Below, piece after piece: positions 1-64,000 of a stretch of DNA of 64,000 nt. The notes under the pieces are model-generated. The model worked only from the letters and a program-made list of their open reading frames with translations. It was not told where the DNA came from and made no database searches. Where the stretch lies: contig CALKFG010000007.1 in the NCBI GenBank assembly GCA_938084575.1, positions 1-64,000 of the forward strand, given 5' to 3'. The first letter of the stretch is position 1, and every line of letters starts with the position of its first letter. Origin of the DNA: an uncultured Hyphomonadaceae bacterium (GTDB lineage Bacteria; Pseudomonadota; Alphaproteobacteria; Caulobacterales; Hyphomonadaceae). The position numbers and the translations under genes are program-made.

Positions 1-668
1 AGTGCCTCTCCCAGAAGATTGGCTGTCAAGATTTGCCTGTTCAGCGTGGCAGCAAACTTCCGTGTCTTGGGCGTCATTCCAAGGGCATCGGCGAGCGTAA
101 CCGCGCGATTCAGATCAGATTCGACGGTCGACTCCCAAACCCTAGCCGCCGCGTTTTTGATGATATCACCGAGCCAAGGCGCTATCGAGTAATTCCTTTT
201 GTAGGCTTGGTATAGTGTCGACAGAATATATGCTGGCCGGCTTTTCTGGGGCAAACTATTGTAGATGTGCTCCGTTGCTTCCTGCTGAATTTTGATTTCG
301 CCCCTAGGTGTTTTTTTGGCCTCCCTGTCTACCTTGAAAATGACACTCTGACGACCTTGAGAGGCATTGCGGGCCTCCTCGGAGAGGTATTGGAGGATAA
401 GCCCCGTCTGATAGTCTAGCTCGGTTCCGAATTGCCGGTCCAACAGACAGGCAAGAACTGCTAAGAACTCCCGATGGCTTGCCATATCGATCGGGGCGTC
501 TGGCGAAAGAAAGGTGATGCGCTCCAAATATCCGAGCACATCATGAGTGACTTTTTCCATTGGAACGCCATCAAGCCTTGGGGGCGTTCCAAGGATGACT
601 TCTGGACGTTCTTTACGATCTTTGTGGTCCGTGCTTGGACCATCTTTATTGCTCGGAGCTTTTGCCAT
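1..668 (-). CDS. Hypothetical protein, truncated by the left window edge
   Basis: Translating the minus strand from the ATG at 668 gives 222 uninterrupted codons running off position 1, so the C-terminus lies outside the window. The product starts MAKAPSNKDGPSTDHKDRKE, a charged and probably disordered N-terminus, and then becomes a mostly helical soluble sequence with no signal peptide or membrane segment. I do not recognise the family. The gene lies just downstream of the integrase gene on the same strand, 18 bases after its stop, so it is probably cargo of the integrated element and may share the integrase transcript. Readability over 222 codons and good codon use make it a real gene. Confidence 0.6.
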   Translation of the reverse strand, partial: MAKAPSNKDGPSTDHKDRKERPEVILGTPPRLDGVPMEKVTHDVLGYLERITFLSPDAPIDMASHREFLAVLACLLDRQFGTELDYQTGLILQYLSEEARNASQGRQSVIFKVDREAKKTPRGEIKIQQEATEHIYNSLPQKSRPAYILSTLYQAYKRNYSIAPWLGDIIKNAAARVWESTVESDLNRAVTLADALGMTPKTRKFAATLNRQILTANLLGEA

Positions 669-686
669 AATGAAATCCCCCGTACC

Positions 687-1973
687 TTAAGATCGTGGAT
701 CTATTGCGCTCGCGATTCCGGCGGAAATCTGTTCTACGGCAGCCCGTGCTGGGTGATAGTCAATCTTGGCGTAGCGAGCCGTGGTGGCTGCATCCTTATG
801 GCCAAGCAATTTGCCAATAATGGGGAGGCCCAGACCGCTGCCGGCCCCATAGCTCGCGAAGCTGTGCCTGAGCACATGGAGTGTCGCCCAGTCCAAATTG
901 GCTTGGCGCTTAACTCGTTCCCAGATTTTTGGCAGCCCAACCAAATGCTGACCACCGAGCCTTCCCGGAAAGACGAACGGATTACCGCTCAAACGAGGCA
1001 GGCCTCTCAGGAGATCAACCGCTGGCGCGCCCAGAAAAACGGTTCTCTCGCCTGTTTTACTTTCTGTCAGACGAAGGCAGGCATTTTCAAGATCGACATT
1101 CGACCACTGGAGTAGGAGTATTTCCGACTTCCGACAGCCGGTGAGCATTAAGAGGCGGATGGCGGCCAACCCAAATGGGCTGTCGCCTCTTGTTTCGGCT
1201 TCCGCCAAGGCCGTGCCCAGTTTCGCAAACTCCGCCTCTGTCAGAAATCGCTCTTGCTTGCGGTCGGGATAGCGTTTCACGTTGTGGACTGGATTGTCGT
1301 CTCGAAGCCCGCGATCCACGGCGAAGCTGAATATACCACCAAGCAGGCCTACAGTTCGTGTAGCCGTTCCCCGCCCGCCGGTAACGAGTGCCCTGCCATG
1401 GGGGCCCGTTTTCTCATCGACCGCAGTTTTGCCTGAAGCCACGGCCTGCATGAAACGCTTTATCTCCCGGCTGGTGACATCGCGAAGATAGAGCCGCCCG
1501 ATCAGTGGCTTGATATGGCGCTCAATACGCCCACAATCGGTAGCAAGCGTGGTTGCCTTCTTGGGGACACCGTACTTTGTGAGAATGTTTCCAGCCTTGG
1601 CTTCCTCAATGTAAATGTCACAGAGTTCGGCGATGGTAATGTCGGCTTGCCGTTCATCTCGTTCATTTGCGGGATCAGCGCCGCCGGAGACCTCGCCCAA
1701 CAGCCGCAAAGCTTCACGGCGAGCTGTTTCTGGCGTCCAAGGGGCACCATGCCGGCCGATGGTGAGCCATCTCTGTCGGTTTCTTATCCTGATTTTGACA
1801 ACATAGGTTCGGGCCTCGGAGCGCTGGCGGCGAACCGCAAAGCCGGCAACGCCGCTGTCCCAAGCGATCTGACCGGGCTGTAGCCGCTTCACTACATCGA
1901 GTGTTATTTTCCGGGGCGGCTGGCTCAAGGGTCCTCCATTGGACAGATTGTCTTCTAGCAACCAATCTAGCAA
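687..1973 (-). CDS. Tyrosine recombinase / phage-type integrase
   Basis: This 428-residue protein has the layout of a tRNA-targeting integrase: an N-terminal arm-binding domain (about residues 20-100), a core-binding SAM-like domain (about 110-225) and a C-terminal catalytic domain. The catalytic set is complete: Arg281 in LTGCRKSE, Lys306, His366 and Arg369 in HVLRH, His392 in LGHKD and nucleophile Tyr401 in ARYAK. It would catalyse site-specific integration and excision of the element whose end lies at the tRNA-Arg fragment about 110 bases away. The gene points away from that fragment, into the element. Nothing in the frame suggests decay, so the enzyme is probably active. Confidence 0.93.
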   Translation of the reverse strand: MLDWLLEDNLSNGGPLSQPPRKITLDVVKRLQPGQIAWDSGVAGFAVRRQRSEARTYVVKIRIRNRQRWLTIGRHGAPWTPETARREALRLLGEVSGGADPANERDERQADITIAELCDIYIEEAKAGNILTKYGVPKKATTLATDCGRIERHIKPLIGRLYLRDVTSREIKRFMQAVASGKTAVDEKTGPHGRALVTGGRGTATRTVGLLGGIFSFAVDRGLRDDNPVHNVKRYPDRKQERFLTEAEFAKLGTALAEAETRGDSPFGLAAIRLLMLTGCRKSEILLLQWSNVDLENACLRLTESKTGERTVFLGAPAVDLLRGLPRLSGNPFVFPGRLGGQHLVGLPKIWERVKRQANLDWATLHVLRHSFASYGAGSGLGLPIIGKLLGHKDAATTARYAKIDYHPARAAVEQISAGIASAIDPRS

Positions 1974-2080
1974 CCAGATTTCCGCATAACAAGGCGTAAT
2001 TCTGTCGTCTCAAAAAATAAAATATGCAATAAAAACAGTAAATGTGATGTCTTTCAGGTAGCGGGGCGTACCTATACCTT

Positions 2081-2129
2081 CGCCCTCCGAAGGCAGAGGT
2101 CTCAGGTTCGAATCCTGATGGGTGCGCCA
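2081..2129 (+). other. 3' fragment of tRNA-Arg(CCG), element attachment site
   Basis: This stretch reads as the 3' part of a tRNA: anticodon loop CTCCGAA (anticodon CCG, Arg), a perfect T arm (TCAGG-TTCGAAT-CCTGA), 3' acceptor strand TGGGTGC, discriminator G and encoded CCA at 2127-2129. No matching 5' acceptor strand (GCACCCA) or D arm lies in the preceding 40 bases, so it is not a full tRNA. A 3' tRNA fragment beside an integrase gene is the usual mark of integration into a tRNA gene. The intact copy should lie left of the window, and the host chromosome resumes at 2130. Confidence 0.8.
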
Positions 2130-2493
2130 GTCTTTTCAGCCCTTTCAGAAAAGAACCGGGAATCGTAGACTGACCAGTTGGTCGGGTCGGCGGGACATGA
2201 AGGTTGCGCCCAAGACCAACACACTCTGTGTGGAGAGAACGGAAATGGCCAGACGTCTTCACCAATTTCCATCTGTCCCAGCGGTCAGTTTACCCCAGTG
2301 GAACGGCTGCGCAGATCAGATTCATTTTTCGATCAGACAGCCTTGTTGTGACATGCGCCGCGCCCGGGCTCCTCATACACTCAGGTCCCAAATGAGCGCT
2401 CAATCCAACACGGGGCCCGCCCTGCCCGCAGCCGGCCGGGCGCAGCAGTAACCGAAAGCTCGCTCTGCCCTGTAAGGTCCGTCCGCCGGTCGT
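2130..2493. other. Intergenic stretch without a supported gene
   Basis: These 364 bases join the attachment site to the first chromosomal gene. The short open frames here have no convincing codon pattern, family resemblance or ribosome binding site. I see no hairpin with a T run and no tRNA. Confidence 0.5.
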
Positions 2494-2844
2494 CTAATCG
2501 GGCAGGTCGATGCTCGCCATGATTGCTGTGACTTCGGGGACGCTGGCGTCGACATAGTGTAGGTCGGGGGCAAGAAAGAGGGCCAGTTTTAAGTCCTCAT
2601 CGTGGACCAGGGCGGTCACGAGACCCCCGACATTTAAGCCATTTTTCCATTTGCCCTTGAGGTCGAACTGGAGCGCCTCTCGCCCGTCAATCTGGACCGG
2701 GCGAACCGCCTCTGCCTCCATCACCGTATAACCGAGATGCAGCAGGCTGGCGGTGACAAAATCAATCGTGGCGCTTTCCCGCGTATCGTCGATGAGGATT
2801 GAACGCGGTCCTGCCGCGGCGCGCATTTCAGCATCGGGCGCCAC
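2494..2844 (-). CDS. Small exported protein of unknown function, start uncertain
   Basis: The frame from the GTG at 2844 encodes 116 residues ending in IMASIDLPD; I do not recognise the family. The same frame stays open upstream to a TAA at 2968-2970. That extension encodes a textbook signal peptide: a Lys-rich start (ISKNKKHFN), a hydrophobic stretch (IYVACLCAILLG) and an ADA-type cleavage site before QGADPAG. The extension has no ATG, GTG or TTG, so translation may begin at a rare codon such as ATT or ATA, or the original start may have been lost. No Shine-Dalgarno sequence precedes the GTG, which favours the longer exported form. Confidence 0.55.
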   Translation of the reverse strand: MAPDAEMRAAAGPRSILIDDTRESATIDFVTASLLHLGYTVMEAEAVRPVQIDGREALQFDLKGKWKNGLNVGGLVTALVHDEDLKLALFLAPDLHYVDASVPEVTAIMASIDLPD

Positions 2845-2967
2845 CGCCGCGCTGTTGGGCCGCCCAGCAGGGTCAGCCCCCTGCGCATCGGCTGGACCCA
2901 GAAGTATGGCACACAGGCATGCTACATAAATATTGAAATGCTTTTTATTTTTACTTATTGCCGATTT

Positions 2968-3303
2968 TTAATCACAAAGGCATATTAAATGGGCATATTC
3001 AATACCGTATCAATCTTAAAATACATTCTGTTCTTTATAAGTTTATTCTTTATTTCTTTATTATTATATACTGGCAGGATTCTGCTGCGTCCTGTGGCAG
3101 GCCCTGATCTGGTCTTGGCACCGAACCATTCGCTTCGCCTTTGGCTCAAACCGTCGTGATGCACCGGTCACCCGGATAGGCGCTGGACCGACCAAGCCAC
3201 GACCTGGTGCGGTGACCCGATCAGAGCCGGGGCCCGGATGCCCCCTAGCTTTTGGTTGGGACGGGCCTAAGCTGCCCACGGACAGAGCCAAAGGGGGCAC
3301 TAA
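2968..3303. other. AT-rich intergenic region upstream of the GST gene
   Basis: About 2930-3075 is strikingly AT-rich compared with the GC-rich surroundings and probably holds divergent promoters for the small exported protein and the GST gene. From 3080 to 3300 the sequence is GC-rich again. I see no gene or terminator in it. Confidence 0.4.
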
Positions 3304-3915
3304 ATGAAACTTTACAATTCCATGGGACCAAATCCGCAGATTGTCCGGACCTATATGGCCGAACGGGGGATCACCCTGCCGCAGGAGGACATCGATCTCA
3401 TGGCCGGCGCCAATCGCCAGGCCGCGTTTCTGGCGATTAACCCCGCCGGCCAGCTCCCTGCCCTGCAGCTTGATGATGGCAGCGTGGTGACCGAGGTCAC
3501 GGCGATCTGTGAATATCTCGATGAAACCCAGCCTGGGCCCCGCCTCCTCGGCGACACCCCCGAGGCGCGCGCCCAGGTCCGTCGCTGGACGCGGTGGGCC
3601 GACCTCAATATTTGTGAGCCTCTGGGCAATGGCTTCCGCTTCTCTGAAGGCCTGCCGGTCTTCCAGGACCGGATGCGCTGCCTGCCAGAGGCGGCGGCTG
3701 GCCTGAAAGCCTCTGCGCAGGATAAGCTCGCCTGGCTGGATGACCAGCTCGCCCACCGGGACTTCCTGGCCGGGCCAGACTTTTCCATGGCCGACATTTT
3801 TCTGTCCGCCTGGCTCGCCTTCGGGGCGCAGGTTGGCCAACCACTCAATCGCGAGCTGACTCATGTCAGCGCCTGGTTTGACCGCTGCATGGCGCGCGAC
3901 AGCGCCAAAGCCTGA
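3304..3915 (+). CDS. Glutathione S-transferase family protein
   Basis: The 203-residue product has the two-domain GST layout. An N-terminal thioredoxin-like domain (about residues 1-80) contains the cis-proline motif QLPAL and the glutathione-binding segment TEVTAICEYLDE. An all-helical C-terminal domain ends with WFDRCMARDSAKA. It should be a cytosolic enzyme or peroxidase that conjugates glutathione to electrophiles; the substrate cannot be read from the sequence. The N-terminus, MKLYNSMGPNPQIVRTY, has a Ser-Met-Gly-Pro-Asn-Pro segment where many bacterial GSTs carry the catalytic Ser or Cys. It appears to be transcribed alone. Confidence 0.9.
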   Translation: MKLYNSMGPNPQIVRTYMAERGITLPQEDIDLMAGANRQAAFLAINPAGQLPALQLDDGSVVTEVTAICEYLDETQPGPRLLGDTPEARAQVRRWTRWADLNICEPLGNGFRFSEGLPVFQDRMRCLPEAAAGLKASAQDKLAWLDDQLAHRDFLAGPDFSMADIFLSAWLAFGAQVGQPLNRELTHVSAWFDRCMARDSAKA

Positions 3916-3989
3916 GCCTGGGCTTGTCCAGACACGCGGGTGCGCCAGCCCCTGACAGGCTGCGCGCACCTGGCGGCCTCAGCCGGGCA

Positions 3990-4592
3990 TTATCCGCGGA
4001 TATACCCCTGTTCGATCGCCTTAACGACGAGACCCGTGCGCGTGTTCGCGCCGAGCTTGGTCCGCAGAGTCTTGAGGTGGGATTTAACGGTCTCGGGCGA
4101 GACCTCTGCGATCGCGGCGATTTCCTTGTTGGTGATGCCCAGCTTGAGCAGGTTGATGATGTCAAGCTCCCTGGGGCTGAGACTGTCAACGTCCTGCACC
4201 TTCGGGGCCATGAAACTTCCAAACCAGCCCGCGTCCGCCTGCCGGTTGATCTGAACATCCCGAACCGCCCCAAGAAAGGCCGGGCCGGAAAGGGTCTTGG
4301 GCAGAAACGCACTGAAGCCCTTTGCCTCGGCCCATTTAATCTCGCTCAGATTGGCCGACCCGGCCATCAGCATGACGGGCCGCCGGCCAGATAAAGCCAT
4401 GAACTGGCTGATCAGCCGGTCATCATTCATGCCTGGCATGCGCAGATCCAGCAGGCAGGTTTCGATCCGGCCCTGCTTTTCCAGAACGGCGTAAGCCTCC
4501 GGCAAGGAATAGCTTACCGACGCGAGCGCACCGAACATGGACCCTAACGCGTCCGCCACCACATGATGACCATCGGCGATGAGAATTTTCAT
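3990..4592 (-). CDS. LuxR/NarL-type response regulator, likely curli regulator
   Basis: From the ATG at 4592 this is a 200-residue protein with an N-terminal receiver domain (1-115) and a LuxR-type helix-turn-helix (about 135-198, with SPRELDIINLL and NKEIA..VSPETVKSHLK). The phosphoacceptor is Asp49 (CLLDLRMPGM) and Lys99 is present. The usual acidic pair near the N-terminus is Asp7-Gly8, so one Mg-binding acid is missing. It is divergent from csgF and shares a 396-base intergenic region with it. By analogy with CsgD and VpsT it is the best candidate regulator of the curli operon. I use the ATG at MKILIADGH because the upstream extension is atypical. Confidence 0.85.
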   Translation of the reverse strand: MKILIADGHHVVADALGSMFGALASVSYSLPEAYAVLEKQGRIETCLLDLRMPGMNDDRLISQFMALSGRRPVMLMAGSANLSEIKWAEAKGFSAFLPKTLSGPAFLGAVRDVQINRQADAGWFGSFMAPKVQDVDSLSPRELDIINLLKLGITNKEIAAIAEVSPETVKSHLKTLRTKLGANTRTGLVVKAIEQGYIRG

Positions 4593-4988
4593 TTCTGTTG
4601 CCCGCTTCCCCCTAAGCCCGCCACACGTCGCGCGACAAAGACCTTTCACGTGAAGGGGATCGGCCACTGGCCGGCCGTTCACACGCCGGCAGGACGAGCC
4701 TCACCCTTCATACGACTTATTGTAAGCCTTTTTTTCGGTCTGGCCATCTCCCCCTGAAGGTCAGCGCCGCGCCCCGCCTAATGCCCGGACGCGGTGCAGA
4801 TCGAAGCGCATCTGCGCCGTGCGCGCGCAGGCCTTCGTCGAAAACGTGGCCGAAAAATCGCTCAAAAAGAGATTTTTGGACCCCACTACACCCAATCCGT
4901 CGCCGAAATTGAGAACCCCATTGAGAGAGGCACCCCGGTCGTAGTTCTTCGCCAATGAATATTCATGTTCAGACAAAGAGGTATGACA
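4593..4988. promoter_or_regulatory. Divergent control region between LuxR regulator and csgF
   Basis: The region has no gene and must hold the promoters of both flanking genes. A perfect 10-base palindrome TTCACGTGAA sits at 4645-4654, 53 bases upstream of the regulator start, and is a plausible operator. An AT-rich patch at 4705-4740 and purine-rich runs at 4850-4880 could be promoter elements. The csgF ribosome binding site is GAGG at 4978-4981. Confidence 0.45.
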
Positions 4989-5555
4989 ATGAAATATTTT
5001 CTGGCCCTAACCGCTTGTTGCACCGCGTTGCTGCAGGCTTCCGCAGATGATCTGGTCTACAAGCCAATCAACCCGTCTTTTGGGGGTGATAGCTTTAATT
5101 CCAGCCATCTCATATCAATCGCGAACTCTCAGAACAATTATAAGGACCCGGATCGCGAGACCGAGTCCAACACGCAGACAGACATGTTTGTCCGCCAGCT
5201 GCAGAGCCGCCTTCTCTCGTCCCTCGCAGGTGAAGTCACAGACGCCATTTTCGGCGAAAATCCGCAGGAAAGCGGCCGCATCGTCTTCGGCGACCAGGTC
5301 ATCGAATTCGCCCGCGGGCTCGACTCGGTCTCGCTGACCATCACTGACAATGCGACGGGCTCGGTCACAGAGATTGAAATCCCGCTTTTCGTATCAGGCA
5401 GCTCAGGTGAGTCATCTTCAGCGTCCTCCATCGCGCTGATCACAGGCCTTCTTGGCGGCGGCGCCTCCAGCGGCGGCACCTCCGCACCCACCACTTCCGA
5501 CAGCGGCACGACGGCGACGTCTGTGGACCTGTCACAACCTGCAGGGATCCAATAA
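4989..5555 (+). CDS. csgF: Curli assembly protein CsgF
   Basis: The 188-residue product begins with a signal peptide (MKYFLALTACCTALLQASA) followed directly by the CsgF hallmark DLVYKPINPSFGGDSFNSSH. In Escherichia coli this segment inserts into the CsgG pore, and CsgF helps nucleate curli at the cell surface. The middle (ANSQNNYKDP, then an amphipathic helix) also fits; the Gly/Ser/Thr-rich C-terminal 50 residues are longer and looser than in enterobacteria. I chose the ATG at 4989 because GAGG at 4978-4981 is 7 bases upstream, whereas the ATG at 4983 is too close. csgG begins one base after the stop. Confidence 0.93.
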   Translation: MKYFLALTACCTALLQASADDLVYKPINPSFGGDSFNSSHLISIANSQNNYKDPDRETESNTQTDMFVRQLQSRLLSSLAGEVTDAIFGENPQESGRIVFGDQVIEFARGLDSVSLTITDNATGSVTEIEIPLFVSGSSGESSSASSIALITGLLGGGASSGGTSAPTTSDSGTTATSVDLSQPAGIQ

Positions 5556-5556
5556 G

Positions 5557-6498
5557 ATGAACACGCGTTTTAAATTCTTGGTCGGCAGCATGTGCCTTTT
5601 GGGCATGACTGCCTGCAGTGCCGTTCCAGGTCCCGACCTGTCCCTTTCAACGCCGGCCTTCTCGGAAAACGAGACCACATCCGAAACAGCAAGCTCGCTG
5701 ACAAGCCTGCCACCGCCAGTACAGAAGCTCACCGTGGCCGTTTATGGCTTCGAAGACCAGACCGGTCAGTTCAAGACCAGCGCCTCTGGCCAGACCCTGT
5801 CCAAGGCTGTGTCCCAGGGCGGCACTTCGATCCTGCTCAAGGCGCTCCAGGATGCGGGCGACCGCAGCTGGTTCAAGGTCATCGAGCGTGAAAATCTCGA
5901 TAATCTCCTGAAAGAACGGCAGATCATTCGCGAAATGCGTCGCCTGTATCTTGGCGAAGAGGCCGCTGCAGAGCAGGAGCTTCCGCCCATGCTGTTTGCC
6001 GGGGTCCTGCTGGAAGGCGGCGTCATCGGGTATGACAACAATACGCTCACCGGCGGTGCGGGTGCACGTTTCCTCGGTATCGGGGCCCATACCCAGTATC
6101 GCGAAGACAAAGTTACCGTCTATCTGCGCGCCATCAGCGTTCAGACCGGTGAGGTGATCACCTCCGTCGTCGCCTCCAAAAAGGTTGCCTCGGTCGGCCT
6201 GTCGGCCAACGCCTTCAGATATATCAGCTTCAAGGAGCTGCTCGAGGTCGATACCGGCATCACCAATAACGAACCCGACCTTCTGGCCCTGCGCCAGGCT
6301 GTCGAGAAGGCTGTCGAACTTTTGATCAAGGATGGCGTCGAGCTTGGCGCCTGGTCATTCAAAAGTGCGCCGGTGCCCCTCGCCTTGCTGGAAGCAGCTG
6401 GCGTCGCAAAGCCGGTCAGCACAGCCATGAATTCCACCTCAGCCCCCTCTGCCAGCCGCACACTGCCGCTTGCTGTCACAGAGATCCCTGCAGGTTGA
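5557..6498 (+). CDS. csgG: Curli secretion channel CsgG
   Basis: This 313-residue lipoprotein precursor (cysteine in the MTACSAV segment near residue 19) contains the CsgG core: VAVYGFEDQTGQF, the SILLKAL and WFKVIERENLDNLLKERQIIRE segments, a MLFAGVLLEGGVIGYDNN strand region and KVTVYLRAISVQTGEV before the C-terminal helices. In E. coli nine copies form the outer-membrane pore that exports curlin subunits. The Ser/Thr-rich C-terminal 30 residues look like a local extension. It is translationally linked to csgF and is followed by three curlin genes, which should be its substrates. Confidence 0.95.
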   Translation: MNTRFKFLVGSMCLLGMTACSAVPGPDLSLSTPAFSENETTSETASSLTSLPPPVQKLTVAVYGFEDQTGQFKTSASGQTLSKAVSQGGTSILLKALQDAGDRSWFKVIERENLDNLLKERQIIREMRRLYLGEEAAAEQELPPMLFAGVLLEGGVIGYDNNTLTGGAGARFLGIGAHTQYREDKVTVYLRAISVQTGEVITSVVASKKVASVGLSANAFRYISFKELLEVDTGITNNEPDLLALRQAVEKAVELLIKDGVELGAWSFKSAPVPLALLEAAGVAKPVSTAMNSTSAPSASRTLPLAVTEIPAG

Positions 6499-6593
6499 AC
6501 GAGTTTGCCTGCGTGGTGCAGGCAATCGCCCCAAAGGGGACGGAGAACACCTGACCGTCATTTCAGGTGAGAACGCAAGAAGGAAAACCAACC
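6499..6593 (+). promoter_or_regulatory. Leader with three consecutive stem-loops before the first curlin gene
   Basis: Three hairpins lie in a row: TTGCCTGC/GCAGGCAA at 6505-6525, CCCC-AAA-GGGG at 6529-6539 and CACCTGA/TCAGGTG at 6548-6569. None is followed by a T run, so they are not classic terminators. They may stabilise or process the mRNA so that the structural curlins are made in excess of CsgF and CsgG. AAGGA near 6580 is the ribosome binding site of the next gene. Confidence 0.5.
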
Positions 6594-8576
6594 ATGCGTA
6601 AACAACTCTTGGGCGGTGCAGCCCTCGCCTGCCTCCTGGGTGCCGCTGCCAGCGCTGAGATCCTAGACCTGGAGACCGTTCGGTCAGAGGTCGTTCAGAA
6701 GGATGGTCAGCAAACTGCCTTTATCGACCAAACCCGGGCTTTAGGCGCCCTGTCGATCGTCAACCAGTCCGGAAACGAAAATTTCGTGACCGTCAACCAG
6801 GAAGACGACGCATCCAGCCCTGAACTGCCGGTTAATCTGAGCCACGTTGAACAGACCGGTTCAGCCAACTCTGCCTCGGTGACCCAGTCCACGGACGCGT
6901 CAGACGGTCTGAGCAATGAGTCCTGGATCTATCAGGCTGGCGATGACTCCGATGTCACCGTTGACCAGCAGGGTGGCAAGGATGGTTCCAATCTGGTGGA
7001 TGTCTACCAGGGTGTCGGCGCCAACAACTATGCCGGCCTCGTGCAGCGAGGGGACAATAATGTCGCAATTCTGGACCAACTCGGCAATGATGGCACCGCC
7101 ACCATCTCACAAGATGGCGATGCCAACACCGTAACGGCCATGCAAGAAGGCGAAGCTGATACGCTCAACGCCGTTCAGATCGGAATGGACAATAAAATTG
7201 TCTCAGACCAGAACGGCTATGACAGCATCGCGTCCTTTGAGCAGACCGGCGAGTACAACACGATCCTATCGAACCAGTCCGGCGAGGTCAATGATCTCCT
7301 CGTGGATCAGTATGGCGAGGATAATCTCGTCGATGTGATCCAGTCCGGATCGGACAGCATGGCGACCCTGATTCAGAAGGGTGAGTACAACACGATCACG
7401 GCAACGCTCTCCGGAGAGGACAATGTTCTCTATGCTGAGCAGTGGGGCGATGATCACGTCATGACTGTGACCCAGGATGGGTCGGAAAGCACCGCCTCCA
7501 TCGTCCAGGAAGGCAAAAACAACGTCGTTAACGCCATGCTGGAAGGTGACGGCAATGTGCTGGATACCTATCAGTTCGGTGTCGCTGACAGTGTCGATGT
7601 CTATCAGGGCGGTGCCGAAAGCTCCGCAGTCATCACACAGGATGGCCGCCGGAACGACGTGATCGCAACCCTGTCAGGTGATGAGAATGTCTTCACCAGT
7701 TATCAGTGGGGCTCGGCCAACAAAATCGATGTCATTCAGGGCGGCGCCAAGAGCTCGGCCAGCATGACGCAGGACGGCCAGCGAAACGACGTCGTCGCCA
7801 GCCTTCTGGGCGATGAAAACATCCTGATCACCGACCAGCTCGGTTCGGAGAACATGATTGATGTCATCCAGAGCAGCGACAGCTCCTCTTCAACAACTTT
7901 TGTCACGCAAAACGGAAAGGAGAACAGAACCTACCTTGAACAAGCCAACAATGACGGTGTCCTGGACATCTATCAGGACGGTGATGAAAATACGGTCGAT
8001 TTCGGCCAGTATGCCAACCCTGGACTGGGAACAGTCACACAAATCGGGGATCTGAACGATCTCTGGGGCGACCAGGGCGGCAAAAACACCACAATGTTCA
8101 TCGTCCAGACGGGTGAAGAGCATGGTGCCGGCATCATCCAGGATGGCACAGATAGCTTCCTGTCACTGACGCAGGATGGTGAAGGCCACCTCGCCGCCGT
8201 GATGCAGGATGGATACGCCACCACGTCGGTCATTGATCAGCTCGGCTTCGAGCAGTCTGCACGGGTTTACCAGGACGGTGACCTCAGTGAGATTGTCCTG
8301 AGCCAGTCTGGTGGAATGAACTATGCCGACATCTATCAGGACGCTGCGGAAAGCATTGTTCTGCTTGATCAGACGGGATGGGAAAACGAAGCAATCATCG
8401 AACAGGATTCCGATCGAAGCTATATTCAAATCGATCAGTATACTGACGAAGCCTTCGCCTCGGTCACCCAGACCAACGGTATGGATAATATGGCTCTGAT
8501 CAGCCAGCTCTCTTACGGCGCCGTGGCGACCGTATTCCAGAGCGGCAATGCCAATACCGCCATCATCAAACAGTAA
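6594..8576 (+). CDS. Large curlin-repeat amyloid subunit
   Basis: The 660-residue product has a signal peptide (MRKQLLGGAALACLLGAAASA) followed almost entirely by 22-residue curlin-type repeats of the form x-Q-x-G-x-x-N-x-hydrophobic-x-hydrophobic-x-Q. In CsgA each such repeat forms one strand-loop-strand turn of the amyloid. CsgA and CsgB have five repeats; this protein has about 28. Residues 165-428 are ordered as six 44-residue double repeats. It is very rich in Asp and Glu and poor in Lys and Arg, so the fibre would be strongly acidic and might bind divalent cations (inference). Its position after csgG marks it as a curli substrate. Confidence 0.9.
   Translation: MRKQLLGGAALACLLGAAASAEILDLETVRSEVVQKDGQQTAFIDQTRALGALSIVNQSGNENFVTVNQEDDASSPELPVNLSHVEQTGSANSASVTQSTDASDGLSNESWIYQAGDDSDVTVDQQGGKDGSNLVDVYQGVGANNYAGLVQRGDNNVAILDQLGNDGTATISQDGDANTVTAMQEGEADTLNAVQIGMDNKIVSDQNGYDSIASFEQTGEYNTILSNQSGEVNDLLVDQYGEDNLVDVIQSGSDSMATLIQKGEYNTITATLSGEDNVLYAEQWGDDHVMTVTQDGSESTASIVQEGKNNVVNAMLEGDGNVLDTYQFGVADSVDVYQGGAESSAVITQDGRRNDVIATLSGDENVFTSYQWGSANKIDVIQGGAKSSASMTQDGQRNDVVASLLGDENILITDQLGSENMIDVIQSSDSSSSTTFVTQNGKENRTYLEQANNDGVLDIYQDGDENTVDFGQYANPGLGTVTQIGDLNDLWGDQGGKNTTMFIVQTGEEHGAGIIQDGTDSFLSLTQDGEGHLAAVMQDGYATTSVIDQLGFEQSARVYQDGDLSEIVLSQSGGMNYADIYQDAAESIVLLDQTGWENEAIIEQDSDRSYIQIDQYTDEAFASVTQTNGMDNMALISQLSYGAVATVFQSGNANTAIIKQ
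7086..7877 (+). repeat. Six tandem 132-base units encoding 44-residue double curlin repeats
   Basis: Codons 165-428 of the large curlin gene divide into six in-register units of 44 residues. Compare unit starts NDGTATISQDG, YDSIASFEQTG, SDSMATLIQKG, SESTASIVQEG, AESSAVITQDG and AKSSASMTQDG. Each unit has two 22-residue curlin repeats, and the last two are the most similar. The array probably grew by duplication of a two-repeat block. Confidence 0.8.
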
Positions 8577-8598
8577 CTTCAAAACATAGGAAAGCACC

Positions 8599-9681
8599 AT
8601 GAAAAGAATACTAATGCTTTCGGTTGGGGCGCTCGCTCTTGCAGCGCCAGCAATCGCCAGTGAAGAGTATTATTCTTCAACTTTCGATAACTCTGCGGTC
8701 ATTGACCAGACGGGTGGAATGAACGAGGCGATCATCGACCAGCGCGTTGATGGGACCCTGAATGGCCAGAATGCGGCCAGCATCACCCAGAGCGGCAATG
8801 AAAACAGCACTGAGGTTCGTCAGCTTAGCCTGACCAGCCCCGTCTCAAGCGGTTTCAACAACGAAACAACGGTTGAGCAGCGCGGTTACCGTGGTTATGT
8901 CGATGTCTACCAGCTCCACGACTATGGGTCTGACATCGGCCTCAAGGCAGATGTCTTCCAGTCCGGAGACGGCGCCTCCGCCATCCTCGAAATGCGCGGC
9001 GATGATAACACCATCCTCGTCAAGCAGACCGATGGAGCCGTGGATGCCACTGCAATCATCCGACAGAATGGTATGAACAATATCATTGATGTTGCCCAGG
9101 ATGGCAGCGGCAGCCTGATCACAGTCGATCAGGGACACTTCACCGATGCCGATGGCGGATCTGTAGATACGTCCAGCGCAGCGTCGATCATGAGCGAAGT
9201 GTACATTGTCTCTTCGGGTGATGACAGCATGCTGGACGTCTACCAGATTGGTACCGAACAGCTCGCCGACATCATGGAATCCGGCTCGGACAATGTCATG
9301 TCGATCAACATGTATGGCGATATGAACACGGTCTTTGTCGACCAGCACGGTTCTGGCGGGTTCATTCAGACCACTCAGTATGATATTCTGAACTACATTG
9401 AAGTTGAGCAGGGTATCACATCTGAAGACGATATGGCGACCATCACCCAGGAAGGGACAGGCGTCGAATCCTACTCCTTCCAGGCCGACACAGCCGGCCT
9501 TGGTGGCGGAAACGAAATCAGCGTTCTGCAGACAGGCTATGCCTCGTCCTATGGTGACGTCGTATCCCGTATCAGCCAGGATGGTAGTGTGAACTTTGCG
9601 ATGGTTGACCAGTACAGCGATTTCGCGCTGTCGACCATCACTCAGTCCGGTACCGGCCACTATGCACAAGTGAGCCAGTAA
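8599..9681 (+). CDS. Curlin-repeat protein, medium size
   Basis: The 360-residue product has a signal peptide (MKRILMLSVGALALAAPAIA) and repeated curlin motifs such as SAVIDQTGGMNEAIIDQ, AASITQSGNENSTEVRQ and MLDVYQIGTEQLADI, ending with STITQSGTGHYAQVSQ. The motifs are less regularly spaced than in the preceding gene. It is acidic and contains several Asp-Gly-Asp turns. It lies between a 660-residue and a 167-residue relative, 22 bases after the first and 1 base before the second, so all three should be exported through CsgG. Which one acts as nucleator (CsgB role) cannot be told from the sequence. Confidence 0.87.
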   Translation: MKRILMLSVGALALAAPAIASEEYYSSTFDNSAVIDQTGGMNEAIIDQRVDGTLNGQNAASITQSGNENSTEVRQLSLTSPVSSGFNNETTVEQRGYRGYVDVYQLHDYGSDIGLKADVFQSGDGASAILEMRGDDNTILVKQTDGAVDATAIIRQNGMNNIIDVAQDGSGSLITVDQGHFTDADGGSVDTSSAASIMSEVYIVSSGDDSMLDVYQIGTEQLADIMESGSDNVMSINMYGDMNTVFVDQHGSGGFIQTTQYDILNYIEVEQGITSEDDMATITQEGTGVESYSFQADTAGLGGGNEISVLQTGYASSYGDVVSRISQDGSVNFAMVDQYSDFALSTITQSGTGHYAQVSQ

Positions 9682-9682
9682 A

Positions 9683-10186
9683 ATGAGCGCGGCAATCAAC
9701 AAAAGAACCCCAAAGGCAATTCTGTCGATTGCCGCCTCCCTCCTGGTTTCCGGGCTGATGACAGCCCAGGCTTCAGGCGAATATGATCTCGTGCTTCCCG
9801 CCCCCCTGACCGGGGGTGGGAGTATCGAGACCACGATTGACGAGGATCCCTCTGATCTTGGCAGCGGATGCTGTGACGAGATATCCCTCAGCGTTCATGC
9901 GGTTCAGCGTGGCAATCGCAACATTCTGATGACGCAACAGGATCGGTTCGGCTCGGGAAATTTGATCTCCGCCGAACAGAACGGACAGGATCAGAGCCTG
10001 ATCGTCGACCAGACGGGCAATGACAATCTCGCCCTGCTGGAACAGGACGGCAGTCTCAATTCACTCGAGCTGACCCAGTTTGGTCAGGACAATGCCCTGA
10101 AGGCCGAACAAAGCGGACATGGTCTGTCGCTCAAACTGACCCAGTACGGAACATCGGCCTTAGTGATACGTCAGCGGAACTTCTAA
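9683..10186 (+). CDS. Small curlin-repeat protein, possible CsgA/CsgB equivalent
   Basis: This 167-residue protein is close to the size of classic CsgA and CsgB. It has a signal peptide (to about residue 31), a linker with a Cys-Cys pair (GSGCCDE) and four to five regular curlin repeats, including NLISAEQNGQDQSLIVDQ, DNLALLEQDGSLNSLELTQ and DNALKAEQSGHGLSLKLTQ. The C-terminus ALVIRQRNF is basic, unlike the acidic larger curlins. A basic terminal repeat also marks the E. coli nucleator CsgB, where it helps surface anchoring, so a nucleator role is attractive but unproven. Confidence 0.83.
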   Translation: MSAAINKRTPKAILSIAASLLVSGLMTAQASGEYDLVLPAPLTGGGSIETTIDEDPSDLGSGCCDEISLSVHAVQRGNRNILMTQQDRFGSGNLISAEQNGQDQSLIVDQTGNDNLALLEQDGSLNSLELTQFGQDNALKAEQSGHGLSLKLTQYGTSALVIRQRNF

Positions 10187-10188
10187 TC

Positions 10189-10656
10189 ATGACCTTTAAG
10201 AAATTCATCATCTCCCTGCCGATCGCGGCACTGGCCGCTGTCTCGACAACCAATCCTCAGGTCATGTTTCAGATCAGTGACGAGGCGGACGAGCCGTCCG
10301 GGAAAATTGTCACTGGCATTGAACAGATTGACGGGAATATGACGGTCTCGGCAGATATACTGTCGACATCGGATGTCCTGTCAGAACTACAGACGGTCGA
10401 AGGCGGTGTCGATTATTGCCAGAGCGGTCTGGTAGATGCCGGCATCGATGACCTTGTCAGGGATGTTGGCCTGGGTGCGGATGAAAGCTGCACCGTCTTC
10501 CTCAGCATCATCGAACCGAACACAGATCCCCGCCGTGACAAGGTTGCCTTTTTCGACGCTCATATGCCGGGTCTGACAGAGGTCCCGACACCAGAGGACA
10601 CGCCTGACGCTGTTTTGACCCAGCCCGTTCTGCCGGAACCGGGTACGGAATTCTGA
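10189..10656 (+). CDS. Exported protein of unknown function in curli operon
   Basis: The 155-residue product has a signal peptide (MTFKKFIISLPIAALAAVST) and a short strand-rich middle region with two cysteines (GGVDYCQSGL and DESCTVFLSII) that could form a disulfide. The C-terminus is Pro-rich and acidic. I do not recognise the family. Its place, two bases after the last curlin gene, and its periplasmic prediction suggest a curli accessory role such as a CsgC/CsgH-like anti-aggregation chaperone or a CsgE substitute. No motif supports a specific assignment. Confidence 0.65.
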   Translation: MTFKKFIISLPIAALAAVSTTNPQVMFQISDEADEPSGKIVTGIEQIDGNMTVSADILSTSDVLSELQTVEGGVDYCQSGLVDAGIDDLVRDVGLGADESCTVFLSIIEPNTDPRRDKVAFFDAHMPGLTEVPTPEDTPDAVLTQPVLPEPGTEF

Positions 10657-10930
10657 TCCCAGGACGGTATTGCCTGACCGGTGATGAGAGTGGGCCTGTG
10701 CCAGAATCCCCTGCAAGGCGATTTTACGTGTCGAAATAGAACAATTTCGCCTGCCAGACGAAATGGCACGTGCCAAAAGCCCCCGATTTTGGCCTACCCG
10801 ACCACGTCCTCCCGCCCGGAAGAGTAGCGCTTTCTATCCTCCAAATGGGGGGTCTGATACCCGAAATCCCCAGTTCTACATGGACAGGCCTGCGGCCCTT
10901 TCCTTTTTCTCCCCCTCCGCCGTCAGGACC
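10657..10930. promoter_or_regulatory. Intergenic region with two palindromes upstream of the XRE gene
   Basis: No gene is supported here. Two symmetrical sequences stand out: CGAAAT-N6-ATTTCG at 10732-10749 and the perfect 12-base palindrome TGGCACGTGCCA at 10764-10775. They lie about 160-200 bases upstream of the -24 element at 10931, a typical distance for enhancer-binding activators of sigma-54 promoters. The first could also act as a weak terminator for the curli operon. Confidence 0.4.
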
Positions 10931-10944
10931 GGCATCGCACTTGC
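10931..10944 (+). promoter_or_regulatory. Candidate sigma-54 promoter of the XRE gene
   Basis: The sequence CCGGCATCGCACTTGCG has the invariant GG (10931-10932), exactly ten bases, then GC (10943-10944), matching the -24/-12 pattern. It lies 58 bases before the ATG at 11002. A nearly identical element with the same 58-base spacing precedes gspG. Confidence 0.55.
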
Positions 10945-11001
10945 GTTGTGGAAGACGTCGCCAAACGAGGCGTCGCACAGAACTTACCGTGGGGGATTAC
11001 A

Positions 11002-11379
11002 ATGACCTTTACACTTGATGAGCACATCGCCAGACGCATCCGGCGCCGTCGTCGCCTCCTGGGGCTCACCCTGAAAGAACTCGGCGAACGCACAAACGCG
11101 GATTACCGTCGGCTTCACAAATATGAAATCGGGGCAACCCGCCCGACCCCGGCATTCCTGTATGAGCTCTCGCTCGCTCTCGAAGTGTCGATCAGCTATT
11201 TTTACGAAGGCCATGACTCAGTCTCGACAGCGCCGGATGTCGGCAAGATTGTCGACGCCTCGCTGTGTGCCCAGGATCGCGATTTTATCGCCTCCTTCCT
11301 CGAGCTGGACCCGACGATGCGGCAGTCTCTTGCCCAGCTGGTAAAACAGTACAAGGCCCCCCTTCAGAACGTCGCCTGA
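11002..11379 (+). CDS. XRE-family helix-turn-helix regulator
   Basis: The 125-residue protein carries an N-terminal XRE helix-turn-helix at about residues 10-65 (IRRRRRLLGLTLKELGERTNADYRRLHKYEIGATRPTP is the recognition region). A linker and a helical C-terminal segment (DRDFIASFLELDPTMRQSLAQLVKQY) probably serve dimerisation. It resembles small alphaproteobacterial regulators with a VSFQQ-type recognition helix, here NADYRRL. The ATG at 11002 is preceded by GGGGG with a 6-base gap. Sharing a promoter type with gspG suggests it may regulate, or be co-regulated with, the oxidase/secretion locus. Confidence 0.85.
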   Translation: MTFTLDEHIARRIRRRRRLLGLTLKELGERTNADYRRLHKYEIGATRPTPAFLYELSLALEVSISYFYEGHDSVSTAPDVGKIVDASLCAQDRDFIASFLELDPTMRQSLAQLVKQYKAPLQNVA

Positions 11380-11769
11380 TACCTGATCAGCGTCCTCTCC
11401 CCAGGCCCTGGACATAGAACCGGGTGGCACAAAGGGATCCGTTTCGGTGCCCCCTCCCCCCCCTGACGGACCTCAACTGTCCATCCGGTTCTATCAACCC
11501 CGGCCCCGGACCGCCCGGATAAGGCCCCAACCGTGACTCCCTCCCCAAAAGGGGACCGCGTTGCAAAATGAGACAGATGCCGCGACCCGACCAAGTCACA
11601 TGGCGGGACCTGACCCACCCGGCGGGTGTTTTCACCGCCTGGCCGCCCCAAACCGGGCCCGCGCACGCCTCACGCCTGGCCCCGAAACGGCCGAAATCGC
11701 AGATAAAAGGCCCAAACTGAGCCCGTCTGGCCCCTATTTTCCGGATTTTTCGAGGCGGGCACCGAAACC
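11380..11769. promoter_or_regulatory. Long upstream region of gspG with a separated inverted repeat
   Basis: These 390 bases contain no supported gene. A perfect 10-base inverted repeat, ATAGAACCGG at 11414-11423 and CCGGTTCTAT at 11485-11494, lies about 280 bases upstream of the gspG -24 element. It could be paired activator sites or a long-range mRNA hairpin. GGCAC/GTGCC arms near 11426 and 11447 echo the TGGCACGTGCCA palindrome upstream of the XRE gene. Confidence 0.35.
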
Positions 11770-11783
11770 GGCATCACACTTGC
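11770..11783 (+). promoter_or_regulatory. Candidate sigma-54 promoter of gspG
   Basis: ACCGGCATCACACTTGCTTTG has GG at 11770-11771, ten bases, and GC at 11782-11783. It differs from the XRE promoter at only two positions within the 18-base core and has the same 58-base distance to the ATG at 11841. It would make gspG, and with it the type II secretion pilus, dependent on RpoN and an enhancer-binding activator not found in the window. Confidence 0.55.
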
Positions 11784-11840
11784 TTTGATAGAGGCAGCGC
11801 GGCCAGCCGCATCAACAGAACAGTGTGACGAGGGACCAAT

Positions 11841-12338
11841 ATGACCATTTCACTGATTAAACGCCTCTCCGGGATTCGGGTCTGGACTCAAGGTCCAGCT
11901 GGCGTTTCACGCCACCATAGTCCGGCAAAGCGGAAGGGTCAGGCTGGATTCAGCTTGATGGAGGTGCTGATCGCGCTTCTGATCCTGAGCCTAGTTGTCT
12001 CGGTCACCGGGCCAAAATTCATCGGTTACCTGTCACGTGCCAAGGTTCAGACGGCCGACGTGCAGATCGAAAATATCGAAGCGGCCGCCGACTTGTTTCT
12101 GCTTGATACAGGCCGGTACCCGAATGAAGCCGAGGGACTGGAAATCCTGGTCAAGAATACCGGCAATGTTCCCGGCTGGTCTGGTCCGTATCTGAAGGAT
12201 GGGGAAGTGCCGCTCGACCCATGGGGTGCGCCTTATGGGGTCAAGCGGGCCGCTGACGGCATGGGGATCGAGGTCTTCACCCTCGGCCCGGATGGCGGCA
12301 ATGCAACGCTGACAGGGGGACAGGCCAACACGTTTTAA
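11841..12338 (+). CDS. gspG: Type II secretion major pseudopilin GspG
   Basis: The 165-residue preprotein has a prepilin cleavage site KGQAG|FSLMEVLIALLIL with Glu at +5, and the C-terminal GspG core: NIEAAADLFLLDTGRYP, the EGLEIL loop, GWSGPYL, PLDPWGAPY and FTLGPDGG. After processing it would form the T2SS pseudopilus that pushes substrates through the secretin. The leader before the cleavage site is 36 residues, much longer than the usual 6-10, and no internal start codon shortens it. AGGGA at 11831-11835 is the ribosome binding site. It is about 12 kb from the other gsp genes, with the multicopper oxidase locus between. Confidence 0.93.
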   Translation: MTISLIKRLSGIRVWTQGPAGVSRHHSPAKRKGQAGFSLMEVLIALLILSLVVSVTGPKFIGYLSRAKVQTADVQIENIEAAADLFLLDTGRYPNEAEGLEILVKNTGNVPGWSGPYLKDGEVPLDPWGAPYGVKRAADGMGIEVFTLGPDGGNATLTGGQANTF

Positions 12339-12463
12339 AGGTGGCCCTGACCTTCCCTCGTGAAGGCAGGAACCAGGAAGAGACGCCGGGGTCTGGTGAC
12401 CCCGGCGGTTTAAGCCGGTCTGCCGCTTGCCGTGTTTTGCCGGGTGCTTTATCGCTTCGGCCC

Positions 12464-13396
12464 ATGGACATCTCAAAAACGCTTTTTGCCCTTCTTGCAG
12501 GACTTGGCTTTACCGCCGCTCCTGCAGCAGCCCAAACATCATCCGCCAATGAATATGGCTCGACTGCGATATCGGTCGAACAGGTTCTGGACACCCATAC
12601 CGACACGCTGGGCCGGTCTTTTGACTATGCCGACGGCCCCCCGCACATTCTGGGGTCGGAAATCGTCCTTGCGGCCGGGGCCTCCACGCCACTGCATTTC
12701 CACCCGGTCCCGCTTCTCGTCTATGTCGAGCGTGGCGCCATCCGGGTCACCTATGAGGGGCAAGAAGACAAGGTCTACCGGGCCGGTGACAGTCTTGTCG
12801 AAGCCATTAACGTCGTCCATCAGGGTTTTGGCCTGCCGCCGGACGGGGTTCGCCTGATCGGGTTTGATCTTTCGAACGCGACCCTTCCGTCAACGGTGCC
12901 GCTCGACCCGCCCCTCTCGGGAGGGGTGCCCGAGCCTCTCAGCATTCTCAAAGTGCTGATGTTACGCCGGCTGCAGCTCATAGACGCCGCCGCCACGGCG
13001 CACCCGGACATGGAGGCGGACGCGCCCGCGCGCGACAGCCACCAGATCTCGGAATTTGCCCGGTCCGCCGACCGGCTTCAGATCGACCCCCGACAGGCTG
13101 AACATTTTATCCGCATGCAGATTGAAGCCGGCAGAACCCTGAAGCGGGACCGGACGGCCACAGCGGCAGATCACAACATGGATCATGCGCCGGCACCCCG
13201 CCCAGACCAGACCGATCTGGCGACCGAGATCGACCTGCTGACTCCGGTCCTGGCGTCTCTGCTCAAGCGGGTCCTGGGTACCCGCCCGGTGACGGAAACA
13301 GCTTCGACTGCCTTTCGGCTCGCCCCGTCGGGCGACGCGGCGCTCTCCAGGGCCTGGCAAACCGCAGCAGAAGGCCTGGCACCCGCGCCAGAGTGA
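12464..13396 (+). CDS. Exported cupin / chorismate-mutase-like fusion
   Basis: The 310-residue protein has a signal peptide (MDISKTLFALLAGLGFTAAPAAA). A single cupin barrel (about residues 60-135) follows with metal ligands His78, His80, Glu89 and His119. A helical region (about 160-228) matches the secreted AroQ-gamma chorismate mutase pattern: LRRLQLIDAAATAHPD, ISEFARSADRLQIDPRQAEHF and RMQIEAGR. The Lys usually found in the first helix appears to be His, so catalysis is uncertain. It sits between gspG and the cytochrome/SCO genes. A periplasmic metal-binding or sensing role is possible. The ATG at 12464 is chosen because the signal peptide begins there. Confidence 0.75.
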   Translation: MDISKTLFALLAGLGFTAAPAAAQTSSANEYGSTAISVEQVLDTHTDTLGRSFDYADGPPHILGSEIVLAAGASTPLHFHPVPLLVYVERGAIRVTYEGQEDKVYRAGDSLVEAINVVHQGFGLPPDGVRLIGFDLSNATLPSTVPLDPPLSGGVPEPLSILKVLMLRRLQLIDAAATAHPDMEADAPARDSHQISEFARSADRLQIDPRQAEHFIRMQIEAGRTLKRDRTATAADHNMDHAPAPRPDQTDLATEIDLLTPVLASLLKRVLGTRPVTETASTAFRLAPSGDAALSRAWQTAAEGLAPAPE

Positions 13397-13430
13397 TGCC
13401 TGCCCGGTGCGGCGCTGCGGGACGGCGCGC

Positions 13431-14789
13431 TTAGCGGCCGCCCGGCCGGTCGAGCTCAATCCAGGTCGCGTCCGGACTGAAGGTCTGGCTTTGCGCCGAG
13501 AAGGCGACGATCCGGGCGCCGGCATTGCCAACCCGTCGATTACGCCCGAAGGACAAGGGTGGTCCGACCGCCCCCATGAAACGGTCAAACGCCTCAATCT
13601 GTTCAGTAAAAACCGTGCGGCTGAGGGTCCGGCCTGACTGCATCAGGCCTTCAATCGCGACGCTCATCAGGGAATAGGCCTGCGCCTGCAGCATCACAGC
13701 CTGGCCGGGCGCAATCTGTTTCGATCGCATGAAACGCACAAAAGCATACTGAGACGGCTGCGGGATCTGATCGGCGCCCGACGGCAGCGCGACATAGGTC
13801 TCGTCCGGCAGGCGGCGCCTTTGCGCGGCGCTCAGGGCTTCAAAGGCAGACTGGGTCAAAAAAGCGGGCAGGTCTGGTGGCAGGTCATCGAGGCAGTCGG
13901 GGGTTACGACCAGATACGCCATCTGGACCGGCGCACCGTCACAGCTCCAGTCCGACAGTTTTACCAGGGTCAGTTCCCGGGCGGCATAGGCTCTCAGGGC
14001 CGCTGCCTGTTCTTCCCGGCCGGAATACAGACTGTAGGCCCGGCGCCCAAGCCCGGTTGGCCCCTGAGTTTGAAGCAACAGGATATCATCGGCAGGTGGC
14101 CGTTCAGGCCGGCCGAGACTCATCACCAGAAAGGCCGTGTCAATCGCCGGGTCGTCGGGCCGGGTGACGTGGACAATGTCGAGCTGGCGGCCATGGATCC
14201 CGCCCTGAAGATTGATATCCTCGACCAGGCCATCGACGACGGCCATCACGCCGCTGCGCAGCACGGGACGGCTGGCCGTGTCGCCCGTCTGCAGGAAAGC
14301 GAGGCGAAGCGTTTTATCGGATATGCCCGGATCCTGTGGGTCCTGAACGGTCGCCAGAAAGTGCCAGACGTCTGCAATCGCCTGGTCCGAAAACGCATAG
14401 CGCGGCATCGCAACATCGAGGTCATTCCCGGCCGGATCGGTGCCCTCGCGCAGGGCCCGGCCAAACGTCTCCAGCGTGTAGGGGCCGCGCTGGCGTCCGC
14501 GTTCGCCGAACACATCATAAGGCTTGGTCAGGGCTGTGCGCGACAAATTCGGCGGCAGGATACCCCGCTCCGGCTTGCCTGCGCCGAACTCGCCATGACA
14601 GTTTGCACAGGGAAAGACCCTGGCGGGCAGGCTGGTCCCGGTCGAGGAAATGGTCGCCAGCGTCGTGTCGAGCGCAGACGGGTCTTCGCCGAAGTAAATT
14701 GCCTTGCCGCGCGCTTCCGGCGACTGACCAACAGCCGGCATCCCTAAGCAAAGGGCCGCGAAAAGGGCGACGCTAGCCGACCGTATCAT
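13431..14789 (-). CDS. Cytochrome c fused to a periplasmic binding-protein-like domain
   Basis: The 452-residue protein has a signal peptide (to about residue 22) and a class I cytochrome c domain with haem motif CANCH (Cys61, Cys64, His65) and likely axial Met128. From about residue 150 to the C-terminus it has a receptor-type, type-1 periplasmic binding-protein fold (KTLRLAFLQTGD, GIHGRQLDIVHV). It would be a periplasmic electron carrier joined to a ligand-binding module. Its start overlaps the end of the SCO gene by 17 bases, so the two are co-translated. It is the last gene of the minus-strand group and could take electrons from the multicopper oxidase reaction or feed them to it. Confidence 0.82.
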   Translation of the reverse strand: MIRSASVALFAALCLGMPAVGQSPEARGKAIYFGEDPSALDTTLATISSTGTSLPARVFPCANCHGEFGAGKPERGILPPNLSRTALTKPYDVFGERGRQRGPYTLETFGRALREGTDPAGNDLDVAMPRYAFSDQAIADVWHFLATVQDPQDPGISDKTLRLAFLQTGDTASRPVLRSGVMAVVDGLVEDINLQGGIHGRQLDIVHVTRPDDPAIDTAFLVMSLGRPERPPADDILLLQTQGPTGLGRRAYSLYSGREEQAAALRAYAARELTLVKLSDWSCDGAPVQMAYLVVTPDCLDDLPPDLPAFLTQSAFEALSAAQRRRLPDETYVALPSGADQIPQPSQYAFVRFMRSKQIAPGQAVMLQAQAYSLMSVAIEGLMQSGRTLSRTVFTEQIEAFDRFMGAVGPPLSFGRNRRVGNAGARIVAFSAQSQTFSPDATWIELDRPGGR

Positions 14790-15597
14790 TGGCAATGTCT
14801 ATAATCTGTGCCGCGATGACATTGGGTGGCAAATGCGACGGCACCTTGCGCCAGCGGGCCGTCGTGACGTTGCCGACGATGAGGTTGGTGAGATGCTGCT
14901 CTTTCTCGAGGATATTGCCAAGCTTGCCGGACACAGCCCCGATCGCTTCCGGAGATCCCGTGTAGAAAGCCCAATGGTCCTGCGCTTTGAACTTCCGGCG
15001 ATAGGCCGACAGGACATCGGGCGTGTCGGTTTCCGGGTCGACCGTGATCGAGACGAAGCGAATGTCCTCGCTGAGCTGATCGCCCATCTCATCCTGCACC
15101 TTGCGGAGCTGGGCATTGATCAGGGGACAGGCATCCGGGCAGCTGGTAAAGGTGAAGCTGATCACCACGGTTTTTCCGGCCAGGATATCTGAATAAAAGC
15201 GCTGCTCTGCGCCGTCATGGCGCACCAGAACCGTATCGGTGAAATACGCCCGCGCCTGCGGGTCGGATGCCGCGGCCTCTACTGACTGGGTCTCGATGAT
15301 TGCGTCTGCCGGCATGGAGGATGGGGCGGCGTCCTGACCGGCATGACCAGCATGCGCGCCCGGATCGTCCAGCTCAGTGCCGTCCCCCTGGCTGGCTGGC
15401 ATGCCATGCCCGGCATGGTCAGACTGATCGGCGGCCATATGACGGATCTGTGCCTCGGGAGAGGCCTCATCCATATTCATGGTGGCCTGAAGCGTCAGGC
15501 CCGGCGCGGCCGGCGCAGCGGATACAGAGGTGGCCGCCAAATCGTTTTCGGCCGAACATGCCGTCAGCGCCAGAACCAGTAAAACAACAGAACGCAT
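14773..15597 (-). CDS. SCO1/SenC-family copper chaperone lipoprotein
   Basis: The 274-residue lipoprotein (lipobox LTAC, Cys14) has a His/Met-rich linker at about 40-95 and a thioredoxin-like SCO domain. The copper-binding CxxxC is Cys153/Cys157 in TSCPDAC, and the partner His is His235 in EQHLTNL. SCO proteins insert copper into CuA centres or protect it in the periplasm. Between a giant copper oxidase and a cytochrome gene, this one probably metallates the oxidase. The ATG at 15597 follows a strong GGGAGG site. It begins 10 bases after the preceding SCO gene ends. Confidence 0.92.
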   Translation of the reverse strand: MRSVVLLVLALTACSAENDLAATSVSAAPAAPGLTLQATMNMDEASPEAQIRHMAADQSDHAGHGMPASQGDGTELDDPGAHAGHAGQDAAPSSMPADAIIETQSVEAAASDPQARAYFTDTVLVRHDGAEQRFYSDILAGKTVVISFTFTSCPDACPLINAQLRKVQDEMGDQLSEDIRFVSITVDPETDTPDVLSAYRRKFKAQDHWAFYTGSPEAIGAVSGKLGNILEKEQHLTNLIVGNVTTARWRKVPSHLPPNVIAAQIIDIANDTVG

Positions 15598-15607
15598 CCG
15601 CACCTCC

Positions 15608-16330
15608 CTAATGCCCGGCATGATGGTCGTGCTGCGCCGCGCGCGCCTGCAGCAGCTCTCGCACACGCCGGGTCACCATATCAGGATTGGGCATGCCGAA
15701 ATGTCTGGAAAATGTCCCGGTCGCGGCGTCCCCGATGATGATCATGGGGGCGTGGTCCTCGGGATTGGTCGTGTAGGCGTCGAGCGCGACCAGAAGCTCA
15801 TCCATGGTCCTTTTTTCACCCGTCAGGAACACCCAGTCGGCAGAGCGCTGGGCGGCGAAGCGCGCCAGCCGCTCAGGATCGTCATTATTTGAATCGATGC
15901 TGAGAGACACGAATTGAAGCCTATCAGGTGCGACATCCTGAAGATCGGCACGGGACCGGGTCAGCAAGGTGGTGGTGACCGGACAAATGGTCGTGCAGCT
16001 GGTGAAGATGAAGTCGAAAACCACAATCTTGTCGCCCACAACATCATCGACAAAGTTCAGCGCGGTGCCTGTCTGGTCGAGCACCGGAAGGTTGAGAAGC
16101 TTGACATCCGCCGGTTGCACGGAGGGCGCCATTTCCATCCCGGCCTGATGCTGCGCATGGCTGTCATGACCGCTATCGGCCTGATGCTGCACGTGGCTGT
16201 CATGACCGCCATCGGCCTGATGATGATCCGCGAAGGACGCGCCCTGCCCAAGGCACAGCATACTGCCCGACACAATCAGGGCCTGAAGACAGGTTTTGTG
16301 TCCGGGTGTGGCACCGCGTCTGTCCAGCAT
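15608..16330 (-). CDS. SCO1/SenC-family protein with His-rich tandem repeats
   Basis: The 240-residue protein has a signal peptide ending near ASFA and a His-rich segment at 35-64 built from repeated units (ADGGHDSHVQH and ADSGHDSHAQH). A SCO domain follows with Cys112/Cys116 (TSCTTIC) and His193 (EDHAPM), and the tail HDHHAGH is again His-rich. Both ends could buffer copper ions for the CxxxC site. It is the first of two SCO paralogues in a row; the two differ in anchoring (secreted versus lipoprotein), which suggests a relay. Confidence 0.92.
   Translation of the reverse strand: MLDRRGATPGHKTCLQALIVSGSMLCLGQGASFADHHQADGGHDSHVQHQADSGHDSHAQHQAGMEMAPSVQPADVKLLNLPVLDQTGTALNFVDDVVGDKIVVFDFIFTSCTTICPVTTTLLTRSRADLQDVAPDRLQFVSLSIDSNNDDPERLARFAAQRSADWVFLTGEKRTMDELLVALDAYTTNPEDHAPMIIIGDAATGTFSRHFGMPNPDMVTRRVRELLQARAAQHDHHAGH
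16141..16230. repeat. 36-base tandem repeat encoding His-rich segment
   Basis: Two 36-base units (16141-16176 and 16177-16212) and a partial third encode the repeated GHDSHxQHQAD block of the SCO protein. The units differ at only a few bases, so copy number may vary between strains. Confidence 0.75.
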
Positions 16331-16369
16331 GACGACATACTCCTTTGAAAATACCGGCCCGCCGGCCGG

Positions 16370-18250
16370 TCAGTCTTTCACAAAAATCGACAAATAAGGC
16401 AGCATTGAGAATTGCAGGCCTTCCTCCGGCACAGCCAGATAGAGGTAATAAACGCCTTCAGTCTCGGGGGTCATCTCAACCGCATAGGTCGCACCGCCGA
16501 CATGCCGCACCGTGCGGCGGCTGCGCGCCTCGCCCGGCGCCCTGTAGCTCAGAGCCTCAACGGCATAGGGAAGGTCCGGCACCGCCCCATCCTGTTCGGT
16601 CAGGGTGAACTGGATCTCAAGCGGGGCGCCGGATGGAAACCGCTGACCGCTGCCCGTCAGATAGGTCAGGGTCACGGGAAGCGCATCACTGTCGGCCTCC
16701 GGGTCGGTCTCGGCGGCAAACTGGAAGCACTCGATGATCTGGGGCGCATCCATGGTCATGATGAACTGGAAAAAGCCACTGGCCGGGACCTTGAACCGGG
16801 ACCTGTAAAGGCCCGGCTCTTCTTCCTTGATGGTCCGGTCGGTTACGATGGCCGAAATCGGCCGGTGCCCGTAATTCCGGAAACTTCCCATCGGGGCGTT
16901 CATGCCCTCCATATAGTAGTAAACGGTGGCATCCCCGGGGCTGACAATCAGGTTCGCCGCCTCCGTCACGGCGGGGGCGAACAGGCCGGCCGGCGACAGC
17001 CGCGGCGATGTGTTCGGCGCCCGCTCTCCAATCGGGATGGTCTGGACAATTGGCACGCCGCTTTCCTCAATGGAACTCAGCCGCACCAGCGACACCTCAG
17101 ATGTATCGAGAGCACGGATGTAAGCATAGCTCCGCGAAAATGAGACATGAAACGGCCGGCCTTCAATGGCGAGCCTGTGAACGCGCTGATTGTTGGCTGT
17201 GTCGATAATAGACACCGAATTGTCGCTGGCATTGGTGATGAACACATAGCGCTCATCCGGCGTGGTCTTCATCGGGCCGAGACCCGGCTCGAGATCAAGC
17301 GTGCGTACATCCCGGCTCTGGGGATCGACAGACAGCAGCTGGCCAACCGCGCCATCGGCGACATAGACCGATTTCGACAGGTCAGAATAGGCCAGGGAAA
17401 TCGGGCTGCCGTCCATCTCGATCGTATCAATAATCGACAGGCTGGCGACGTCGATCACCGATACGGTTCCGTCGCGCCGGTTGGAGACAAAGGCCAGGGT
17501 CGAGTCAGCGTCAAAGGTCATCTCGTGATGCCCCTGCCCGGTCACCAGCGTCTTCACCGGCTCCCGTGTGACCGCGTCGAGCACGGTGACACCTGATCCC
17601 CGCCCGGTATGCCCGACCCAGAGATAACGGCCGTCCGGCTGCAGGGCGATCCGGTTCGGACGGGCCCCGGTCGGAATCGACTGGACATATTTGAAGGTTT
17701 TCAGATCAACGACGCCGACCGCGTCATGGTCTGGCAGGACAACAAACAGGGTGCTTTCATCCTGAGATGTCATCCAGTCTTCGCCCCGACCGGGCAGGAC
17801 AATCTGGGTCAACAGCTTGGTGATGCCACGAATGCCGATAATCGGATCGATGACGGCAAGCGACGCATCATGGTTCATGACGACCAGATAGTAGCTGTTC
17901 AGATCGATCATCGGCCGGATACCGACATAGCCGCTGAGATAGGTCGACGCCTTCTGCCGGCACTGCTGCCGGGCCATATCGGCGGTGGCGAGGTCCTCCT
18001 CATAGGCCGGATCGATCCAGGCCGCCGGATAAAGGCCGGAGACGGGCGCGCCGGTCTCAGCATCGCTGATCTTCAGAGTGATTTCGGCAATGTCGCCCGT
18101 GTACAGGACATCCCGTTCTTCCCGGACGGACGCGATATCAAACTCAACCCGCAAACCTTCCCGGACGAAGACATCGCTGTCCTCTGTCGCCACAGCGAGG
18201 GGCGCCGCCCCTAAACAGACAAGCAAAAAGCCGAGAACCAACCGACGCAT
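16370..18250 (-). CDS. YVTN/cytochrome-D1-like beta-propeller protein
   Basis: The 626-residue exported protein (signal peptide MRRLVLGFLLVCLGAAPLAVA) has an N-terminal beta domain, then at about 130-400 a propeller of repeated blades with YVTN-type sequences (TLFVVLPDHDAVGVVDL, RYLWVGHTGRGSGVTVLD, TLAFVSNRRDGTVSVID, RYVFITNASDNSVSIID). The C-terminal Ig-like domains may bind a partner. Such propellers accompany periplasmic oxidoreductases and surface proteins, but no cofactor ligand is clear here. It follows the giant oxidase on the same strand, behind a strong hairpin, and precedes the SCO genes. A docking or electron-transfer scaffold for the oxidase is an inference. Confidence 0.83.
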   Translation of the reverse strand: MRRLVLGFLLVCLGAAPLAVATEDSDVFVREGLRVEFDIASVREERDVLYTGDIAEITLKISDAETGAPVSGLYPAAWIDPAYEEDLATADMARQQCRQKASTYLSGYVGIRPMIDLNSYYLVVMNHDASLAVIDPIIGIRGITKLLTQIVLPGRGEDWMTSQDESTLFVVLPDHDAVGVVDLKTFKYVQSIPTGARPNRIALQPDGRYLWVGHTGRGSGVTVLDAVTREPVKTLVTGQGHHEMTFDADSTLAFVSNRRDGTVSVIDVASLSIIDTIEMDGSPISLAYSDLSKSVYVADGAVGQLLSVDPQSRDVRTLDLEPGLGPMKTTPDERYVFITNASDNSVSIIDTANNQRVHRLAIEGRPFHVSFSRSYAYIRALDTSEVSLVRLSSIEESGVPIVQTIPIGERAPNTSPRLSPAGLFAPAVTEAANLIVSPGDATVYYYMEGMNAPMGSFRNYGHRPISAIVTDRTIKEEEPGLYRSRFKVPASGFFQFIMTMDAPQIIECFQFAAETDPEADSDALPVTLTYLTGSGQRFPSGAPLEIQFTLTEQDGAVPDLPYAVEALSYRAPGEARSRRTVRHVGGATYAVEMTPETEGVYYLYLAVPEEGLQFSMLPYLSIFVKD

Positions 18251-18261
18251 AACCAACTCCC

Positions 18262-18295
18262 AAAAAAAATGGAGCAGGACATTATACCCTGCTCC
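18262..18295 (-). terminator. Intrinsic terminator/attenuator after the giant oxidase gene
   Basis: On the minus strand GGAGCAGG-N9-CCTGCTCC (18295-18271) is followed by A and eight T residues (18270-18262), a textbook Rho-independent terminator. It lies between the oxidase stop and the start of the propeller gene, abutting that gene's GGGAG ribosome binding site. Readthrough would give lower expression of the propeller, SCO and cytochrome genes than of the oxidase. Confidence 0.85.
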
Positions 18296-18333
18296 ACTTG
18301 CTGTCATTTAAGTTTGATTCGTATGGGCCGTCA

Positions 18334-21300
18334 CTACCCTCCCAGCAAACCGAAGAGATCGCGGACACCGCGGCGGCCACGCCGCCGAACCGGTGCTTCC
18401 TCTTCGACGACGGCGGGCTCAGGCTCGACGGCCGGACCAGCATCCGCAGGCGTTTCGGCTGCAGAGGGCTCAATGGTCGGCTGAGGTGTGTCGACCGCAG
18501 CCCCCTCAACCCGAACAATGCCCCACAGACCGTTCTGGTTCCCGAAGGATGCCATGTCACGATACAGATAGTCACCGCCAATCTTCATCGGGCCACCCGC
18601 TGTGGTCAGGATGTTCCAGGCCGACGGAGGCAGGATGTTATCCTGCGTCGAGGTCTGCCGCTGACTGACCGAATACTGCATCGTGTCGGATGGGAAGTCC
18701 TTGGTCACGAATGGCATGTCGGTCCAGTTGTGCCCGATAATGCCCAGCGTCGTCCCACGTGCATAACCTGCCGGCACCGTGACGCGGAACCGCATCTCTT
18801 CACCCGGGGCCGCCGTGTAGATCGGGGTTTCCGGGTCGCCGCCTGTCAGCGAGTTGGAATAGGCCTTATACATGTCCGGGATAGACGCCAGCCCTGGCAG
18901 GGCGACCTCGAACTGACCCGCTGTTCCGGGCTCGGCGTGACCACCGCCGCCTGGCCCCCAGTCTGCTCCGGCGTCGAAGCCGTAGCGGAACCAGAGTGGC
19001 TCAGCCGTGTAGTTGATCGCCGCAGCGCCCGCATCATGGGCATCCTCCGGCACACCAAAGCCTTCACCGGCGATATTCGGGACAGGCGAACCGTCCTTGT
19101 AGCGCAGGTTCACCGCCTTGTGGAACACCATGGCGAAGTCACGGAATGTCGTTTCACCATCCGCCAGGGTCACCGTACCCTGAACACGCGTTCCGGCATC
19201 AGCCTCGAAGGTCGACCCGACCGGCAGAACATGGATCTGGCCAAACAGACCCTTCTGGCCCTGCTTAATCACGTCCGAAGGTGTAATCGGCGCCGCACCA
19301 TATTCCACCTCGTTTGCCACCAGCTCGAACCGGTCACCCGTCAAGGCCCCCATGCCCGGATTTCCGGCGCGAGGCCCAAGCTCCAGATCACCCGCATAGT
19401 AGCGATAGGTTCTCGACGCACCCGGCGCAATCGTCTGGACCGGGTTGATGCCGACATTCATACCGTCATCGCGGGAAATATCATATTCCAGCAACTGTGT
19501 GTGGAAGCCGACATGGCTCGAGGCCCGAATGAGGTTGTTGTTGAAGGTTGTCGGGCCCTGCGGCGAGTCACGGTCACGAATAACCGTGTAATGCTGGGTC
19601 ACGAAAGACGCCAGATCCGGAACCACCTCTGGGAGGCGGTTGCGCACGGTGACTTCCAGACACTGCCCGGCATTCACCCGAAGGACCAGGGGCTCGAACT
19701 TGTACCCGTCAGGAACCTTCACATTGCAGCTCAGATTGCTGACACCGCCGCGGCTCTCACGGCACATGGACCGGTCGACTGGCGTCACAATATTGGCTTC
19801 AAGATCCTCGGTCGGGACATAGACCAGGGCGGTCGGGTCATGCAGAGGGCCCTGCTCTCCATTATTGAGCCGCTGGCGACGGGTATTGTACTGCAGCGTA
19901 CCGCCGGTCTCGTTGGGCACCGCACCGACATGCATTTGTGCGGTGTAGTCGCCTGGAACGATGGTCACATCGCCTGGTGCGCTGGCAACATCATTCACAG
20001 CCACAGCGGTGATGTCATAGGTCACGGTTTCCGCACTGACCGGGCAAACCCCGTTAAACTCCCGACGGTTTGCGATCGAGATCGCGCGGGACCGAGCATT
20101 GTTGGGCAGCGAGGCCAGATCGCTCTGGGCCGTATCATAAGAGCGTAAGACACCCCAGGTTCCGGTCCAGTAGCCTTCCTGCGACCCGTCCCAGACATAG
20201 AGGTAGTCTGAAACACCCCGGGCCTGGTCGACATCCCCGAAAATCGAGGTGGCGAAGGACGCTTTTTCCGACAGAGCCACCTGCATGGAAGCTTTCCAGC
20301 CACTGTTCTTGGCCGAACCGAAAGCGGCACCGCCCTCGAGCCATTTGACCCCATTGACCGCCGCACCGTGCTCATGCTCGTGCGCACCGCCCTGCATGCG
20401 CACCTTGATCAGGTCGCCAGCATTCGCCCGCATAATCGGCGTGAACGGGTCGCCGTCGCGAATGTCCCCGGTCAGCTCTGGATAGGGTGTTGCGCCGATC
20501 TTCGTGTTGAACTCGCGCAGAACACGGTCCGTACGGGTCTGCAAGGCAAAGGCCAGATCGCCCGCCAGGCCATCAGCCTGTGACCCCCGCTTATTGTCCG
20601 GACCAATCTTGTTCGGATCATAGACGCGGTAGCCGACCGGCTCGTTACGGTAGTTGATCAGGAAGGTCCCGATATCGGCCGCAGACACAGCCTCAGGACA
20701 GGGCCGTGGGACACCGCCGGGGCAGACCGAGTGGATGCGGGCCGCGTCCGGGAAAGGCGCGGACTGCCGGTGCGACGGGTTCAGCGCGTAGCGGAAGGTC
20801 TCGTCGGACACCGGAACCGGAACACCATTCTGGTCGACGCCGGCATAGACACCCTGATTGTAGGCATGGGCGAAGTCCTGCGCCTCGAAGTAGAATTCGC
20901 GATAGCTGTCGTCGGAGCCATCCTTGTCGATATCCCCTGCAAGGATGATCGCCTGCCAGGAGGTCGGACCACCATCATGACGGGTGTACATTTCCTCGCC
21001 GGTTTCGTTGTGCAGCCAGCGCGAGCCAGCCGGATTGATCAGCAGCGTGGCGTAGAGGCCGACCTGCTGGTGGGTACTTGGTCCAAAGTGATCATGGGTA
21101 AAGGTAATCCCAAGGCCACGGTCGACACCCTCAATATTGTGAAGCGGGTCAACGAACCAGCGCTGAATATTGGTTCTCGCGCCCATATACTCACCCCGGG
21201 GACCGGCACCGAAATAGGGGTGCGGCTCGGCCTCAAGCTGGTCGTAACCGAGGTTGTTTTCGACCACGAAAAGGTTGATCGCCTCAATCCGGGCCCGCAC

Positions 21301-24126
21301 GGCCTCGGCGCCGAGAACACCGTCTTCATAGTTCCAGCCATTGCCGGCGCCGTCTGCGGCCACCAGGTCCCACTTGGGCAGGTGAATGTGCTGACCGATA
21401 ACATCGGTCGGTGTCGTCACCTGATAATCATCCACATAATAGAATTCCGGGATGAGGTTCGTCTGGTAATAATTCGCGCACTCGAAAGAGTTCAGGCGGA
21501 ATACGAACGGCTCTGGCGGCCGGGTCTTGTTGAGCGTCGGCTCGACATCGTCCCAGAGTGTCAGGATCCGCTGCTGGGGATAGTGATCGCCAGCCTTGTT
21601 GAAGACCATGTCCATCTGGATGTTGGCCGCCTTGTAGACGCGGGGATTATCGGCGCCATATTCGGCAATCGCCGTATTGTCGGTCCCGCCGGCACTGCCG
21701 GAGAAGAAGTGACCGGTGGCGCCGGAATTGAACAGCTCACCCCGGTCATCGACACAGGGCTCAAAGAAGGGCGCACCGGGCTGTGGCATGCCGCCATTTG
21801 TTGTGAACGTTGCGTCTTCCACAGTTCCATTCATCAGCAGACGCGTGGTCGGATGCGACCGGCGGGCATGGAAGGCCATCGCCGCACGTTCGATTTCCGT
21901 CCCCGTTTCCGGGAAGTAGACCGGCATGGCCGAGTCAATATGCTTGGCAAAGGACAGGCGGGTCTCTTCCGAGTGGGTCCGGCCGCCGGTCGTGTAACCG
22001 TCAAGCGTATGCCGGGGCAGGCCGCCATCCCAACCGCCCTCTCCAGGATTGCTGTTGTTCATGAACATATCCAGCGGCGGCGTCGTCGTCCGCTGACCCA
22101 CGATGGAGTCGATACCGGCAATCCAGAAAGGATAGCCCGGATTCTTCAGACCATTCGGGTTCAGGCGATACTCTTCGCGGGCTGGCAGGGATGCCATAAC
22201 CGTCCGGCGGTCGACCAGCGACGGATCGCGGTTGATGTCGCCGGTTGGAATGCGGGCCTGGCTCGATTCCGGGGTTCCGTCACCATCCTTGTCAACAGCT
22301 TCGACAAACACAGTTGCAGGCATTGGCGCCATCGGATTTCCGGGCAACGGCATGATCGCGGGGATCGGCACGCCGGCAATGATCTCACCGTCTGGCAGGG
22401 CGCGGGCGCCGCTCGCGGGTTTGCCGCTTGAGAGCCCGTGTGATTCCGTGTGGAATCCGTCTGAATCGACGCTGACACTCAACTTGGTTCCGGCCTCAAA
22501 CACATCATGGTTCCGCCACAAGGCCCACATACCCTGCGCAAAGTGCGGGTAGAAGTGGCAGTGATAAATGGCATCGCCGGAGGTGTGGTTTCGGTTTCCC
22601 GCCCCGCCAAAGGCGATTTCATAAGTGTAGGCACCCCCCGGTCCAATCGACTGGGCATCAAGATAATTTGCGTTGTCATCGTCGGGATTGGACAGCCACT
22701 GGTGGTTATGCAGGTGGAAAATATGGTGCTCCTTAGGTCCGGCATGCAGGTTCCGGAACTTTACAAAGTCACCAATATAAGAATGCGATACGTTCGAAGG
22801 ATCCGATGGATACTTTGCGTATTCCGCACGAATGGAGGCGTCGCGCTCGCAGTTGGGATCGCCTGGTTGCGGCGTGCAATATTCCAAACCGGTATTAGCC
22901 GGCACATCGACCAGCATGGCCGGGTCACCAATCGTAAATGACGACAGGAAGAATTCCTCATAAGCACAGCTCAAGCAGTCATGCATCGGGCCGACGCCCA
23001 AACGGTTTGCAATGACTTCAGAGCCGACGCCGGCAGCGCCATAATTGATCATAAAGTTATCGCCCACACCATGAAGCGTGTGGCCAAAGACTTCGTCGCC
23101 ATACCATTGCGGGAATGCCTGTGCAGACACCGATTCATCATGGAAGATAACGACGAATTCCCGGAAGGCTTCCAGACGGTTCGGCAGGGCCGGGTTCCGC
23201 TTGCCCTGCGCTTCCAGCGGATAGGTCTCGGCCGGGAAACTGCCGTCGGCATTGGGGCCGGCGATGACAGCATTGATTTCATTGTGCACAATCCGGGCAT
23301 TGCCGCCCTGAGCCTGAAGAATATTTAGGATCGGCTTGCCGGCCTTGCCCTCCTTGTTCCACGGGGACCGGTCGGGGAAAGTGGCCTCATAATCGATGAT
23401 CGGATGACCAGACGACGTGGTTCCAATTGTCGCAAGCCGCATCTCCTCTTCGGTCACCTGGCTGCGATAATGTTTCGCGCCACGGGGCTCGACGACGACT
23501 GCGCCAAAAAGGCCATTGCCGATATTACCACCGGCGCCCTCGCCTCCAAATGTCGCACCGTGCGACACGACGAGATACTCGCCTTCGATTTCGGCATAAA
23601 AGGTATAGGAAGCGGTCTGGCCCGGCTGAACCAGGCTGTTCTCATTCCGACCAACAAAGCTGGATGAGCTGCGGATATCGTCTGCAACAGCCAGGCCCAT
23701 CGGGGTAAAGCCTGCGGTGCGGTCGGCAACCTGGTCGTTGACCGTCAGAATGCGGGGGTTCGCATTGTTCGGATTCGCGGTCGAGCTCAGGAGGTTCTCA
23801 AAATTGACGCGCAGGCACTCGCCGACATTCACCCGCAGGACCAGCGGGCGAGGCCGCTTGTCGCTTCTCAGCCGGACCTGTCCGTAACGCAGCACCCCGC
23901 TGTCAACCTCGGCGCCGTCGACGCTGTGGGCGACAACATCGTCGCGCAGGGCATACATCATGCCGTTCACGTTCTGGGCACCAAGCCGGTTAAACATGAG
24001 CGGCTGGTCCATCGCAACGACGTCAGCCTCTACTGTGCGCTCGCATTGCTGCGCCTGGGCTGAAGATAAGCCAGCGGCAACCGCGAAGCCTGTGGCCAGA
24101 AAGCCATGGATAAGATGTTTGAACAT
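18334..24126 (-). CDS. Giant multicopper oxidase, MnxG/MofA-type candidate Mn(II) oxidase
   Basis: The 1930-residue secreted protein has a signal peptide (MFKHLIHGFLATGFAVAAGLSSAQA) and repeated cupredoxin domains, probably six. The copper sites are clear. HIFHLHNHQW lies at about 468-477. HCHFYPHFAQGMW at about 522-534 contains the H-C-H-x3-H-x4-M pattern that joins the type 1 and trinuclear centres. Further His clusters are FGHTLHG (about 348-354), QHIHLPKW (about 912-919), FTHDHFGPSTHQQVGLY (about 1010-1026) and AHEHEHG (about 1248-1254). The length and motif spacing resemble bacterial Mn(II) oxidases (MnxG, MofA) rather than laccases or CopA. The C-terminus is a Pro/Glu-rich linker and a basic RRRGRRGVRDLF tail. 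It is encircled by T2SS genes, the route reported for Mn oxidase export in Pseudomonas putida. I start at 24126, where GGGGG lies upstream; the ATG at 24144 has poorer spacing. Confidence 0.9.
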   Translation of the reverse strand: MFKHLIHGFLATGFAVAAGLSSAQAQQCERTVEADVVAMDQPLMFNRLGAQNVNGMMYALRDDVVAHSVDGAEVDSGVLRYGQVRLRSDKRPRPLVLRVNVGECLRVNFENLLSSTANPNNANPRILTVNDQVADRTAGFTPMGLAVADDIRSSSSFVGRNENSLVQPGQTASYTFYAEIEGEYLVVSHGATFGGEGAGGNIGNGLFGAVVVEPRGAKHYRSQVTEEEMRLATIGTTSSGHPIIDYEATFPDRSPWNKEGKAGKPILNILQAQGGNARIVHNEINAVIAGPNADGSFPAETYPLEAQGKRNPALPNRLEAFREFVVIFHDESVSAQAFPQWYGDEVFGHTLHGVGDNFMINYGAAGVGSEVIANRLGVGPMHDCLSCAYEEFFLSSFTIGDPAMLVDVPANTGLEYCTPQPGDPNCERDASIRAEYAKYPSDPSNVSHSYIGDFVKFRNLHAGPKEHHIFHLHNHQWLSNPDDDNANYLDAQSIGPGGAYTYEIAFGGAGNRNHTSGDAIYHCHFYPHFAQGMWALWRNHDVFEAGTKLSVSVDSDGFHTESHGLSSGKPASGARALPDGEIIAGVPIPAIMPLPGNPMAPMPATVFVEAVDKDGDGTPESSQARIPTGDINRDPSLVDRRTVMASLPAREEYRLNPNGLKNPGYPFWIAGIDSIVGQRTTTPPLDMFMNNSNPGEGGWDGGLPRHTLDGYTTGGRTHSEETRLSFAKHIDSAMPVYFPETGTEIERAAMAFHARRSHPTTRLLMNGTVEDATFTTNGGMPQPGAPFFEPCVDDRGELFNSGATGHFFSGSAGGTDNTAIAEYGADNPRVYKAANIQMDMVFNKAGDHYPQQRILTLWDDVEPTLNKTRPPEPFVFRLNSFECANYYQTNLIPEFYYVDDYQVTTPTDVIGQHIHLPKWDLVAADGAGNGWNYEDGVLGAEAVRARIEAINLFVVENNLGYDQLEAEPHPYFGAGPRGEYMGARTNIQRWFVDPLHNIEGVDRGLGITFTHDHFGPSTHQQVGLYATLLINPAGSRWLHNETGEEMYTRHDGGPTSWQAIILAGDIDKDGSDDSYREFYFEAQDFAHAYNQGVYAGVDQNGVPVPVSDETFRYALNPSHRQSAPFPDAARIHSVCPGGVPRPCPEAVSAADIGTFLINYRNEPVGYRVYDPNKIGPDNKRGSQADGLAGDLAFALQTRTDRVLREFNTKIGATPYPELTGDIRDGDPFTPIMRANAGDLIKVRMQGGAHEHEHGAAVNGVKWLEGGAAFGSAKNSGWKASMQVALSEKASFATSIFGDVDQARGVSDYLYVWDGSQEGYWTGTWGVLRSYDTAQSDLASLPNNARSRAISIANRREFNGVCPVSAETVTYDITAVAVNDVASAPGDVTIVPGDYTAQMHVGAVPNETGGTLQYNTRRQRLNNGEQGPLHDPTALVYVPTEDLEANIVTPVDRSMCRESRGGVSNLSCNVKVPDGYKFEPLVLRVNAGQCLEVTVRNRLPEVVPDLASFVTQHYTVIRDRDSPQGPTTFNNNLIRASSHVGFHTQLLEYDISRDDGMNVGINPVQTIAPGASRTYRYYAGDLELGPRAGNPGMGALTGDRFELVANEVEYGAAPITPSDVIKQGQKGLFGQIHVLPVGSTFEADAGTRVQGTVTLADGETTFRDFAMVFHKAVNLRYKDGSPVPNIAGEGFGVPEDAHDAGAAAINYTAEPLWFRYGFDAGADWGPGGGGHAEPGTAGQFEVALPGLASIPDMYKAYSNSLTGGDPETPIYTAAPGEEMRFRVTVPAGYARGTTLGIIGHNWTDMPFVTKDFPSDTMQYSVSQRQTSTQDNILPPSAWNILTTAGGPMKIGGDYLYRDMASFGNQNGLWGIVRVEGAAVDTPQPTIEPSAAETPADAGPAVEPEPAVVEEEAPVRRRGRRGVRDLFGLLGG

Positions 24127-24215
24127 AAGAAACCCCCGAATCATATCTCCCCAGACCTATTCGACTTCACCAAAAAGACCTATCACCCGAATGGGGGGCT
24201 GGCGTGCTTAATTAC

Positions 24216-24255
24216 TTAATGGCGCGTTAACTCTATTTGTTAATAACTCGTTAAC
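24216..24255. promoter_or_regulatory. Two CtrA-type boxes upstream of the giant oxidase gene
   Basis: TTAA-N7-TTAAC occurs twice: 24216-24231 and 24240-24255. The second ends in TTAACCAT, the full CtrA consensus, and also reads TTAA-N7-TTAAC on the other strand. They lie about 90-130 bases before the oxidase start in an otherwise AT-rich promoter region (24127-24309). Cell-cycle control of oxidase expression through CtrA is suggested. Confidence 0.6.
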
Positions 24256-24309
24256 CATAGTCCTTCGCCAATTATTTATGTAACCGGCCGTTCAGCGCGA
24301 ATTCAAGGT

Positions 24310-24951
24310 TCATTTTTCAAAATAAACGGAACGGTCCAGCCTTAGAGAGCGAACGGACTCAGCGCCGTTGTGGCTTTTTATTTTGAACCGGACATATAAA
24401 GGGAGGTCAGGATACTCCCGCCACTCGCGCGCCCAGCTGAGGGCGCCGGTCTCCGCACGAAGGCCAAAATACTCGAATTCCGCCTGCGCCACACACTCGA
24501 CCAGCTGGCGCTTATCCGTAAGTTCCGGCTGGCTTAGCGACCGGATATCCGACCAGCGCAGAACCAGACTGCCCGGTCCATCGCAACCCGCAGAGGGCTC
24601 GATCTGCAGGGATATTTTAGCATATCCGCCACGCCGCCGAGCGACGTCGGCCCCGGACACAAAGGAGATGCGATCCTCCCGCCCCATAAGGGTCATCACC
24701 CGAAACGGCTGGAAGGACTTTGGATGAGCCGTCCCCTCGATCAACCCGGAGAACACATCCAGCGCCGTCGCGGTGGCGCGCACCTCTTCTCTGGCCTGGG
24801 CCCGGGCGGTATATTGCAACCCGGTTCTGAGGGCTGAGGACACCACCAGGGTCACCATCGAGAGAATGGTCATCGCCACCAGGGTTTCGATCAGGCTGAA
24901 GCCGCTCGCATGCCGCACCGAAGCCGGTTGTTTAAGCTCAGGGTGCGTCAT
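24310..24951 (-). CDS. gspJ: Type II secretion minor pseudopilin GspJ
   Basis: The 213-residue preprotein has a 16-residue leader and the cleavage site HASG|FSLIETLVAMTILSMVTLVVSS with Glu at +5. It then has the GspJ-type C-terminal globular domain (VRATATALDVFSGLIEGTAHPKSF). GspJ sits at the pseudopilus tip with GspI and GspK. The ATG at 24951 overlaps the end of gspI by 14 bases, the same overlap as between gspH and gspI. It is the last gene of the gspEFHIJ run, 183 bases before the oxidase gene. Confidence 0.85.
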   Translation of the reverse strand: MTHPELKQPASVRHASGFSLIETLVAMTILSMVTLVVSSALRTGLQYTARAQAREEVRATATALDVFSGLIEGTAHPKSFQPFRVMTLMGREDRISFVSGADVARRRGGYAKISLQIEPSAGCDGPGSLVLRWSDIRSLSQPELTDKRQLVECVAQAEFEYFGLRAETGALSWAREWREYPDLPLYVRFKIKSHNGAESVRSLRLDRSVYFEK

Positions 24952-25306
24952 GATGCCGTCCCAATTCCCAGTCAAATTTCAGCGTTGCGAGCTGATATTG
25001 CTTATGGCGAAGGTCGGTCACGCCGGCGCGAACCTCCCAAAGCCCCCCGCCAACAGGGCGAACATCAAATTGCCATGTCCATCCGTCTGAAAACTCGCCC
25101 GCAGCCGGCGCCGATTGATACGCCGACACTTCGGCCAATACCTGCACAGTCTGCAATCGGGTCTTTGCCAGATGCAGCGCGTCAGCAGCGGCCATGGTCC
25201 GTGCCGCGTAAGAAAAAGACTGCAGAACCGCCACCAGGCCGAATGACAGCAACAGAAGACCGATCAGGGTTTCAATCATGGTGAAACCAGCTTCATGACG
25301 CCGCAT
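24938..25306 (-). CDS. gspI: Type II secretion minor pseudopilin GspI
   Basis: The 122-residue preprotein MRRHEAG|FTMIETLIGLLLLSFGLVAVLQ has a short leader, a Gly-Phe cleavage site and Glu at +5. The rest has the small GspI head, including LHLAKTRLQTVQVLAEVS. The ATG at 25306 is preferred over the upstream one because it gives a normal leader length. It overlaps gspH and gspJ by 14 bases each. Confidence 0.85.
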   Translation of the reverse strand: MRRHEAGFTMIETLIGLLLLSFGLVAVLQSFSYAARTMAAADALHLAKTRLQTVQVLAEVSAYQSAPAAGEFSDGWTWQFDVRPVGGGLWEVRAGVTDLRHKQYQLATLKFDWELGRHHDAP

Positions 25307-25760
25307 TGGTATCTCCCTCAGCATCCTGCCAGGTTGAGACTCCGAGCAGCCAGTCAACCTCTAGGCGCCGTGTGGAACCGGACTGTTCGATCTCGAAGGT
25401 TCCGCCCGTGCTGCCCCCCTGAGGAAAGAAGGTGATCCCAGGCTGCAACAGGTCGCTGGCATAGGTCAGACGGACCTGCATATGGTCGGGAACCTTGACC
25501 GCGCCCGCCAAATTCTGGCCATGACCGACCAGTTTACGGTCCGGGTCAAAGCTCACAAACTTCGCTTCTCCGGTCACCAGCGCCGCGCTTCGGGCATCTT
25601 CCATCATGGACATTAAATCCTGGGCGAAGCGTTGCGCCTCTTTTGAGGGACTGGACCGGAACATGGCAGATGTCGTCATGGCCGTCGCCAAGGATACGAT
25701 CAGCAGTACGATCAGAACTTCAAGAAGGCTAAAGCCGGTTTGTTTGCTGTGGCAGGTCAT
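25293..25760 (-). CDS. gspH: Type II secretion minor pseudopilin GspH
   Basis: The 155-residue preprotein starts MTCHSKQTG|FSLLEVLIVLLIVSLATAMTTS with Glu at +5, followed by a GspH-like domain (QRFAQDLMSMMEDARSAALVTGEAKFVSFDPDRK). Its ATG (25760) shares the A of the gspF stop codon TGA. It would be a minor component of the pseudopilus. Confidence 0.85.
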   Translation of the reverse strand: MTCHSKQTGFSLLEVLIVLLIVSLATAMTTSAMFRSSPSKEAQRFAQDLMSMMEDARSAALVTGEAKFVSFDPDRKLVGHGQNLAGAVKVPDHMQVRLTYASDLLQPGITFFPQGGSTGGTFEIEQSGSTRRLEVDWLLGVSTWQDAEGDTNAAS

Positions 25761-26971
25761 CACTGCAATGCCACGTCGTTAATGCTCAGGATCGCATTGA
25801 GGATGATCATCGCAATAGACCCGATCATAACGCCCATGACCAAAGTCAGGACCGGCGTCAGAACCACGGAGTAGCGCGCAAGTCTTTGTTCAAGAATATT
25901 CTCCAGACCACGTGCCGAATCTTCAAATATCTGCGGCAGTGTTCCCGATTTTTCACCGACGGCGGCAAGCTGGCATAACAAGCCGGGCAGACAAGACTGC
26001 GCAGCCAACGCATCCGACAGCGACTGTCCTTGACGGACGCCGGTTCGCACCTCCGCAATGGCCGCCTTGAGAACGGTGTTCGAAACTCCGGCTTCAACAT
26101 GTTCCAGCGCCGCCATGACGGGAACGCCAGCACCGTGTAGGCTTGAAAGCATCGACATGATCCGGGCCGCCTGAGTATCGGTGAGCACTTTTCCAACCAC
26201 AGGCATCTTGAGCAACAGTCGATCGACGAAGACGCGCCCCTTCCCACTCTGGCAAAGTCCAACAAGCGCGGTGACACTCAACGCCATCAGGAGAAGAACC
26301 TTCAAGCCATGCTGCGAAACGAAGGACGACATGGCCACGAGAAAGGCCATCTCCCCATTGGTTTTGCCCGCTCCGGTCCGGAGCACAGGCTCAAGCGCGG
26401 GAACGACCCAGACAAGGATCATCAACACCGCGAGAATCGCCACACTCATGACAATGCCGGGATAAATGGTTGCCGTACGCATCGCGCTGACAAACTTCAT
26501 TTGCCGCTCGGTCATGTCGGCGACCTTCGCAAGAGCAGGACCAACCTTGCCGGACTTCTCTCCGGCCCGGATCAGGGACAAAGCCTGCGCGGGAAATGGT
26601 TTTGGAAAACTCTCCAGTGCATCGGCGAGCCCGTTGCCGCGGCGAACCTCATCCAAGACATGCCCAGCGAGCGTCCGCAGGAGTTTTTCATCCGCAGTAT
26701 CCTTCAAAATCCGCAGGGCCTGATCAATCGGGATATGTTGTGAGCAAAGCGGCGCCAAAGCTCCACAAAACCTCTTTACGGCCTGGCTTGGCAAACGCTT
26801 TCCGGACGGTGTTCCTGTCGCTGTGGCGACCGGCGAACGGCTTTCTTTCAGTTCGAAAACCATAAGATCCAATGCGGTAAGCCGACGCATGGCCTCAGTG
26901 CGGCTCTCTGCATCAATTATGGCGCTGACCGTTTTACCGGTCGAAGACTGGGCCAGATAGGAAAAGTTCAT
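25760..26971 (-). CDS. gspF: Type II secretion inner-membrane protein GspF
   Basis: The 403-residue protein has two repeated T2SSF domains (about 65-190 and 270-395), each followed by membrane segments. These include the conserved FPKPFPAQALSLIRAGEKSGKVGPAL and LPGLLCQLAAVGEKSGTLPQIFED, and a final hydrophobic helix VLTPVLTLVMGVMIGSIAMIILNAIL. GspF anchors the GspE ATPase and rotates or guides pilin assembly. Its start overlaps the gspE stop as ATGA, so the two are translationally coupled. Confidence 0.94.
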   Translation of the reverse strand: MNFSYLAQSSTGKTVSAIIDAESRTEAMRRLTALDLMVFELKESRSPVATATGTPSGKRLPSQAVKRFCGALAPLCSQHIPIDQALRILKDTADEKLLRTLAGHVLDEVRRGNGLADALESFPKPFPAQALSLIRAGEKSGKVGPALAKVADMTERQMKFVSAMRTATIYPGIVMSVAILAVLMILVWVVPALEPVLRTGAGKTNGEMAFLVAMSSFVSQHGLKVLLLMALSVTALVGLCQSGKGRVFVDRLLLKMPVVGKVLTDTQAARIMSMLSSLHGAGVPVMAALEHVEAGVSNTVLKAAIAEVRTGVRQGQSLSDALAAQSCLPGLLCQLAAVGEKSGTLPQIFEDSARGLENILEQRLARYSVVLTPVLTLVMGVMIGSIAMIILNAILSINDVALQ

Positions 26972-28671
26972 TCTGCGACCCCCAAACCAACAACACGGAC
27001 GATTTCTTCATATGTCGTGATGCCCGCCATCGCCGCCTGCAGCCCCGACTGGCGCAGCGTTTCCATGCCATCCCCACGAGCTTTTTGAAGCAATTCCGGT
27101 TCGCTCGCGCCATCAATAATCGCCTTTTGAATGCCCGACGTGACCGGCAGCACCTCGGTTATGCAGACCCGACCGCGATACCCGGTCTGTCGGCAGCTGG
27201 GGCACCCCTTGGGCGCAGAGACGTGAGTGACCTGTCTGGCATCGAGCTCCCGCGCAAATGTTTCGCGGACATGGTGAGCAGCCGCCTCAGTTGTCTTGCA
27301 CTCAACGCAAAGACGCCGAACCAACCTCTGCGCGGTAATCGCGCGCAGAGAGCTTGCGAGCAAATAGTCTTCGACCCCCATTTCCAGCAGACGTGTAATC
27401 GTGCCCACCGCACTATTGGTATGCAGCGTAGACAGAACCTGGTGGCCCGTCAGAGACGCTTCAATCGCGATAGCCGCCGTTTCCAGGTCCCGGATTTCAC
27501 CCACCATGATCACATTCGGATCATGTCGCAGCATGGCCCGCAGGGATCGCGCAAAGTCGAACCCAATCTCCTGCTTGACCGGGACCTGGGTAATCCCGCT
27601 GATCTGATACTCGACCGGATCTTCGATCGAGATCAGTTTACGTTCTGGCGTCGCCATTTCCTGAAGCGCGGCATAAAGCGTCGTCGTTTTACCGCTGCCC
27701 GTTGGTCCGGTCACCAAAACGATCCCATTCGGCTGGTCCAGAGCGGTTTGGAGGCGCGCCAAAGCGGCGCCATGCAGACCAGCTTCTTTGAGCGAGGCAA
27801 ACGTCTTGGATTGATCCAGCAATCGAAGAACGAGGCTCTCACCAGAAAGCGTAGCGATGGTCGCCATGCGAATGTCGATATTTTTCCCGCTTATACGGGT
27901 CCGAATGCGCCCATCCTGTGGGATCCGGCACTCTGCAATGTTTAATCCCGCCAGCAATTTGAGCCGGGATACGACTGCGTCTGCTTTGGGCTGGTCGGCC
28001 AGGGGCGGAACCATCAACTGGCCGTCCACCCGCAACCTGACGGAGAGACGGCCTTCGGCCGGGTCGAGGTGTATATCCGACGCGCCCCACTCCACGGCCT
28101 GTCCCAAAAGACGTTCGACCCAATCCACGACGGGCGCACCGGCCGCCAGGTCCTGTAGCCGCTCCAGGTCCGCCTGACTGGTCAAGGCCCCTGTCGCTGG
28201 CCCTTCGACGGCCGCGACCTGATCATCCAGAGATTGAAGCCAGGTCAGCAAATCATCGCGGGCCAGCAGAACACGCTCGAATGCCCGACCCGTTTTGAAA
28301 TGAAACGTTGCATAAGTCTCGTCGTCAAAAGGGTCGCACATCACCAAAAGATCTTGCCCGGCCGCGTTCACCACCGGAGCCACCATCTTGGTTTTCAGAA
28401 ACTCAAGAGGGAAATGCTCCAGAAGCGCAGGCTCTGCCGGCAGGTCAGCCAGCGAAATCTGTCTCAGGCCCAGGCAGCTTGCTGACACCTCCAGAAGCTC
28501 ATCCTCAGAACAAATGCCCAGTTGCCTCAGAACCCAGAGAAGCGGCTTTCCGGTTTCTTCAGAATTCCGTTTTGCCCGATCAAATTCGGTCGTGGAAAGC
28601 TTTCCGTGATGAATAAGCTCCTGCCCGAACCTGTCGAGATCAGACTGAAAAGGGCTGTGGTCCTGAAGCAT
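26968..28671 (-). CDS. gspE: Type II secretion ATPase GspE
   Basis: The 567-residue cytosolic ATPase has an N-terminal T2SSE domain for binding GspL, then the RecA-like core with Walker A GPTGSGKTTTLYAAL, the Asp box IEDPVEY, Walker B and the His box MVGEIRDLETAAIAIEASLTGHQVLSTLHTNS. A four-Cys zinc motif (CVEC and CPSCRQTGYRGR) is typical of GspE. It heads the gspEFHIJ run on the minus strand, divergent from gspL on the plus strand across 172 bases. Confidence 0.95.
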   Translation of the reverse strand: MLQDHSPFQSDLDRFGQELIHHGKLSTTEFDRAKRNSEETGKPLLWVLRQLGICSEDELLEVSASCLGLRQISLADLPAEPALLEHFPLEFLKTKMVAPVVNAAGQDLLVMCDPFDDETYATFHFKTGRAFERVLLARDDLLTWLQSLDDQVAAVEGPATGALTSQADLERLQDLAAGAPVVDWVERLLGQAVEWGASDIHLDPAEGRLSVRLRVDGQLMVPPLADQPKADAVVSRLKLLAGLNIAECRIPQDGRIRTRISGKNIDIRMATIATLSGESLVLRLLDQSKTFASLKEAGLHGAALARLQTALDQPNGIVLVTGPTGSGKTTTLYAALQEMATPERKLISIEDPVEYQISGITQVPVKQEIGFDFARSLRAMLRHDPNVIMVGEIRDLETAAIAIEASLTGHQVLSTLHTNSAVGTITRLLEMGVEDYLLASSLRAITAQRLVRRLCVECKTTEAAAHHVRETFARELDARQVTHVSAPKGCPSCRQTGYRGRVCITEVLPVTSGIQKAIIDGASEPELLQKARGDGMETLRQSGLQAAMAGITTYEEIVRVVGLGVAE

Positions 28672-28843
28672 GGCGCTATCCGTAAATTGTGATCATTTCA
28701 TTCCGAAACGTCGGTAAAGGGGATATTTGCACGCGGTTCCAGAGACTTCGCTGTTCCGGCGAAACATTTTGACCCAGAGCCAATGATGAGGTTCACCGAC
28801 GCTCACTAAAAAACGTCATAAACCCAAACCAAGGGAAATAAAC

Positions 28844-29938
28844 ATGAGCACAGGAACTGGTTCCCTTAAGTCGAAGCTGAATCTGGGTTGGATCAACCTT
28901 CAGGACATCGGCAGTGCCTGGACCAGCACGCTTGCAATGACCAGCCCTCGCTGGTTGAAAAGAATGTTTATCAACGAATTACCGACCGCCATTCTCCGAC
29001 CGACTTCTGATGGTCTCGAACTGGTTCAGGAAGACGGCTTTCAGGCCATCAGGCCGGGCTCCAAAGAAGCCGCGCGCCTCTCCAAAGGTCACAAGATTGA
29101 TATCGCTTTACGACCCGACCAGATTTTCCAGCGCCAGCGCTGGCTGCCTCTGGCCTCTAGCCGGCGGTGGCGTTCGACGCTGGATCTTGATTTCCAGACC
29201 AATGCGCCTTTCTCTGCCAACGAAGTCGTCACCGATGTGTTTCTGGTTGATATCGCCCCAACAACCAAGCGCGGCCTGATCAAGCATGGCATCTGCAAGG
29301 TCGAGACAATCCGGGACGCAATCGCAAAGTGCCAACAGGCTGGTCTGACCCCCTCAAAAATCGGCGTCTTTGATCCCGACACATCCAGCGTGCAATATAA
29401 TTTCCTGCCTCGGTCGTCTTTTGGCCAGTTAAGCGTGCAAGCGAATTGGGCGAACCTCTGCCTGTTCGGTCTCATTCTTGGCCTCGGCCTGGCTGGGACC
29501 ACGAATTATCTCAGCGGCTTAACCGCCAGGCGCGCCGAAGTAAGCGCCCTCGTCCTCGCCAGCAAAGAGAGAGCGCTTCCGATTCTCCAGCAGCAGGAAG
29601 AGGCGGTCAATCTGGTCGCCCAGGATGAATTTCTGCGCTCAAACTTCCTCGACCGGAGGCGATTTAACAATGTTTATGAGGCGCTTACGCAAAGCCTGCC
29701 AGACGGCACAAGGCTGGAATCCTTAAACTACGACCCGGACCGTGTCCGCATTACAGGATACACCGACAATTCCGACACCATTATCGCAAGCTTGGAATCC
29801 GCCCAGCTGATCAACCGCGCCGCATTCTCGGCACCCCTCCGACGAAACACACGTTTCAACAGTGATCACTTCCAGATTGAGATCAGCCTGTCGAACTCGG
29901 TGGACGAGATCCAACTGACGGGGCTTGCAACACGATGA
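28844..29938 (+). CDS. GspL/PilN-like inner-membrane protein of the type II system
   Basis: The 364-residue protein has a cytosolic N-terminal domain (about 1-195), one membrane helix (about 203-222, LCLFGLILGLGLAGTTNYL), a coiled-coil segment and a periplasmic ferredoxin-like domain. The motif LTQSLPDGTRLESLNYDPDRVRITGYTDNS is the PilN/GspL signature. It would connect GspE to GspM. The start codon follows AAGGGA. It is the first gene of the plus-strand run L-M-C-D-K. Confidence 0.85.
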   Translation: MSTGTGSLKSKLNLGWINLQDIGSAWTSTLAMTSPRWLKRMFINELPTAILRPTSDGLELVQEDGFQAIRPGSKEAARLSKGHKIDIALRPDQIFQRQRWLPLASSRRWRSTLDLDFQTNAPFSANEVVTDVFLVDIAPTTKRGLIKHGICKVETIRDAIAKCQQAGLTPSKIGVFDPDTSSVQYNFLPRSSFGQLSVQANWANLCLFGLILGLGLAGTTNYLSGLTARRAEVSALVLASKERALPILQQQEEAVNLVAQDEFLRSNFLDRRRFNNVYEALTQSLPDGTRLESLNYDPDRVRITGYTDNSDTIIASLESAQLINRAAFSAPLRRNTRFNSDHFQIEISLSNSVDEIQLTGLATR

Positions 29939-30519
29939 GTATTCACCTTTCTCCCTCGAACAAGGGCGACGTCGTCAAGGCTTGGGCAATCCTGGGCGGG
30001 CTGACCGCGCTGCTGGGATCCCTGAGTGTCGGCGTTGTCCTTCATCACGGCAGCCAGACCAAGAACGATCTCGCACGGCTTGAGGCTGAGCTGGTCAAGT
30101 GGACCGCGATCGAACGCTCAGCAGAGCGGGTCTCGGACAATCTCGCGGCCGCAAGCCTGGGGGGCCTCCGACATGTCACCACATTCTATGCGGAGTCGGA
30201 AACTCAGGCGGGATCGCGTGTCCAAACCCTGATTCGGCGATCCCTTGAGCGGGCAGGCCTCGAGCTCAAAAGTCTGGAAGCCCTCGACCCGGTCACGCAT
30301 GATGCGATGAAATCGATTGGGGTAAACGTGGTTTTCGTAGCGCCCGTCGACGATCTGAACACCGCTCTTCGGGAACTGGGCAGCACCACGCCACGCCTGA
30401 CCATCGACAAAGTCAACATTCGACAAGTGTCGGGCAACCGGCGCGCAACCCGGCAGTCTGACCAGCGACAGCTGGAAGTCCGTGCTGACATTTATGCTTA
30501 TATGAGGCCCCAGCCATGA
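29935..30519 (+). CDS. GspM/PilO-like inner-membrane protein
   Basis: The 194-residue protein has one membrane helix near residues 13-38, a short coiled coil (KNDLARLEAELVKWTAIERSAERV) and a periplasmic ferredoxin-like domain ending LEVRADIYAYMRP. It starts with ATGA over the gspL stop. This size and layout suit GspM, the partner of GspL. Sequence identity to known members is too low for a firm symbol. Confidence 0.75.
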   Translation: MSIHLSPSNKGDVVKAWAILGGLTALLGSLSVGVVLHHGSQTKNDLARLEAELVKWTAIERSAERVSDNLAAASLGGLRHVTTFYAESETQAGSRVQTLIRRSLERAGLELKSLEALDPVTHDAMKSIGVNVVFVAPVDDLNTALRELGSTTPRLTIDKVNIRQVSGNRRATRQSDQRQLEVRADIYAYMRPQP

Positions 30520-30992
30520 AGAAGCTTATCGCGCTGCAACCCGAAACATGTGTCCTTGGCCTTGTCGCCGTCGGGGTTGCCTTTGGAAGCTTGTCCTTGT
30601 CGACACCTGCCGGCGTCAACGTGGGAGATGTGAAGCCCTATTTTGGCGGCCTGGCGACGGATTTCGCACCGCTCCCGGAACGGCAGCCCTTGGCCGGCAT
30701 TGACCACGAAACCCCGTTTGACTCGGCCGAGGACCGCCAGAGGCGGACCGCTGTTCTGACAATTGGGGATCCCTTCACCGGAGCTGCAGATCCAGCAACA
30801 CTTCGCCTTACCGGGATGATCGACAATGGGGCACTGCGAAAAGTCCTCATTCAAAATCTTTCAGAGGAAACCGCTACCTGGGTGTTAACGGGTGAGACAA
30901 TTTTTGGCTGGTCCGTTCAATCAATTACCAACCAAAGTGTGAGATTGGAAAGGGACGCACAAATGACAGAGCTTTTCCTCTATCCTGAGTAA
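30516..30992 (+). CDS. GspC/PilP-like HR-domain protein
   Basis: The 158-residue protein has an N-terminal hydrophobic helix (about 10-28) and a C-terminal small beta domain with LRLTGMIDNGALRKVLIQNLSEETATWVLTGETI, the homology region (HR) of GspC and PilP that touches the secretin. It lacks the PDZ or coiled-coil domain of full GspC. It probably links the inner-membrane platform to GspD. It overlaps gspM as ATGA and precedes the secretin gene by 24 bases. Confidence 0.72.
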   Translation: MKKLIALQPETCVLGLVAVGVAFGSLSLSTPAGVNVGDVKPYFGGLATDFAPLPERQPLAGIDHETPFDSAEDRQRRTAVLTIGDPFTGAADPATLRLTGMIDNGALRKVLIQNLSEETATWVLTGETIFGWSVQSITNQSVRLERDAQMTELFLYPE

Positions 30993-31016
30993 AGGCCTGC
31001 TACAGGGGGATCCCGA

Positions 31017-33209
31017 ATGACCAGGAGCCTGAAAGGCCAACGCGCACATATATCGCATAAGTTTCTTGGGGCCGCGATCTGCGCCCTGGGCGTATCTGGC
31101 TGTACACTGGCCGGATCCGATCATCACAACCAGGGCCTATCTGTGGCTATCCCACAGGATCAGTCCGGGTCAGCCCCGATGGGACAGATGCTCAAGCCGG
31201 ACCAGGGCCCTGCTTTGGGTCATGCATCACATTCCCCGGATCATTTCGCGTTTCGGGACGTTGCCGATTCAAACGCGGACCCGCTTGCCAACCTCGATCG
31301 CAGCGGCCGCCGGTCAGCGGCGAACATTAACCTTAATCTTGTGGGTGTCGAAGCCGGCGAGGCGATCAAGCAGATCCTTGGGCAGGTGCTCGAGCGGACC
31401 TATGTCATGGAGTATGAGCCGAGCGGGCCGATTACCCTGCAGACCGCCCGGAAAGTTGATGAAGAGACAGCCATAGAGCTGTTGAACATTGCCCTGTCCT
31501 CCGTCGGCGCAGCCATCTCGCAGCGGGGCGATTATTTCGTGATCCAGCGGCAGGCTGACCGCGGCGTGACCGCAGATGTCGAATTCCTGCAAGCCGGCGG
31601 TATCAGCGTTGGCGACAAGACCCGGGTCATCCCCATCAACTATGTCGACGCCGCCTCGATCGAAAATCTGTTCAAAAGTTTCCCGGACCAGTCGATCAAT
31701 GTGTCCAGCGATCCGAACCGGAACCTGCTGATTATTAACAGCGATACGGTGCCCCTCGACGATTTGGCGCAGATCGCCTCGGTGTTCGACAGAAACTGGC
31801 TGAAAGACATGTCCTTCTCGGCCACACCTGTGAAGTTCACCGCACCTGAGGATATCATTTCCGATCTGAATGCGATTTTTGCCCAGCAGGAAGGCTCACC
31901 CGGCCAGAACATGCTGCGCTTCCTGCCCATTCCGCGGCTGAATGCGATTGTGACGATTACCAAGAATCCCGAATATCTGGATGTCGCTGAGACATGGATT
32001 GGCCGTCTCGACCGGGAGCATGGCAAAGACACCAGTAAATTCTTTGTGATCCCGATCCAGCACCGCGACGCAGCGGAGATTGCAACCCTGCTCTCGACTG
32101 CCTTCCAGGACATGTTCAACGGCCCGGCCGGCGCGACCCCGGCCAGCAATAATCTGGAGCCCGGCACAGGAGCCGCCTTTGTCGAGACGTCGCCACAAAT
32201 GGCGGGCCCCGGACAACCATTCGGCTCGTCTGACGCCGGATCAAACTCCGCCAATGCGACAGGAAAGATCCGCATCTCGGCCGATACGACGAACAATTCG
32301 ATTATCGTTTATGCTGTGCCCGACCAGCTCGGCATGATTGAAGACATTGTCGAGCGCCTGGATATAGCGCCGGACCAGATTTACCTCGAGACAACCATCG
32401 CTGAGGTCACCCTCAACAATGACCTCGCTTATGGCCTGACATGGTTCTTCCAGAACGGCGAACTGTCGACCGGCTTTAGCGACATCCCGACCGGGGCCGT
32501 CAGCAATCGTTTTCCAGGCTTCTCAGCCCTGATTAATGGAGCGGATGCTCGGGTCGCGCTGTCCGCAGTATCGAGCATTACAGATGTAAAAATCCTGTCC
32601 TCACCATCCATTATGGTGCTGGATAATAAGACCGCCACCTTGCAGGTTGGTGACCAGGTCCCGATCGTGACGCAATCCTCCGTCAGTGTGGGCAACTCCG
32701 ACGCGCCGATTGTGAACTCGGTCTCCCTGCGTGATACCGGGATCATCCTGAATGTCACACCGCGTGTAAACGAGGAAGGAAAGGTCACGCTCGACATCGA
32801 GCAGGAAGTCAGCAATGTGGTCCCAACCATCTCTTCGGGCATTGACTCGCCCACCATTCAGCAAAGGCGCATCAACACGTCCGTCGCTGTCGACAGCGGC
32901 AAATCAATTGCACTTGGGGGCCTGATCCGGGAACGCGTGTCTGATAACACGGCCAAGGTCCCGTTCCTTGGCAGTATTCCTTTCCTCGGCAAAGCGCTGT
33001 TCCAGACAACCAATGACGTGAAGGAACGCACAGAATTGCTGGTCCTGATCACCCCGCGCGTTGTCCGCTCACAAACCGAAAGCGACGATATCATTGAGGA
33101 CCTCGCGCGCGACATGTCCTTTATCGAAGCGGTGTATGCCCATGAAGCAGAGCCGCTGGAAACCGTCGCCAAGGTCAGCACGGAGGCGGCTCAGGACACC
33201 ACATCATGA
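31017..33209 (+). CDS. gspD: Type II secretion secretin GspD
   Basis: The 730-residue lipoprotein (lipobox VSGC, residue 29) has N-terminal N0-N3 domains with Secretin_N repeats and a C-terminal secretin barrel. Diagnostic segments are VEAGEAIKQILGQVLERTYVME, VIPINYVDAASIENLFKSFP, VFVVIPIQHRDAAEIATLL-type linkers, DQIYLETTIAEVTLNNDLAYGL, VPIVTQSSVSVGN and SIPFLGKALF with KERTELLVLITPRVVR. It would form the outer-membrane exit for the multicopper oxidase. gspK starts inside its stop as ATGA. Confidence 0.95.
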   Translation: MTRSLKGQRAHISHKFLGAAICALGVSGCTLAGSDHHNQGLSVAIPQDQSGSAPMGQMLKPDQGPALGHASHSPDHFAFRDVADSNADPLANLDRSGRRSAANINLNLVGVEAGEAIKQILGQVLERTYVMEYEPSGPITLQTARKVDEETAIELLNIALSSVGAAISQRGDYFVIQRQADRGVTADVEFLQAGGISVGDKTRVIPINYVDAASIENLFKSFPDQSINVSSDPNRNLLIINSDTVPLDDLAQIASVFDRNWLKDMSFSATPVKFTAPEDIISDLNAIFAQQEGSPGQNMLRFLPIPRLNAIVTITKNPEYLDVAETWIGRLDREHGKDTSKFFVIPIQHRDAAEIATLLSTAFQDMFNGPAGATPASNNLEPGTGAAFVETSPQMAGPGQPFGSSDAGSNSANATGKIRISADTTNNSIIVYAVPDQLGMIEDIVERLDIAPDQIYLETTIAEVTLNNDLAYGLTWFFQNGELSTGFSDIPTGAVSNRFPGFSALINGADARVALSAVSSITDVKILSSPSIMVLDNKTATLQVGDQVPIVTQSSVSVGNSDAPIVNSVSLRDTGIILNVTPRVNEEGKVTLDIEQEVSNVVPTISSGIDSPTIQQRRINTSVAVDSGKSIALGGLIRERVSDNTAKVPFLGSIPFLGKALFQTTNDVKERTELLVLITPRVVRSQTESDDIIEDLARDMSFIEAVYAHEAEPLETVAKVSTEAAQDTTS

Positions 33210-34084
33210 ACCGGCTTCTGCGCCTTTTCGCAAAGGATGAGGATGGCAACGTCGTCATTTATATTGCCGGCGCCTTGCTGATCCTTGGCTTCATTGCGGC
33301 GGATCTGCTCCACGCCGCACGGCGCGACCTTCGGACAAATCAAGCCGCCTTCGAGCGGCTTGAGCTCGAAAACGCCTCGGAGGCAGGCGCGCGTTTGGGA
33401 GCCGCTCTCGCGGATGCGGTGCAACCGGATGAGGTCGTGGTCCAATACCTTGACTGTCAGTACGGGCCCGGAGACCTTGCTATTACCATTCGCCCCGTAA
33501 CCGGGCTATTCGACGTGAACTCAGGTCGAATCGAAGACCTGAACATACTTCTACAGGCCCTGTCAGTGGATGAAAAGACGCTGTCCCGGGTCCTGGCGGC
33601 CTATCGCGCCAAGACAGAACTGGTCAATCACCCGGAGGCGGAAACAAACAATCCGTCTTTGGTCTTCCCCCAGCCTTATTTCAATCAGATCGGCGACTTT
33701 CGTTATCTCGACGGGGTCAGCGATGCCTTGTTCGAACAGTTACGCTATTATCTGACGGCGGAGTCGTATCTCAGCCAAATGCAATTTCACTTTGCGCCAG
33801 AGCCTCTGAAAACCTTTGTTGAAGAGACCTATGGCCCGTCCCGGCTGAATCCAAGCCAGCAGGCCAGATCACTCGACAAGCTGGCCCTCCAGATCGTTTC
33901 CTCAGCCTATGAGCGCTCTTCTCTTCAGCACTCGCAGATTTTTGTCATGTCTGAACCCGTCTCTGTTGATGGCGCTCGCCTGATTCTGGACGATTTTCAG
34001 GCTCCCGAAGTCGGCCGTGCCAGGCTGACTGACCAGGGCATGACCCCCCTGCCGCCCTGTCTCGAGCTTATTCAGCCCGGTTGA
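33206..34084 (+). CDS. gspK: GspK-like minor pseudopilin
   Basis: The 292-residue protein has a prepilin-like N-terminus (KDEDG|NVVIYIAGALLILGFIAADLLHAARRDLR) lacking the usual Phe and Glu+5, as is common in GspK. A large globular domain follows (TGLFDVNSGRIEDLNILLQAL, ALFEQLRYYLTAESYLSQM) that fits the GspK/SAM-like core which caps the pseudopilus tip. No gsp gene follows; the run of secretion genes ends here. Confidence 0.82.
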   Translation: MNRLLRLFAKDEDGNVVIYIAGALLILGFIAADLLHAARRDLRTNQAAFERLELENASEAGARLGAALADAVQPDEVVVQYLDCQYGPGDLAITIRPVTGLFDVNSGRIEDLNILLQALSVDEKTLSRVLAAYRAKTELVNHPEAETNNPSLVFPQPYFNQIGDFRYLDGVSDALFEQLRYYLTAESYLSQMQFHFAPEPLKTFVEETYGPSRLNPSQQARSLDKLALQIVSSAYERSSLQHSQIFVMSEPVSVDGARLILDDFQAPEVGRARLTDQGMTPLPPCLELIQPG

Positions 34085-34289
34085 GCCGGTCCTGCTCCAC
34101 GATCACAGCCGCCATCAAAGTCCTGACACTTGGCCGTCCCTAAAGAGGGGCCGGAGCGCTCCTGAGCGTTCGCTTGCAGACCAAATTACCCCGACCCTTC
34201 AGGTCACATCAATCAGGGCGACGCAGCGTCAAGCTTTGACCCGGCGCCCGGGCGAGGTACTATCTCCGAATACGAGGAGTCCCAACGCC

Positions 34290-35471
34290 ATGTTCCTGCA
34301 TTTTTTCAATGAGCTTCGCGATGCTAAAGTGCCTGTTACTCTGAAAGAGTACCTGGCTCTTATGGAGGCCATGGACAAGCAGGTCATCGGCCGAAATGTT
34401 GAAGATTTCTACTATCTGTCGCGTGCCGCCCTGGTCAAAGACGAACGCAATATCGATAAATTCGACAAGGTTTTCGGGCATGTCTTCAAGGGTCTGGACA
34501 GTCTGGCAGATGCGATAGACGCTCAGGACCTGCCGGAGGACTGGCTCCGCAAGATGACGGAGAAGTTCCTGACCAAGGAGGAGATGGACGAGATCGAGGC
34601 TCTGGGTGGCTTTGAGAAGCTCATGGAAACGCTGAAGCAACGCCTTGAGGAACAAAAAAAGCGTCACGAAGGCGGAAATAAATGGATCGGCACAGGAGGG
34701 ACTTCGCCCTTCGGGGCAAATGGGTACAATCCCGAAGGCGTCCGCATCGGGCAGGAAAAGTCGCGTCATCGTCGAGCCACCAAAGTCTGGGACAAGCGGG
34801 AATTCAAGAATTATGATGACAGCGTCGAGCTGGGCACACGCAACATCAAGGTCGCCCTGAAACGGCTACGCAAATGGGCACGCAAGGGGGCGGCGGATGA
34901 GCTTGACCTCGACGCCACAATCCGGAACACCGCGAAACAGGGCTATCTGGATATCGAAATGAGAGCTGAGCGGCGCAACGCCGTGTCCGTGCTGCTTTTG
35001 CTGGATGCCGGGGGCTCGATGGACCCCTATGTGAAGGTCTGTGAGGAATTGTTCTCTGCGGCCCGGACAGAAATCAAGAATCTGGAATATTACTACTTCC
35101 ACAACTGCCCGTATGAGGGCCTTTGGAAGGACAATCGGCGGCGCCGGACAGACGTCATCCCAACTTGGGACGTCCTCCACAAATATCCCAGCGACTATAA
35201 AGTCATCATTGTCGGTGATGCCACGATGAGTCCGTATGAAATCACCTACTCCGGTGGCTCGGTTGAGCATTGGAATGAAGAACCCGGCGGTCTGTGGATT
35301 CAACGCTTCGTTGAACAGTATCCAGACCTGGTCTGGCTGAACCCGGTAAAATCGGGAGCGTGGGATTACACCGGCTCAATTCAGCTGATCCGCGAGCTGA
35401 TTGGCGGGCACCGTATGTTCGAGATGACACTGCAGGGCCTTGAAGATGCGATGAAGGAGCTCGGGCGTTAA
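34290..35471 (+). CDS. VWA-domain (CoxE-like) protein
   Basis: The 393-residue cytosolic protein starts MFLHFFNELRDAKVPVTLKEYLALMEAMD, the standard N-terminus of CoxE-like VWA proteins. It ends in a von Willebrand A domain with a MIDAS-type motif LLLLDAGGSMDPYV (DxGGS). These proteins usually pair with a MoxR AAA ATPase in metal-centre or complex maturation; no MoxR gene is in this window. I place the start at 34290, where GAGGAG at 34274-34279 precedes the ATG; the longer frame is not supported by a ribosome site. Confidence 0.88.
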   Translation: MFLHFFNELRDAKVPVTLKEYLALMEAMDKQVIGRNVEDFYYLSRAALVKDERNIDKFDKVFGHVFKGLDSLADAIDAQDLPEDWLRKMTEKFLTKEEMDEIEALGGFEKLMETLKQRLEEQKKRHEGGNKWIGTGGTSPFGANGYNPEGVRIGQEKSRHRRATKVWDKREFKNYDDSVELGTRNIKVALKRLRKWARKGAADELDLDATIRNTAKQGYLDIEMRAERRNAVSVLLLLDAGGSMDPYVKVCEELFSAARTEIKNLEYYYFHNCPYEGLWKDNRRRRTDVIPTWDVLHKYPSDYKVIIVGDATMSPYEITYSGGSVEHWNEEPGGLWIQRFVEQYPDLVWLNPVKSGAWDYTGSIQLIRELIGGHRMFEMTLQGLEDAMKELGR

Positions 35472-35486
35472 TCCGCCCCCTATCCT

Positions 35487-37139
35487 CTAAACGGCGAGAT
35501 CCTTTGGCTTTGGCTCTTGCCTCAGCCGACCAGCATGCCCTTTCCTTAAAACCGCCTCGGCCAGCTGCGCGACCAGCTCTGGCGCCCTGACAGGCTTGGC
35601 AATCACACGGTCTGCACCATGGGCCAGCGCCAGGGATGTTGCGGCAGTGCGCGTGTCCCCTGTCAATGCAATGATCGCCAAATCTTCTGACAGATCGCTG
35701 CGGTCGCGCAAAGCCTCGATCAGGGACAACCCCGTGCCGTCAAGAAGGTGTAAATCCGTCAGGACCGCCTGATAAACATGCCGTTCGAGATACTGCGCCG
35801 CTTCGTCGAGTGATTTGGCATGATCGACCTGCCAACCGGCTTTTTCTATGGCTGTCCGGAAAATCATCGCACAGGCGTCATGGTCCTCAACCAGAAGAAT
35901 ATTTCCGAGGCTAAACTTGCCAGAGGGGAGGCGCCCGCGCCGCCGGATTGAAGAGGCGGTCCTCTCAACCGGCTGAACAGGAACGGACAGGCTGAACACC
36001 GTTCCCTGAGCAGCATTGTCTGTCACTTCAAGGCCGCCGCCCAGATGCCGGCTGAGGGCTTTCGAGATCGACAGACCGAGGCCCCAGCCCGGTTCATCGC
36101 TGACGGCATCGCCCTTTTCAAAGAAATTAAACAGGGTTTTCTTCTGGGCATGACTCAACCCCGCGCCTGTATCCCTGACATCAAGGCAAAGCTGTAAAGA
36201 CGCGCCAACCGGGCGTTTGATCGTGAAGAGGACATCAATCCTGCCGGTCTCTGTGAACTTCAGGGCATTGCTTATGAGATTGTTGGCCACCTGCCTTAAA
36301 CGTCCGAGATCGACCTCGATCACGCTGCCCAACTGGGTCTGAAGCGCGACGTTGAAACCCAACCCCTTTCCCGTTGCCATTGGCCCCCAAAGGCGACGTA
36401 AATCACGGACAAGATCCGCCATGTCGGCAGGCTCCGGCGACAGGTGCAGCTGCCCCGCCTGCAGAGCTGCGAAATCAAGCGCATCGCTGAGAAGGCGGTT
36501 GAGCGCCTCACCAGACCGGACAATTGTTTCCGCCATATCCTTAAGGTCCGGCTCTCGAAGCCGGTTTTGCAGGATTTCAGCCAGCCCCATCATGCCGGTG
36601 AGAGGGGTCCGTATCTCATGCGCGAGCGTTCCTAAAACAGTCTCGGCTGACAGGGCCGGCGTGGTTTCGAGCCGGCTGCTCTGTGGCAGAAACGGCGGCA
36701 GCGCGGCGGGCGCTGGCCGGTTTTTTTCAGCCCCCATAACCACACGCTCGCGGGCCACGGCCCGCAGCAGGGCCGGCAGGGATAAAAGCCCAAGCACATG
36801 CTGCCCCTCCAGCACCAACACGCCCCGGGCAAAACTGGAAAAATCATCCGGATGACGATCTAGAATAAGGTTGGTCACCGGCGTCTGCCCATCAAGCTGT
36901 GGCACGACCTCAACCAAATCGCTTACGCATAACCGCCGGTTGACCGCCACATTGCTTGTCGCCGCCATTTCCATGACGCGGGTCCGGGTCAGGATACCCA
37001 GCGGAACATCCTGCTCGACAATGGCGACAGCATATATCTCCGCAGACGCGCTAAACTGCCTGATCACCGCGCTGAGCCGGGCTGCCCCGTCGACCAGACC
37101 AATAGGCTCTACAAGATCCAAAAGTTTCGCAGGCGTCAC
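35487..37139 (-). CDS. Hybrid histidine kinase with CBS-like sensor
   Basis: The 550-residue soluble kinase has an N-terminal pair of CBS-like segments (about 1-135, with PLGILTRTRVMEMA and VLGLLSLPALLRAVARE). The kinase core follows with the H box at His174 (LAHEIRTPLTG), N box NNLISNALKF, G boxes DTGAGL and GWGLGLSIS, and then a C-terminal receiver with Asp462 and Lys515. It has no membrane segments, so it should sense an intracellular signal, perhaps an adenine nucleotide. No phosphotransfer partner lies nearby. It is convergent with the VWA gene. Confidence 0.88.
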   Translation of the reverse strand: MTPAKLLDLVEPIGLVDGAARLSAVIRQFSASAEIYAVAIVEQDVPLGILTRTRVMEMAATSNVAVNRRLCVSDLVEVVPQLDGQTPVTNLILDRHPDDFSSFARGVLVLEGQHVLGLLSLPALLRAVARERVVMGAEKNRPAPAALPPFLPQSSRLETTPALSAETVLGTLAHEIRTPLTGMMGLAEILQNRLREPDLKDMAETIVRSGEALNRLLSDALDFAALQAGQLHLSPEPADMADLVRDLRRLWGPMATGKGLGFNVALQTQLGSVIEVDLGRLRQVANNLISNALKFTETGRIDVLFTIKRPVGASLQLCLDVRDTGAGLSHAQKKTLFNFFEKGDAVSDEPGWGLGLSISKALSRHLGGGLEVTDNAAQGTVFSLSVPVQPVERTASSIRRRGRLPSGKFSLGNILLVEDHDACAMIFRTAIEKAGWQVDHAKSLDEAAQYLERHVYQAVLTDLHLLDGTGLSLIEALRDRSDLSEDLAIIALTGDTRTAATSLALAHGADRVIAKPVRAPELVAQLAEAVLRKGHAGRLRQEPKPKDLAV

Positions 37140-37213
37140 GGCAAGTCCCTCACAGAGGGAGACAGGATGAACCCCTAAACCTTTACGTCTTGCAAATCAG
37201 ACGAGATCTGAAC

Positions 37214-37804
37214 CTATTTGATGTCGCTCTTGCGCTCGACGATCTTGCTGACCAAACCATAATCGACAGCTTCCTCAGCACTCATCCAATAGTCGCGATC
37301 GGTGTCTGACTTGATTTGCTCCAGAGGCTGGCCGGTCGCTTTCGAAAAGATGGTGTTGAGCCTTTCGCGCATCCGCACGATTTCGCGAACCTGAATTTCA
37401 ACATCCGAGGCCTGTCCGCCAACTCCGCCCCGCGGTTCGTGCAGGAGGAAACGGGTGTTCGGCAAGGAAAACCGGTTTTCCTTCCTGGCCGCGGCATAGA
37501 TCAAGGCACCCGCACTGGCGACCCAGCCGGAGCCAAGCACCTTTACCGGAGCTTCAACAAACCGGATCATGTCGTGGATCATGTCGCCCGACTCGACGTG
37601 GCCACCGGGCGAAGAAATGACCAGGAGAATGGGGTCATTACTCTCTGCCGAGAGGGCGAGCAGGCGCTCACAGACACGCCGTGCAAGCTTATCGTCCACT
37701 CCACCGGTGAGCAGAATAGTACGGGCCTTGAACAGCGCTTCCTCAAGGAAAGCATTGGGCTCGGCCATGGGTTTCTTGTCGGTCTCGTCATCGAGGCGTG
37801 TCAT
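37214..37804 (-). CDS. ClpP-type serine protease subunit
   Basis: The 196-residue protein has the ClpP fold and a full catalytic triad: Ser97 (GWVASAGA), His122 (LLHEPRGG) and Asp171 (TDRDYWMS). The sequence around the serine (GWVASAGALIYAA) differs from the GQAASMGA of the main ClpP, which marks it as a second, divergent ClpP paralogue. It would form tetradecameric peptidase rings with a Clp ATPase, but none is encoded nearby. Confidence 0.92.
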   Translation of the reverse strand: MTRLDDETDKKPMAEPNAFLEEALFKARTILLTGGVDDKLARRVCERLLALSAESNDPILLVISSPGGHVESGDMIHDMIRFVEAPVKVLGSGWVASAGALIYAAARKENRFSLPNTRFLLHEPRGGVGGQASDVEIQVREIVRMRERLNTIFSKATGQPLEQIKSDTDRDYWMSAEEAVDYGLVSKIVERKSDIK

Positions 37805-37989
37805 GGTATCTCCGGAAGTCTGCTGTGTCAGATGTGAGGCGCGATGAGGCGCGGGTCAAGCACCGCGCTGCCGCTAATTCAGCATGTACACAATTGAATA
37901 GCCCGATGAGCCGGTTCTCGGCCAAAATTTTATCCGCAAATCACCGAAAACATCGGAACCGGCACGGTCCAACCCGTCAGGATACGCAG

Positions 37990-38784
37990 CTAGACGGCGA
38001 CCGGTGCCTTGATATGGCCATGGGCCTTGTATCCCACCATGGTAAAGTCCTCAAACGTCCAGTCAAAAAGGTCTGTCTTGTCGGGGTTAAGAAGCATTTC
38101 CGGTAGGGGGTAAGGCTCCCGGCTCAGCTGCAACTTTGCCTGGTCGACATGATTGATGTAGAGGTGCGCATCTCCAAATGTGTGCACGAAGTCACCCGGC
38201 TCGAGCCCGGTCGCCCTGGCCATCATCATGGTGAGCAAGGCGTAGGAAGCGATGTTAAACGGCACGCCAAGAAACACGTCTGCAGACCGCTGGTAAAGCT
38301 GACAGTTCAGCTTGCCGTCCATGACATTGAACTGAAAGAGGCAATGGCAGGGCGGCAGCGCCATGTCGGGGACATCGGCCGGATTCCAGGCCGAGACAAT
38401 GAGCCGGCGGGAGTTCGGATTGGCAATAATTTCGTCCCGAACCCATCGAATCTGGTCGATCACACGGCCGTCAGGGCTGGCCCAGCTGCGCCATTGTTTG
38501 CCGTAAACCGGTCCCAAATCCCCGTCTTCGTCAGCCCACTCGTCCCATATCGAGACGCCTTGTTCCTTCAGCCAGGCAATATTTGTATCCCCGCGGAGAA
38601 ACCACAGAAGCTCAATTATAATAGACCGCAAATGGAGCTTTTTGGTCGTCACCATCGGGAAGCCCTTGCTGAGATCGAAGCGCATTTGGCGCCCGAACAC
38701 GCCAAGTGTTCCGGTTCCCGTGCGGTCCCCCCTTCGCAGACCGTGGTCCAAGATTTCCTGTAGAAGAGCCTGATACTGCTGCAT
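37990..38784 (-). CDS. thyA: Thymidylate synthase ThyA
   Basis: The 264-residue protein is the same length as E. coli ThyA and has the active-site Cys146 in [11 protein letters not shown], the phosphate-binding [10 protein letters not shown] and the folate region [12 protein letters not shown]. It converts dUMP to dTMP with methylene-tetrahydrofolate. It appears to be transcribed alone. Confidence 0.97.
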
Positions 38785-38880
38785 GCGGGGACCTTCGCCT
38801 GACTCGCGCAGCGAAGTCCATCACTAAAATAGCCGGCCATAGTTTGCGCACAAACCTTCCTGGCATGTGAGACATGACCC

Positions 38881-41800
38881 TCAGACGGTCTTGATCAGGG
38901 GCACCTTAATCCGTTTTTCCGGCCCAGCCTCCCAGTCTTTCCAAAGCGCGGCCCGTTCGGGCAGAACCTGGTCCATGGCCTTCTGTTTCACATACCCAAA
39001 CCCCCTGATATTATCGGGAATTCGAGCGATCTCGGTCGCAAGCTGATGGCGCTCGGGCGTCAACTCCTCCGCCAGTCGGCAAAGATCAGCCAGATAGATG
39101 TCCCGCAAATCTCTCTCCCGGCGGCGTTCCTCCGTCCAACCAAAAACATCGAAAACACTCCCCCTGAGGACTTTAAAATGCCGGAGCATCCTGAAAACCC
39201 GCTGCATCCAGGGACCAAATGCCTGCTTGATCGCAACCCCCTCCGAATCTTTCCGAGCGAACACAGGGGGTGACAGGTGGAAATTGATTTTCCCGCCCTT
39301 GAACGTTTCCCGAAGGGTCTTTTCGAACCGGCCATCTGTCCAGAGGCGGGCAACCTCATACTCGTCCTTATACGCCATGACCTTATAGGCGAAGGTGGCC
39401 GCGTCACGGCTGAGCGTCTCGCCAAGCCCCTGAGCCTGTTCGGCCCGTCGGATTTTTGCAATGATGTCACGGTAGCGCGTCGCATAGGCGGTGTTCTGAT
39501 AAGCCACCAGCCGGGCGGCACGGTTCTCAATCAGTGTGTCCAGAGATACATGCTCCGGCGTGCCCCGGGGATCCTCCGCCGGCTCCAGACGGTCAGGGTC
39601 ACTGGCCGCGATTCGCCCGACCTCAAACGCCGCCATATTGTCTTCCACCGCCATATGATTGAGCTTAATCGCCCGATATAAGCCCCGGAGCGAGACAGGC
39701 AGCTGGCCCTTCTGCCAAGCGTAGCCGACCATGATCATATTGGTGAAAATGGCGCTGTTGAAATACCGGACCGCGAGAGCTTCCGCATCCAGCGCATCCA
39801 TCTGCTTAACGTGCCGATTCACCTGCCCACCCAGCAGGTCGGCCGGATATTTGATCGAGCGGTCATGAATAAATGCGCTGGTCGGGGTGACATCGCGATT
39901 GGCGCAGACATATGTCCGGTCCCGCGCGCTCAGCAACAGCGCATCGGCGCTGGCTGCCACCACAAGATCGCACGCAATGATGCAGTCTGCACTGGCCGGC
40001 GGAACACGGCCCGTCATGATCTGGTCCGCCTTGCGTGCAAAGCGAATATGGCTCAGCACCGGCCCCCCTTTCTGGGCCAGCCCTGTCATGTCCAGGGTCG
40101 ATGCGGCCTGACCATCGACATGCGCGGCCATGGCAAGAATAGCCGCCACCGTGGTGACACCGGTGCCCCCAACACCCGTGAACACAACATTCCAGGGCTG
40201 ATCGAGCTCGGCAACCTCAGGCATGGGTAAAGCGCTGGCATCAAAACTCGGCCGCGGCGCCGCCTCGGCGGTAAATTCGCCGTCTGTCAGAGTGACAAAA
40301 CTGGGACAGAACCCTTTAACGCAGGACAGGTCGGTATTGCAGGTCGACTGATTGATCCGGCGCTTACGCCCAAGTTCGGTCTCCACGGGTTCAACAGAAA
40401 GGCAGTTGGACTTGACCGAGCAATCCCCACAGCCCTCACAAATGTCCGTATTGATGATCGCCCGGGTTCGGTCCGGACGCCGAAGGCCCCGCTTGGTGCG
40501 GCGCCTTTTCTCCGTTGCGCAGAGCTGATCATAGATCAGAACCGACACACCTGGCGTTGCCTGCAGCATTTTCTGCACGCGATTTAACTCATCACGGTCA
40601 AAAATCCGAACCCGCGCGGGAAGGTCTTTGACATTGGCGTACCGCACAGGGTCCTCGGTCACGATCACAATGGTCTCAACACCCTCAGCCCGGACCTGCG
40701 CCGCGATCTGCTGCGGCGTCTGGCCCGACTCAACGGCCTGTCCACCCGTCATGGCGACAGCATCATTGTAAAGAATCTTGTAGGTCATGTTGGCCCGGGA
40801 GGTCACAGCCGCCCGCAATGCGAGAGAGCCGGAATGAGAAAAGGTGCCGTCCCCGAGATTGACGAAGATATGGTCCTCTTCTGTTGCGAAATACTGACCG
40901 AGCCAGGCCACACCCTCCCCGCCCATTTGACTGGTCATGTCGGTAGGTCTGTCCGGCATGAAATTGGCCATGTAATGACACCCAATGCCGGCCAGCGCCC
41001 GGGATCCCTCGGGCAGGCGGGTCGACGTGTTGTGCGGACAGCCGGAACAATAGTGGGGGCTGCGCACCAAAGCCGGATCCTGATCCGAACCGGCCCTGCC
41101 TCCCTCTGACAAGCGGTTGAAATAAGCCTCTGCAGTGTCGCGCGACCAGCCTTCCGGAAGGCGGTCCGCGATTGCCCGTGCTATTTCCGGCAAAGCAATG
41201 GAGGCGACCTGACTGAGCAGGGGGCGCCCCTCCGCATCCGCCTTGCCCTCGATCATTGGCCGGTCCTTGTCCGGCAAATTATACAAGGCCGACCTTAGCT
41301 GATCTTCGATCAAGGGTCGCTTGTGTTCAATCACGAGGACACGCTCAAGGCCCGCACAGAAAGCCCGTATGGCGGTCGGCTCGAGCGGCCACGGCATGGC
41401 CACCTTGAAAATTGTCAGGCCAAGTTCGGCAGCCTGGGAGCGGCTTACGCCGAGCGCATCAAGTGCCTCAAAAACATCCCGCGCCGCCTGACCGCTGACA
41501 ATCAGCCCGAGACGCGGCCGGGGCGCCTCAAGAAGTACCCGGTCCAGCCGGTTGGTCCGGACCCAGGCCTGCGCGGCGCGGAGCTTGGTCCCGCGCAGGC
41601 GACGCTCCTTATCTAAAGGTGTATCGCCGCGACGGATATGAACGCCACCCTCGGGAAACTCGAAATCAGGTCGGACGAATTGATGGCGCTTCAGGCCGAT
41701 GTCGATCACCGCACTGCTGTCCATCGTATCCGCCAGTGCCGTCATTGATGACCAGGCGCCGGAAAAACGGCTCATCGCCAGCCCCTGAAGCCCAAAGTCG

Positions 41801-42339
41801 AGAACATCCTGGATACTGGCCGGGCTGAGCACCGGGATTTCGGCATCAGCCATGGCAAATTCCGACTGCGAAGGCAGGGTTGAGGACTTGCAATTATGAT
41901 CATCGCCCAGAAGGGCCAGCACACCGCCAAGCCGAGAGCATCCCGCAGCGTTGGCATGTTTGAAGACGTCTCCGGTCCGATCGACACCGGGGGCCTTGCC
42001 ATACCAAATACCAAAAAGACCCTCCCTGCGTGCGCCCGGGAACAAACCAAGCTGCTGACTGCCCCAGACCGCCGTGGCCGCGAGGTCCTCGTTCAGGCCC
42101 GGCCAAAACTCGATATTCAAATCGGATAGCCACTTTTGCGATGCCAGCAATTGCTGATCATATCCCCCCAGGGGCGACCCGCGATAACCCGATATAAACC
42201 CGCCGGTATTGTAACCGGCCATCTGATCCAGTCGTCTCTGATCAAGCGGCAACCGCACCAGGGCCTGTATGCCCGTCATCAGAGCCCGCCCCTCGACAAG
42301 GGCGTATTTGTCGTCCAGCGTAATGTTGCGATGGTCCAT
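38881..42339 (-). CDS. Fused indolepyruvate ferredoxin oxidoreductase (IorA-IorB)
   Basis: The 1152-residue protein joins the alpha and beta subunits of the enzyme that oxidatively decarboxylates aryl-pyruvates to acyl-CoAs with ferredoxin. Seen are the thiamine-diphosphate binding segment (GDGTFSHSGSLALRAAV), a ferredoxin-type cluster (CEGCGDCSVKSNC and CNTDLSCVKGFCP) and the gamma-type domain beginning VVFTGVGGTGVTTVAAI. It is probably cytosolic and used in aromatic amino-acid breakdown. It is divergent from an Lrp-family regulator gene across an operator-rich gap, which suggests induction by an amino acid. Confidence 0.94.
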   Translation of the reverse strand: MDHRNITLDDKYALVEGRALMTGIQALVRLPLDQRRLDQMAGYNTGGFISGYRGSPLGGYDQQLLASQKWLSDLNIEFWPGLNEDLAATAVWGSQQLGLFPGARREGLFGIWYGKAPGVDRTGDVFKHANAAGCSRLGGVLALLGDDHNCKSSTLPSQSEFAMADAEIPVLSPASIQDVLDFGLQGLAMSRFSGAWSSMTALADTMDSSAVIDIGLKRHQFVRPDFEFPEGGVHIRRGDTPLDKERRLRGTKLRAAQAWVRTNRLDRVLLEAPRPRLGLIVSGQAARDVFEALDALGVSRSQAAELGLTIFKVAMPWPLEPTAIRAFCAGLERVLVIEHKRPLIEDQLRSALYNLPDKDRPMIEGKADAEGRPLLSQVASIALPEIARAIADRLPEGWSRDTAEAYFNRLSEGGRAGSDQDPALVRSPHYCSGCPHNTSTRLPEGSRALAGIGCHYMANFMPDRPTDMTSQMGGEGVAWLGQYFATEEDHIFVNLGDGTFSHSGSLALRAAVTSRANMTYKILYNDAVAMTGGQAVESGQTPQQIAAQVRAEGVETIVIVTEDPVRYANVKDLPARVRIFDRDELNRVQKMLQATPGVSVLIYDQLCATEKRRRTKRGLRRPDRTRAIINTDICEGCGDCSVKSNCLSVEPVETELGRKRRINQSTCNTDLSCVKGFCPSFVTLTDGEFTAEAAPRPSFDASALPMPEVAELDQPWNVVFTGVGGTGVTTVAAILAMAAHVDGQAASTLDMTGLAQKGGPVLSHIRFARKADQIMTGRVPPASADCIIACDLVVAASADALLLSARDRTYVCANRDVTPTSAFIHDRSIKYPADLLGGQVNRHVKQMDALDAEALAVRYFNSAIFTNMIMVGYAWQKGQLPVSLRGLYRAIKLNHMAVEDNMAAFEVGRIAASDPDRLEPAEDPRGTPEHVSLDTLIENRAARLVAYQNTAYATRYRDIIAKIRRAEQAQGLGETLSRDAATFAYKVMAYKDEYEVARLWTDGRFEKTLRETFKGGKINFHLSPPVFARKDSEGVAIKQAFGPWMQRVFRMLRHFKVLRGSVFDVFGWTEERRRERDLRDIYLADLCRLAEELTPERHQLATEIARIPDNIRGFGYVKQKAMDQVLPERAALWKDWEAGPEKRIKVPLIKTV

Positions 42340-42360
42340 GAAACAGCCTCATTCGATCAC

Positions 42361-42456
42361 AGCATATGCTAGCTTTATTTTCGCGAAATAACTTGCCTGA
42401 TTTCCCAATATCTGGATAATAACAACAATATTATTCTGTTTAATTTCGATATTGGG
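42361..42456. promoter_or_regulatory. Nested inverted repeats between ior and Lrp genes
   Basis: The gap holds a perfect palindrome AGCATATGCT (42361-42370), an inverted pair CCCAATAT (42404-42411)/ATATTGGG (42449-42456) and an inner pair ATAATA (42416-42421)/TATTAT (42429-42434). The right outer arm overlaps the GGGGG ribosome site of the Lrp gene. They are likely Lrp-type operators for divergent control and autoregulation. Confidence 0.55.
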
Positions 42457-42463
42457 GGTTTTT

Positions 42464-42958
42464 TTGCCGATCAAGATAGACGCTGTTGATGCGCGTATTC
42501 TCGACTTTTTGCAGGAAGACGCGTCGCTGGCTGTCGCCGAAATCGCGGAACGGGTAGGACTATCTTCCTCGCCCTGCTGGCGACGCATCAAACGCATGGA
42601 AGAAAACGGGTTGATCCAAAGCCGGGTGACACTCCTGGACCGGGGAGCTCTGGGCCTTGGATTTGAAGTGGTGGCCAATGTCAAACTGGCTCTGCCCAGC
42701 AATGACAATCTGACCGCCTTCGAAAAACTGGTGTCCACCTGGCCGGAGGTGATGGAATGCATGACGGTCACGGGCGCGGTTGATTATATCATCCGGGTCA
42801 CCACCACCGATATGCACGCCTATGACCGGTTCTTACGGGACAAGCTTCTTGGCTCCGCACTGGTCTCAGACGTGCAGTCGAGGATCATTATCAATGTATC
42901 CAAACGGACCACGGCGCTGCCCCTGGATCTGATTCATCAGGCCGGCAGCGCCAGCTAA
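42464..42958 (+). CDS. Lrp/AsnC-family transcription regulator
   Basis: From the TTG at 42464 this is a 164-residue protein with an N-terminal winged helix (IDAVDARILDFLQEDASLAVAEIAERVGLSSSPCWRRIKRMEENGLI) and a C-terminal RAM effector domain (WPEVMECMTVTGAVDYIIRVTTTDMHAYDRFL). TTG at 42464 has GGGGG five bases upstream and gives a family-standard N-terminus; the TTG at 42452 is an alternative. It is divergent from the indolepyruvate oxidoreductase gene and is its likely regulator. Confidence 0.9.
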   Translation: MPIKIDAVDARILDFLQEDASLAVAEIAERVGLSSSPCWRRIKRMEENGLIQSRVTLLDRGALGLGFEVVANVKLALPSNDNLTAFEKLVSTWPEVMECMTVTGAVDYIIRVTTTDMHAYDRFLRDKLLGSALVSDVQSRIIINVSKRTTALPLDLIHQAGSAS

Positions 42959-43216
42959 GCAGGCATATCCAGCCTTATCCCTTGATCCGAGCGATGCAGA
43001 AGACAGGGCTGCAGGCCGGTTAAGCGGGCACGATCCCGGAGAAGCCGCCGCACCGGGCCGGATGTTGTCGGACCACTCCATCCGCCGATGCGCTGCAGGA
43101 CCCACCGCGCCAGCGGCAATGGCTGCCCCGGCCATCCGCGGGTGGACCGCAAAAAGGGCGGCGCCCTGTCGACCTGATCGGTCACATGGCACCGCCCCGT
43201 TTTGGCCGGTCAGAAA

Positions 43217-44398
43217 TCAACTGCGCTCGACGCACATGGCGATGCCTTCGCCGCCACCGATACAGAGGGACGCAACGCCCTTTTTCAGGCCGCGGTCTTC
43301 CATTGCAGCAAGAAGGGTAATCAGGATACGCGCACCGGAGGCCCCAATCGGGTGGCCCATGGCACAGGCGCCGCCATTCACATTGACCACATCATGGCTC
43401 AGGCCCAGCTCTTTCATAGCGATCATCGGCACGACGGCAAAGGCCTCATTGATTTCCCAGAGGTCGACATCATCCTTCGTCCATCCGGCCTTGGCGAGGG
43501 CCTTCTGCATTGCCGGCACGGGGGCCGTGGTAAAATATTCCGGCTCATGGGCGTGGCTTGACGATGACACAATGGTCGCAATTGCAGAAAGGCCGCGGGA
43601 CTCTGCTTCCGATTTCCGCATCAGAACCAGCGCTGCCGCACCATCGGAAATGGCCGATGCATTCGCCGCCGTGACGGTTCCGTCCTTGTTAAAGGCGGGC
43701 CGCAAGCTCGGGATTTTGTCCGGACGGGCCGTCCGCGGCAATTCATCGGAGTCGACGACGCTTTCGCCTTTACGGCTTTTCAGCGTGACCGGTGCAATCT
43801 CACGCTTGAACCTGCCTTCTGCGGTCGCCTTCTGCGCTCGGCTGAGCGTTTCCAGGGCATAGGCATCCTGCTGCTCACGGGTGAACTGGTATTTTTCCGC
43901 AATCATGTCGGCGAAGACACCCATGGGGCCGTGGGCATAGGCGTCGGTCAGACCGTCCAGTGCCATATGGTCCTGGGCCTCTATCGAGCCATATTTGTGG
44001 CCATTGCGCGCATTCAGAAGATGTGGCGCATTCGTCATGCTTTCCATGCCCCCAACAATCACGATGTTTGCATCGCCCGCGGCAATCGCATTGCGCCCCA
44101 TCACCGTGGCCTGCAGCCCGGACCCGCACATCTTATTGATCGTGGTCGCTTCGAGGCCCTTGTCCATACCGGCCTTGAACCCTGCCTGGCGCGCAGGCGC
44201 CTGACCCTGTCCGGCCGGCAGGCAATTGCCCATGATGATTTCATCGGCCTCGTCCGGACCCAGCCCAGCCTCGTCTATCGCAGCCTTGACCGCGATGGCG
44301 CCGAGTTCATTGGCCGACATCGCCGACAGGTCACCAAGCAGACCGCCCATCGGGGTTCGGGCCATGCCAACGATTACGATTGGATCCGTGCTCGACAT
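43217..44398 (-). CDS. Acetyl-CoA C-acetyltransferase (thiolase)
   Basis: The 393-residue enzyme carries the thiolase catalytic residues Cys91 (INKMCGSGLQA), His349 (GGACAMGHPIGASG) and Cys379 (SLCIGGGEGIAM). It condenses or cleaves acetoacetyl-CoA in fatty acid, butanoate or PHB metabolism. No PHB synthase lies nearby. It stands alone on the minus strand. Confidence 0.95.
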   Translation of the reverse strand: MSSTDPIVIVGMARTPMGGLLGDLSAMSANELGAIAVKAAIDEAGLGPDEADEIIMGNCLPAGQGQAPARQAGFKAGMDKGLEATTINKMCGSGLQATVMGRNAIAAGDANIVIVGGMESMTNAPHLLNARNGHKYGSIEAQDHMALDGLTDAYAHGPMGVFADMIAEKYQFTREQQDAYALETLSRAQKATAEGRFKREIAPVTLKSRKGESVVDSDELPRTARPDKIPSLRPAFNKDGTVTAANASAISDGAAALVLMRKSEAESRGLSAIATIVSSSSHAHEPEYFTTAPVPAMQKALAKAGWTKDDVDLWEINEAFAVVPMIAMKELGLSHDVVNVNGGACAMGHPIGASGARILITLLAAMEDRGLKKGVASLCIGGGEGIAMCVERS

Positions 44399-44531
44399 TC
44401 TGATTCTCCAGTTTGGTTGTGTGGACAGACGCGTCCTCCAGCCAATGATGTGTTCCTTGTCAGCCCGCGGTCAAGAGAGGACACACCGCAAATTATCTTC
44501 ACCTGCGATCAGGCTGGCCTGGCCCTCACCT

Positions 44532-47500
44532 TTACTCAGCGGGCGCGGGCATATGGCGCAGATCTTCTGCGTCGTTGGAAACAACGCCGCTATAGGTCTC
44601 TCCGATGGAGCGATACGGGCGCCCGCCCCAGCTCCAACGGAAGACACGGCCCACTTCGGTACCGACAGCATAAAGAGACGGCACAAGGAATAGCGAGACA
44701 AACAGGGCAAAGGCCACGGCCCATCCAAGCGAAATCACCATCGGCTTCAGGAACTGCGCCTGAACAGAGCGCTCAGCGATCAGCGGCAGAATGCCCACAA
44801 AAGTGGTCACAGAGGTCAATAGGATGGGTCTAAAGCGGGACACACCCGCATCGACGAGCGCCTGAATTGCGCCGGCCCCCTCACTTCGTCGACGGTTCAC
44901 ATAATCCACGAGAACCAGATTGTCATTGATCACCACACCCGCAGCCGCCGCAATCCCGAACAAGGAAAACATCGCCATGGGCACACCCAGAGCCAAATGC
45001 CCGAACACCGCGCCGGTAAAGGCGAATGGCAAAGCTGTCATCAGAAGCAATGGCTGGGCATAGGATCGGAAGGCAATGGCAAGAAGCATATACATGGCCC
45101 CGATCGCAATCAGCATGAACCTCTGCAGCTCCGCCAGAAAGGCCAGCTCGTCCTCAAAACCGCCCGCAAAGTCGCGGCTGATATCCGGGAACCGCTTCTC
45201 GAAATCAGGCCAGAAATTAATGTTCATATCCTCAATGATCTGGTTTCGCCCGCCATCTCCGCTGACCTCAGCAAAGACCGTCACTGATCGCGTGCGGTTA
45301 CGGCGACGGATCCGGTTGATCCCCGGGGCATACTGCAACTCGGCAACCTGCAGGAGTGGGATTTCCCGACCATCCGGCGTGCGCACTCGCAGATTGTCGA
45401 GACTGTCGAGGTTGCGACGGGTGTCCTGAGGCAAGCGAACCATGACCCGGACATCTTCGCCATCACGCGGCAGGCGCATGGCCTGATCGCCGTAATAGGC
45501 CTGCCGGACCTGACGCGACACGTCGGCCAGAGAGATGCCGAGGGACTCCGCCCCCAGCTTGAGGGACAACTGAATTTCATCTGCAGACGAGCTGAGATTG
45601 TCGCCGATATCGTAAATCTCGGCATAGGTCGACAAATGCGCCTGGATGTAATCGGAGGCCTCCCGCAGACGATCAAGATTTTCATGGTTCAGCGCAAAAC
45701 GAACTCCGCTGTCATCATCGTTCTGGGTGAAATTAAACTCAACCTCTTCGGCATCCTGAATCGGACCAACCTGAGCCCGGATTGCCTCCGTGATACTTTT
45801 CGTGGTCAGTGTTTCAGGCCGCTCTTCCGGATCAACCAAGCCAATCCAGGACTGAATTCGCGCGCTGCTGGCAACGATCGAGGCATCACGGATGATCCTG
45901 AGGTCTTCAGTCTCGGGCTGACCTGCTTCACGACGCAGGTCACGCAGCACGTCCCCCCATTGCTGGTTCAGTTGTTCGTCGGCTGCGTAAATGCCCGCCT
46001 GGAGCTGATCGCGGACCTGCAAAGTTCGCTGAAACGGCGTGCCTTCTGGCAGGTCAATGGTCACCCGCACCAACCCGCCTTCAATCTGCGGCATGAAGCT
46101 GAATGGCACGATCCGCATCGCCACCAGACCAATCGAAAAGCCAAACAGGCCGACAAACAGAACAATGGTGGCGTAGCGAAAGCGCAAGGCGATCTCGAGG
46201 ATCGGCTTATAGATCTGGTTGGCGAACCAGATAAGGCTGTCGGCAATCCGCCTCTGAAGTCGCCCCAGCCGTCCCGATGGCCCCGTAAAGGCCTGTTTTT
46301 TCATGTGGGACAAATGGGCTGGCAGGATCAGCATGCATTCGATGATCGAGAAGATCAGCGCACAGATCACCACAAAAGTGATCTGTTGCGTAAAGGCACG
46401 GCTGGGGCCAGTAAGGAAAGCCCAGGGCAGAAAGGCAATGATCGTTGTCAGGACGCCAAAAACAACCGGTTTAAGGACCATCTGCGTGCCCACAATCGCA
46501 GCATCCAGCCCTTCCCGGCGTCCGCTTTCGACTTCCTTGTGAATGTTTTCACCGACCACAATCGCATCGTCGACAATCACACCGATCACCAGCAGCACGG
46601 CAAAGGTCGACAAAATATTCCAGGACACGCCGAAATAGGGCAGCAACATGATACCGCCGGCAAAGGCTGTTATGATCCCCATGGTCACCCAGAAAGCCAC
46701 AAGTGGCCGGAGAAACAGGATCAGGACCAGCATGACCATAAACGCACCCAGAAGTGCCGATTCCGAAATCAGCTTCATGCGGGCGTCGAACAGAACCGAA
46801 TTGTCAAACAGAATATCAACCCGCGCGGCCTCAGGCAGAATGCCGGACCCGGGCGCATTCGCCCGCTCGATATAATCGCGAAAGCCCGCCGTGTAGGATA
46901 TGATATCCATCTTGTCCGGAGACGGAACAAAGATGAAGGCTGTAGGCTGATCATTGTAAGTGGCCTTGAGTTCGGAATCGACAAAACCATCGACAACCGT
47001 GGCCACGTCGCTGACACGGATCGTGCCATCCTCTGACGTCTGGCGGATAATGATCTGGTTAAAATCGTCTTCCGTATCAGCAAGCTGGCGGGTCGACAGG
47101 CTGACGTCGCCGATCGGCGACTGCAAACGTCCTCCGGAAGAGTTCAGGGAGGCACCACGAATGGCATCCGTGACATCACTGAAACTGAGATTGTAGCGAC
47201 GAAGGCTGTCTTCAGAGACCTCAATCGACACTTCTTCATCCAGCACGCCCTGAACTTCGGCCAGCGCTCCTCCGGGCAGCTCAGCAATATCGTCGCGAAC
47301 CTTGTCGGTTACCCTTTTCAGCGTGCGGGCGTCCATGTCGCCATAGACCACCAGGCCAAAATACCGGTCACGCTGCTCCCAGCGCTGCACCTGAGGCTGG
47401 AAGGCAGCTTGCGGCAAATTGTTGATCTGATCGACACGCAACTTAATTTCATCAACGAAGCGTTCCATGTCGATATCGTCGCGGCCCATAATATTGACCG

Positions 47501-47771
47501 ATCCGGACCCTTCGCGCGCCACAGACGTAATGCGCTTCAGCCCATCAATATCGACCACGACCTCTTCGATCCGCGTGACGATCTGCTCTTCGATGTCTTG
47601 TGGCGAGGCGCCTTCCCAGGCAACCGAGACCGTGGCGCCGGCGACCTGCACGACCGGGAAAATTTTCCGCTCCATGCCGTTGAAGGACAGGATGCCGCCC
47701 ACAAAAGCGACGACCATGAGCAGGTTTGCAGCCACGGCATTGCGGGCAAACCAGGAGACCAGTCCGTGCAT
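44532..47771 (-). CDS. RND-family efflux transporter, inner-membrane component
   Basis: The 1079-residue protein has the RND layout of twelve membrane helices and two large periplasmic loops, with a proton-relay Asp-Asp pair in IGVIVDDAIVVGENI. N-terminal MHGLVSWFARNAVAANLLMVVAFVGG and MERKIFPVVQVAGATVSVAWEGASPQDIEEQI mark the HME/HAE-like subgroup. The substrate is unknown. It is the last gene of a NodT-MFP-RND operon. Confidence 0.93.
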   Translation of the reverse strand: MHGLVSWFARNAVAANLLMVVAFVGGILSFNGMERKIFPVVQVAGATVSVAWEGASPQDIEEQIVTRIEEVVVDIDGLKRITSVAREGSGSVNIMGRDDIDMERFVDEIKLRVDQINNLPQAAFQPQVQRWEQRDRYFGLVVYGDMDARTLKRVTDKVRDDIAELPGGALAEVQGVLDEEVSIEVSEDSLRRYNLSFSDVTDAIRGASLNSSGGRLQSPIGDVSLSTRQLADTEDDFNQIIIRQTSEDGTIRVSDVATVVDGFVDSELKATYNDQPTAFIFVPSPDKMDIISYTAGFRDYIERANAPGSGILPEAARVDILFDNSVLFDARMKLISESALLGAFMVMLVLILFLRPLVAFWVTMGIITAFAGGIMLLPYFGVSWNILSTFAVLLVIGVIVDDAIVVGENIHKEVESGRREGLDAAIVGTQMVLKPVVFGVLTTIIAFLPWAFLTGPSRAFTQQITFVVICALIFSIIECMLILPAHLSHMKKQAFTGPSGRLGRLQRRIADSLIWFANQIYKPILEIALRFRYATIVLFVGLFGFSIGLVAMRIVPFSFMPQIEGGLVRVTIDLPEGTPFQRTLQVRDQLQAGIYAADEQLNQQWGDVLRDLRREAGQPETEDLRIIRDASIVASSARIQSWIGLVDPEERPETLTTKSITEAIRAQVGPIQDAEEVEFNFTQNDDDSGVRFALNHENLDRLREASDYIQAHLSTYAEIYDIGDNLSSSADEIQLSLKLGAESLGISLADVSRQVRQAYYGDQAMRLPRDGEDVRVMVRLPQDTRRNLDSLDNLRVRTPDGREIPLLQVAELQYAPGINRIRRRNRTRSVTVFAEVSGDGGRNQIIEDMNINFWPDFEKRFPDISRDFAGGFEDELAFLAELQRFMLIAIGAMYMLLAIAFRSYAQPLLLMTALPFAFTGAVFGHLALGVPMAMFSLFGIAAAAGVVINDNLVLVDYVNRRRSEGAGAIQALVDAGVSRFRPILLTSVTTFVGILPLIAERSVQAQFLKPMVISLGWAVAFALFVSLFLVPSLYAVGTEVGRVFRWSWGGRPYRSIGETYSGVVSNDAEDLRHMPAPAE

Positions 47772-47772
47772 G

Positions 47773-49041
47773 CTACTGCCCCTTCACCTCTGCCCCGGAA
47801 AAGCCCGCCTGGGATGCCGCCAGAGTTGCATCCCCGTCCGAGCCGGGCTCGTGAGAATAAATGGTTCCGTCCTCAAGTCGCTCCAGCAGGGTGATCGACA
47901 TCCCGTCAAAGGCGGCCTGAATCGGGCTGACAATGGCAAGTGCGCCAGCGTCAATCTCTGCACTGGAAAACCACGCCCCGTTGGGGTCGGAGTGCACCAC
48001 ATCCACTTTGTAAATGCGTAGTTCGCCCATCGCCGGATCACCGACATAAAGCTCGTTACCGCTGCGAATGGCCGCGCGCGGCGCCTTGAGAAGCCCCGTT
48101 TCGCGTGCCCCCTGAAGACTGGCCTGAACGAAAAGGCCCGGAGCCATCGGGGCACCGTCATCCGCACCCTCGCCAAACGGATCGTCGAGTTCAGCGATGA
48201 CATTGATCAGGCGGGTTCGGGTGCTGACCGCGGCGGCGGTCCGGCTCACCCGGCCCGTCCATTGACGTTCCACACCCCCCACCATACCCGAGAACATAAC
48301 TTCCGGACCCGGCGATGTTTCCGTTTGAGCAAAGGCCAAAGGCAGGCCCAGCCGGCCAAGCTCGGCATCTGCGACGGGCAGCACCACTTCGACCACATCC
48401 GTTGCGAAAATGCGTCCGAGCGCCTGACCCGGGCTGACAAACTGGCCAATATCAACAGCCTTGTCGCGGACCCGACCGGTAAACGGAGACCGTATCGCGG
48501 TACGGGCAAGGGCGAGCTCCGCATCCGCAAGCTGCGCTTCGGCAGATTTCAAGGCTGCCTGGGCTTCGGCCAATTGCGGCTCACGGCGGGCAAGCGGCGA
48601 ACTTTCGGTAATACCCAGATTAATCAGGTCTTCCCGGGCGACGTCTGCTTCGGCCTGCTCACGGGCCAGCCTTTGCTCGGCCGAGGCGACGCCGGCCTGG
48701 GCCCGGACGACGCCGAGCTCATAATCGGCGCTCTCAAGCCGAACCAGAACCTGGCCTTCTCGTATAAAGCCGCCATCGATGAAATCGGGCGACACATCCG
48801 CGATCCGCCCGGAGATCTGGGAAGCCACCGAGATTTCCCGCTGGGGCCGGACCTCACCCTGGGCTTTAACCGTGAAGACAAGGTCCTCGCGCTGAACCCG
48901 TTCAACGAAAACGGCGAGTCCCGGAAGAACCTCATCAGCCTGCTTGGGTTTTGGCTTGAGCGCCTGAAGCGTGGTGAAACTGGCGGCGCCAACGCCAATC
49001 AGCATCACCACAGTCACGATCAGAGGAAGGAGTCGCCTCAT
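47773..49041 (-). CDS. RND efflux periplasmic adaptor (membrane fusion protein)
   Basis: The 422-residue protein has an N-terminal anchor helix, a lipoyl-like half (VKAQGEVRPQREISVASQISGRI), an alpha-hairpin (VRAQAGVASAEQRLAREQAEADVA) and beta-barrel domains (RDKAVDIGQFVSPGQALGRIF). It links the transporter to the outer-membrane channel. It overlaps the upstream outer-membrane gene as ATGA and is one base from the transporter gene. Confidence 0.92.
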   Translation of the reverse strand: MRRLLPLIVTVVMLIGVGAASFTTLQALKPKPKQADEVLPGLAVFVERVQREDLVFTVKAQGEVRPQREISVASQISGRIADVSPDFIDGGFIREGQVLVRLESADYELGVVRAQAGVASAEQRLAREQAEADVAREDLINLGITESSPLARREPQLAEAQAALKSAEAQLADAELALARTAIRSPFTGRVRDKAVDIGQFVSPGQALGRIFATDVVEVVLPVADAELGRLGLPLAFAQTETSPGPEVMFSGMVGGVERQWTGRVSRTAAAVSTRTRLINVIAELDDPFGEGADDGAPMAPGLFVQASLQGARETGLLKAPRAAIRSGNELYVGDPAMGELRIYKVDVVHSDPNGAWFSSAEIDAGALAIVSPIQAAFDGMSITLLERLEDGTIYSHEPGSDGDATLAASQAGFSGAEVKGQ

Positions 49042-50489
49042 TGCAGTATGGCCTTATCTTGGCCGGGCACGGGCCCGGCGAGTGCTTCAGGAATCTGGAC
49101 CGGCGCACCGCCGCCCAGCGCCAGGTGATACCGCACCCGGTTGGAGGCCCGGGCCGCCCGGGCAGCGATCAGGCTGCTTTCGGCATTCAGGCGCCGGGTC
49201 TGGGAATCAATCAGGTTGAAAATCGAAACCAAGCCATTGGTGTACTGACGCTCTGCCAGATCTTCCGCCAGCCGCGCCTGCTCGAGGGCGCGGGCCTGAG
49301 CCGCCTCTTGCAGCGCGATCAGCCGGTCCGCGGCAAGGGCGTCCTCAACTTCTCGCCACGCCGTCAGAACGGTGCCGACATAGGTTTCCGCCGCCGCCTG
49401 AGCGCGGGCCAGTGCAGATTCTTTTTCCGCCGCGAGCGCTCCGCCATTAAACAGCGGTGCCGTAAGACTGGAAATCAGGGACGCCGCCAGACGCTCCGGG
49501 TTCAACGCATCCGCGAGCTGGCCCTCATTGGTCGAGAGGCTGCCTGACAGGCTGAGCGCAGGATAGAGCGCCAGCCGGGCCTGTTCGGCCCGCAAGCCTG
49601 CCGCCACCAGCGCCGCTTCGTCCGCCAGGATATCCGGGCGACGCTGTAACACGCCAGAAGGAGTTCCCGCACCGTTGATCGGGGCCAGGCTGGGCAACAA
49701 ACCCGGCGCCCTCAGGGCCGCCGACGGATATCGCATGAGCAGCGTTTCAAGCCGCCGGACAGCGTTTTCACGGCCCTGCTGGCGGGCTGCCACAGCAGCC
49801 TCAGCCGATGCGAGGGTGGTGCGTGCCGTGCGGACATCAAGAGCCGTCGCCAGACCCCGGGAAAAGCGACGCTCCGTCAGCTCAAGCGCCCGCTGTCGAG
49901 CGTTCACCGTTTCCTGGGCAACCTGCTCCTGGGCAAGAGCCTCATTGAGATCGAACCAGGCAATTGCGGTTTCGCCCGCGACCGACAGCTCGATGCCTCT
50001 CAGACGGGCCTCGGCCACAGCCAGATCTGCATTTGCAGCCTCGATCCCGGCCTCAAGGCGACCCCAAAGATCGACCTGCCAGCTCAGCCCGGCCTCCAGC
50101 CCGTAAAGATCGGAATTGATCCGGTCATCGGTCCCGGCAATCTCAACAAATGTGCTTGATCCGCCCAGCCTCGTCCCCAAGCTCGCATTTGGCAGCGACC
50201 GGCCATACACGGCCCGGGCCTGAGCGCGGATGGCCTGCACATTATAGGCCTGACCCCGCCGCCTCGTGCTGTTCCCAACCGCCTCCTCAACCAGGGCAGA
50301 AAGATCCGGATCGTCAAATTCTGACAGCCAGTCTGTCACAAAAGACGCCTCAGATCCCGACGCCGCGACCCAGGCTGATGGTGCCGGCGGCGGCGCGACC
50401 GAAACGTCAAGGCGTTCACCGCTCAGGGTCTGAACACCTGCACAGCCGGCCATGAGAAACAGGCCTGTGAGTGGGAGGACACGCAACAT
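49038..50489 (-). CDS. NodT-family outer-membrane efflux lipoprotein
   Basis: The 483-residue lipoprotein (MAGC lipobox near residue 16) has two repeated TolC-type alpha/beta halves (AEARLRGIELSVAGETAIAWFDL and EAAQARALEQARLAEDLAERQYTNGLVSIFNLIDSQTR). It forms the outer-membrane exit duct of the RND pump. It is the first gene of the efflux operon, with a palindrome about 65 bases upstream. Confidence 0.93.
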   Translation of the reverse strand: MLRVLPLTGLFLMAGCAGVQTLSGERLDVSVAPPPAPSAWVAASGSEASFVTDWLSEFDDPDLSALVEEAVGNSTRRRGQAYNVQAIRAQARAVYGRSLPNASLGTRLGGSSTFVEIAGTDDRINSDLYGLEAGLSWQVDLWGRLEAGIEAANADLAVAEARLRGIELSVAGETAIAWFDLNEALAQEQVAQETVNARQRALELTERRFSRGLATALDVRTARTTLASAEAAVAARQQGRENAVRRLETLLMRYPSAALRAPGLLPSLAPINGAGTPSGVLQRRPDILADEAALVAAGLRAEQARLALYPALSLSGSLSTNEGQLADALNPERLAASLISSLTAPLFNGGALAAEKESALARAQAAAETYVGTVLTAWREVEDALAADRLIALQEAAQARALEQARLAEDLAERQYTNGLVSIFNLIDSQTRRLNAESSLIAARAARASNRVRYHLALGGGAPVQIPEALAGPVPGQDKAILQ

Positions 50490-50553
50490 ATGTTATCTCT
50501 ATGTTTATCTTCTCGGCCGTAGAGGCTTTTTATCCGTTCGTCAACAAACTTTT

Positions 50554-50566
50554 ATTGTTAAACAAT
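50554..50566. promoter_or_regulatory. Palindrome ATTGTT-A-AACAAT between efflux operon and phoR
   Basis: A perfect 13-base palindrome lies in an AT-rich patch between the divergent nodT-like and phoR genes, 65 bases from the first start and 101 from the second. It could be a repressor site for the efflux operon. No regulator gene of the TetR or MarR type is adjacent. Confidence 0.4.
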
Positions 50567-50666
50567 ATGACCCTGCGCCAGAAAAACCGCGCCTTGAGGG
50601 TACAGGTTGTGTACGTTATCCCGGTATGATCAGACCAAAAGTAACGGTGGCTGTAAGGATACGCCT

Positions 50667-52058
50667 ATGAACGAGGCTGAACGTCGCGGGCCACACGCCG
50701 GTGAAACCCACGCCACCAGACGCCGGGACTTCGGGATCCTGACATTTGGCGCCATCATGGTTCTCGCCCTGCTGGCCGCAACCAGCACGGTGGGTATCCT
50801 GGAGTGGCTGATGGGCAGCCTCGTCATGATCTCAGGTGCCCTGGCCTACTATGTTGGGTCCCAGACCATCACGCCAGCGGCAGCAGCAGCAGCTGCCGCC
50901 GAGGCGGAGGCGGCAGCTGAGCCCCGGCCGCAGGCCCCGCCCCTCGAGACCAGCCTCAATCCACTGATCCAGTCCCTTCCGTTTCCGGCGCTGATCGTCA
51001 ATCCGGATCAGCGCCTCTCAATCGCCAATGAGATGGCCATGGAGGTCTTTCGGCTCAATCGCGACAGTGGCCTTCTGGTGACCGCCGCCATTCGCCAGCC
51101 GGACCTTCTGGCCGCCTTCATCCGGGTCGCAAAGACCGGAGCAGGGGAACAGCTGGAGTTTTCCGGACACAGTGAGGGCCAGTCCTGGATGGCGCATATG
51201 CATCAGGGGCCCAGAGCCGGCAGCGTCCTGGTCATTCTCGAGGACACGACAGCTGTGCGGCGGGCCGAACAGGCCCGGGCAGATTTCCTCGCCAATGCGA
51301 GCCACGAATTGCGGACCCCCCTGACCGCCATTGCCGGCTTCATCGAGACCATGCGCGGACCAGCGCGGAATGACAAAGCAGCATGGGACGGGTTTCTGGA
51401 GATCATGTACCAGCAATCCGAACGGATGAAACGGCTGGTCACCGACCTGCTGTCCCTGTCCCGGATCGAGTTCAGTGAATACCGCTCACCCTCGACCCGA
51501 ATCGACCTGACCGTCCTGACCAGCAGCGCCGGCCTGTCTCTTCAGCCCATCGCCGCGGAGTCGCAGGTCCGGATCTTTCTGAACGAAACCGACACGTCCT
51601 ACAGCGTCATCGCTGATGCGTATGAAATGCAGCAAGTGGTTCAGAACCTCGCAGGCAATGCGATCAAATATTCGTCCCCCGGCGGCACCATAACCATCAG
51701 TATGGGACAAAGCCGGACCATGGCCGAGGCCCCGGCCGCGTGCGGGCGCCAGATCGATGGCGCTTTCCGGGCCACCCTGCTGGCCCCACGGGCGTCGGCC
51801 GAGGTCCCGGCCGTATGGATCCGGGTCGAGGATCATGGTGACGGGATCGCCGCGCGTCACCTGCCCCGCCTCGGCGAACGCTTTTATCGGGTCGATGAAA
51901 GCCGCGGCGGGCGGATCGAAGGCACCGGCCTCGGCCTGGCTATCGTCAAACATATCATGGCGCGGCACAGGGGCGGCTTCATGGTCGAGAGCCTGGAGCA
52001 GACCGGGACGGCGTTCGCTGTGTGGATGCCCCTGATACCGCCCGCGCCCGCCGAATGA
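50667..52058 (+). CDS. phoR: Phosphate regulon sensor kinase PhoR
   Basis: The 463-residue kinase has two membrane helices near residues 24-64, an Ala-rich linker (AAAAAAAAEAEAAAE), a PAS domain, the H box at His213 (SHELRTPLTAIAGF) and an HATPase domain ending GRIEGTGLGLAIVKHIMARHRGGF. It controls PhoB at the end of the same cluster. The ATG at 50667 is chosen because MNEAERR follows a TAAGGA site; the upstream frame is GC-poor and unlikely. Confidence 0.93.
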   Translation: MNEAERRGPHAGETHATRRRDFGILTFGAIMVLALLAATSTVGILEWLMGSLVMISGALAYYVGSQTITPAAAAAAAAEAEAAAEPRPQAPPLETSLNPLIQSLPFPALIVNPDQRLSIANEMAMEVFRLNRDSGLLVTAAIRQPDLLAAFIRVAKTGAGEQLEFSGHSEGQSWMAHMHQGPRAGSVLVILEDTTAVRRAEQARADFLANASHELRTPLTAIAGFIETMRGPARNDKAAWDGFLEIMYQQSERMKRLVTDLLSLSRIEFSEYRSPSTRIDLTVLTSSAGLSLQPIAAESQVRIFLNETDTSYSVIADAYEMQQVVQNLAGNAIKYSSPGGTITISMGQSRTMAEAPAACGRQIDGAFRATLLAPRASAEVPAVWIRVEDHGDGIAARHLPRLGERFYRVDESRGGRIEGTGLGLAIVKHIMARHRGGFMVESLEQTGTAFAVWMPLIPPAPAE

Positions 52059-52717
52059 CGCCAAGGCCGTCACCTCCGCCACATATTTACACTCCGCCCG
52101 GCCCCGGTGACCTCACCATCCTTCACCGGGATGACGATCTCATCGTGACAGATAAGCCCCCGGGACTGCTGTCGGTCCCCGGGCGCGGTGCGGACAAGAC
52201 GGCCAGTGCCGTCAGCTACCTGCAGGCCATCTTTGGTGAGGTGCATGTTGTCCACCGCCTCGACATGGACACGTCGGGGCTGCTGGTCTTCGCCCGCCAC
52301 AAGGAGGCCCTGCGCAGCCTGGCCCGACAGTTCCAGGACAGACGGGTCGAAAAAACATATATTGCGGTCGTGGAAGGCCGACCGGGCCAGATCGCGGGGA
52401 CCATCAGGCTGCCAATCGCCGCCTATTCTCTCGCCCGTCCCCTTCGGCATGTCGATCCGGACGGCCAGGAGGCTATCACCCACTGGGTGCGGGCCGCGTC
52501 GGCGTCCGGAACAAGCCGGCTGGTCCTGCGCCCCGAAACCGGCCGGTCGCACCAGTTACGCCTTCACCTGGCTGAAATCGGTCACCCCATTCTGGGGGAT
52601 CCGTTCTATGGACGCGCCGACGCCGCGCCGCGCCTGCTGTTGCATGCCAGCCGACTTGGCTTCCAGCATCCCAGCCGGAATGTGACCTGCCTGTTCGAGA
52701 CCTCGCCATGCTTCTGA
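52055..52717 (+). CDS. RluA-family 23S/tRNA pseudouridine synthase
   Basis: The 220-residue enzyme has the RluA catalytic segment VHRLDMDTSGLLVFARHKEALRSL with catalytic Asp, and the signature motifs DDLIVTDKPPGLLSVPG and GRSHQLRLHLAEIGHPILGDPFYG. It isomerises uridine in structured RNA. It starts with ATG over the phoR stop (ATGA), so it is translated with phoR, an unusual neighbour in a pst cluster. Confidence 0.92.
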   Translation: MTPRPSPPPHIYTPPGPGDLTILHRDDDLIVTDKPPGLLSVPGRGADKTASAVSYLQAIFGEVHVVHRLDMDTSGLLVFARHKEALRSLARQFQDRRVEKTYIAVVEGRPGQIAGTIRLPIAAYSLARPLRHVDPDGQEAITHWVRAASASGTSRLVLRPETGRSHQLRLHLAEIGHPILGDPFYGRADAAPRLLLHASRLGFQHPSRNVTCLFETSPCF

Positions 52718-52803
52718 CCTCCCAGGGCCCGCGCAGCACAGGCCTGTCACATATGTTTTAAGCTCTCAGGCTAAGAGCACATAAAACGGGTTTTTGAGTC
52801 GCC

Positions 52804-54219
52804 ATGCTGCAGATCATCGGACACCTGCCCATGGGCTGGTTGTCGTTCACTTTGCTGGCGGCGCCGGCCTTCCTGGCATTTTACATGGGCCGCAACGCCC
52901 TGACCGCGACGCTTGTTTCGGGAACGGCACAGCTGCACTCGCGCCTGAACTATTATGGCTATTATACTGCTATGTGCACCCTGGTGCCCGGCCTGGTGGT
53001 TCTGTTGCTTTATGTCATGCTCGGACCGACCTCGGTACGCGCCCAGATCGCCTCGGAACTGCCCGGCTACATGCAGGCCCTGTCGCCAATGGAGCTGGGA
53101 CAGTATCTCGACAAGGTGGTGGACCATGCACGCCTGCGCGACGCCCCCGCCACAGGTAATCTCCTGTTCGACATGGCAAGCCGGCGCTGGGTTGAGCTTG
53201 AAGCCCTTGCCCGGCTGGTCGGAATCCTCTTTGCCCTCGCCGCCATGTATCTCGGATACACATTCGCAATGCGCAGGATCCGGCCGGATTTTCGCGCCCG
53301 GACGCATGTTGAGCGTGGCGGACGGATGGTTCTGTTTATCTGTGCCGGCATCGCGGTTCTGACAACGTTCGGCATCGTTCTTTCATTGATTTACGAGACC
53401 CTGCTTTTCTTTGCAGCACCCGGCGCCCCGGGCCTGGGTGGCTTTGTGTTTGGCACGGCTTGGAACGCCCAGACAGGCATGGATTTCGGCGCCTTACCGC
53501 TGTTCTTCGGGACGGTGATGATCGCAATACTGGCCATGGCCGTGGCCGCACCGATCGGCCTGATGTCGGCCATCTATCTGGCCGAGTATGCCAGCCCCAA
53601 CCTGCGCAGCTGGATCAAGCCGGTCCTCGAATTGCTCGCCGGAATTCCGACCGTGGTCTACGGATTTTTCGCCGCCATGGTCGTGGCCCCGCTGGTCCGG
53701 TCCGGAGCAGAATGGGTCAACGCCCTGTCCTTTGTGCCAGATGATTTTCTGGCCGCCCAGCCTCAAAGTGCCCTTGCCGCCGGGCTGATTATGGGAATCA
53801 TGATCATTCCCTTTGTCTCCTCCCTGTCAGACGACATCATAAAGGCCGTGCCCCAGTCCCTGCGTGATGGCGCCCTGGCCGTTGGGTCAACACGTTCGGA
53901 AGCCATCAAGCAGGTCGTCCTGCCTGCTGCACTGCCCGGGATTATCGCCTCTATGCTGCTGGCAATTTCCCGGGCGATTGGCGAAACCATGATCGTCGTT
54001 ATGGCAGCCGGACAGCGTGCCCAGATCACGATCGACCCCACATCTGACCTGACTACGGTGACCGCCCAGATCGTCGCCCTGCTCACCGGTGACACCGGCT
54101 TTGACAGCGCCAAGACGCTGTCGGCCTTTGCCCTGGGCTTCATGCTGTTCGCCGTCACGCTGGGATTTAATTTCATCGCCCTTCGCATTGTTCAGCGTTA
54201 CCAGGAAAAATATGACTGA
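52804..54219 (+). CDS. pstC: Phosphate ABC transporter permease PstC
   Basis: The 471-residue permease has an extended N-terminal region with extra helices and a conserved C-terminal permease domain (about 230-470) including the EAA loop QSLRDGALAVGSTRSEAIKQVVLPAALPGI. With PstA and PstB it imports phosphate bound by PstS. It is about 150 residues longer than E. coli PstC, as in other Alphaproteobacteria. No pstS is in the window. Confidence 0.93.
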   Translation: MLQIIGHLPMGWLSFTLLAAPAFLAFYMGRNALTATLVSGTAQLHSRLNYYGYYTAMCTLVPGLVVLLLYVMLGPTSVRAQIASELPGYMQALSPMELGQYLDKVVDHARLRDAPATGNLLFDMASRRWVELEALARLVGILFALAAMYLGYTFAMRRIRPDFRARTHVERGGRMVLFICAGIAVLTTFGIVLSLIYETLLFFAAPGAPGLGGFVFGTAWNAQTGMDFGALPLFFGTVMIAILAMAVAAPIGLMSAIYLAEYASPNLRSWIKPVLELLAGIPTVVYGFFAAMVVAPLVRSGAEWVNALSFVPDDFLAAQPQSALAAGLIMGIMIIPFVSSLSDDIIKAVPQSLRDGALAVGSTRSEAIKQVVLPAALPGIIASMLLAISRAIGETMIVVMAAGQRAQITIDPTSDLTTVTAQIVALLTGDTGFDSAKTLSAFALGFMLFAVTLGFNFIALRIVQRYQEKYD

Positions 54220-55807
54220 CGCGGCCCCCAACATCTCCCCCGGCCACAGCCCATTTGCGCAACCGGAGGCGGTCAGGCGGCTCAAGCAACGCCATGCTGC
54301 CGAACGCCGGTTCCGATTTTACGGCGTGGCCGCCATCGGATTCTCAGTTCTGGCCCTTCTGGTTTTGCTAACCACAATTGGCCAGCAGGCCCGCAGCGCC
54401 TTTACCCGGCATGTGATCGCGTTCGACCTCGACCTCGATGCGGCACGCCTGGCCCCGCAAGGGGTTGAGGCTCCGGCAGCCATTGCAGGCAATGTCAGCG
54501 GCTTCAACCAGCTGGTCCAGGACGCGCTGCGCACGCGGTTCCCACATCATGCGGACCAGCTCAACCTGCGTCGCGAATTGTATGGGCTGGTGCCCCGCCT
54601 CGGTGTCCTGGCGATGGCACAACAGGTGGCGGAGCACCCGGAATGGATTGGCTCAAAACGCCGCTTGCGCGTTGTCCTGTCAGATGATCTTGACCTGTTC
54701 CTGAAGGGAGGCATCACCGAGCGGATGCAGTTGAAGCTGACGCCGGAAAGCAGGTTAAGCCGTCTCGAAACAGGCGACTTCCGGCTGCAGGATCTGTCCG
54801 GCCAACGCTTTTCGGCTCTCCACGCGGCCCGCGACACCCGCGCAGGTGGCTGGCCGACCATCCTGATCCGGGCCCAGGACAGCTGGTTCACCTTGCTCGA
54901 CGCCGGCGCGGATGAGCTGCAGCTGCGCCATCTTGCCGGGCCAAGACCTGATGAGCGTGTCCAGATTGCCGGCTATGTCACCGCGCTGCTGATCTCAACG
55001 CCGGAATCCGACCGCACGATTTCCGATCACCAGATTGCCTGGACGCTGCTCTTGCAGGCTCAGGGGGACATTCAGCGTGTGCCAAACCTGTCGCTGCTGA
55101 CCCATGCCGACAGTACCTATCCCGAGCTGGCCGGCGCCGGGGCCGCAATTGCCGGGTCGCTGCTGACCATGCTGGTCACCGCCCTGTTCGCCATACCCGT
55201 CGGTATTCTGGCAGCCCTGTATCTGGAAGAATTCGCCCCGCGGAACCGCCTCACCGGGCTGATCGAAGTCAATATCAACAATCTGGCCGCGGTGCCTTCA
55301 ATCATTTTTGGCTTGCTCGGCGCGGCCGTCTTCCTCAAGGCCTTTGGCATGCCCCGATCGGTTCCCTTCGTGGGTGGCCTCGTGCTTGGGCTGCTCGTCC
55401 TTCCCACCGTGATCATTGCCTCGCGCGCAGCTCTGCGGGCGGTTCCGCTATCGGTGCGGACAGCCGCGCTCGGACTTGGCGCCTCGAAGACCCAAACCGT
55501 GTTCCATCACACGCTGCCGCTGGCGATGCCCGGCATCATGACCGGTGCCATTATCGCCATGGCCCGGGCACTGGGCGAAACCGCGCCCCTTCTGATGATC
55601 GGCATGGTGGCCTTTGTGAACGATATTCCAGCCGGGCCAGGAGATGAATCGACGGTGCTTCCGGTTCTGATTTATAAATGGTTTTCCGGCGCAGAACGGG
55701 CCTGGGAGCCGATGACATCCGCCGTCATTCTGGTTCTGCTGAGCATACTGATTACAATGAACCTGGCCGCCGTTCTGATGCGCCGGCATTTTGAAAAGAG
55801 GTGGTAA
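54212..55807 (+). CDS. pstA: Phosphate ABC transporter permease PstA
   Basis: The 531-residue permease has a long non-membrane insert (about residues 60-290) between the first helix and the permease domain, whose EAA loop is [34 protein letters not shown]. coli PstA is about 296 residues. It overlaps pstC by 8 bases; I use the ATG at 54212 rather than an upstream frame that lies inside pstC. Confidence 0.92.
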
Positions 55808-56589
55808 TGACCGACCTGCGCCTCCCTGCTGACCCGGTCAAAATTGACTGCCAGAGTGTCGATGTCTTCTATGATGACAAGCAAGCCATTTTTGATGTGT
55901 CTATCGGCATACCTGACCGGGCCGTGACCGCCCTGATTGGCCCCTCGGGCTGTGGAAAATCAAGCTTCCTGCGCTGCTTGAACCGCATGAATGACACGAT
56001 TGACGGGGCCCGGGTCCGGGGCGACATTTTCATCGATGGCGCCAATATCAATGACCCGCAGGTTGACCCGGTCCTGTTACGCTCGCGCGTGGGCATGGTG
56101 TTCCAGAAACCCAACCCCTTCCCGAAATCAATTTATGAAAACATCGCTTATGCCGTCCGCATTCATGGTCTGGCCGGCAGCCGTGACGACCTCGATGATA
56201 TTGTCCAGCGGTCGCTGCGCCGGGCCGGCCTGTGGGAAGAAGTCCGGGACCGACTGTCACAGCCGGGCACCAGCCTGTCAGGCGGCCAACAGCAGCGGCT
56301 GTGCATTGCCCGGGCGATTGCCATTCGCCCGGAAGTGATCCTGATGGATGAGCCCTGCTCCGCGCTTGACCCGATCGCCACGGCCCGCATCGAGGAGCTG
56401 ATCGACGAATTGCGGGAGCGGTTCTGCATCGTGATTGTTACCCATTCAATGCAACAGGCTGCGCGGGTTTCCCAGCGAACGGCCTTTTTCGATCTCGGGC
56501 AGCTGATAGAGATTGGAGATACCGAAACCATGTTCACCAATCCGACGGAGCCAAAAACTCAGGATTACATCACGGGTCGCTTCGGGTAG
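55807..56589 (+). CDS. pstB: Phosphate ABC transporter ATPase PstB
   Basis: The 260-residue ATPase has Walker [20 protein letters not shown], signature [16 protein letters not shown] and Walker [14 protein letters not shown], all with the PstB-specific flanks. It powers phosphate import. Its ATG shares the last A of the pstA stop (TAATG). Confidence 0.97.
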
Positions 56590-56602
56590 GATACTGTCAG
56601 CC

Positions 56603-57313
56603 ATGCCAACACATATAGTCACCTCCTTTTCCGATGAGCTTGAAAACCTGTCTGCCAGCCTGATGGGTATGGGCGGGCTGGCAGAAGCCATGATCCGGGA
56701 CGCCTGCCGCGCAGTCGTCCTGCAGGACCGCGCCCTGGCAGGGCATGTCATCCAGCGCAATGGTGACATGCAGCGCATGCAGGGCGATTGCGAGCGCGAT
56801 GTCGTGCGGTTGCTGGCGCTGCGTCAGCCCATGGCCTCTGACCTGCGCATGGTGATCGGCGCCATCAAGCTGGCTGGAACGATTGAACGGATTGGCAACC
56901 TGTCCAAGAATATCGCCCATCGCAGCCTGGCCATTGATGACAATGACAATCCCGGCGCCCGGCGCTCGATCGGGCGCATGGGCCAGGCGGTGTCGCGGCA
57001 ATTACAAACCGCCCTGGATGCTTATAACCGTCGGGATGCCGCCAGTGCCCTGGCCGTTGTGGAGCTGGATGACGATATTGACAGCCACTATAATGCGCTG
57101 CTGCGGTCCATGCTTGTCTATATGGCGGAAGACCCCGACCAGCTCGACGCCCGGTCCAACTTTATCTTCATCGTCAAAAACCTTGAGCGCATCGGCGATC
57201 ATTGTACCGGAATTGCCAGGGCGGTTCATTTTATTGTCACCGGAGACCAGATGGCCAACCGGCATGATCTGACCCGGCCCGCCGGCCCGGGGAAAGTGGG
57301 GGGTGAGGGATGA
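56603..57313 (+). CDS. phoU: Phosphate-specific regulator PhoU
   Basis: The 236-residue protein has two PhoU helical domains with metal-binding signatures (DLRMVIGAIKLAGTIERIGNLSKNI and DQLDARSNFIFIVKNLERIGDHCTGIA). It links PstB activity to PhoR signalling. The start is 56603, 13 bases after pstB; the upstream in-frame extension lies inside pstB. Confidence 0.95.
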   Translation: MPTHIVTSFSDELENLSASLMGMGGLAEAMIRDACRAVVLQDRALAGHVIQRNGDMQRMQGDCERDVVRLLALRQPMASDLRMVIGAIKLAGTIERIGNLSKNIAHRSLAIDDNDNPGARRSIGRMGQAVSRQLQTALDAYNRRDAASALAVVELDDDIDSHYNALLRSMLVYMAEDPDQLDARSNFIFIVKNLERIGDHCTGIARAVHFIVTGDQMANRHDLTRPAGPGKVGGEG

Positions 57314-57996
57314 AGCCGTTCATTGTGATTGCAGAGGATGAACCCGCCGTTTCGGAGCTTTTGCGCTACAATCTGGAAGCGCAGGGCTATGAAACCGCGA
57401 TTGCCGATGATGGGGAGGAAGCGCTTTTGCTGCTTGAAGAGCGTACCCCCGACCTGATCCTGCTTGACTGGATGTTGCCGAAAGTCTCCGGCATCGAAAT
57501 CTGCCGGCGGGTCCGGTCCCGTCCGGAAACGGCCAATCTGCCGGTGATCATGCTGACCGCCAAGACCGAGGAGGCCGACAAGGTCCGCGGGCTCGAAATG
57601 GGCGCGGATGATTACATCACCAAACCCTTTTCGACCAATGAGCTGATTGCCCGGGTCAAGGCTGTGTTGCGCCGCATCCGACCGGCCCTGGTGCATGACA
57701 TGATCCATGTCGGCGACATCATGATCGACCGGACCACCCATATCGTGACCCGCAAGGGGCAGCACATACATCTCGGGCCGACGGAGTTCCGCCTGCTGGA
57801 ATATTTCGCCCAGCATCCCAAGCGGGTCTTTTCACGCGAGCAATTGCTGGATGGCGTCTGGGGCTCTGATGTCTATGTCGAAGCCCGCACGGTCGATGTC
57901 CATGTCGGCCGCCTGCGCAAGGCGCTGATGAGCCAGGGCGGTGACAATCCCATCCGCACGGTCCGTTCGGCCGGCTACAGCCTGCGCACCGACTAG
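57310..57996 (+). CDS. phoB: Phosphate response regulator PhoB
   Basis: The 228-residue regulator has a receiver domain with Asp53 (LLDWMLP) and an OmpR-type winged helix (GPTEFRLLEYFAQHPKRVFSREQLLDGVWG). It is activated by PhoR under phosphate limitation and would control pst transcription. It overlaps phoU as ATGA and is convergent with galE, sharing the last few bases. Confidence 0.97.
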   Translation: MKPFIVIAEDEPAVSELLRYNLEAQGYETAIADDGEEALLLLEERTPDLILLDWMLPKVSGIEICRRVRSRPETANLPVIMLTAKTEEADKVRGLEMGADDYITKPFSTNELIARVKAVLRRIRPALVHDMIHVGDIMIDRTTHIVTRKGQHIHLGPTEFRLLEYFAQHPKRVFSREQLLDGVWGSDVYVEARTVDVHVGRLRKALMSQGGDNPIRTVRSAGYSLRTD

Positions 57997-58982
57997 GCGC
58001 GGTGGCGGGACTGGTGGAAGGCCCAGGCCGACCCGACAATGGTCTCCAGGTCAGACACGCGGCAGGCAAATCCCAGCTCGGCCTCCGCCAGGCGGGTATC
58101 CGCGAACAAGGCCGGAGGATCACCGGCGCGGCGGGGGCCATAGCGCAGCGGCACGGTTTTTCCAGTCACCGCCTCCGCCGTGTCAATAATCTCCCGGACC
58201 GAGTATCCATGCCCGGTTCCCAGATTGAACTGGGCACTGCTTCCCCCGTCAAACAGGCGCTTCAGGGCCAGGGCGTGGCCATGCGCCAGATCCTCGACAT
58301 GGATATAATCGCGGACACAGGTGCCGTCGGGCGTCGCATAATCGGTGCCGAACACACTGAAATCATCGATCTCGCCGTTCAGCGCCATCAGCACGCGAGG
58401 AATGAGATGGGTTTCCGGGTCATGCTCTTCCCCGATCTCCCCCGCGCGGTCGGCTCCACAGGCATTGAAATAGCGCAGGGACACCGACCGGATGCCAAAC
58501 GCCTGATCATAATCCTGAAGGATGGTCTCGATCATCAGTTTGGACCGGCCATAGGGATTGATAGGGCGCTGCGGCGTGGTCTCCCGGATCGGCAGTTCGG
58601 ACGGCGCGCCATAGGTCGCGCAGGTCGATGAGAACACGATCTTGTCCAGCCCGGTCGCACGCATCGCCTGCAGCAGGCTCAGGGTGCCGCCGACATTGTT
58701 GATATAATATTTCGCCGGGTCACGCACGGATTCGCCGACATAGGACCAGGCCGCGAAATGCACCACGGCAACCGGGCGGTACTGCTCAATCACAGCCGTC
58801 AGGCGCGCTGTGTCAGCGATATCCCCCACCACCAGCGGACCCCATTTAACCGCATGTTCATGGCCATAGACCAGATTGTCATAAGACACCGGTAGATACC
58901 CAAGGCCGGCCAGCCATTTGCAGGTGTGGCTGCCAATGTAACCTGCACCCCCGGTGACAAGAACGGTCTTTTGCGATGCCAT
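57993..58982 (-). CDS. galE: UDP-glucose 4-epimerase GalE
   Basis: The 329-residue enzyme starts MASQKTVLVTGGAGYIGSHTCKWLAG with the NAD-binding GxxGxxG, has the SSTCATYG serine and the catalytic Tyr-x3-Lys (YGRSKLM). It converts UDP-glucose and UDP-galactose for the exopolysaccharide cluster that follows. I use the ATG at 58982 with GGGAGA upstream; the much longer frame reads unlikely sequence. Confidence 0.95.
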   Translation of the reverse strand: MASQKTVLVTGGAGYIGSHTCKWLAGLGYLPVSYDNLVYGHEHAVKWGPLVVGDIADTARLTAVIEQYRPVAVVHFAAWSYVGESVRDPAKYYINNVGGTLSLLQAMRATGLDKIVFSSTCATYGAPSELPIRETTPQRPINPYGRSKLMIETILQDYDQAFGIRSVSLRYFNACGADRAGEIGEEHDPETHLIPRVLMALNGEIDDFSVFGTDYATPDGTCVRDYIHVEDLAHGHALALKRLFDGGSSAQFNLGTGHGYSVREIIDTAEAVTGKTVPLRYGPRRAGDPPALFADTRLAEAELGFACRVSDLETIVGSAWAFHQSRHRA

Positions 58983-59163
58983 CACACTGTCTCCCATTTC
59001 AGGCCCGAACCAGCCCGCACTCCCGCAGAACGCCGGCCCGTGTCTGTGCCAAGTCGTCGCCGCCCAATCAAGGGGCAAAAGCCACATTCCGCCACCCCCT
59101 GACAGAGGGCCGGGCCGGACTCTGCCGCGCCGACAGCGCCTCCCGCCGAAGGGGACAGGCGAG

Positions 59164-61107
59164 ATGACCGGCATGTCCGGCGCGGACCCGGCTGACCATC
59201 TCCCCCCTGATGCCCGCCACATTCTGGTGGTTATTCCGACACTGAACGAAGCAAAGCATATCGAGTCCTGCTTGCAATCCCTGCTGGGAGACAGCAGCTG
59301 GAGCGCCGGCCTCGCCTGCATCGTCGCCGATGGCGGCAGCACGGACGATACGCGGGCCAAAGTTACGGCCCTGAAAGCGCGCTTTCCCGGCCTTCGCCTG
59401 ATCGACAATCCGGACCGGTTTCAGTCCGCCGGCATCAACCAGGCCGTGGCCGCCGGCGTCGGCCCCGCCACCCGTTTCCTGATCCGGTGCGATGCCCATG
59501 CAGCCTATCCGCCGGGCTTTGTCAGCAACGTCGCCAGACGGCTCGAAGAGACCGGCGCAGAGTCCGTGGTGATCCCAATGGACGCGGTCGGAGAGACCTG
59601 TTTTGGCCGGGCCAACGCCTGGATCGTCGACACGCCGCTCGGAAACGGCGGCGCCAGCCATCGCGGGGGCCGGACCTCACAATGGGTCGACCATGGGCAC
59701 CATGCCGGTTTCCGGCGCGAGGCCTTCGAGCGGCTGGGCGGTTATGATCCGGATTTTTCCCACAATGAAGACGCCGAATATGACATGCGGCTGGCCCAGG
59801 CCGGTGGCGCGCTCTGGCTGGCGGCAGATCTGCGCATCGATTATGTGGCGCGCTCCACACCGGCCAGCCTGGCCCGCCAGTATCTGAATTATGGCAAGGG
59901 CCGGGCCCGGACCAGCCTCAAGCATGGCCAGGCCCTGAAGCCCCGCCAGGCCCTGCCCATTCTGGCACTGCTCGCCTGCAGTCTCAGCCTGATGCTGTCA
60001 CCGGCCGTGCCCTGGATTTTGCTGGTGCCGGGCGGCTATGCCGGGCTGCTGGTCGCCACGTCGGGGGTCATGGCCCTCCGGCACCGGTCGGCCTGCGGCC
60101 TGCTCACCGGCCTGGCAGCCGGGATCATGCATATGAGCTGGGCCGCAGGATATCTGGCCCAGCTTGCCCGTACGGCCGCCCGCCGCGCCGCCGACATGAC
60201 CCGCCGGTTCCAGCCAAAAGGCCAGGCGGACCTGCAGCACCGGCGACAAAACAGCGCCGCCTGGCTGCGCCGGCGCCTGTCCCGGCACCCGGGCCGGCCA
60301 GCCTTCAACCTGACGCACATCAAGGCGCAGAACTGGCATGGTCGAAAGCTGGACAATGCCCGCGGCGCCCAGCCTGAAGACGGCGAGTGCATCTATGCTA
60401 TTGGCGACATTCACGGCCGGTGCGACCTGCTGCTGCAGCTGCTCGACCTGATCGACGCAGACGCCGCAACGGTGCCGGACGGGATCCGGAAGCGCATCGT
60501 GTTCCTTGGCGACTATATTGATCGCGGTGACCAGTCCCGTGCGGTCATTGATGTCCTGACCAGCGACCGGCTGGACGCCTATGACACGGTTTTCCTGGCT
60601 GGCAATCACGAAGACGCCCTGTTCCGGTTTCGCGAAGACGCCCTGTTCGGTGCAGAATGGCTGCGTTTCGGAGGCGGCGACACCCTGGTCGCCTACGGCG
60701 CGCTGTCGGCCGGGCAGCGCCCGGTCAAAAAGGCTGACTGGATCGAGGTATGGCGGACATTTCAGGACGCCCTGCCCGAGTCACATCTGCGCTTCTTCAA
60801 CCAGCTGAAATATATCTACCTCAATGGTGATCTGGCTTTTGTGCATGCCGGCCTGCGCCCGGGAGTGGCCATCGCCGATCAGGCGCCACAGGACATGATG
60901 TGGATCCGCGAGACATTCCTGCATGATACCGGTCCTTTTCCACGCTTCGTCGTGCACGGACACACGCCCTGCGAGACCCCCGAAATAGATCATCGCCGCC
61001 TGGGACTGGATACCGGCGCCTACTCAACAGGCATATTGACCGCGGCCAGATTGTTGGGCACCGATATAAGCCTTCTGGCGACCAGCCCCGTCGCACGGGA
61101 CTGTTGA
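59164..61107 (+). CDS. ExoA-like glycosyltransferase fused to a PPP-type phosphatase
   Basis: The 647-residue protein joins two enzymes. Residues 18-250 are a GT2 transferase (VVIPTLNEAKHIESCL, DxD-type RCDAH, HNEDAEYDMRL) like ExoA; two to three membrane helices follow (about 263-340). Residues 410-640 are a PP1/PP2A-type metallophosphatase with GDIHG (414-418), GDYIDRG (449-455), GNHE (480-483) and metal-ligand His residues at HAG (561) and VVHGHTP (598). The phosphatase might control polymer synthesis or act on a lipid-linked intermediate. No stop or frameshift separates the halves. AAGGGG at 59149-59154 precedes the ATG. Confidence 0.87.
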   Translation: MTGMSGADPADHLPPDARHILVVIPTLNEAKHIESCLQSLLGDSSWSAGLACIVADGGSTDDTRAKVTALKARFPGLRLIDNPDRFQSAGINQAVAAGVGPATRFLIRCDAHAAYPPGFVSNVARRLEETGAESVVIPMDAVGETCFGRANAWIVDTPLGNGGASHRGGRTSQWVDHGHHAGFRREAFERLGGYDPDFSHNEDAEYDMRLAQAGGALWLAADLRIDYVARSTPASLARQYLNYGKGRARTSLKHGQALKPRQALPILALLACSLSLMLSPAVPWILLVPGGYAGLLVATSGVMALRHRSACGLLTGLAAGIMHMSWAAGYLAQLARTAARRAADMTRRFQPKGQADLQHRRQNSAAWLRRRLSRHPGRPAFNLTHIKAQNWHGRKLDNARGAQPEDGECIYAIGDIHGRCDLLLQLLDLIDADAATVPDGIRKRIVFLGDYIDRGDQSRAVIDVLTSDRLDAYDTVFLAGNHEDALFRFREDALFGAEWLRFGGGDTLVAYGALSAGQRPVKKADWIEVWRTFQDALPESHLRFFNQLKYIYLNGDLAFVHAGLRPGVAIADQAPQDMMWIRETFLHDTGPFPRFVVHGHTPCETPEIDHRRLGLDTGAYSTGILTAARLLGTDISLLATSPVARDC

Positions 61108-61157
61108 TCCCAGACGGGGCACGTCGCACGCATAGACCAGAAAATGGATCCTGAAAC

Positions 61158-61739
61158 ATGACCAAGAACCTGCTCCTTGCCCTGTCCACCGGCCTGCTTC
61201 TGGTCACCGGCGCCTGCGAAACCGGGACCCCCGCCTCGGCCCGGCCCAACAGCAATAGTCTAGAGCCAACCCGGACAAATCCGGTCTATCAACTGGGGTC
61301 TGGTGACCAGCTCAGAATAACCGTTTTCGGGCAGCCAGACCTGACAGGTGAATTCGATGTCGACGGGTCTGGCGTCATCGCCATGCCCCTGATCGGGGAA
61401 GTCGCCGCCCAGGATCTGTCGGTCCGGGAACTGGAAACCCTGATCGCAAGCATGCTGGCGGATGGCTATATCCGCGACCCCCGCGTTAGCGCCGAAGTGA
61501 CCAATTACCGCCCCTTCTATATCCTGGGAGAGGTCAATCGCGCCGGCGAGTATCCTTTCACATCGGGCCTGACGGTCAAGAATGCCGTCGCCGCGGCCGG
61601 CGGGTATACCTATCGGGCCAATCAGCGCGTGGTTTTCATTAAGGCGCTGGAGGCGGATGGGGAAAAAAGCTACGATCTCGACGCTACCATTCACGTTCAG
61701 CCCGGCGATACGATCCGCATTGGTGAACGCCTGTTCTGA
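61158..61739 (+). CDS. Wza-type polysaccharide export protein
   Basis: The 193-residue periplasmic protein has an N-terminal signal with a loose lipobox (TGAC), a Poly_export domain (YQLGSGDQLRITVFGQPDLTGEFDVDGSG, then IGEVAAQDLSVRELETLIASML) and an SLBB-type segment (FYILGEVNRAGEYPF). It forms the outer-membrane exit for exopolysaccharide. It lies 50 bases after the glycosyltransferase-phosphatase gene and is part of the same group. Confidence 0.93.
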   Translation: MTKNLLLALSTGLLLVTGACETGTPASARPNSNSLEPTRTNPVYQLGSGDQLRITVFGQPDLTGEFDVDGSGVIAMPLIGEVAAQDLSVRELETLIASMLADGYIRDPRVSAEVTNYRPFYILGEVNRAGEYPFTSGLTVKNAVAAAGGYTYRANQRVVFIKALEADGEKSYDLDATIHVQPGDTIRIGERLF

Positions 61740-62150
61740 CACCCGACAGGGGCTGACTTCGCCCCCTGGCCCATCCCGATCCAGAGACGGGCCCTGCCAT
61801 CTTCCGGCAGCCGGGCGTCGTCAAAGCACCCCACCCGGCTGATCCAGGGCTGGCGGACGGCTGAGCTCAGCTTTCTGGCCGGAAATTCTCAGGCCAGCTT
61901 TGATCGCAAAGCAGCCGAAAGGCCGCCCGCCTGCTGCAATAGCAGAATATATTAATGAAGTATTTTCTCAACGTCTTGTTTATGTTAACAAAACGATAAT
62001 GTAGATTTAGACACGACGAAACTGGAACTGGTCTTGCAAGTTGTCTTCCACAAATCCCCCTTTGGGACACCGCATCGGTCGGGGCAGGAAGCTGATCTGT
62101 GTTTTGCTGGGGGGGAGGATCAAAACTGAGATAGGAACTAGGACACCAAA
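61740..62150. other. Intergenic region upstream of the ExoY-type gene
   Basis: A hairpin CAGGGG/CCCCTG at 61747-61768 follows the export gene but has no T run. From 61930 to 62040 the sequence is AT-rich and includes TTGTT-N6-AACAA at 61976-61991, a probable promoter or operator for the next gene. No gene is supported. Confidence 0.45.
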
Positions 62151-62846
62151 ATGGGTTTTCGGTCTGCCGACGATGCGCAAGGATTTTCAAAGTTTGTCCC
62201 TGTCACAGAGCCTGTGGCAGGGGTGGGAACGAAATGGCAAAGGGCCATAAAGCGCACACTTGACCTTTTGGGCGCGGGTGGACTTCTGGTCTTTACACTC
62301 CCGCTGGTCCTGCTGGCCAGTCTTCTGGTCTGGCTCCAGGATGGCCAAAACCCCCTGTTCTGCCAGAAACGCATTGGCCGCGGCGGACGCCGCTTCAAGG
62401 TGTTCAAATTGCGGACCATGGTACCGGACGCCCAGTCAAAACTGCTGGACCTGCTCGATACCTACCCGTCTTTCCGCGAGGAATGGACTGCAACCCAGAA
62501 ACTTGCGCAGGACCCAAGGATCACGGCGCTGGGCTGGTTCCTGCGACGGTCCTCGATTGATGAACTGCCTCAGCTCCTTAACGTTTTGCGGGGTGAAATG
62601 TCTCTGGTCGGTCCCCGCCCGATCGTTCAGAGCGAGATTGAGCGCTATGGCCGGGCCTATCCGACTTATTGCAGCGTGATGCCGGGCCTGACAGGCGCCT
62701 GGCAAGTCCACGGCCGCAGCGACACCAGCTATGCCGAGCGGGTCGCGATCGATGTCGCTTATGCAAACCGCTGGTCCGTCAAAGGCGACATTGGCATTCT
62801 CCTGCGGACCATACCGGCCGTCTTTCTGCGTCGCGGCGCGCACTAG
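62151..62846 (+). CDS. ExoY/WbaP-type undecaprenyl-phosphate sugar phosphotransferase
   Basis: The 231-residue protein has one membrane helix (GAGGLLVFTLPLVLLASLLVW) and the priming transferase core (RIGRGGRRFKVFKLRTMVPDA, LRRSSIDELPQLLNVLRGEMSLVGPRP, ERYGRAYPTYCSVMPGLTGAWQV). It transfers the first sugar phosphate to the lipid carrier. Its stop codon overlaps the convergent glycosyltransferase stop as CTAG. Confidence 0.95.
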   Translation: MGFRSADDAQGFSKFVPVTEPVAGVGTKWQRAIKRTLDLLGAGGLLVFTLPLVLLASLLVWLQDGQNPLFCQKRIGRGGRRFKVFKLRTMVPDAQSKLLDLLDTYPSFREEWTATQKLAQDPRITALGWFLRRSSIDELPQLLNVLRGEMSLVGPRPIVQSEIERYGRAYPTYCSVMPGLTGAWQVHGRSDTSYAERVAIDVAYANRWSVKGDIGILLRTIPAVFLRRGAH

Positions 62847-63808
62847 GGCGGCTGTCCGACGTCCGGCCGGGACCGGCCGCGCAGCCTGCCGAAAACGACC
62901 CTGAATGTCTCGGTCGGGGCGGCCAGAAATACGCCGACAGCGCGCAAGGCCGCGCCGTCCCGCCGGGCGCCCATCAGCTCCCAATTGACCCATTCCCGTC
63001 GTGATACAGCCAGAAAACCCCGCAAGGCCCGGCGCACCGCAGCTGACAGATCCGTTCGGGCCAGGAACACCTTATGCGCCGCGATCAGGCGGCGATGGTC
63101 TGCGCCGTGCTGGCGCCGGGAGGCCGAACCCGGACGCTGGACCAGATAATACCCCAGTGCATCGACCAGAACCCCGTGACCGCCATCAAGCAGAATACGC
63201 GTATAGAGCTCGTAATCTTCTCCGAACCGCAGCGCATCACGATAGGGGCGCGCCGGCTCTGCCAGCACACGACGGTCGATCAGAGGCTTGAGATAGCCGA
63301 GCTCTGAGCGCGCCTGATCGACCTGATAACATCGGCGAATGAACATCTCCGGCGTCAGACGGAGACGGCCCGGGGTTTTGCCGGGCCAGAGCAACCGCTC
63401 ACAGGTCTCGGGGCGGGCTTCGTCACTGAGCATGAGATTGTCCGCAACAAGGACCGCACCCGTCTCCTCGGCGACCCTAATAAGCGCCACCAGACGGCCT
63501 GGCGCCATGATGTCATCGCTGTCCAGCGGCGTAAACCAGGCCGCATTGCTGCGCTCCAGCGCCAGGTTCCGGGCCCTTGATGGCCCACCATTCTGCGGTG
63601 CCTGCAGGACCTGAACGTGGTCGAGTTCTGAGGCGACCCTCTGGGCCAGCCGGTAACTGTCATCCACCGAGCCATCATCGACGACAAGCACGTCACGCGT
63701 GAAGCCTGGCGGCATATCGCAGGCATGCGCACTGCGAATGGCCCGCTCAATCCGTTCGGCATCATTGAACAGGGGAATGACAATGGCGAGTTTTTTAGGG
63801 TCCAGCAT
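62843..63808 (-). CDS. GT2-family glycosyltransferase
   Basis: The 321-residue enzyme has the GT-A fold motifs VIPLFNDAERIERAIRSAHAC, VVDDGSVDDSYRLAQ and a DxD-type TPLDSDDIMAPGRL. It would add one sugar of the repeat unit. It is convergent with the ExoY-type gene and divergent from the truncated glycosyltransferase. Confidence 0.93.
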   Translation of the reverse strand: MLDPKKLAIVIPLFNDAERIERAIRSAHACDMPPGFTRDVLVVDDGSVDDSYRLAQRVASELDHVQVLQAPQNGGPSRARNLALERSNAAWFTPLDSDDIMAPGRLVALIRVAEETGAVLVADNLMLSDEARPETCERLLWPGKTPGRLRLTPEMFIRRCYQVDQARSELGYLKPLIDRRVLAEPARPYRDALRFGEDYELYTRILLDGGHGVLVDALGYYLVQRPGSASRRQHGADHRRLIAAHKVFLARTDLSAAVRRALRGFLAVSRREWVNWELMGARRDGAALRAVGVFLAAPTETFRVVFGRLRGRSRPDVGQPP

Positions 63809-63907
63809 AGTCAGGCTCTCGGCAGGTCGGTCCCGCCGGTCTAGGGTGCAATTGGTAAGAGTCTCTCGGGCGGCCGAAGCCGGCCGGGAGCGGCGAAGGG
63901 ATACATC

Positions 63908-64000
63908 ATGTCAGGGATCATCGATATCTCCGTCATCATTCCGGCTTTTCAGGCCGAGGCGACCCTGACCGCCACCTTACAGTCTTGCCGGACCCAGACC
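63908..64000 (+). CDS. GT2-family glycosyltransferase, truncated by the right window edge
   Basis: From the ATG at 63908 the frame reads MSGIIDISVIIPAFQAEATL and continues open to the end of the window. ISVIIPAFQAEATL is the usual GT2 first strand and nucleotide-binding loop. GAAGGG at 63895-63900 is a good ribosome site. Only 31 codons are visible. Confidence 0.75.
   Translation, partial: MSGIIDISVIIPAFQAEATLTATLQSCRTQT

Follow-up and report, generated by a model that had tools for sequence, protein, structure and literature searches.

The window analysed here, a 64,000-nucleotide stretch of a contig from an uncultured Hyphomonadaceae bacterium, encodes a giant multicopper oxidase that is accompanied by genes of a type II secretion system (T2SS) and by curli genes (Table 1). 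The genes gspE-F-H-I-J, the oxidase, a β-propeller protein, two SCO proteins and a cytochrome c fusion lie on one strand, where no gap exceeds 165 bp, and gspL-M-C-D-K diverge from this strand. A promoter and terminator scan of positions 23900-29000 found no excess over shuffled sequences (1 against a mean of 2.1 and 5 against a mean of 6.2).

Table 1. Genes of the oxidase, secretion and curli clusters in the window
Feature	Position	Strand	Evidence
csgF, curli export	4965..5555	+	PF10614 2e-34
csgG, curli outer-membrane channel	5452..6498	+	PF03783 3.8e-59
Curlin-repeat protein 1	6567..8576	+	PF07012 7.5e-51
Curlin-repeat protein 2	8599..9681	+	PF07012 2.3e-28
Curlin-repeat protein 3	9683..10186	+	PF07012 1.3e-9
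gspG, major pseudopilin	11841..12338	+	TIGR01710 100.6 bits (cut-off 88.85)
Cupin-domain protein	12341..13396	+	PF07883 2.9e-8
Single-heme cytochrome c fused to type I periplasmic-binding-protein domain	13431..14795	-	PF00034 22.9 bits (cut-off 21.3); PF13458 below cut-off
Second SCO1/SenC	14773..15666	-	PF02630 2.2e-21; lipobox-like N-terminus by eye
SCO1/SenC copper chaperone, His-rich N-terminus	15608..16330	-	PF02630 2.7e-15; CXXXC present
β-propeller protein of mnxG-type operon	16370..18307	-	YNCE PF21783 1e-12; 1l0q 4e-25
MnxG-like giant multicopper oxidase, 1936 aa	18334..24144	-	NF041487; PDB 9bxa; Sec-type signal peptide by eye
gspJ	24310..24975	-	T2SS protein J model 3.8e-9, below cut-off
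gspI	24938..25357	-	N_methyl; XpsI model 9.8e-7, below cut-off
gspH	25293..25763	-	PF12019 25.8 bits (cut-off 21)
gspF	25760..26971	-	PF00482 1.1e-46
gspE, ATPase	26968..28671	-	PF00437 4.1e-128
gspL	28844..29938	+	PilN PF05137 5.2e-6; position
gspM	29935..30519	+	PF10741 1e-15; NF040576 77 bits (cut-off 60)
gspC	30516..30992	+	Position and order in relatives
gspD, secretin	31017..33209	+	TIGR02517 395 bits (cut-off 351)
gspK	33206..34084	+	Position and order; weak profile match 0.022, not significant

The oxidase and its companions

The oxidase, given 1930 residues in the original prediction, has 1936 counted from the first Met and 1930 from the second. Residues 34-1880 aligned to positions 1-1894 of the 1894 in the NCBIfam model NF041487 (MnxG), thus covering its full length, and the MnxG structure PDB 9bxa was matched at 2.5e-79; a Pfam search at E<=0.01 returned nothing. 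The NF041487 score of 2229 bits is below the curated equivalog cut-off of 3100 (the P. umsongensis protein scores 3927). For this reason the protein is classed, by its sequence, as MnxG-like rather than as MnxG, and Mn(II) is not assured as its substrate. Twelve residues (H474, H477, H479, H528, C529, H530, H534, M539, H919, H921, H1017 and H1019) are invariant in all 80 aligned sequences, comprising the window and 79 relatives; the search pattern for these relatives includes H534 and M539. We take these twelve to be the copper-site ligands. Together with the full-length match to NF041487, their invariance bears out the claim that the copper motifs are MnxG-like.

The propeller and SCO genes adjoin the oxidase gene, as membership of an mnxG operon would require. 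Among 80 MnxG-type loci, the propeller was matched in 72 and each of the two SCO proteins in 69. The predicted structure of the propeller (pLDDT 83.7) matched 1l0q in Foldseek (3.9e-20), and the model of the cytochrome c fusion (pLDDT 83.3) matched the fold of 4n03 (3e-11). The heme motif of the fusion is CANCH, and CXXCH is kept in 68 of 68 relatives. The cupin gene had a single weak counterpart (L208, 29%) among the relatives' loci compared and is probably not part of the core set. All of these companion genes had been predicted and were found in place.

The same holds for the predicted gsp genes, with GspC and GspK named by position and order only. GspD, GspE, GspF and GspG score above the family cut-offs, a mark of T2SS membership. 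Profile matches of GspI and GspJ are weak, and neither GspK nor GspC (searched against Pfam and NCBIfam profiles) has a significant one; here gene order supplies the names. A gspK counterpart is present in G006, G814, G822 and G837 and was not found in G019, G825 and G826. Within the locus we found no prepilin peptidase gene; two A24 peptidases are encoded on other contigs of the genome, making a prepilin peptidase available. A second, ordinary T2SS is also encoded elsewhere in this genome.

The extent originally predicted for the locus was correct for the oxidase and gsp part and missed the curli genes, which share a contig with the oxidase locus in all eight informative family loci. CsgG, CsgF and the curlin-repeat proteins are features of curli (type VIII) secretion; the csgG gene is the only csgG match in the genome, and CsgE is absent among the ORFs scanned in the window. 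An integrase gene at 687-1973 and a predicted tRNA-Arg at 2051-2125 lie to the left of the curli genes. A genomic island was considered, but with a single copy of the tRNA 3′ end in the window, no island borders were established.

Distribution in Hyphomonadaceae

The oxidase was found in 4 of 61 relatives' genomes, and GspE matches above 500 bits occurred in those four only (next best, 378). Among 105 genomes of the family, which are related to each other, ten carry the oxidase, and in every one of them gsp genes are located at it. Eight of the ten have a close GspD (E<=1e-100); in the other two (G024 and G815) the contig breaks off at this point, and further gsp genes are present. The gene order of the window is repeated in five genomes (G019, G814, G822, G825 and G837), and in four more (G815, G006, G024 and G826) it is followed as far as contigs or examined stretches reach. 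The order that the original prediction proposed to seek elsewhere therefore recurs in other species of the family. Of its picture of an oxidase enclosed by T2SS genes, the adjacency is conserved, but the enclosure is local: only the window and G006 have gspG on the cytochrome side, whereas in six relatives (G019, G814, G822, G825, G826 and G837) it is found on the opposite side, beyond gspD. In the more distant G190, G526 and G584, the examined stretches contained no gsp match.

A close GspD is also present in 6 of 95 family genomes without the oxidase, all belonging to the sister genus g4. In two of them (G854 and G863), the close T2SS adjoins a different, split multicopper oxidase, an SCO gene and a heme peroxidase gene, the last of which runs off the contig in G863. 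Near the close T2SS of g4 lies a 2387-residue animal-type heme peroxidase with RTX repeats that resembles MopA, a candidate counterpart of MopA-type peroxidases; the window has none. In G855 the close T2SS adjoins a GMC oxidoreductase. The g4 copper oxidase, SCO and peroxidase had no match on the gspD side of the stretches examined in G855 and G861; this side is cut by a contig end in G856, and the sixth genome, G859, was left out. Around further additional T2SSs from the same taxonomic order (L055-L064), neither the genes of the oxidase operon nor the g4 oxidase genes found a match in the stretches examined. The outcome proposed as a refutation, homologues nested with other substrates, thus divides: gsp genes accompany the oxidase in all ten family genomes that have it, and the close g4 systems stand beside other genes.

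MnxG-type loci in other bacteria and known systems

Outside the family, 63 of 73 MnxG-type loci, mostly from Pseudomonas, have a gsp-like gene within the examined flanks of up to 10 kb; for Pseudomonadaceae, the count is 60 of 65. When all 80 loci are restricted to those with at least 8 kb examined on both sides, 51 of 54 show a gsp-like match. Three MnxG loci (L077, L108 and L129) have no gsp match within 10 kb on either side. We also compared the GspE proteins in a tree of 51 of 102 rows; those left out were 7 duplicates and another 44 mnx-linked rows, chiefly from Pseudomonas. The free tree does not unite the Hyphomonas-type and Pseudomonas-type mnx-linked GspE (grouped in 2% of 200 bootstraps), and the AU test does not reject a joint group (p 0.27 with 23 rows; 0.171 with 22 rows, without L074). 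A single origin of mnx-linked GspE in Hyphomonas and Pseudomonas is thus neither shown nor rejected by these sequence comparisons.

For P. putida GB-1, an xcmT1-xcmS pair is reportedly known, along with an xcmX cluster that has csg-like genes next to it. So described, Xcm consists of separate partial clusters, whereas the window has one contiguous locus. The likeness is a separate Gsp-related pathway for the Mn-oxidising factor, reported by the title of de Vrind et al. (2003) as required for its secretion; the Xcm cluster is also mentioned in PMC4509608. The Pseudomonas mnxG operon, as described in the available portion of PMC8218464, combines the giant MnxG oxidase with β-propeller (lactonase family), SCO and ABC-type genes. 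The operon's companions in P. putida GB-1 and Pseudomonas sp. OF001 are like those of the window, and L079 has the same ones. The Pseudomonas loci are flanked by gspF-gspG upstream and/or gspE downstream and by a SurA-like gene; the window, in contrast, has a near-complete gsp set, and no SurA-like gene was seen among its scanned ORFs. In the alphaproteobacterium Iodidimonas, according to the accessible text of PMC9415286, an extracellular copper oxidase of iodide and phenolics (IOX) is encoded next to SCO genes and flanked by gsp genes, whose need for secretion that text leaves open. There, IoxA (62 kDa) acts on iodide with its partner IoxC (71 kDa); the window oxidase, at 1936 residues, is set apart from this type by size alone.

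Our search of the open-licence literature found no paper joining mnxG or the mnxG multicopper oxidase with type II secretion, and curli and manganese-oxidizing multicopper oxidase were met together there only as separate sections. Nonetheless, the statement that no locus with this exact arrangement has been described was too strong, given the gsp-like genes adjoining Pseudomonas mnxG and the P. putida and Iodidimonas systems in print. The idea of a T2SS-linked metal oxidase has precedents; the near-complete, contiguous gsp set differs from the Pseudomonas loci. In another system, from Geobacter sulfurreducens, the genes are reportedly named OmpB/OxpG. By the title of Mehta et al. (2006), that system is tied to the reduction of insoluble electron acceptors, as against an oxidase in the window.

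A putative export module for a metal oxidase

The best reading of the locus is that a copper-loaded MnxG-like oxidase would be exported by the adjacent, additional T2SS, perhaps onto curli. We consider it probable that the locus serves to make and export a MnxG-like metal oxidase that works outside the cell, most likely on Mn(II). The oxidase would enter the periplasm by the Sec route and receive copper there from the two SCO proteins, while the propeller and the cytochrome c/binding-protein fusion may assist assembly or handle electrons. Folded and metal-loaded, it would leave through the adjacent T2SS; a prepilin peptidase with its gene elsewhere in the genome would process the pseudopilins of this system. 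Outside the cell it would oxidise Mn(II) with O2, and the linked curli may offer a fibre surface for the enzyme or the oxide. A dedicated module that loads, exports and connects the oxidase, as originally predicted, is supported in that the oxidase, with its chaperone, propeller and cytochrome genes, is tied physically and phylogenetically to an additional T2SS; against dedication speak the close g4 systems beside other genes.

The same module might instead handle iodide, Fe(II), Cu(I) or phenolics. A score under the MnxG equivalog cut-off would fit such a substrate, as would the iodide- and phenolics-oxidising IOX with its SCO and gsp neighbours (accessible text of PMC9415286), but the full-length MnxG match of a 1936-residue protein, set against the 62 and 71 kDa of IoxA and IoxC, and companions resembling the Pseudomonas mnxG operon make this doubtful. 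We regard as unlikely that the T2SS is a general second system with several cargoes, of which the neighbouring oxidase is at most one. The g4 genomes argue for it, where the close T2SS has other neighbours: the split copper oxidase together with SCO and heme peroxidase genes in G854 and G863, and a GMC oxidoreductase in G855. So do the additional systems L055-L064, where the stretches examined contain neither set of oxidase genes. This reading is opposed by the tight same-strand linkage, by the recurrence of the T2SS together with MnxG in two genera and by the frequency of gsp-like genes at Pseudomonadaceae MnxG loci.

Alternatively, the oxidase could stay periplasmic or bound to the outer membrane while the gsp genes build a pseudopilus-like fibre. 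In favour, the locus combines curli genes with pseudopilin genes, and both kinds serve fibres; however, a full-length secretin and a GspM above cut-off, as in secretion systems, and the P. putida pathway, which by the printed title serves secretion, render this quite improbable. Finally, a chance neighbourhood of unrelated clusters is scarcely credible. The arrangement goes beyond chance because the gene order recurs in other Hyphomonadaceae species; gsp-like genes are present in most Pseudomonas loci examined, and by a hand estimate, with two other GspE-like ATPases in 6.7 Mb, a hit within a 25.7-kb stretch is expected in <1% of cases.

Building on the export of an MnxG-like oxidase, we tentatively suggest that the T2SS and curli (T8SS) could form a joint extracellular mineralising organ. 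A cargo-swappable exporter would bring MnxG (in g4, another copper oxidase, encoded beside a heme peroxidase gene) to curli fibres from the same locus, and Mn oxide would be laid down there. Mn oxidation by P. putida depends on cytochrome c maturation, and if such an organ exists, the cytochrome c encoded in the operon itself would account for this dependence. The locus thus touches old questions: which system exports the Mn oxidase, what role cytochrome c maturation has and what keeps the oxide outside the cell. The contiguous oxidase, export and curli cluster, coupled with the gsp-like genes at mnxG in 60 of 65 Pseudomonadaceae loci, opens these questions to direct gene-removal tests. It also points to a possible lineage of secretion systems specialised for metal-loaded oxidases, and the gene set, which stays together in relatives, may enable the cell to lay down metal oxide extracellularly.

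The oxidase and its operon

Every gene listed in the original prediction was found in the window, whose genome comprises 2.33 Mb in 16 contigs and is 96% complete. The giant oxidase had no match in a Pfam search; the NCBIfam MnxG model spans its full length with 2229 bits (cut-off 3100). In calibration, the same model scored 3927 for Pseudomonas umsongensis, 2430 for the gammaproteobacterial locus L074 and 2343 for Anaeromyxobacter. Comparison with the MnxG structure 9bxa gave an E-value of 2.5e-79. When the oxidase was aligned with 79 relatives (one of 80, being too short, was left out), 12 His/Cys/Met positions of the copper-motif type, which we take to be copper sites, proved identical in 80/80 sequences, two of the 12 falling within the pattern used to find the relatives.

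A single strand carries the type II secretion (T2SS) genes gspE, F, H, I and J, then the oxidase, a propeller, two SCO genes and a cytochrome c/binding-protein fusion; the widest gap in this run, 165 bp, lies directly before the oxidase. The genes gspL-M-C-D-K diverge from the run, and gspG and a cupin gene lie past the cytochrome gene. CANCH is present in the fusion protein, whose model (pLDDT 83.3) matches type I binding proteins (4n03, 3e-11), and the propeller model (pLDDT 83.7) matches YVTN, N2O-reductase and cd1 propellers.

Features of the window and of compared loci
Feature	Position	Strand	Basis or remark
Oxidase	18334-24144	minus	NCBIfam MnxG model and PDB 9bxa
Phage-type integrase and adjacent tRNA-Arg call	687-2125		The tRNA call has an odd-looking 5' half; the pair may mark the right end of an element that extends leftward
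LuxR-type response regulator	3990-4682		Divergent from csgF; possibly CsgD-like
csgF, csgG, three curlin-repeat genes	4965-10186		Left of gspG
Helix-turn-helix protein	10948-11379		L067/L027 have a 58% match on the downstream side of the cytochrome gene; possible local regulator
VWA/CoxE-like protein	34236-35471		Right of gspK; without match in relatives' loci
Hybrid histidine kinase	35487-37139		Right of gspK; weak matches (25-34%) in some relatives' loci
Two-gene multicopper oxidase, SCO and heme peroxidase set, sister genus g4	L200 1188-11665; L205 5371-10611
gspF-gspG and gspE flanking an mnxG-type operon (Pseudomonas)	L079 7264-9057 and ~23 kb		Candidate P. putida Xcm genes
Extended gsp cluster beside MnxG (gammaproteobacterium)	L074 181-8467		A SurA-like gene, judged by its sequence start, also lies beside MnxG

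Conservation within the family

The oxidase is present in four of 61 relatives; a GspE scoring more than 500 bits occurs in these four only, with 378 bits as the highest score in the others. Any oxidase match occurred in 3/385 genomes of the class and 3/398 of the phylum, the window's own genome being counted in both. Among 105 Hyphomonadaceae genomes, 10 carry the oxidase and 14 a GspD at E<=1e-100 (8/10 oxidase-positive and 6/95 oxidase-negative), counts that do not equal independent events because the genomes are related. The six oxidase-negative genomes with such a GspD all belong to the sister genus g4; five further oxidase-negative family genomes have a GspD between 1e-50 and 1e-100. In the two remaining oxidase-positive genomes, the first 103 GspD residues are present at a contig end (G024), or gspE, F and H are found in L206 and gspM and L in the matching L073, near the contig start (G815). 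The window's own genome has an ordinary second T2SS on contig C4.

Five genomes (G019, G814, G822, G825 and G837) share one arrangement, in which gspG, (K), D, C, M and L diverge from E, F, H, I and J, and gspJ is followed by the oxidase, propeller, two SCO genes, cytochrome, csgF, csgG and curlins; gspK had no match in the G019 and G825 loci. The same order is seen in G815, G826, G024 and G006 as far as contigs or stretches extend. G006 and G024 belong to the window's genus (g1), and G814, G825 and G826 to g5. Only in the window and G006 does gspG lie on the cytochrome side. Therefore, although the T2SS had been described as enclosing the oxidase, it is their adjacency, not the enclosure, that is conserved in relatives.

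In all eight informative family loci (window, G006, G019, G814, G815, G822, G825 and G837), the contig that carries the oxidase also carries curli genes; the stretches of G024 and G826 end too early to be counted. Curli and cytochrome genes are direct neighbors in the last six of these eight, but in G006 about 14 kb separates them and csgF had no match. CsgG has one match in the window's own genome. Outside the family, csgG and curlin matches were found in one Pseudomonas locus, L076; for P. putida strains, csgEFG and csgAB clusters are described in PMC3056050. The curli genes may have some role in the oxidase system.

Loci beyond the family

Scanning with the oxidase pattern confirmed at least 555 relatives. 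The best 80 were compared, a set biased to close relatives and Pseudomonas (65/80 Pseudomonadaceae), in which seven loci (L067-L073) are family genomes already counted in the family sample. With a gsp match defined as E<1e-6 in the flank examined, by similarity to the window genes only, 70 of these best 80 of at least 555 loci had one (63/73 minus the seven family loci; 60/65 in Pseudomonadaceae), as did 51 of the 54 whose two flanks each reach 8 kb or more; gsp matches lay on both sides of the oxidase in 43/80. Of the ten gsp-negative loci, three (L077, L108, L129) extend 10 kb to either side, and the other seven are cut short on one side or both. The same best 80 gave companion matches to the propeller in 72, to SCO in 69 and to the cytochrome fusion in 68, with CXXCH in 68/68 of the last. 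At the distant oxidases of G190 and G526, the stretches examined hold propeller and SCO matches and no gsp match; the G584 oxidase runs to its contig end, and no propeller, SCO or gsp match accompanies it in the stretch examined.

In a GspE tree of 51 rows, mnx-linked GspE of Hyphomonas form one clade and those of Pseudomonas type a separate clade (100/100 each), and L074 stands apart on a long branch. A single clade of all 23 mnx-linked GspE was not rejected (p 0.27) but occurred in 2% of bootstraps. Among published work, PMC8218464 describes mnxG operon companions, PMC9415286 iox (Iodidimonas copper iodide oxidase) clusters with gsp genes, PMC3056050 P. putida mutants affected in secretory pathways or in ccm, and PMC4509608 the Xcm cluster.

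Cargo and export

Genus g4 has a T2SS close to the window's, without MnxG. Near it in G854 and G863 are genes for an SCO, for a multicopper oxidase divided over two genes and for a heme peroxidase of the animal type that carries RTX repeats; the peroxidase has 2387 aa in G854, and in G863 the contig end truncates it. This set had no match in the G855 and G861 stretches; in G855, the neighbors of gspH are a GMC oxidoreductase and a subunit of gluconate dehydrogenase, and a G856 neighbor resembles, by its sequence start, a gluconate-dehydrogenase subunit. Such surroundings are compatible either with an exporter of extracellular oxidases or with a general exporter. They weaken the proposal that the module is dedicated to MnxG.

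A Gsp-related pathway for the P. putida Mn-oxidising factor was reportedly described by de Vrind in 2003, and OmpB/OxpG of Geobacter sulfurreducens are said to have been reported by Mehta in 2006. Gene details have reportedly been given for xcmT1, xcmS, xcmX and the csm genes. A T2SS moves proteins that have already folded in the periplasm out of the cell, which fits a scheme in which SCO-mediated copper loading of the oxidase would precede export. The adjacent T2SS would be the probable exporter of the oxidase, and the substrate of the oxidase is probably Mn(II).
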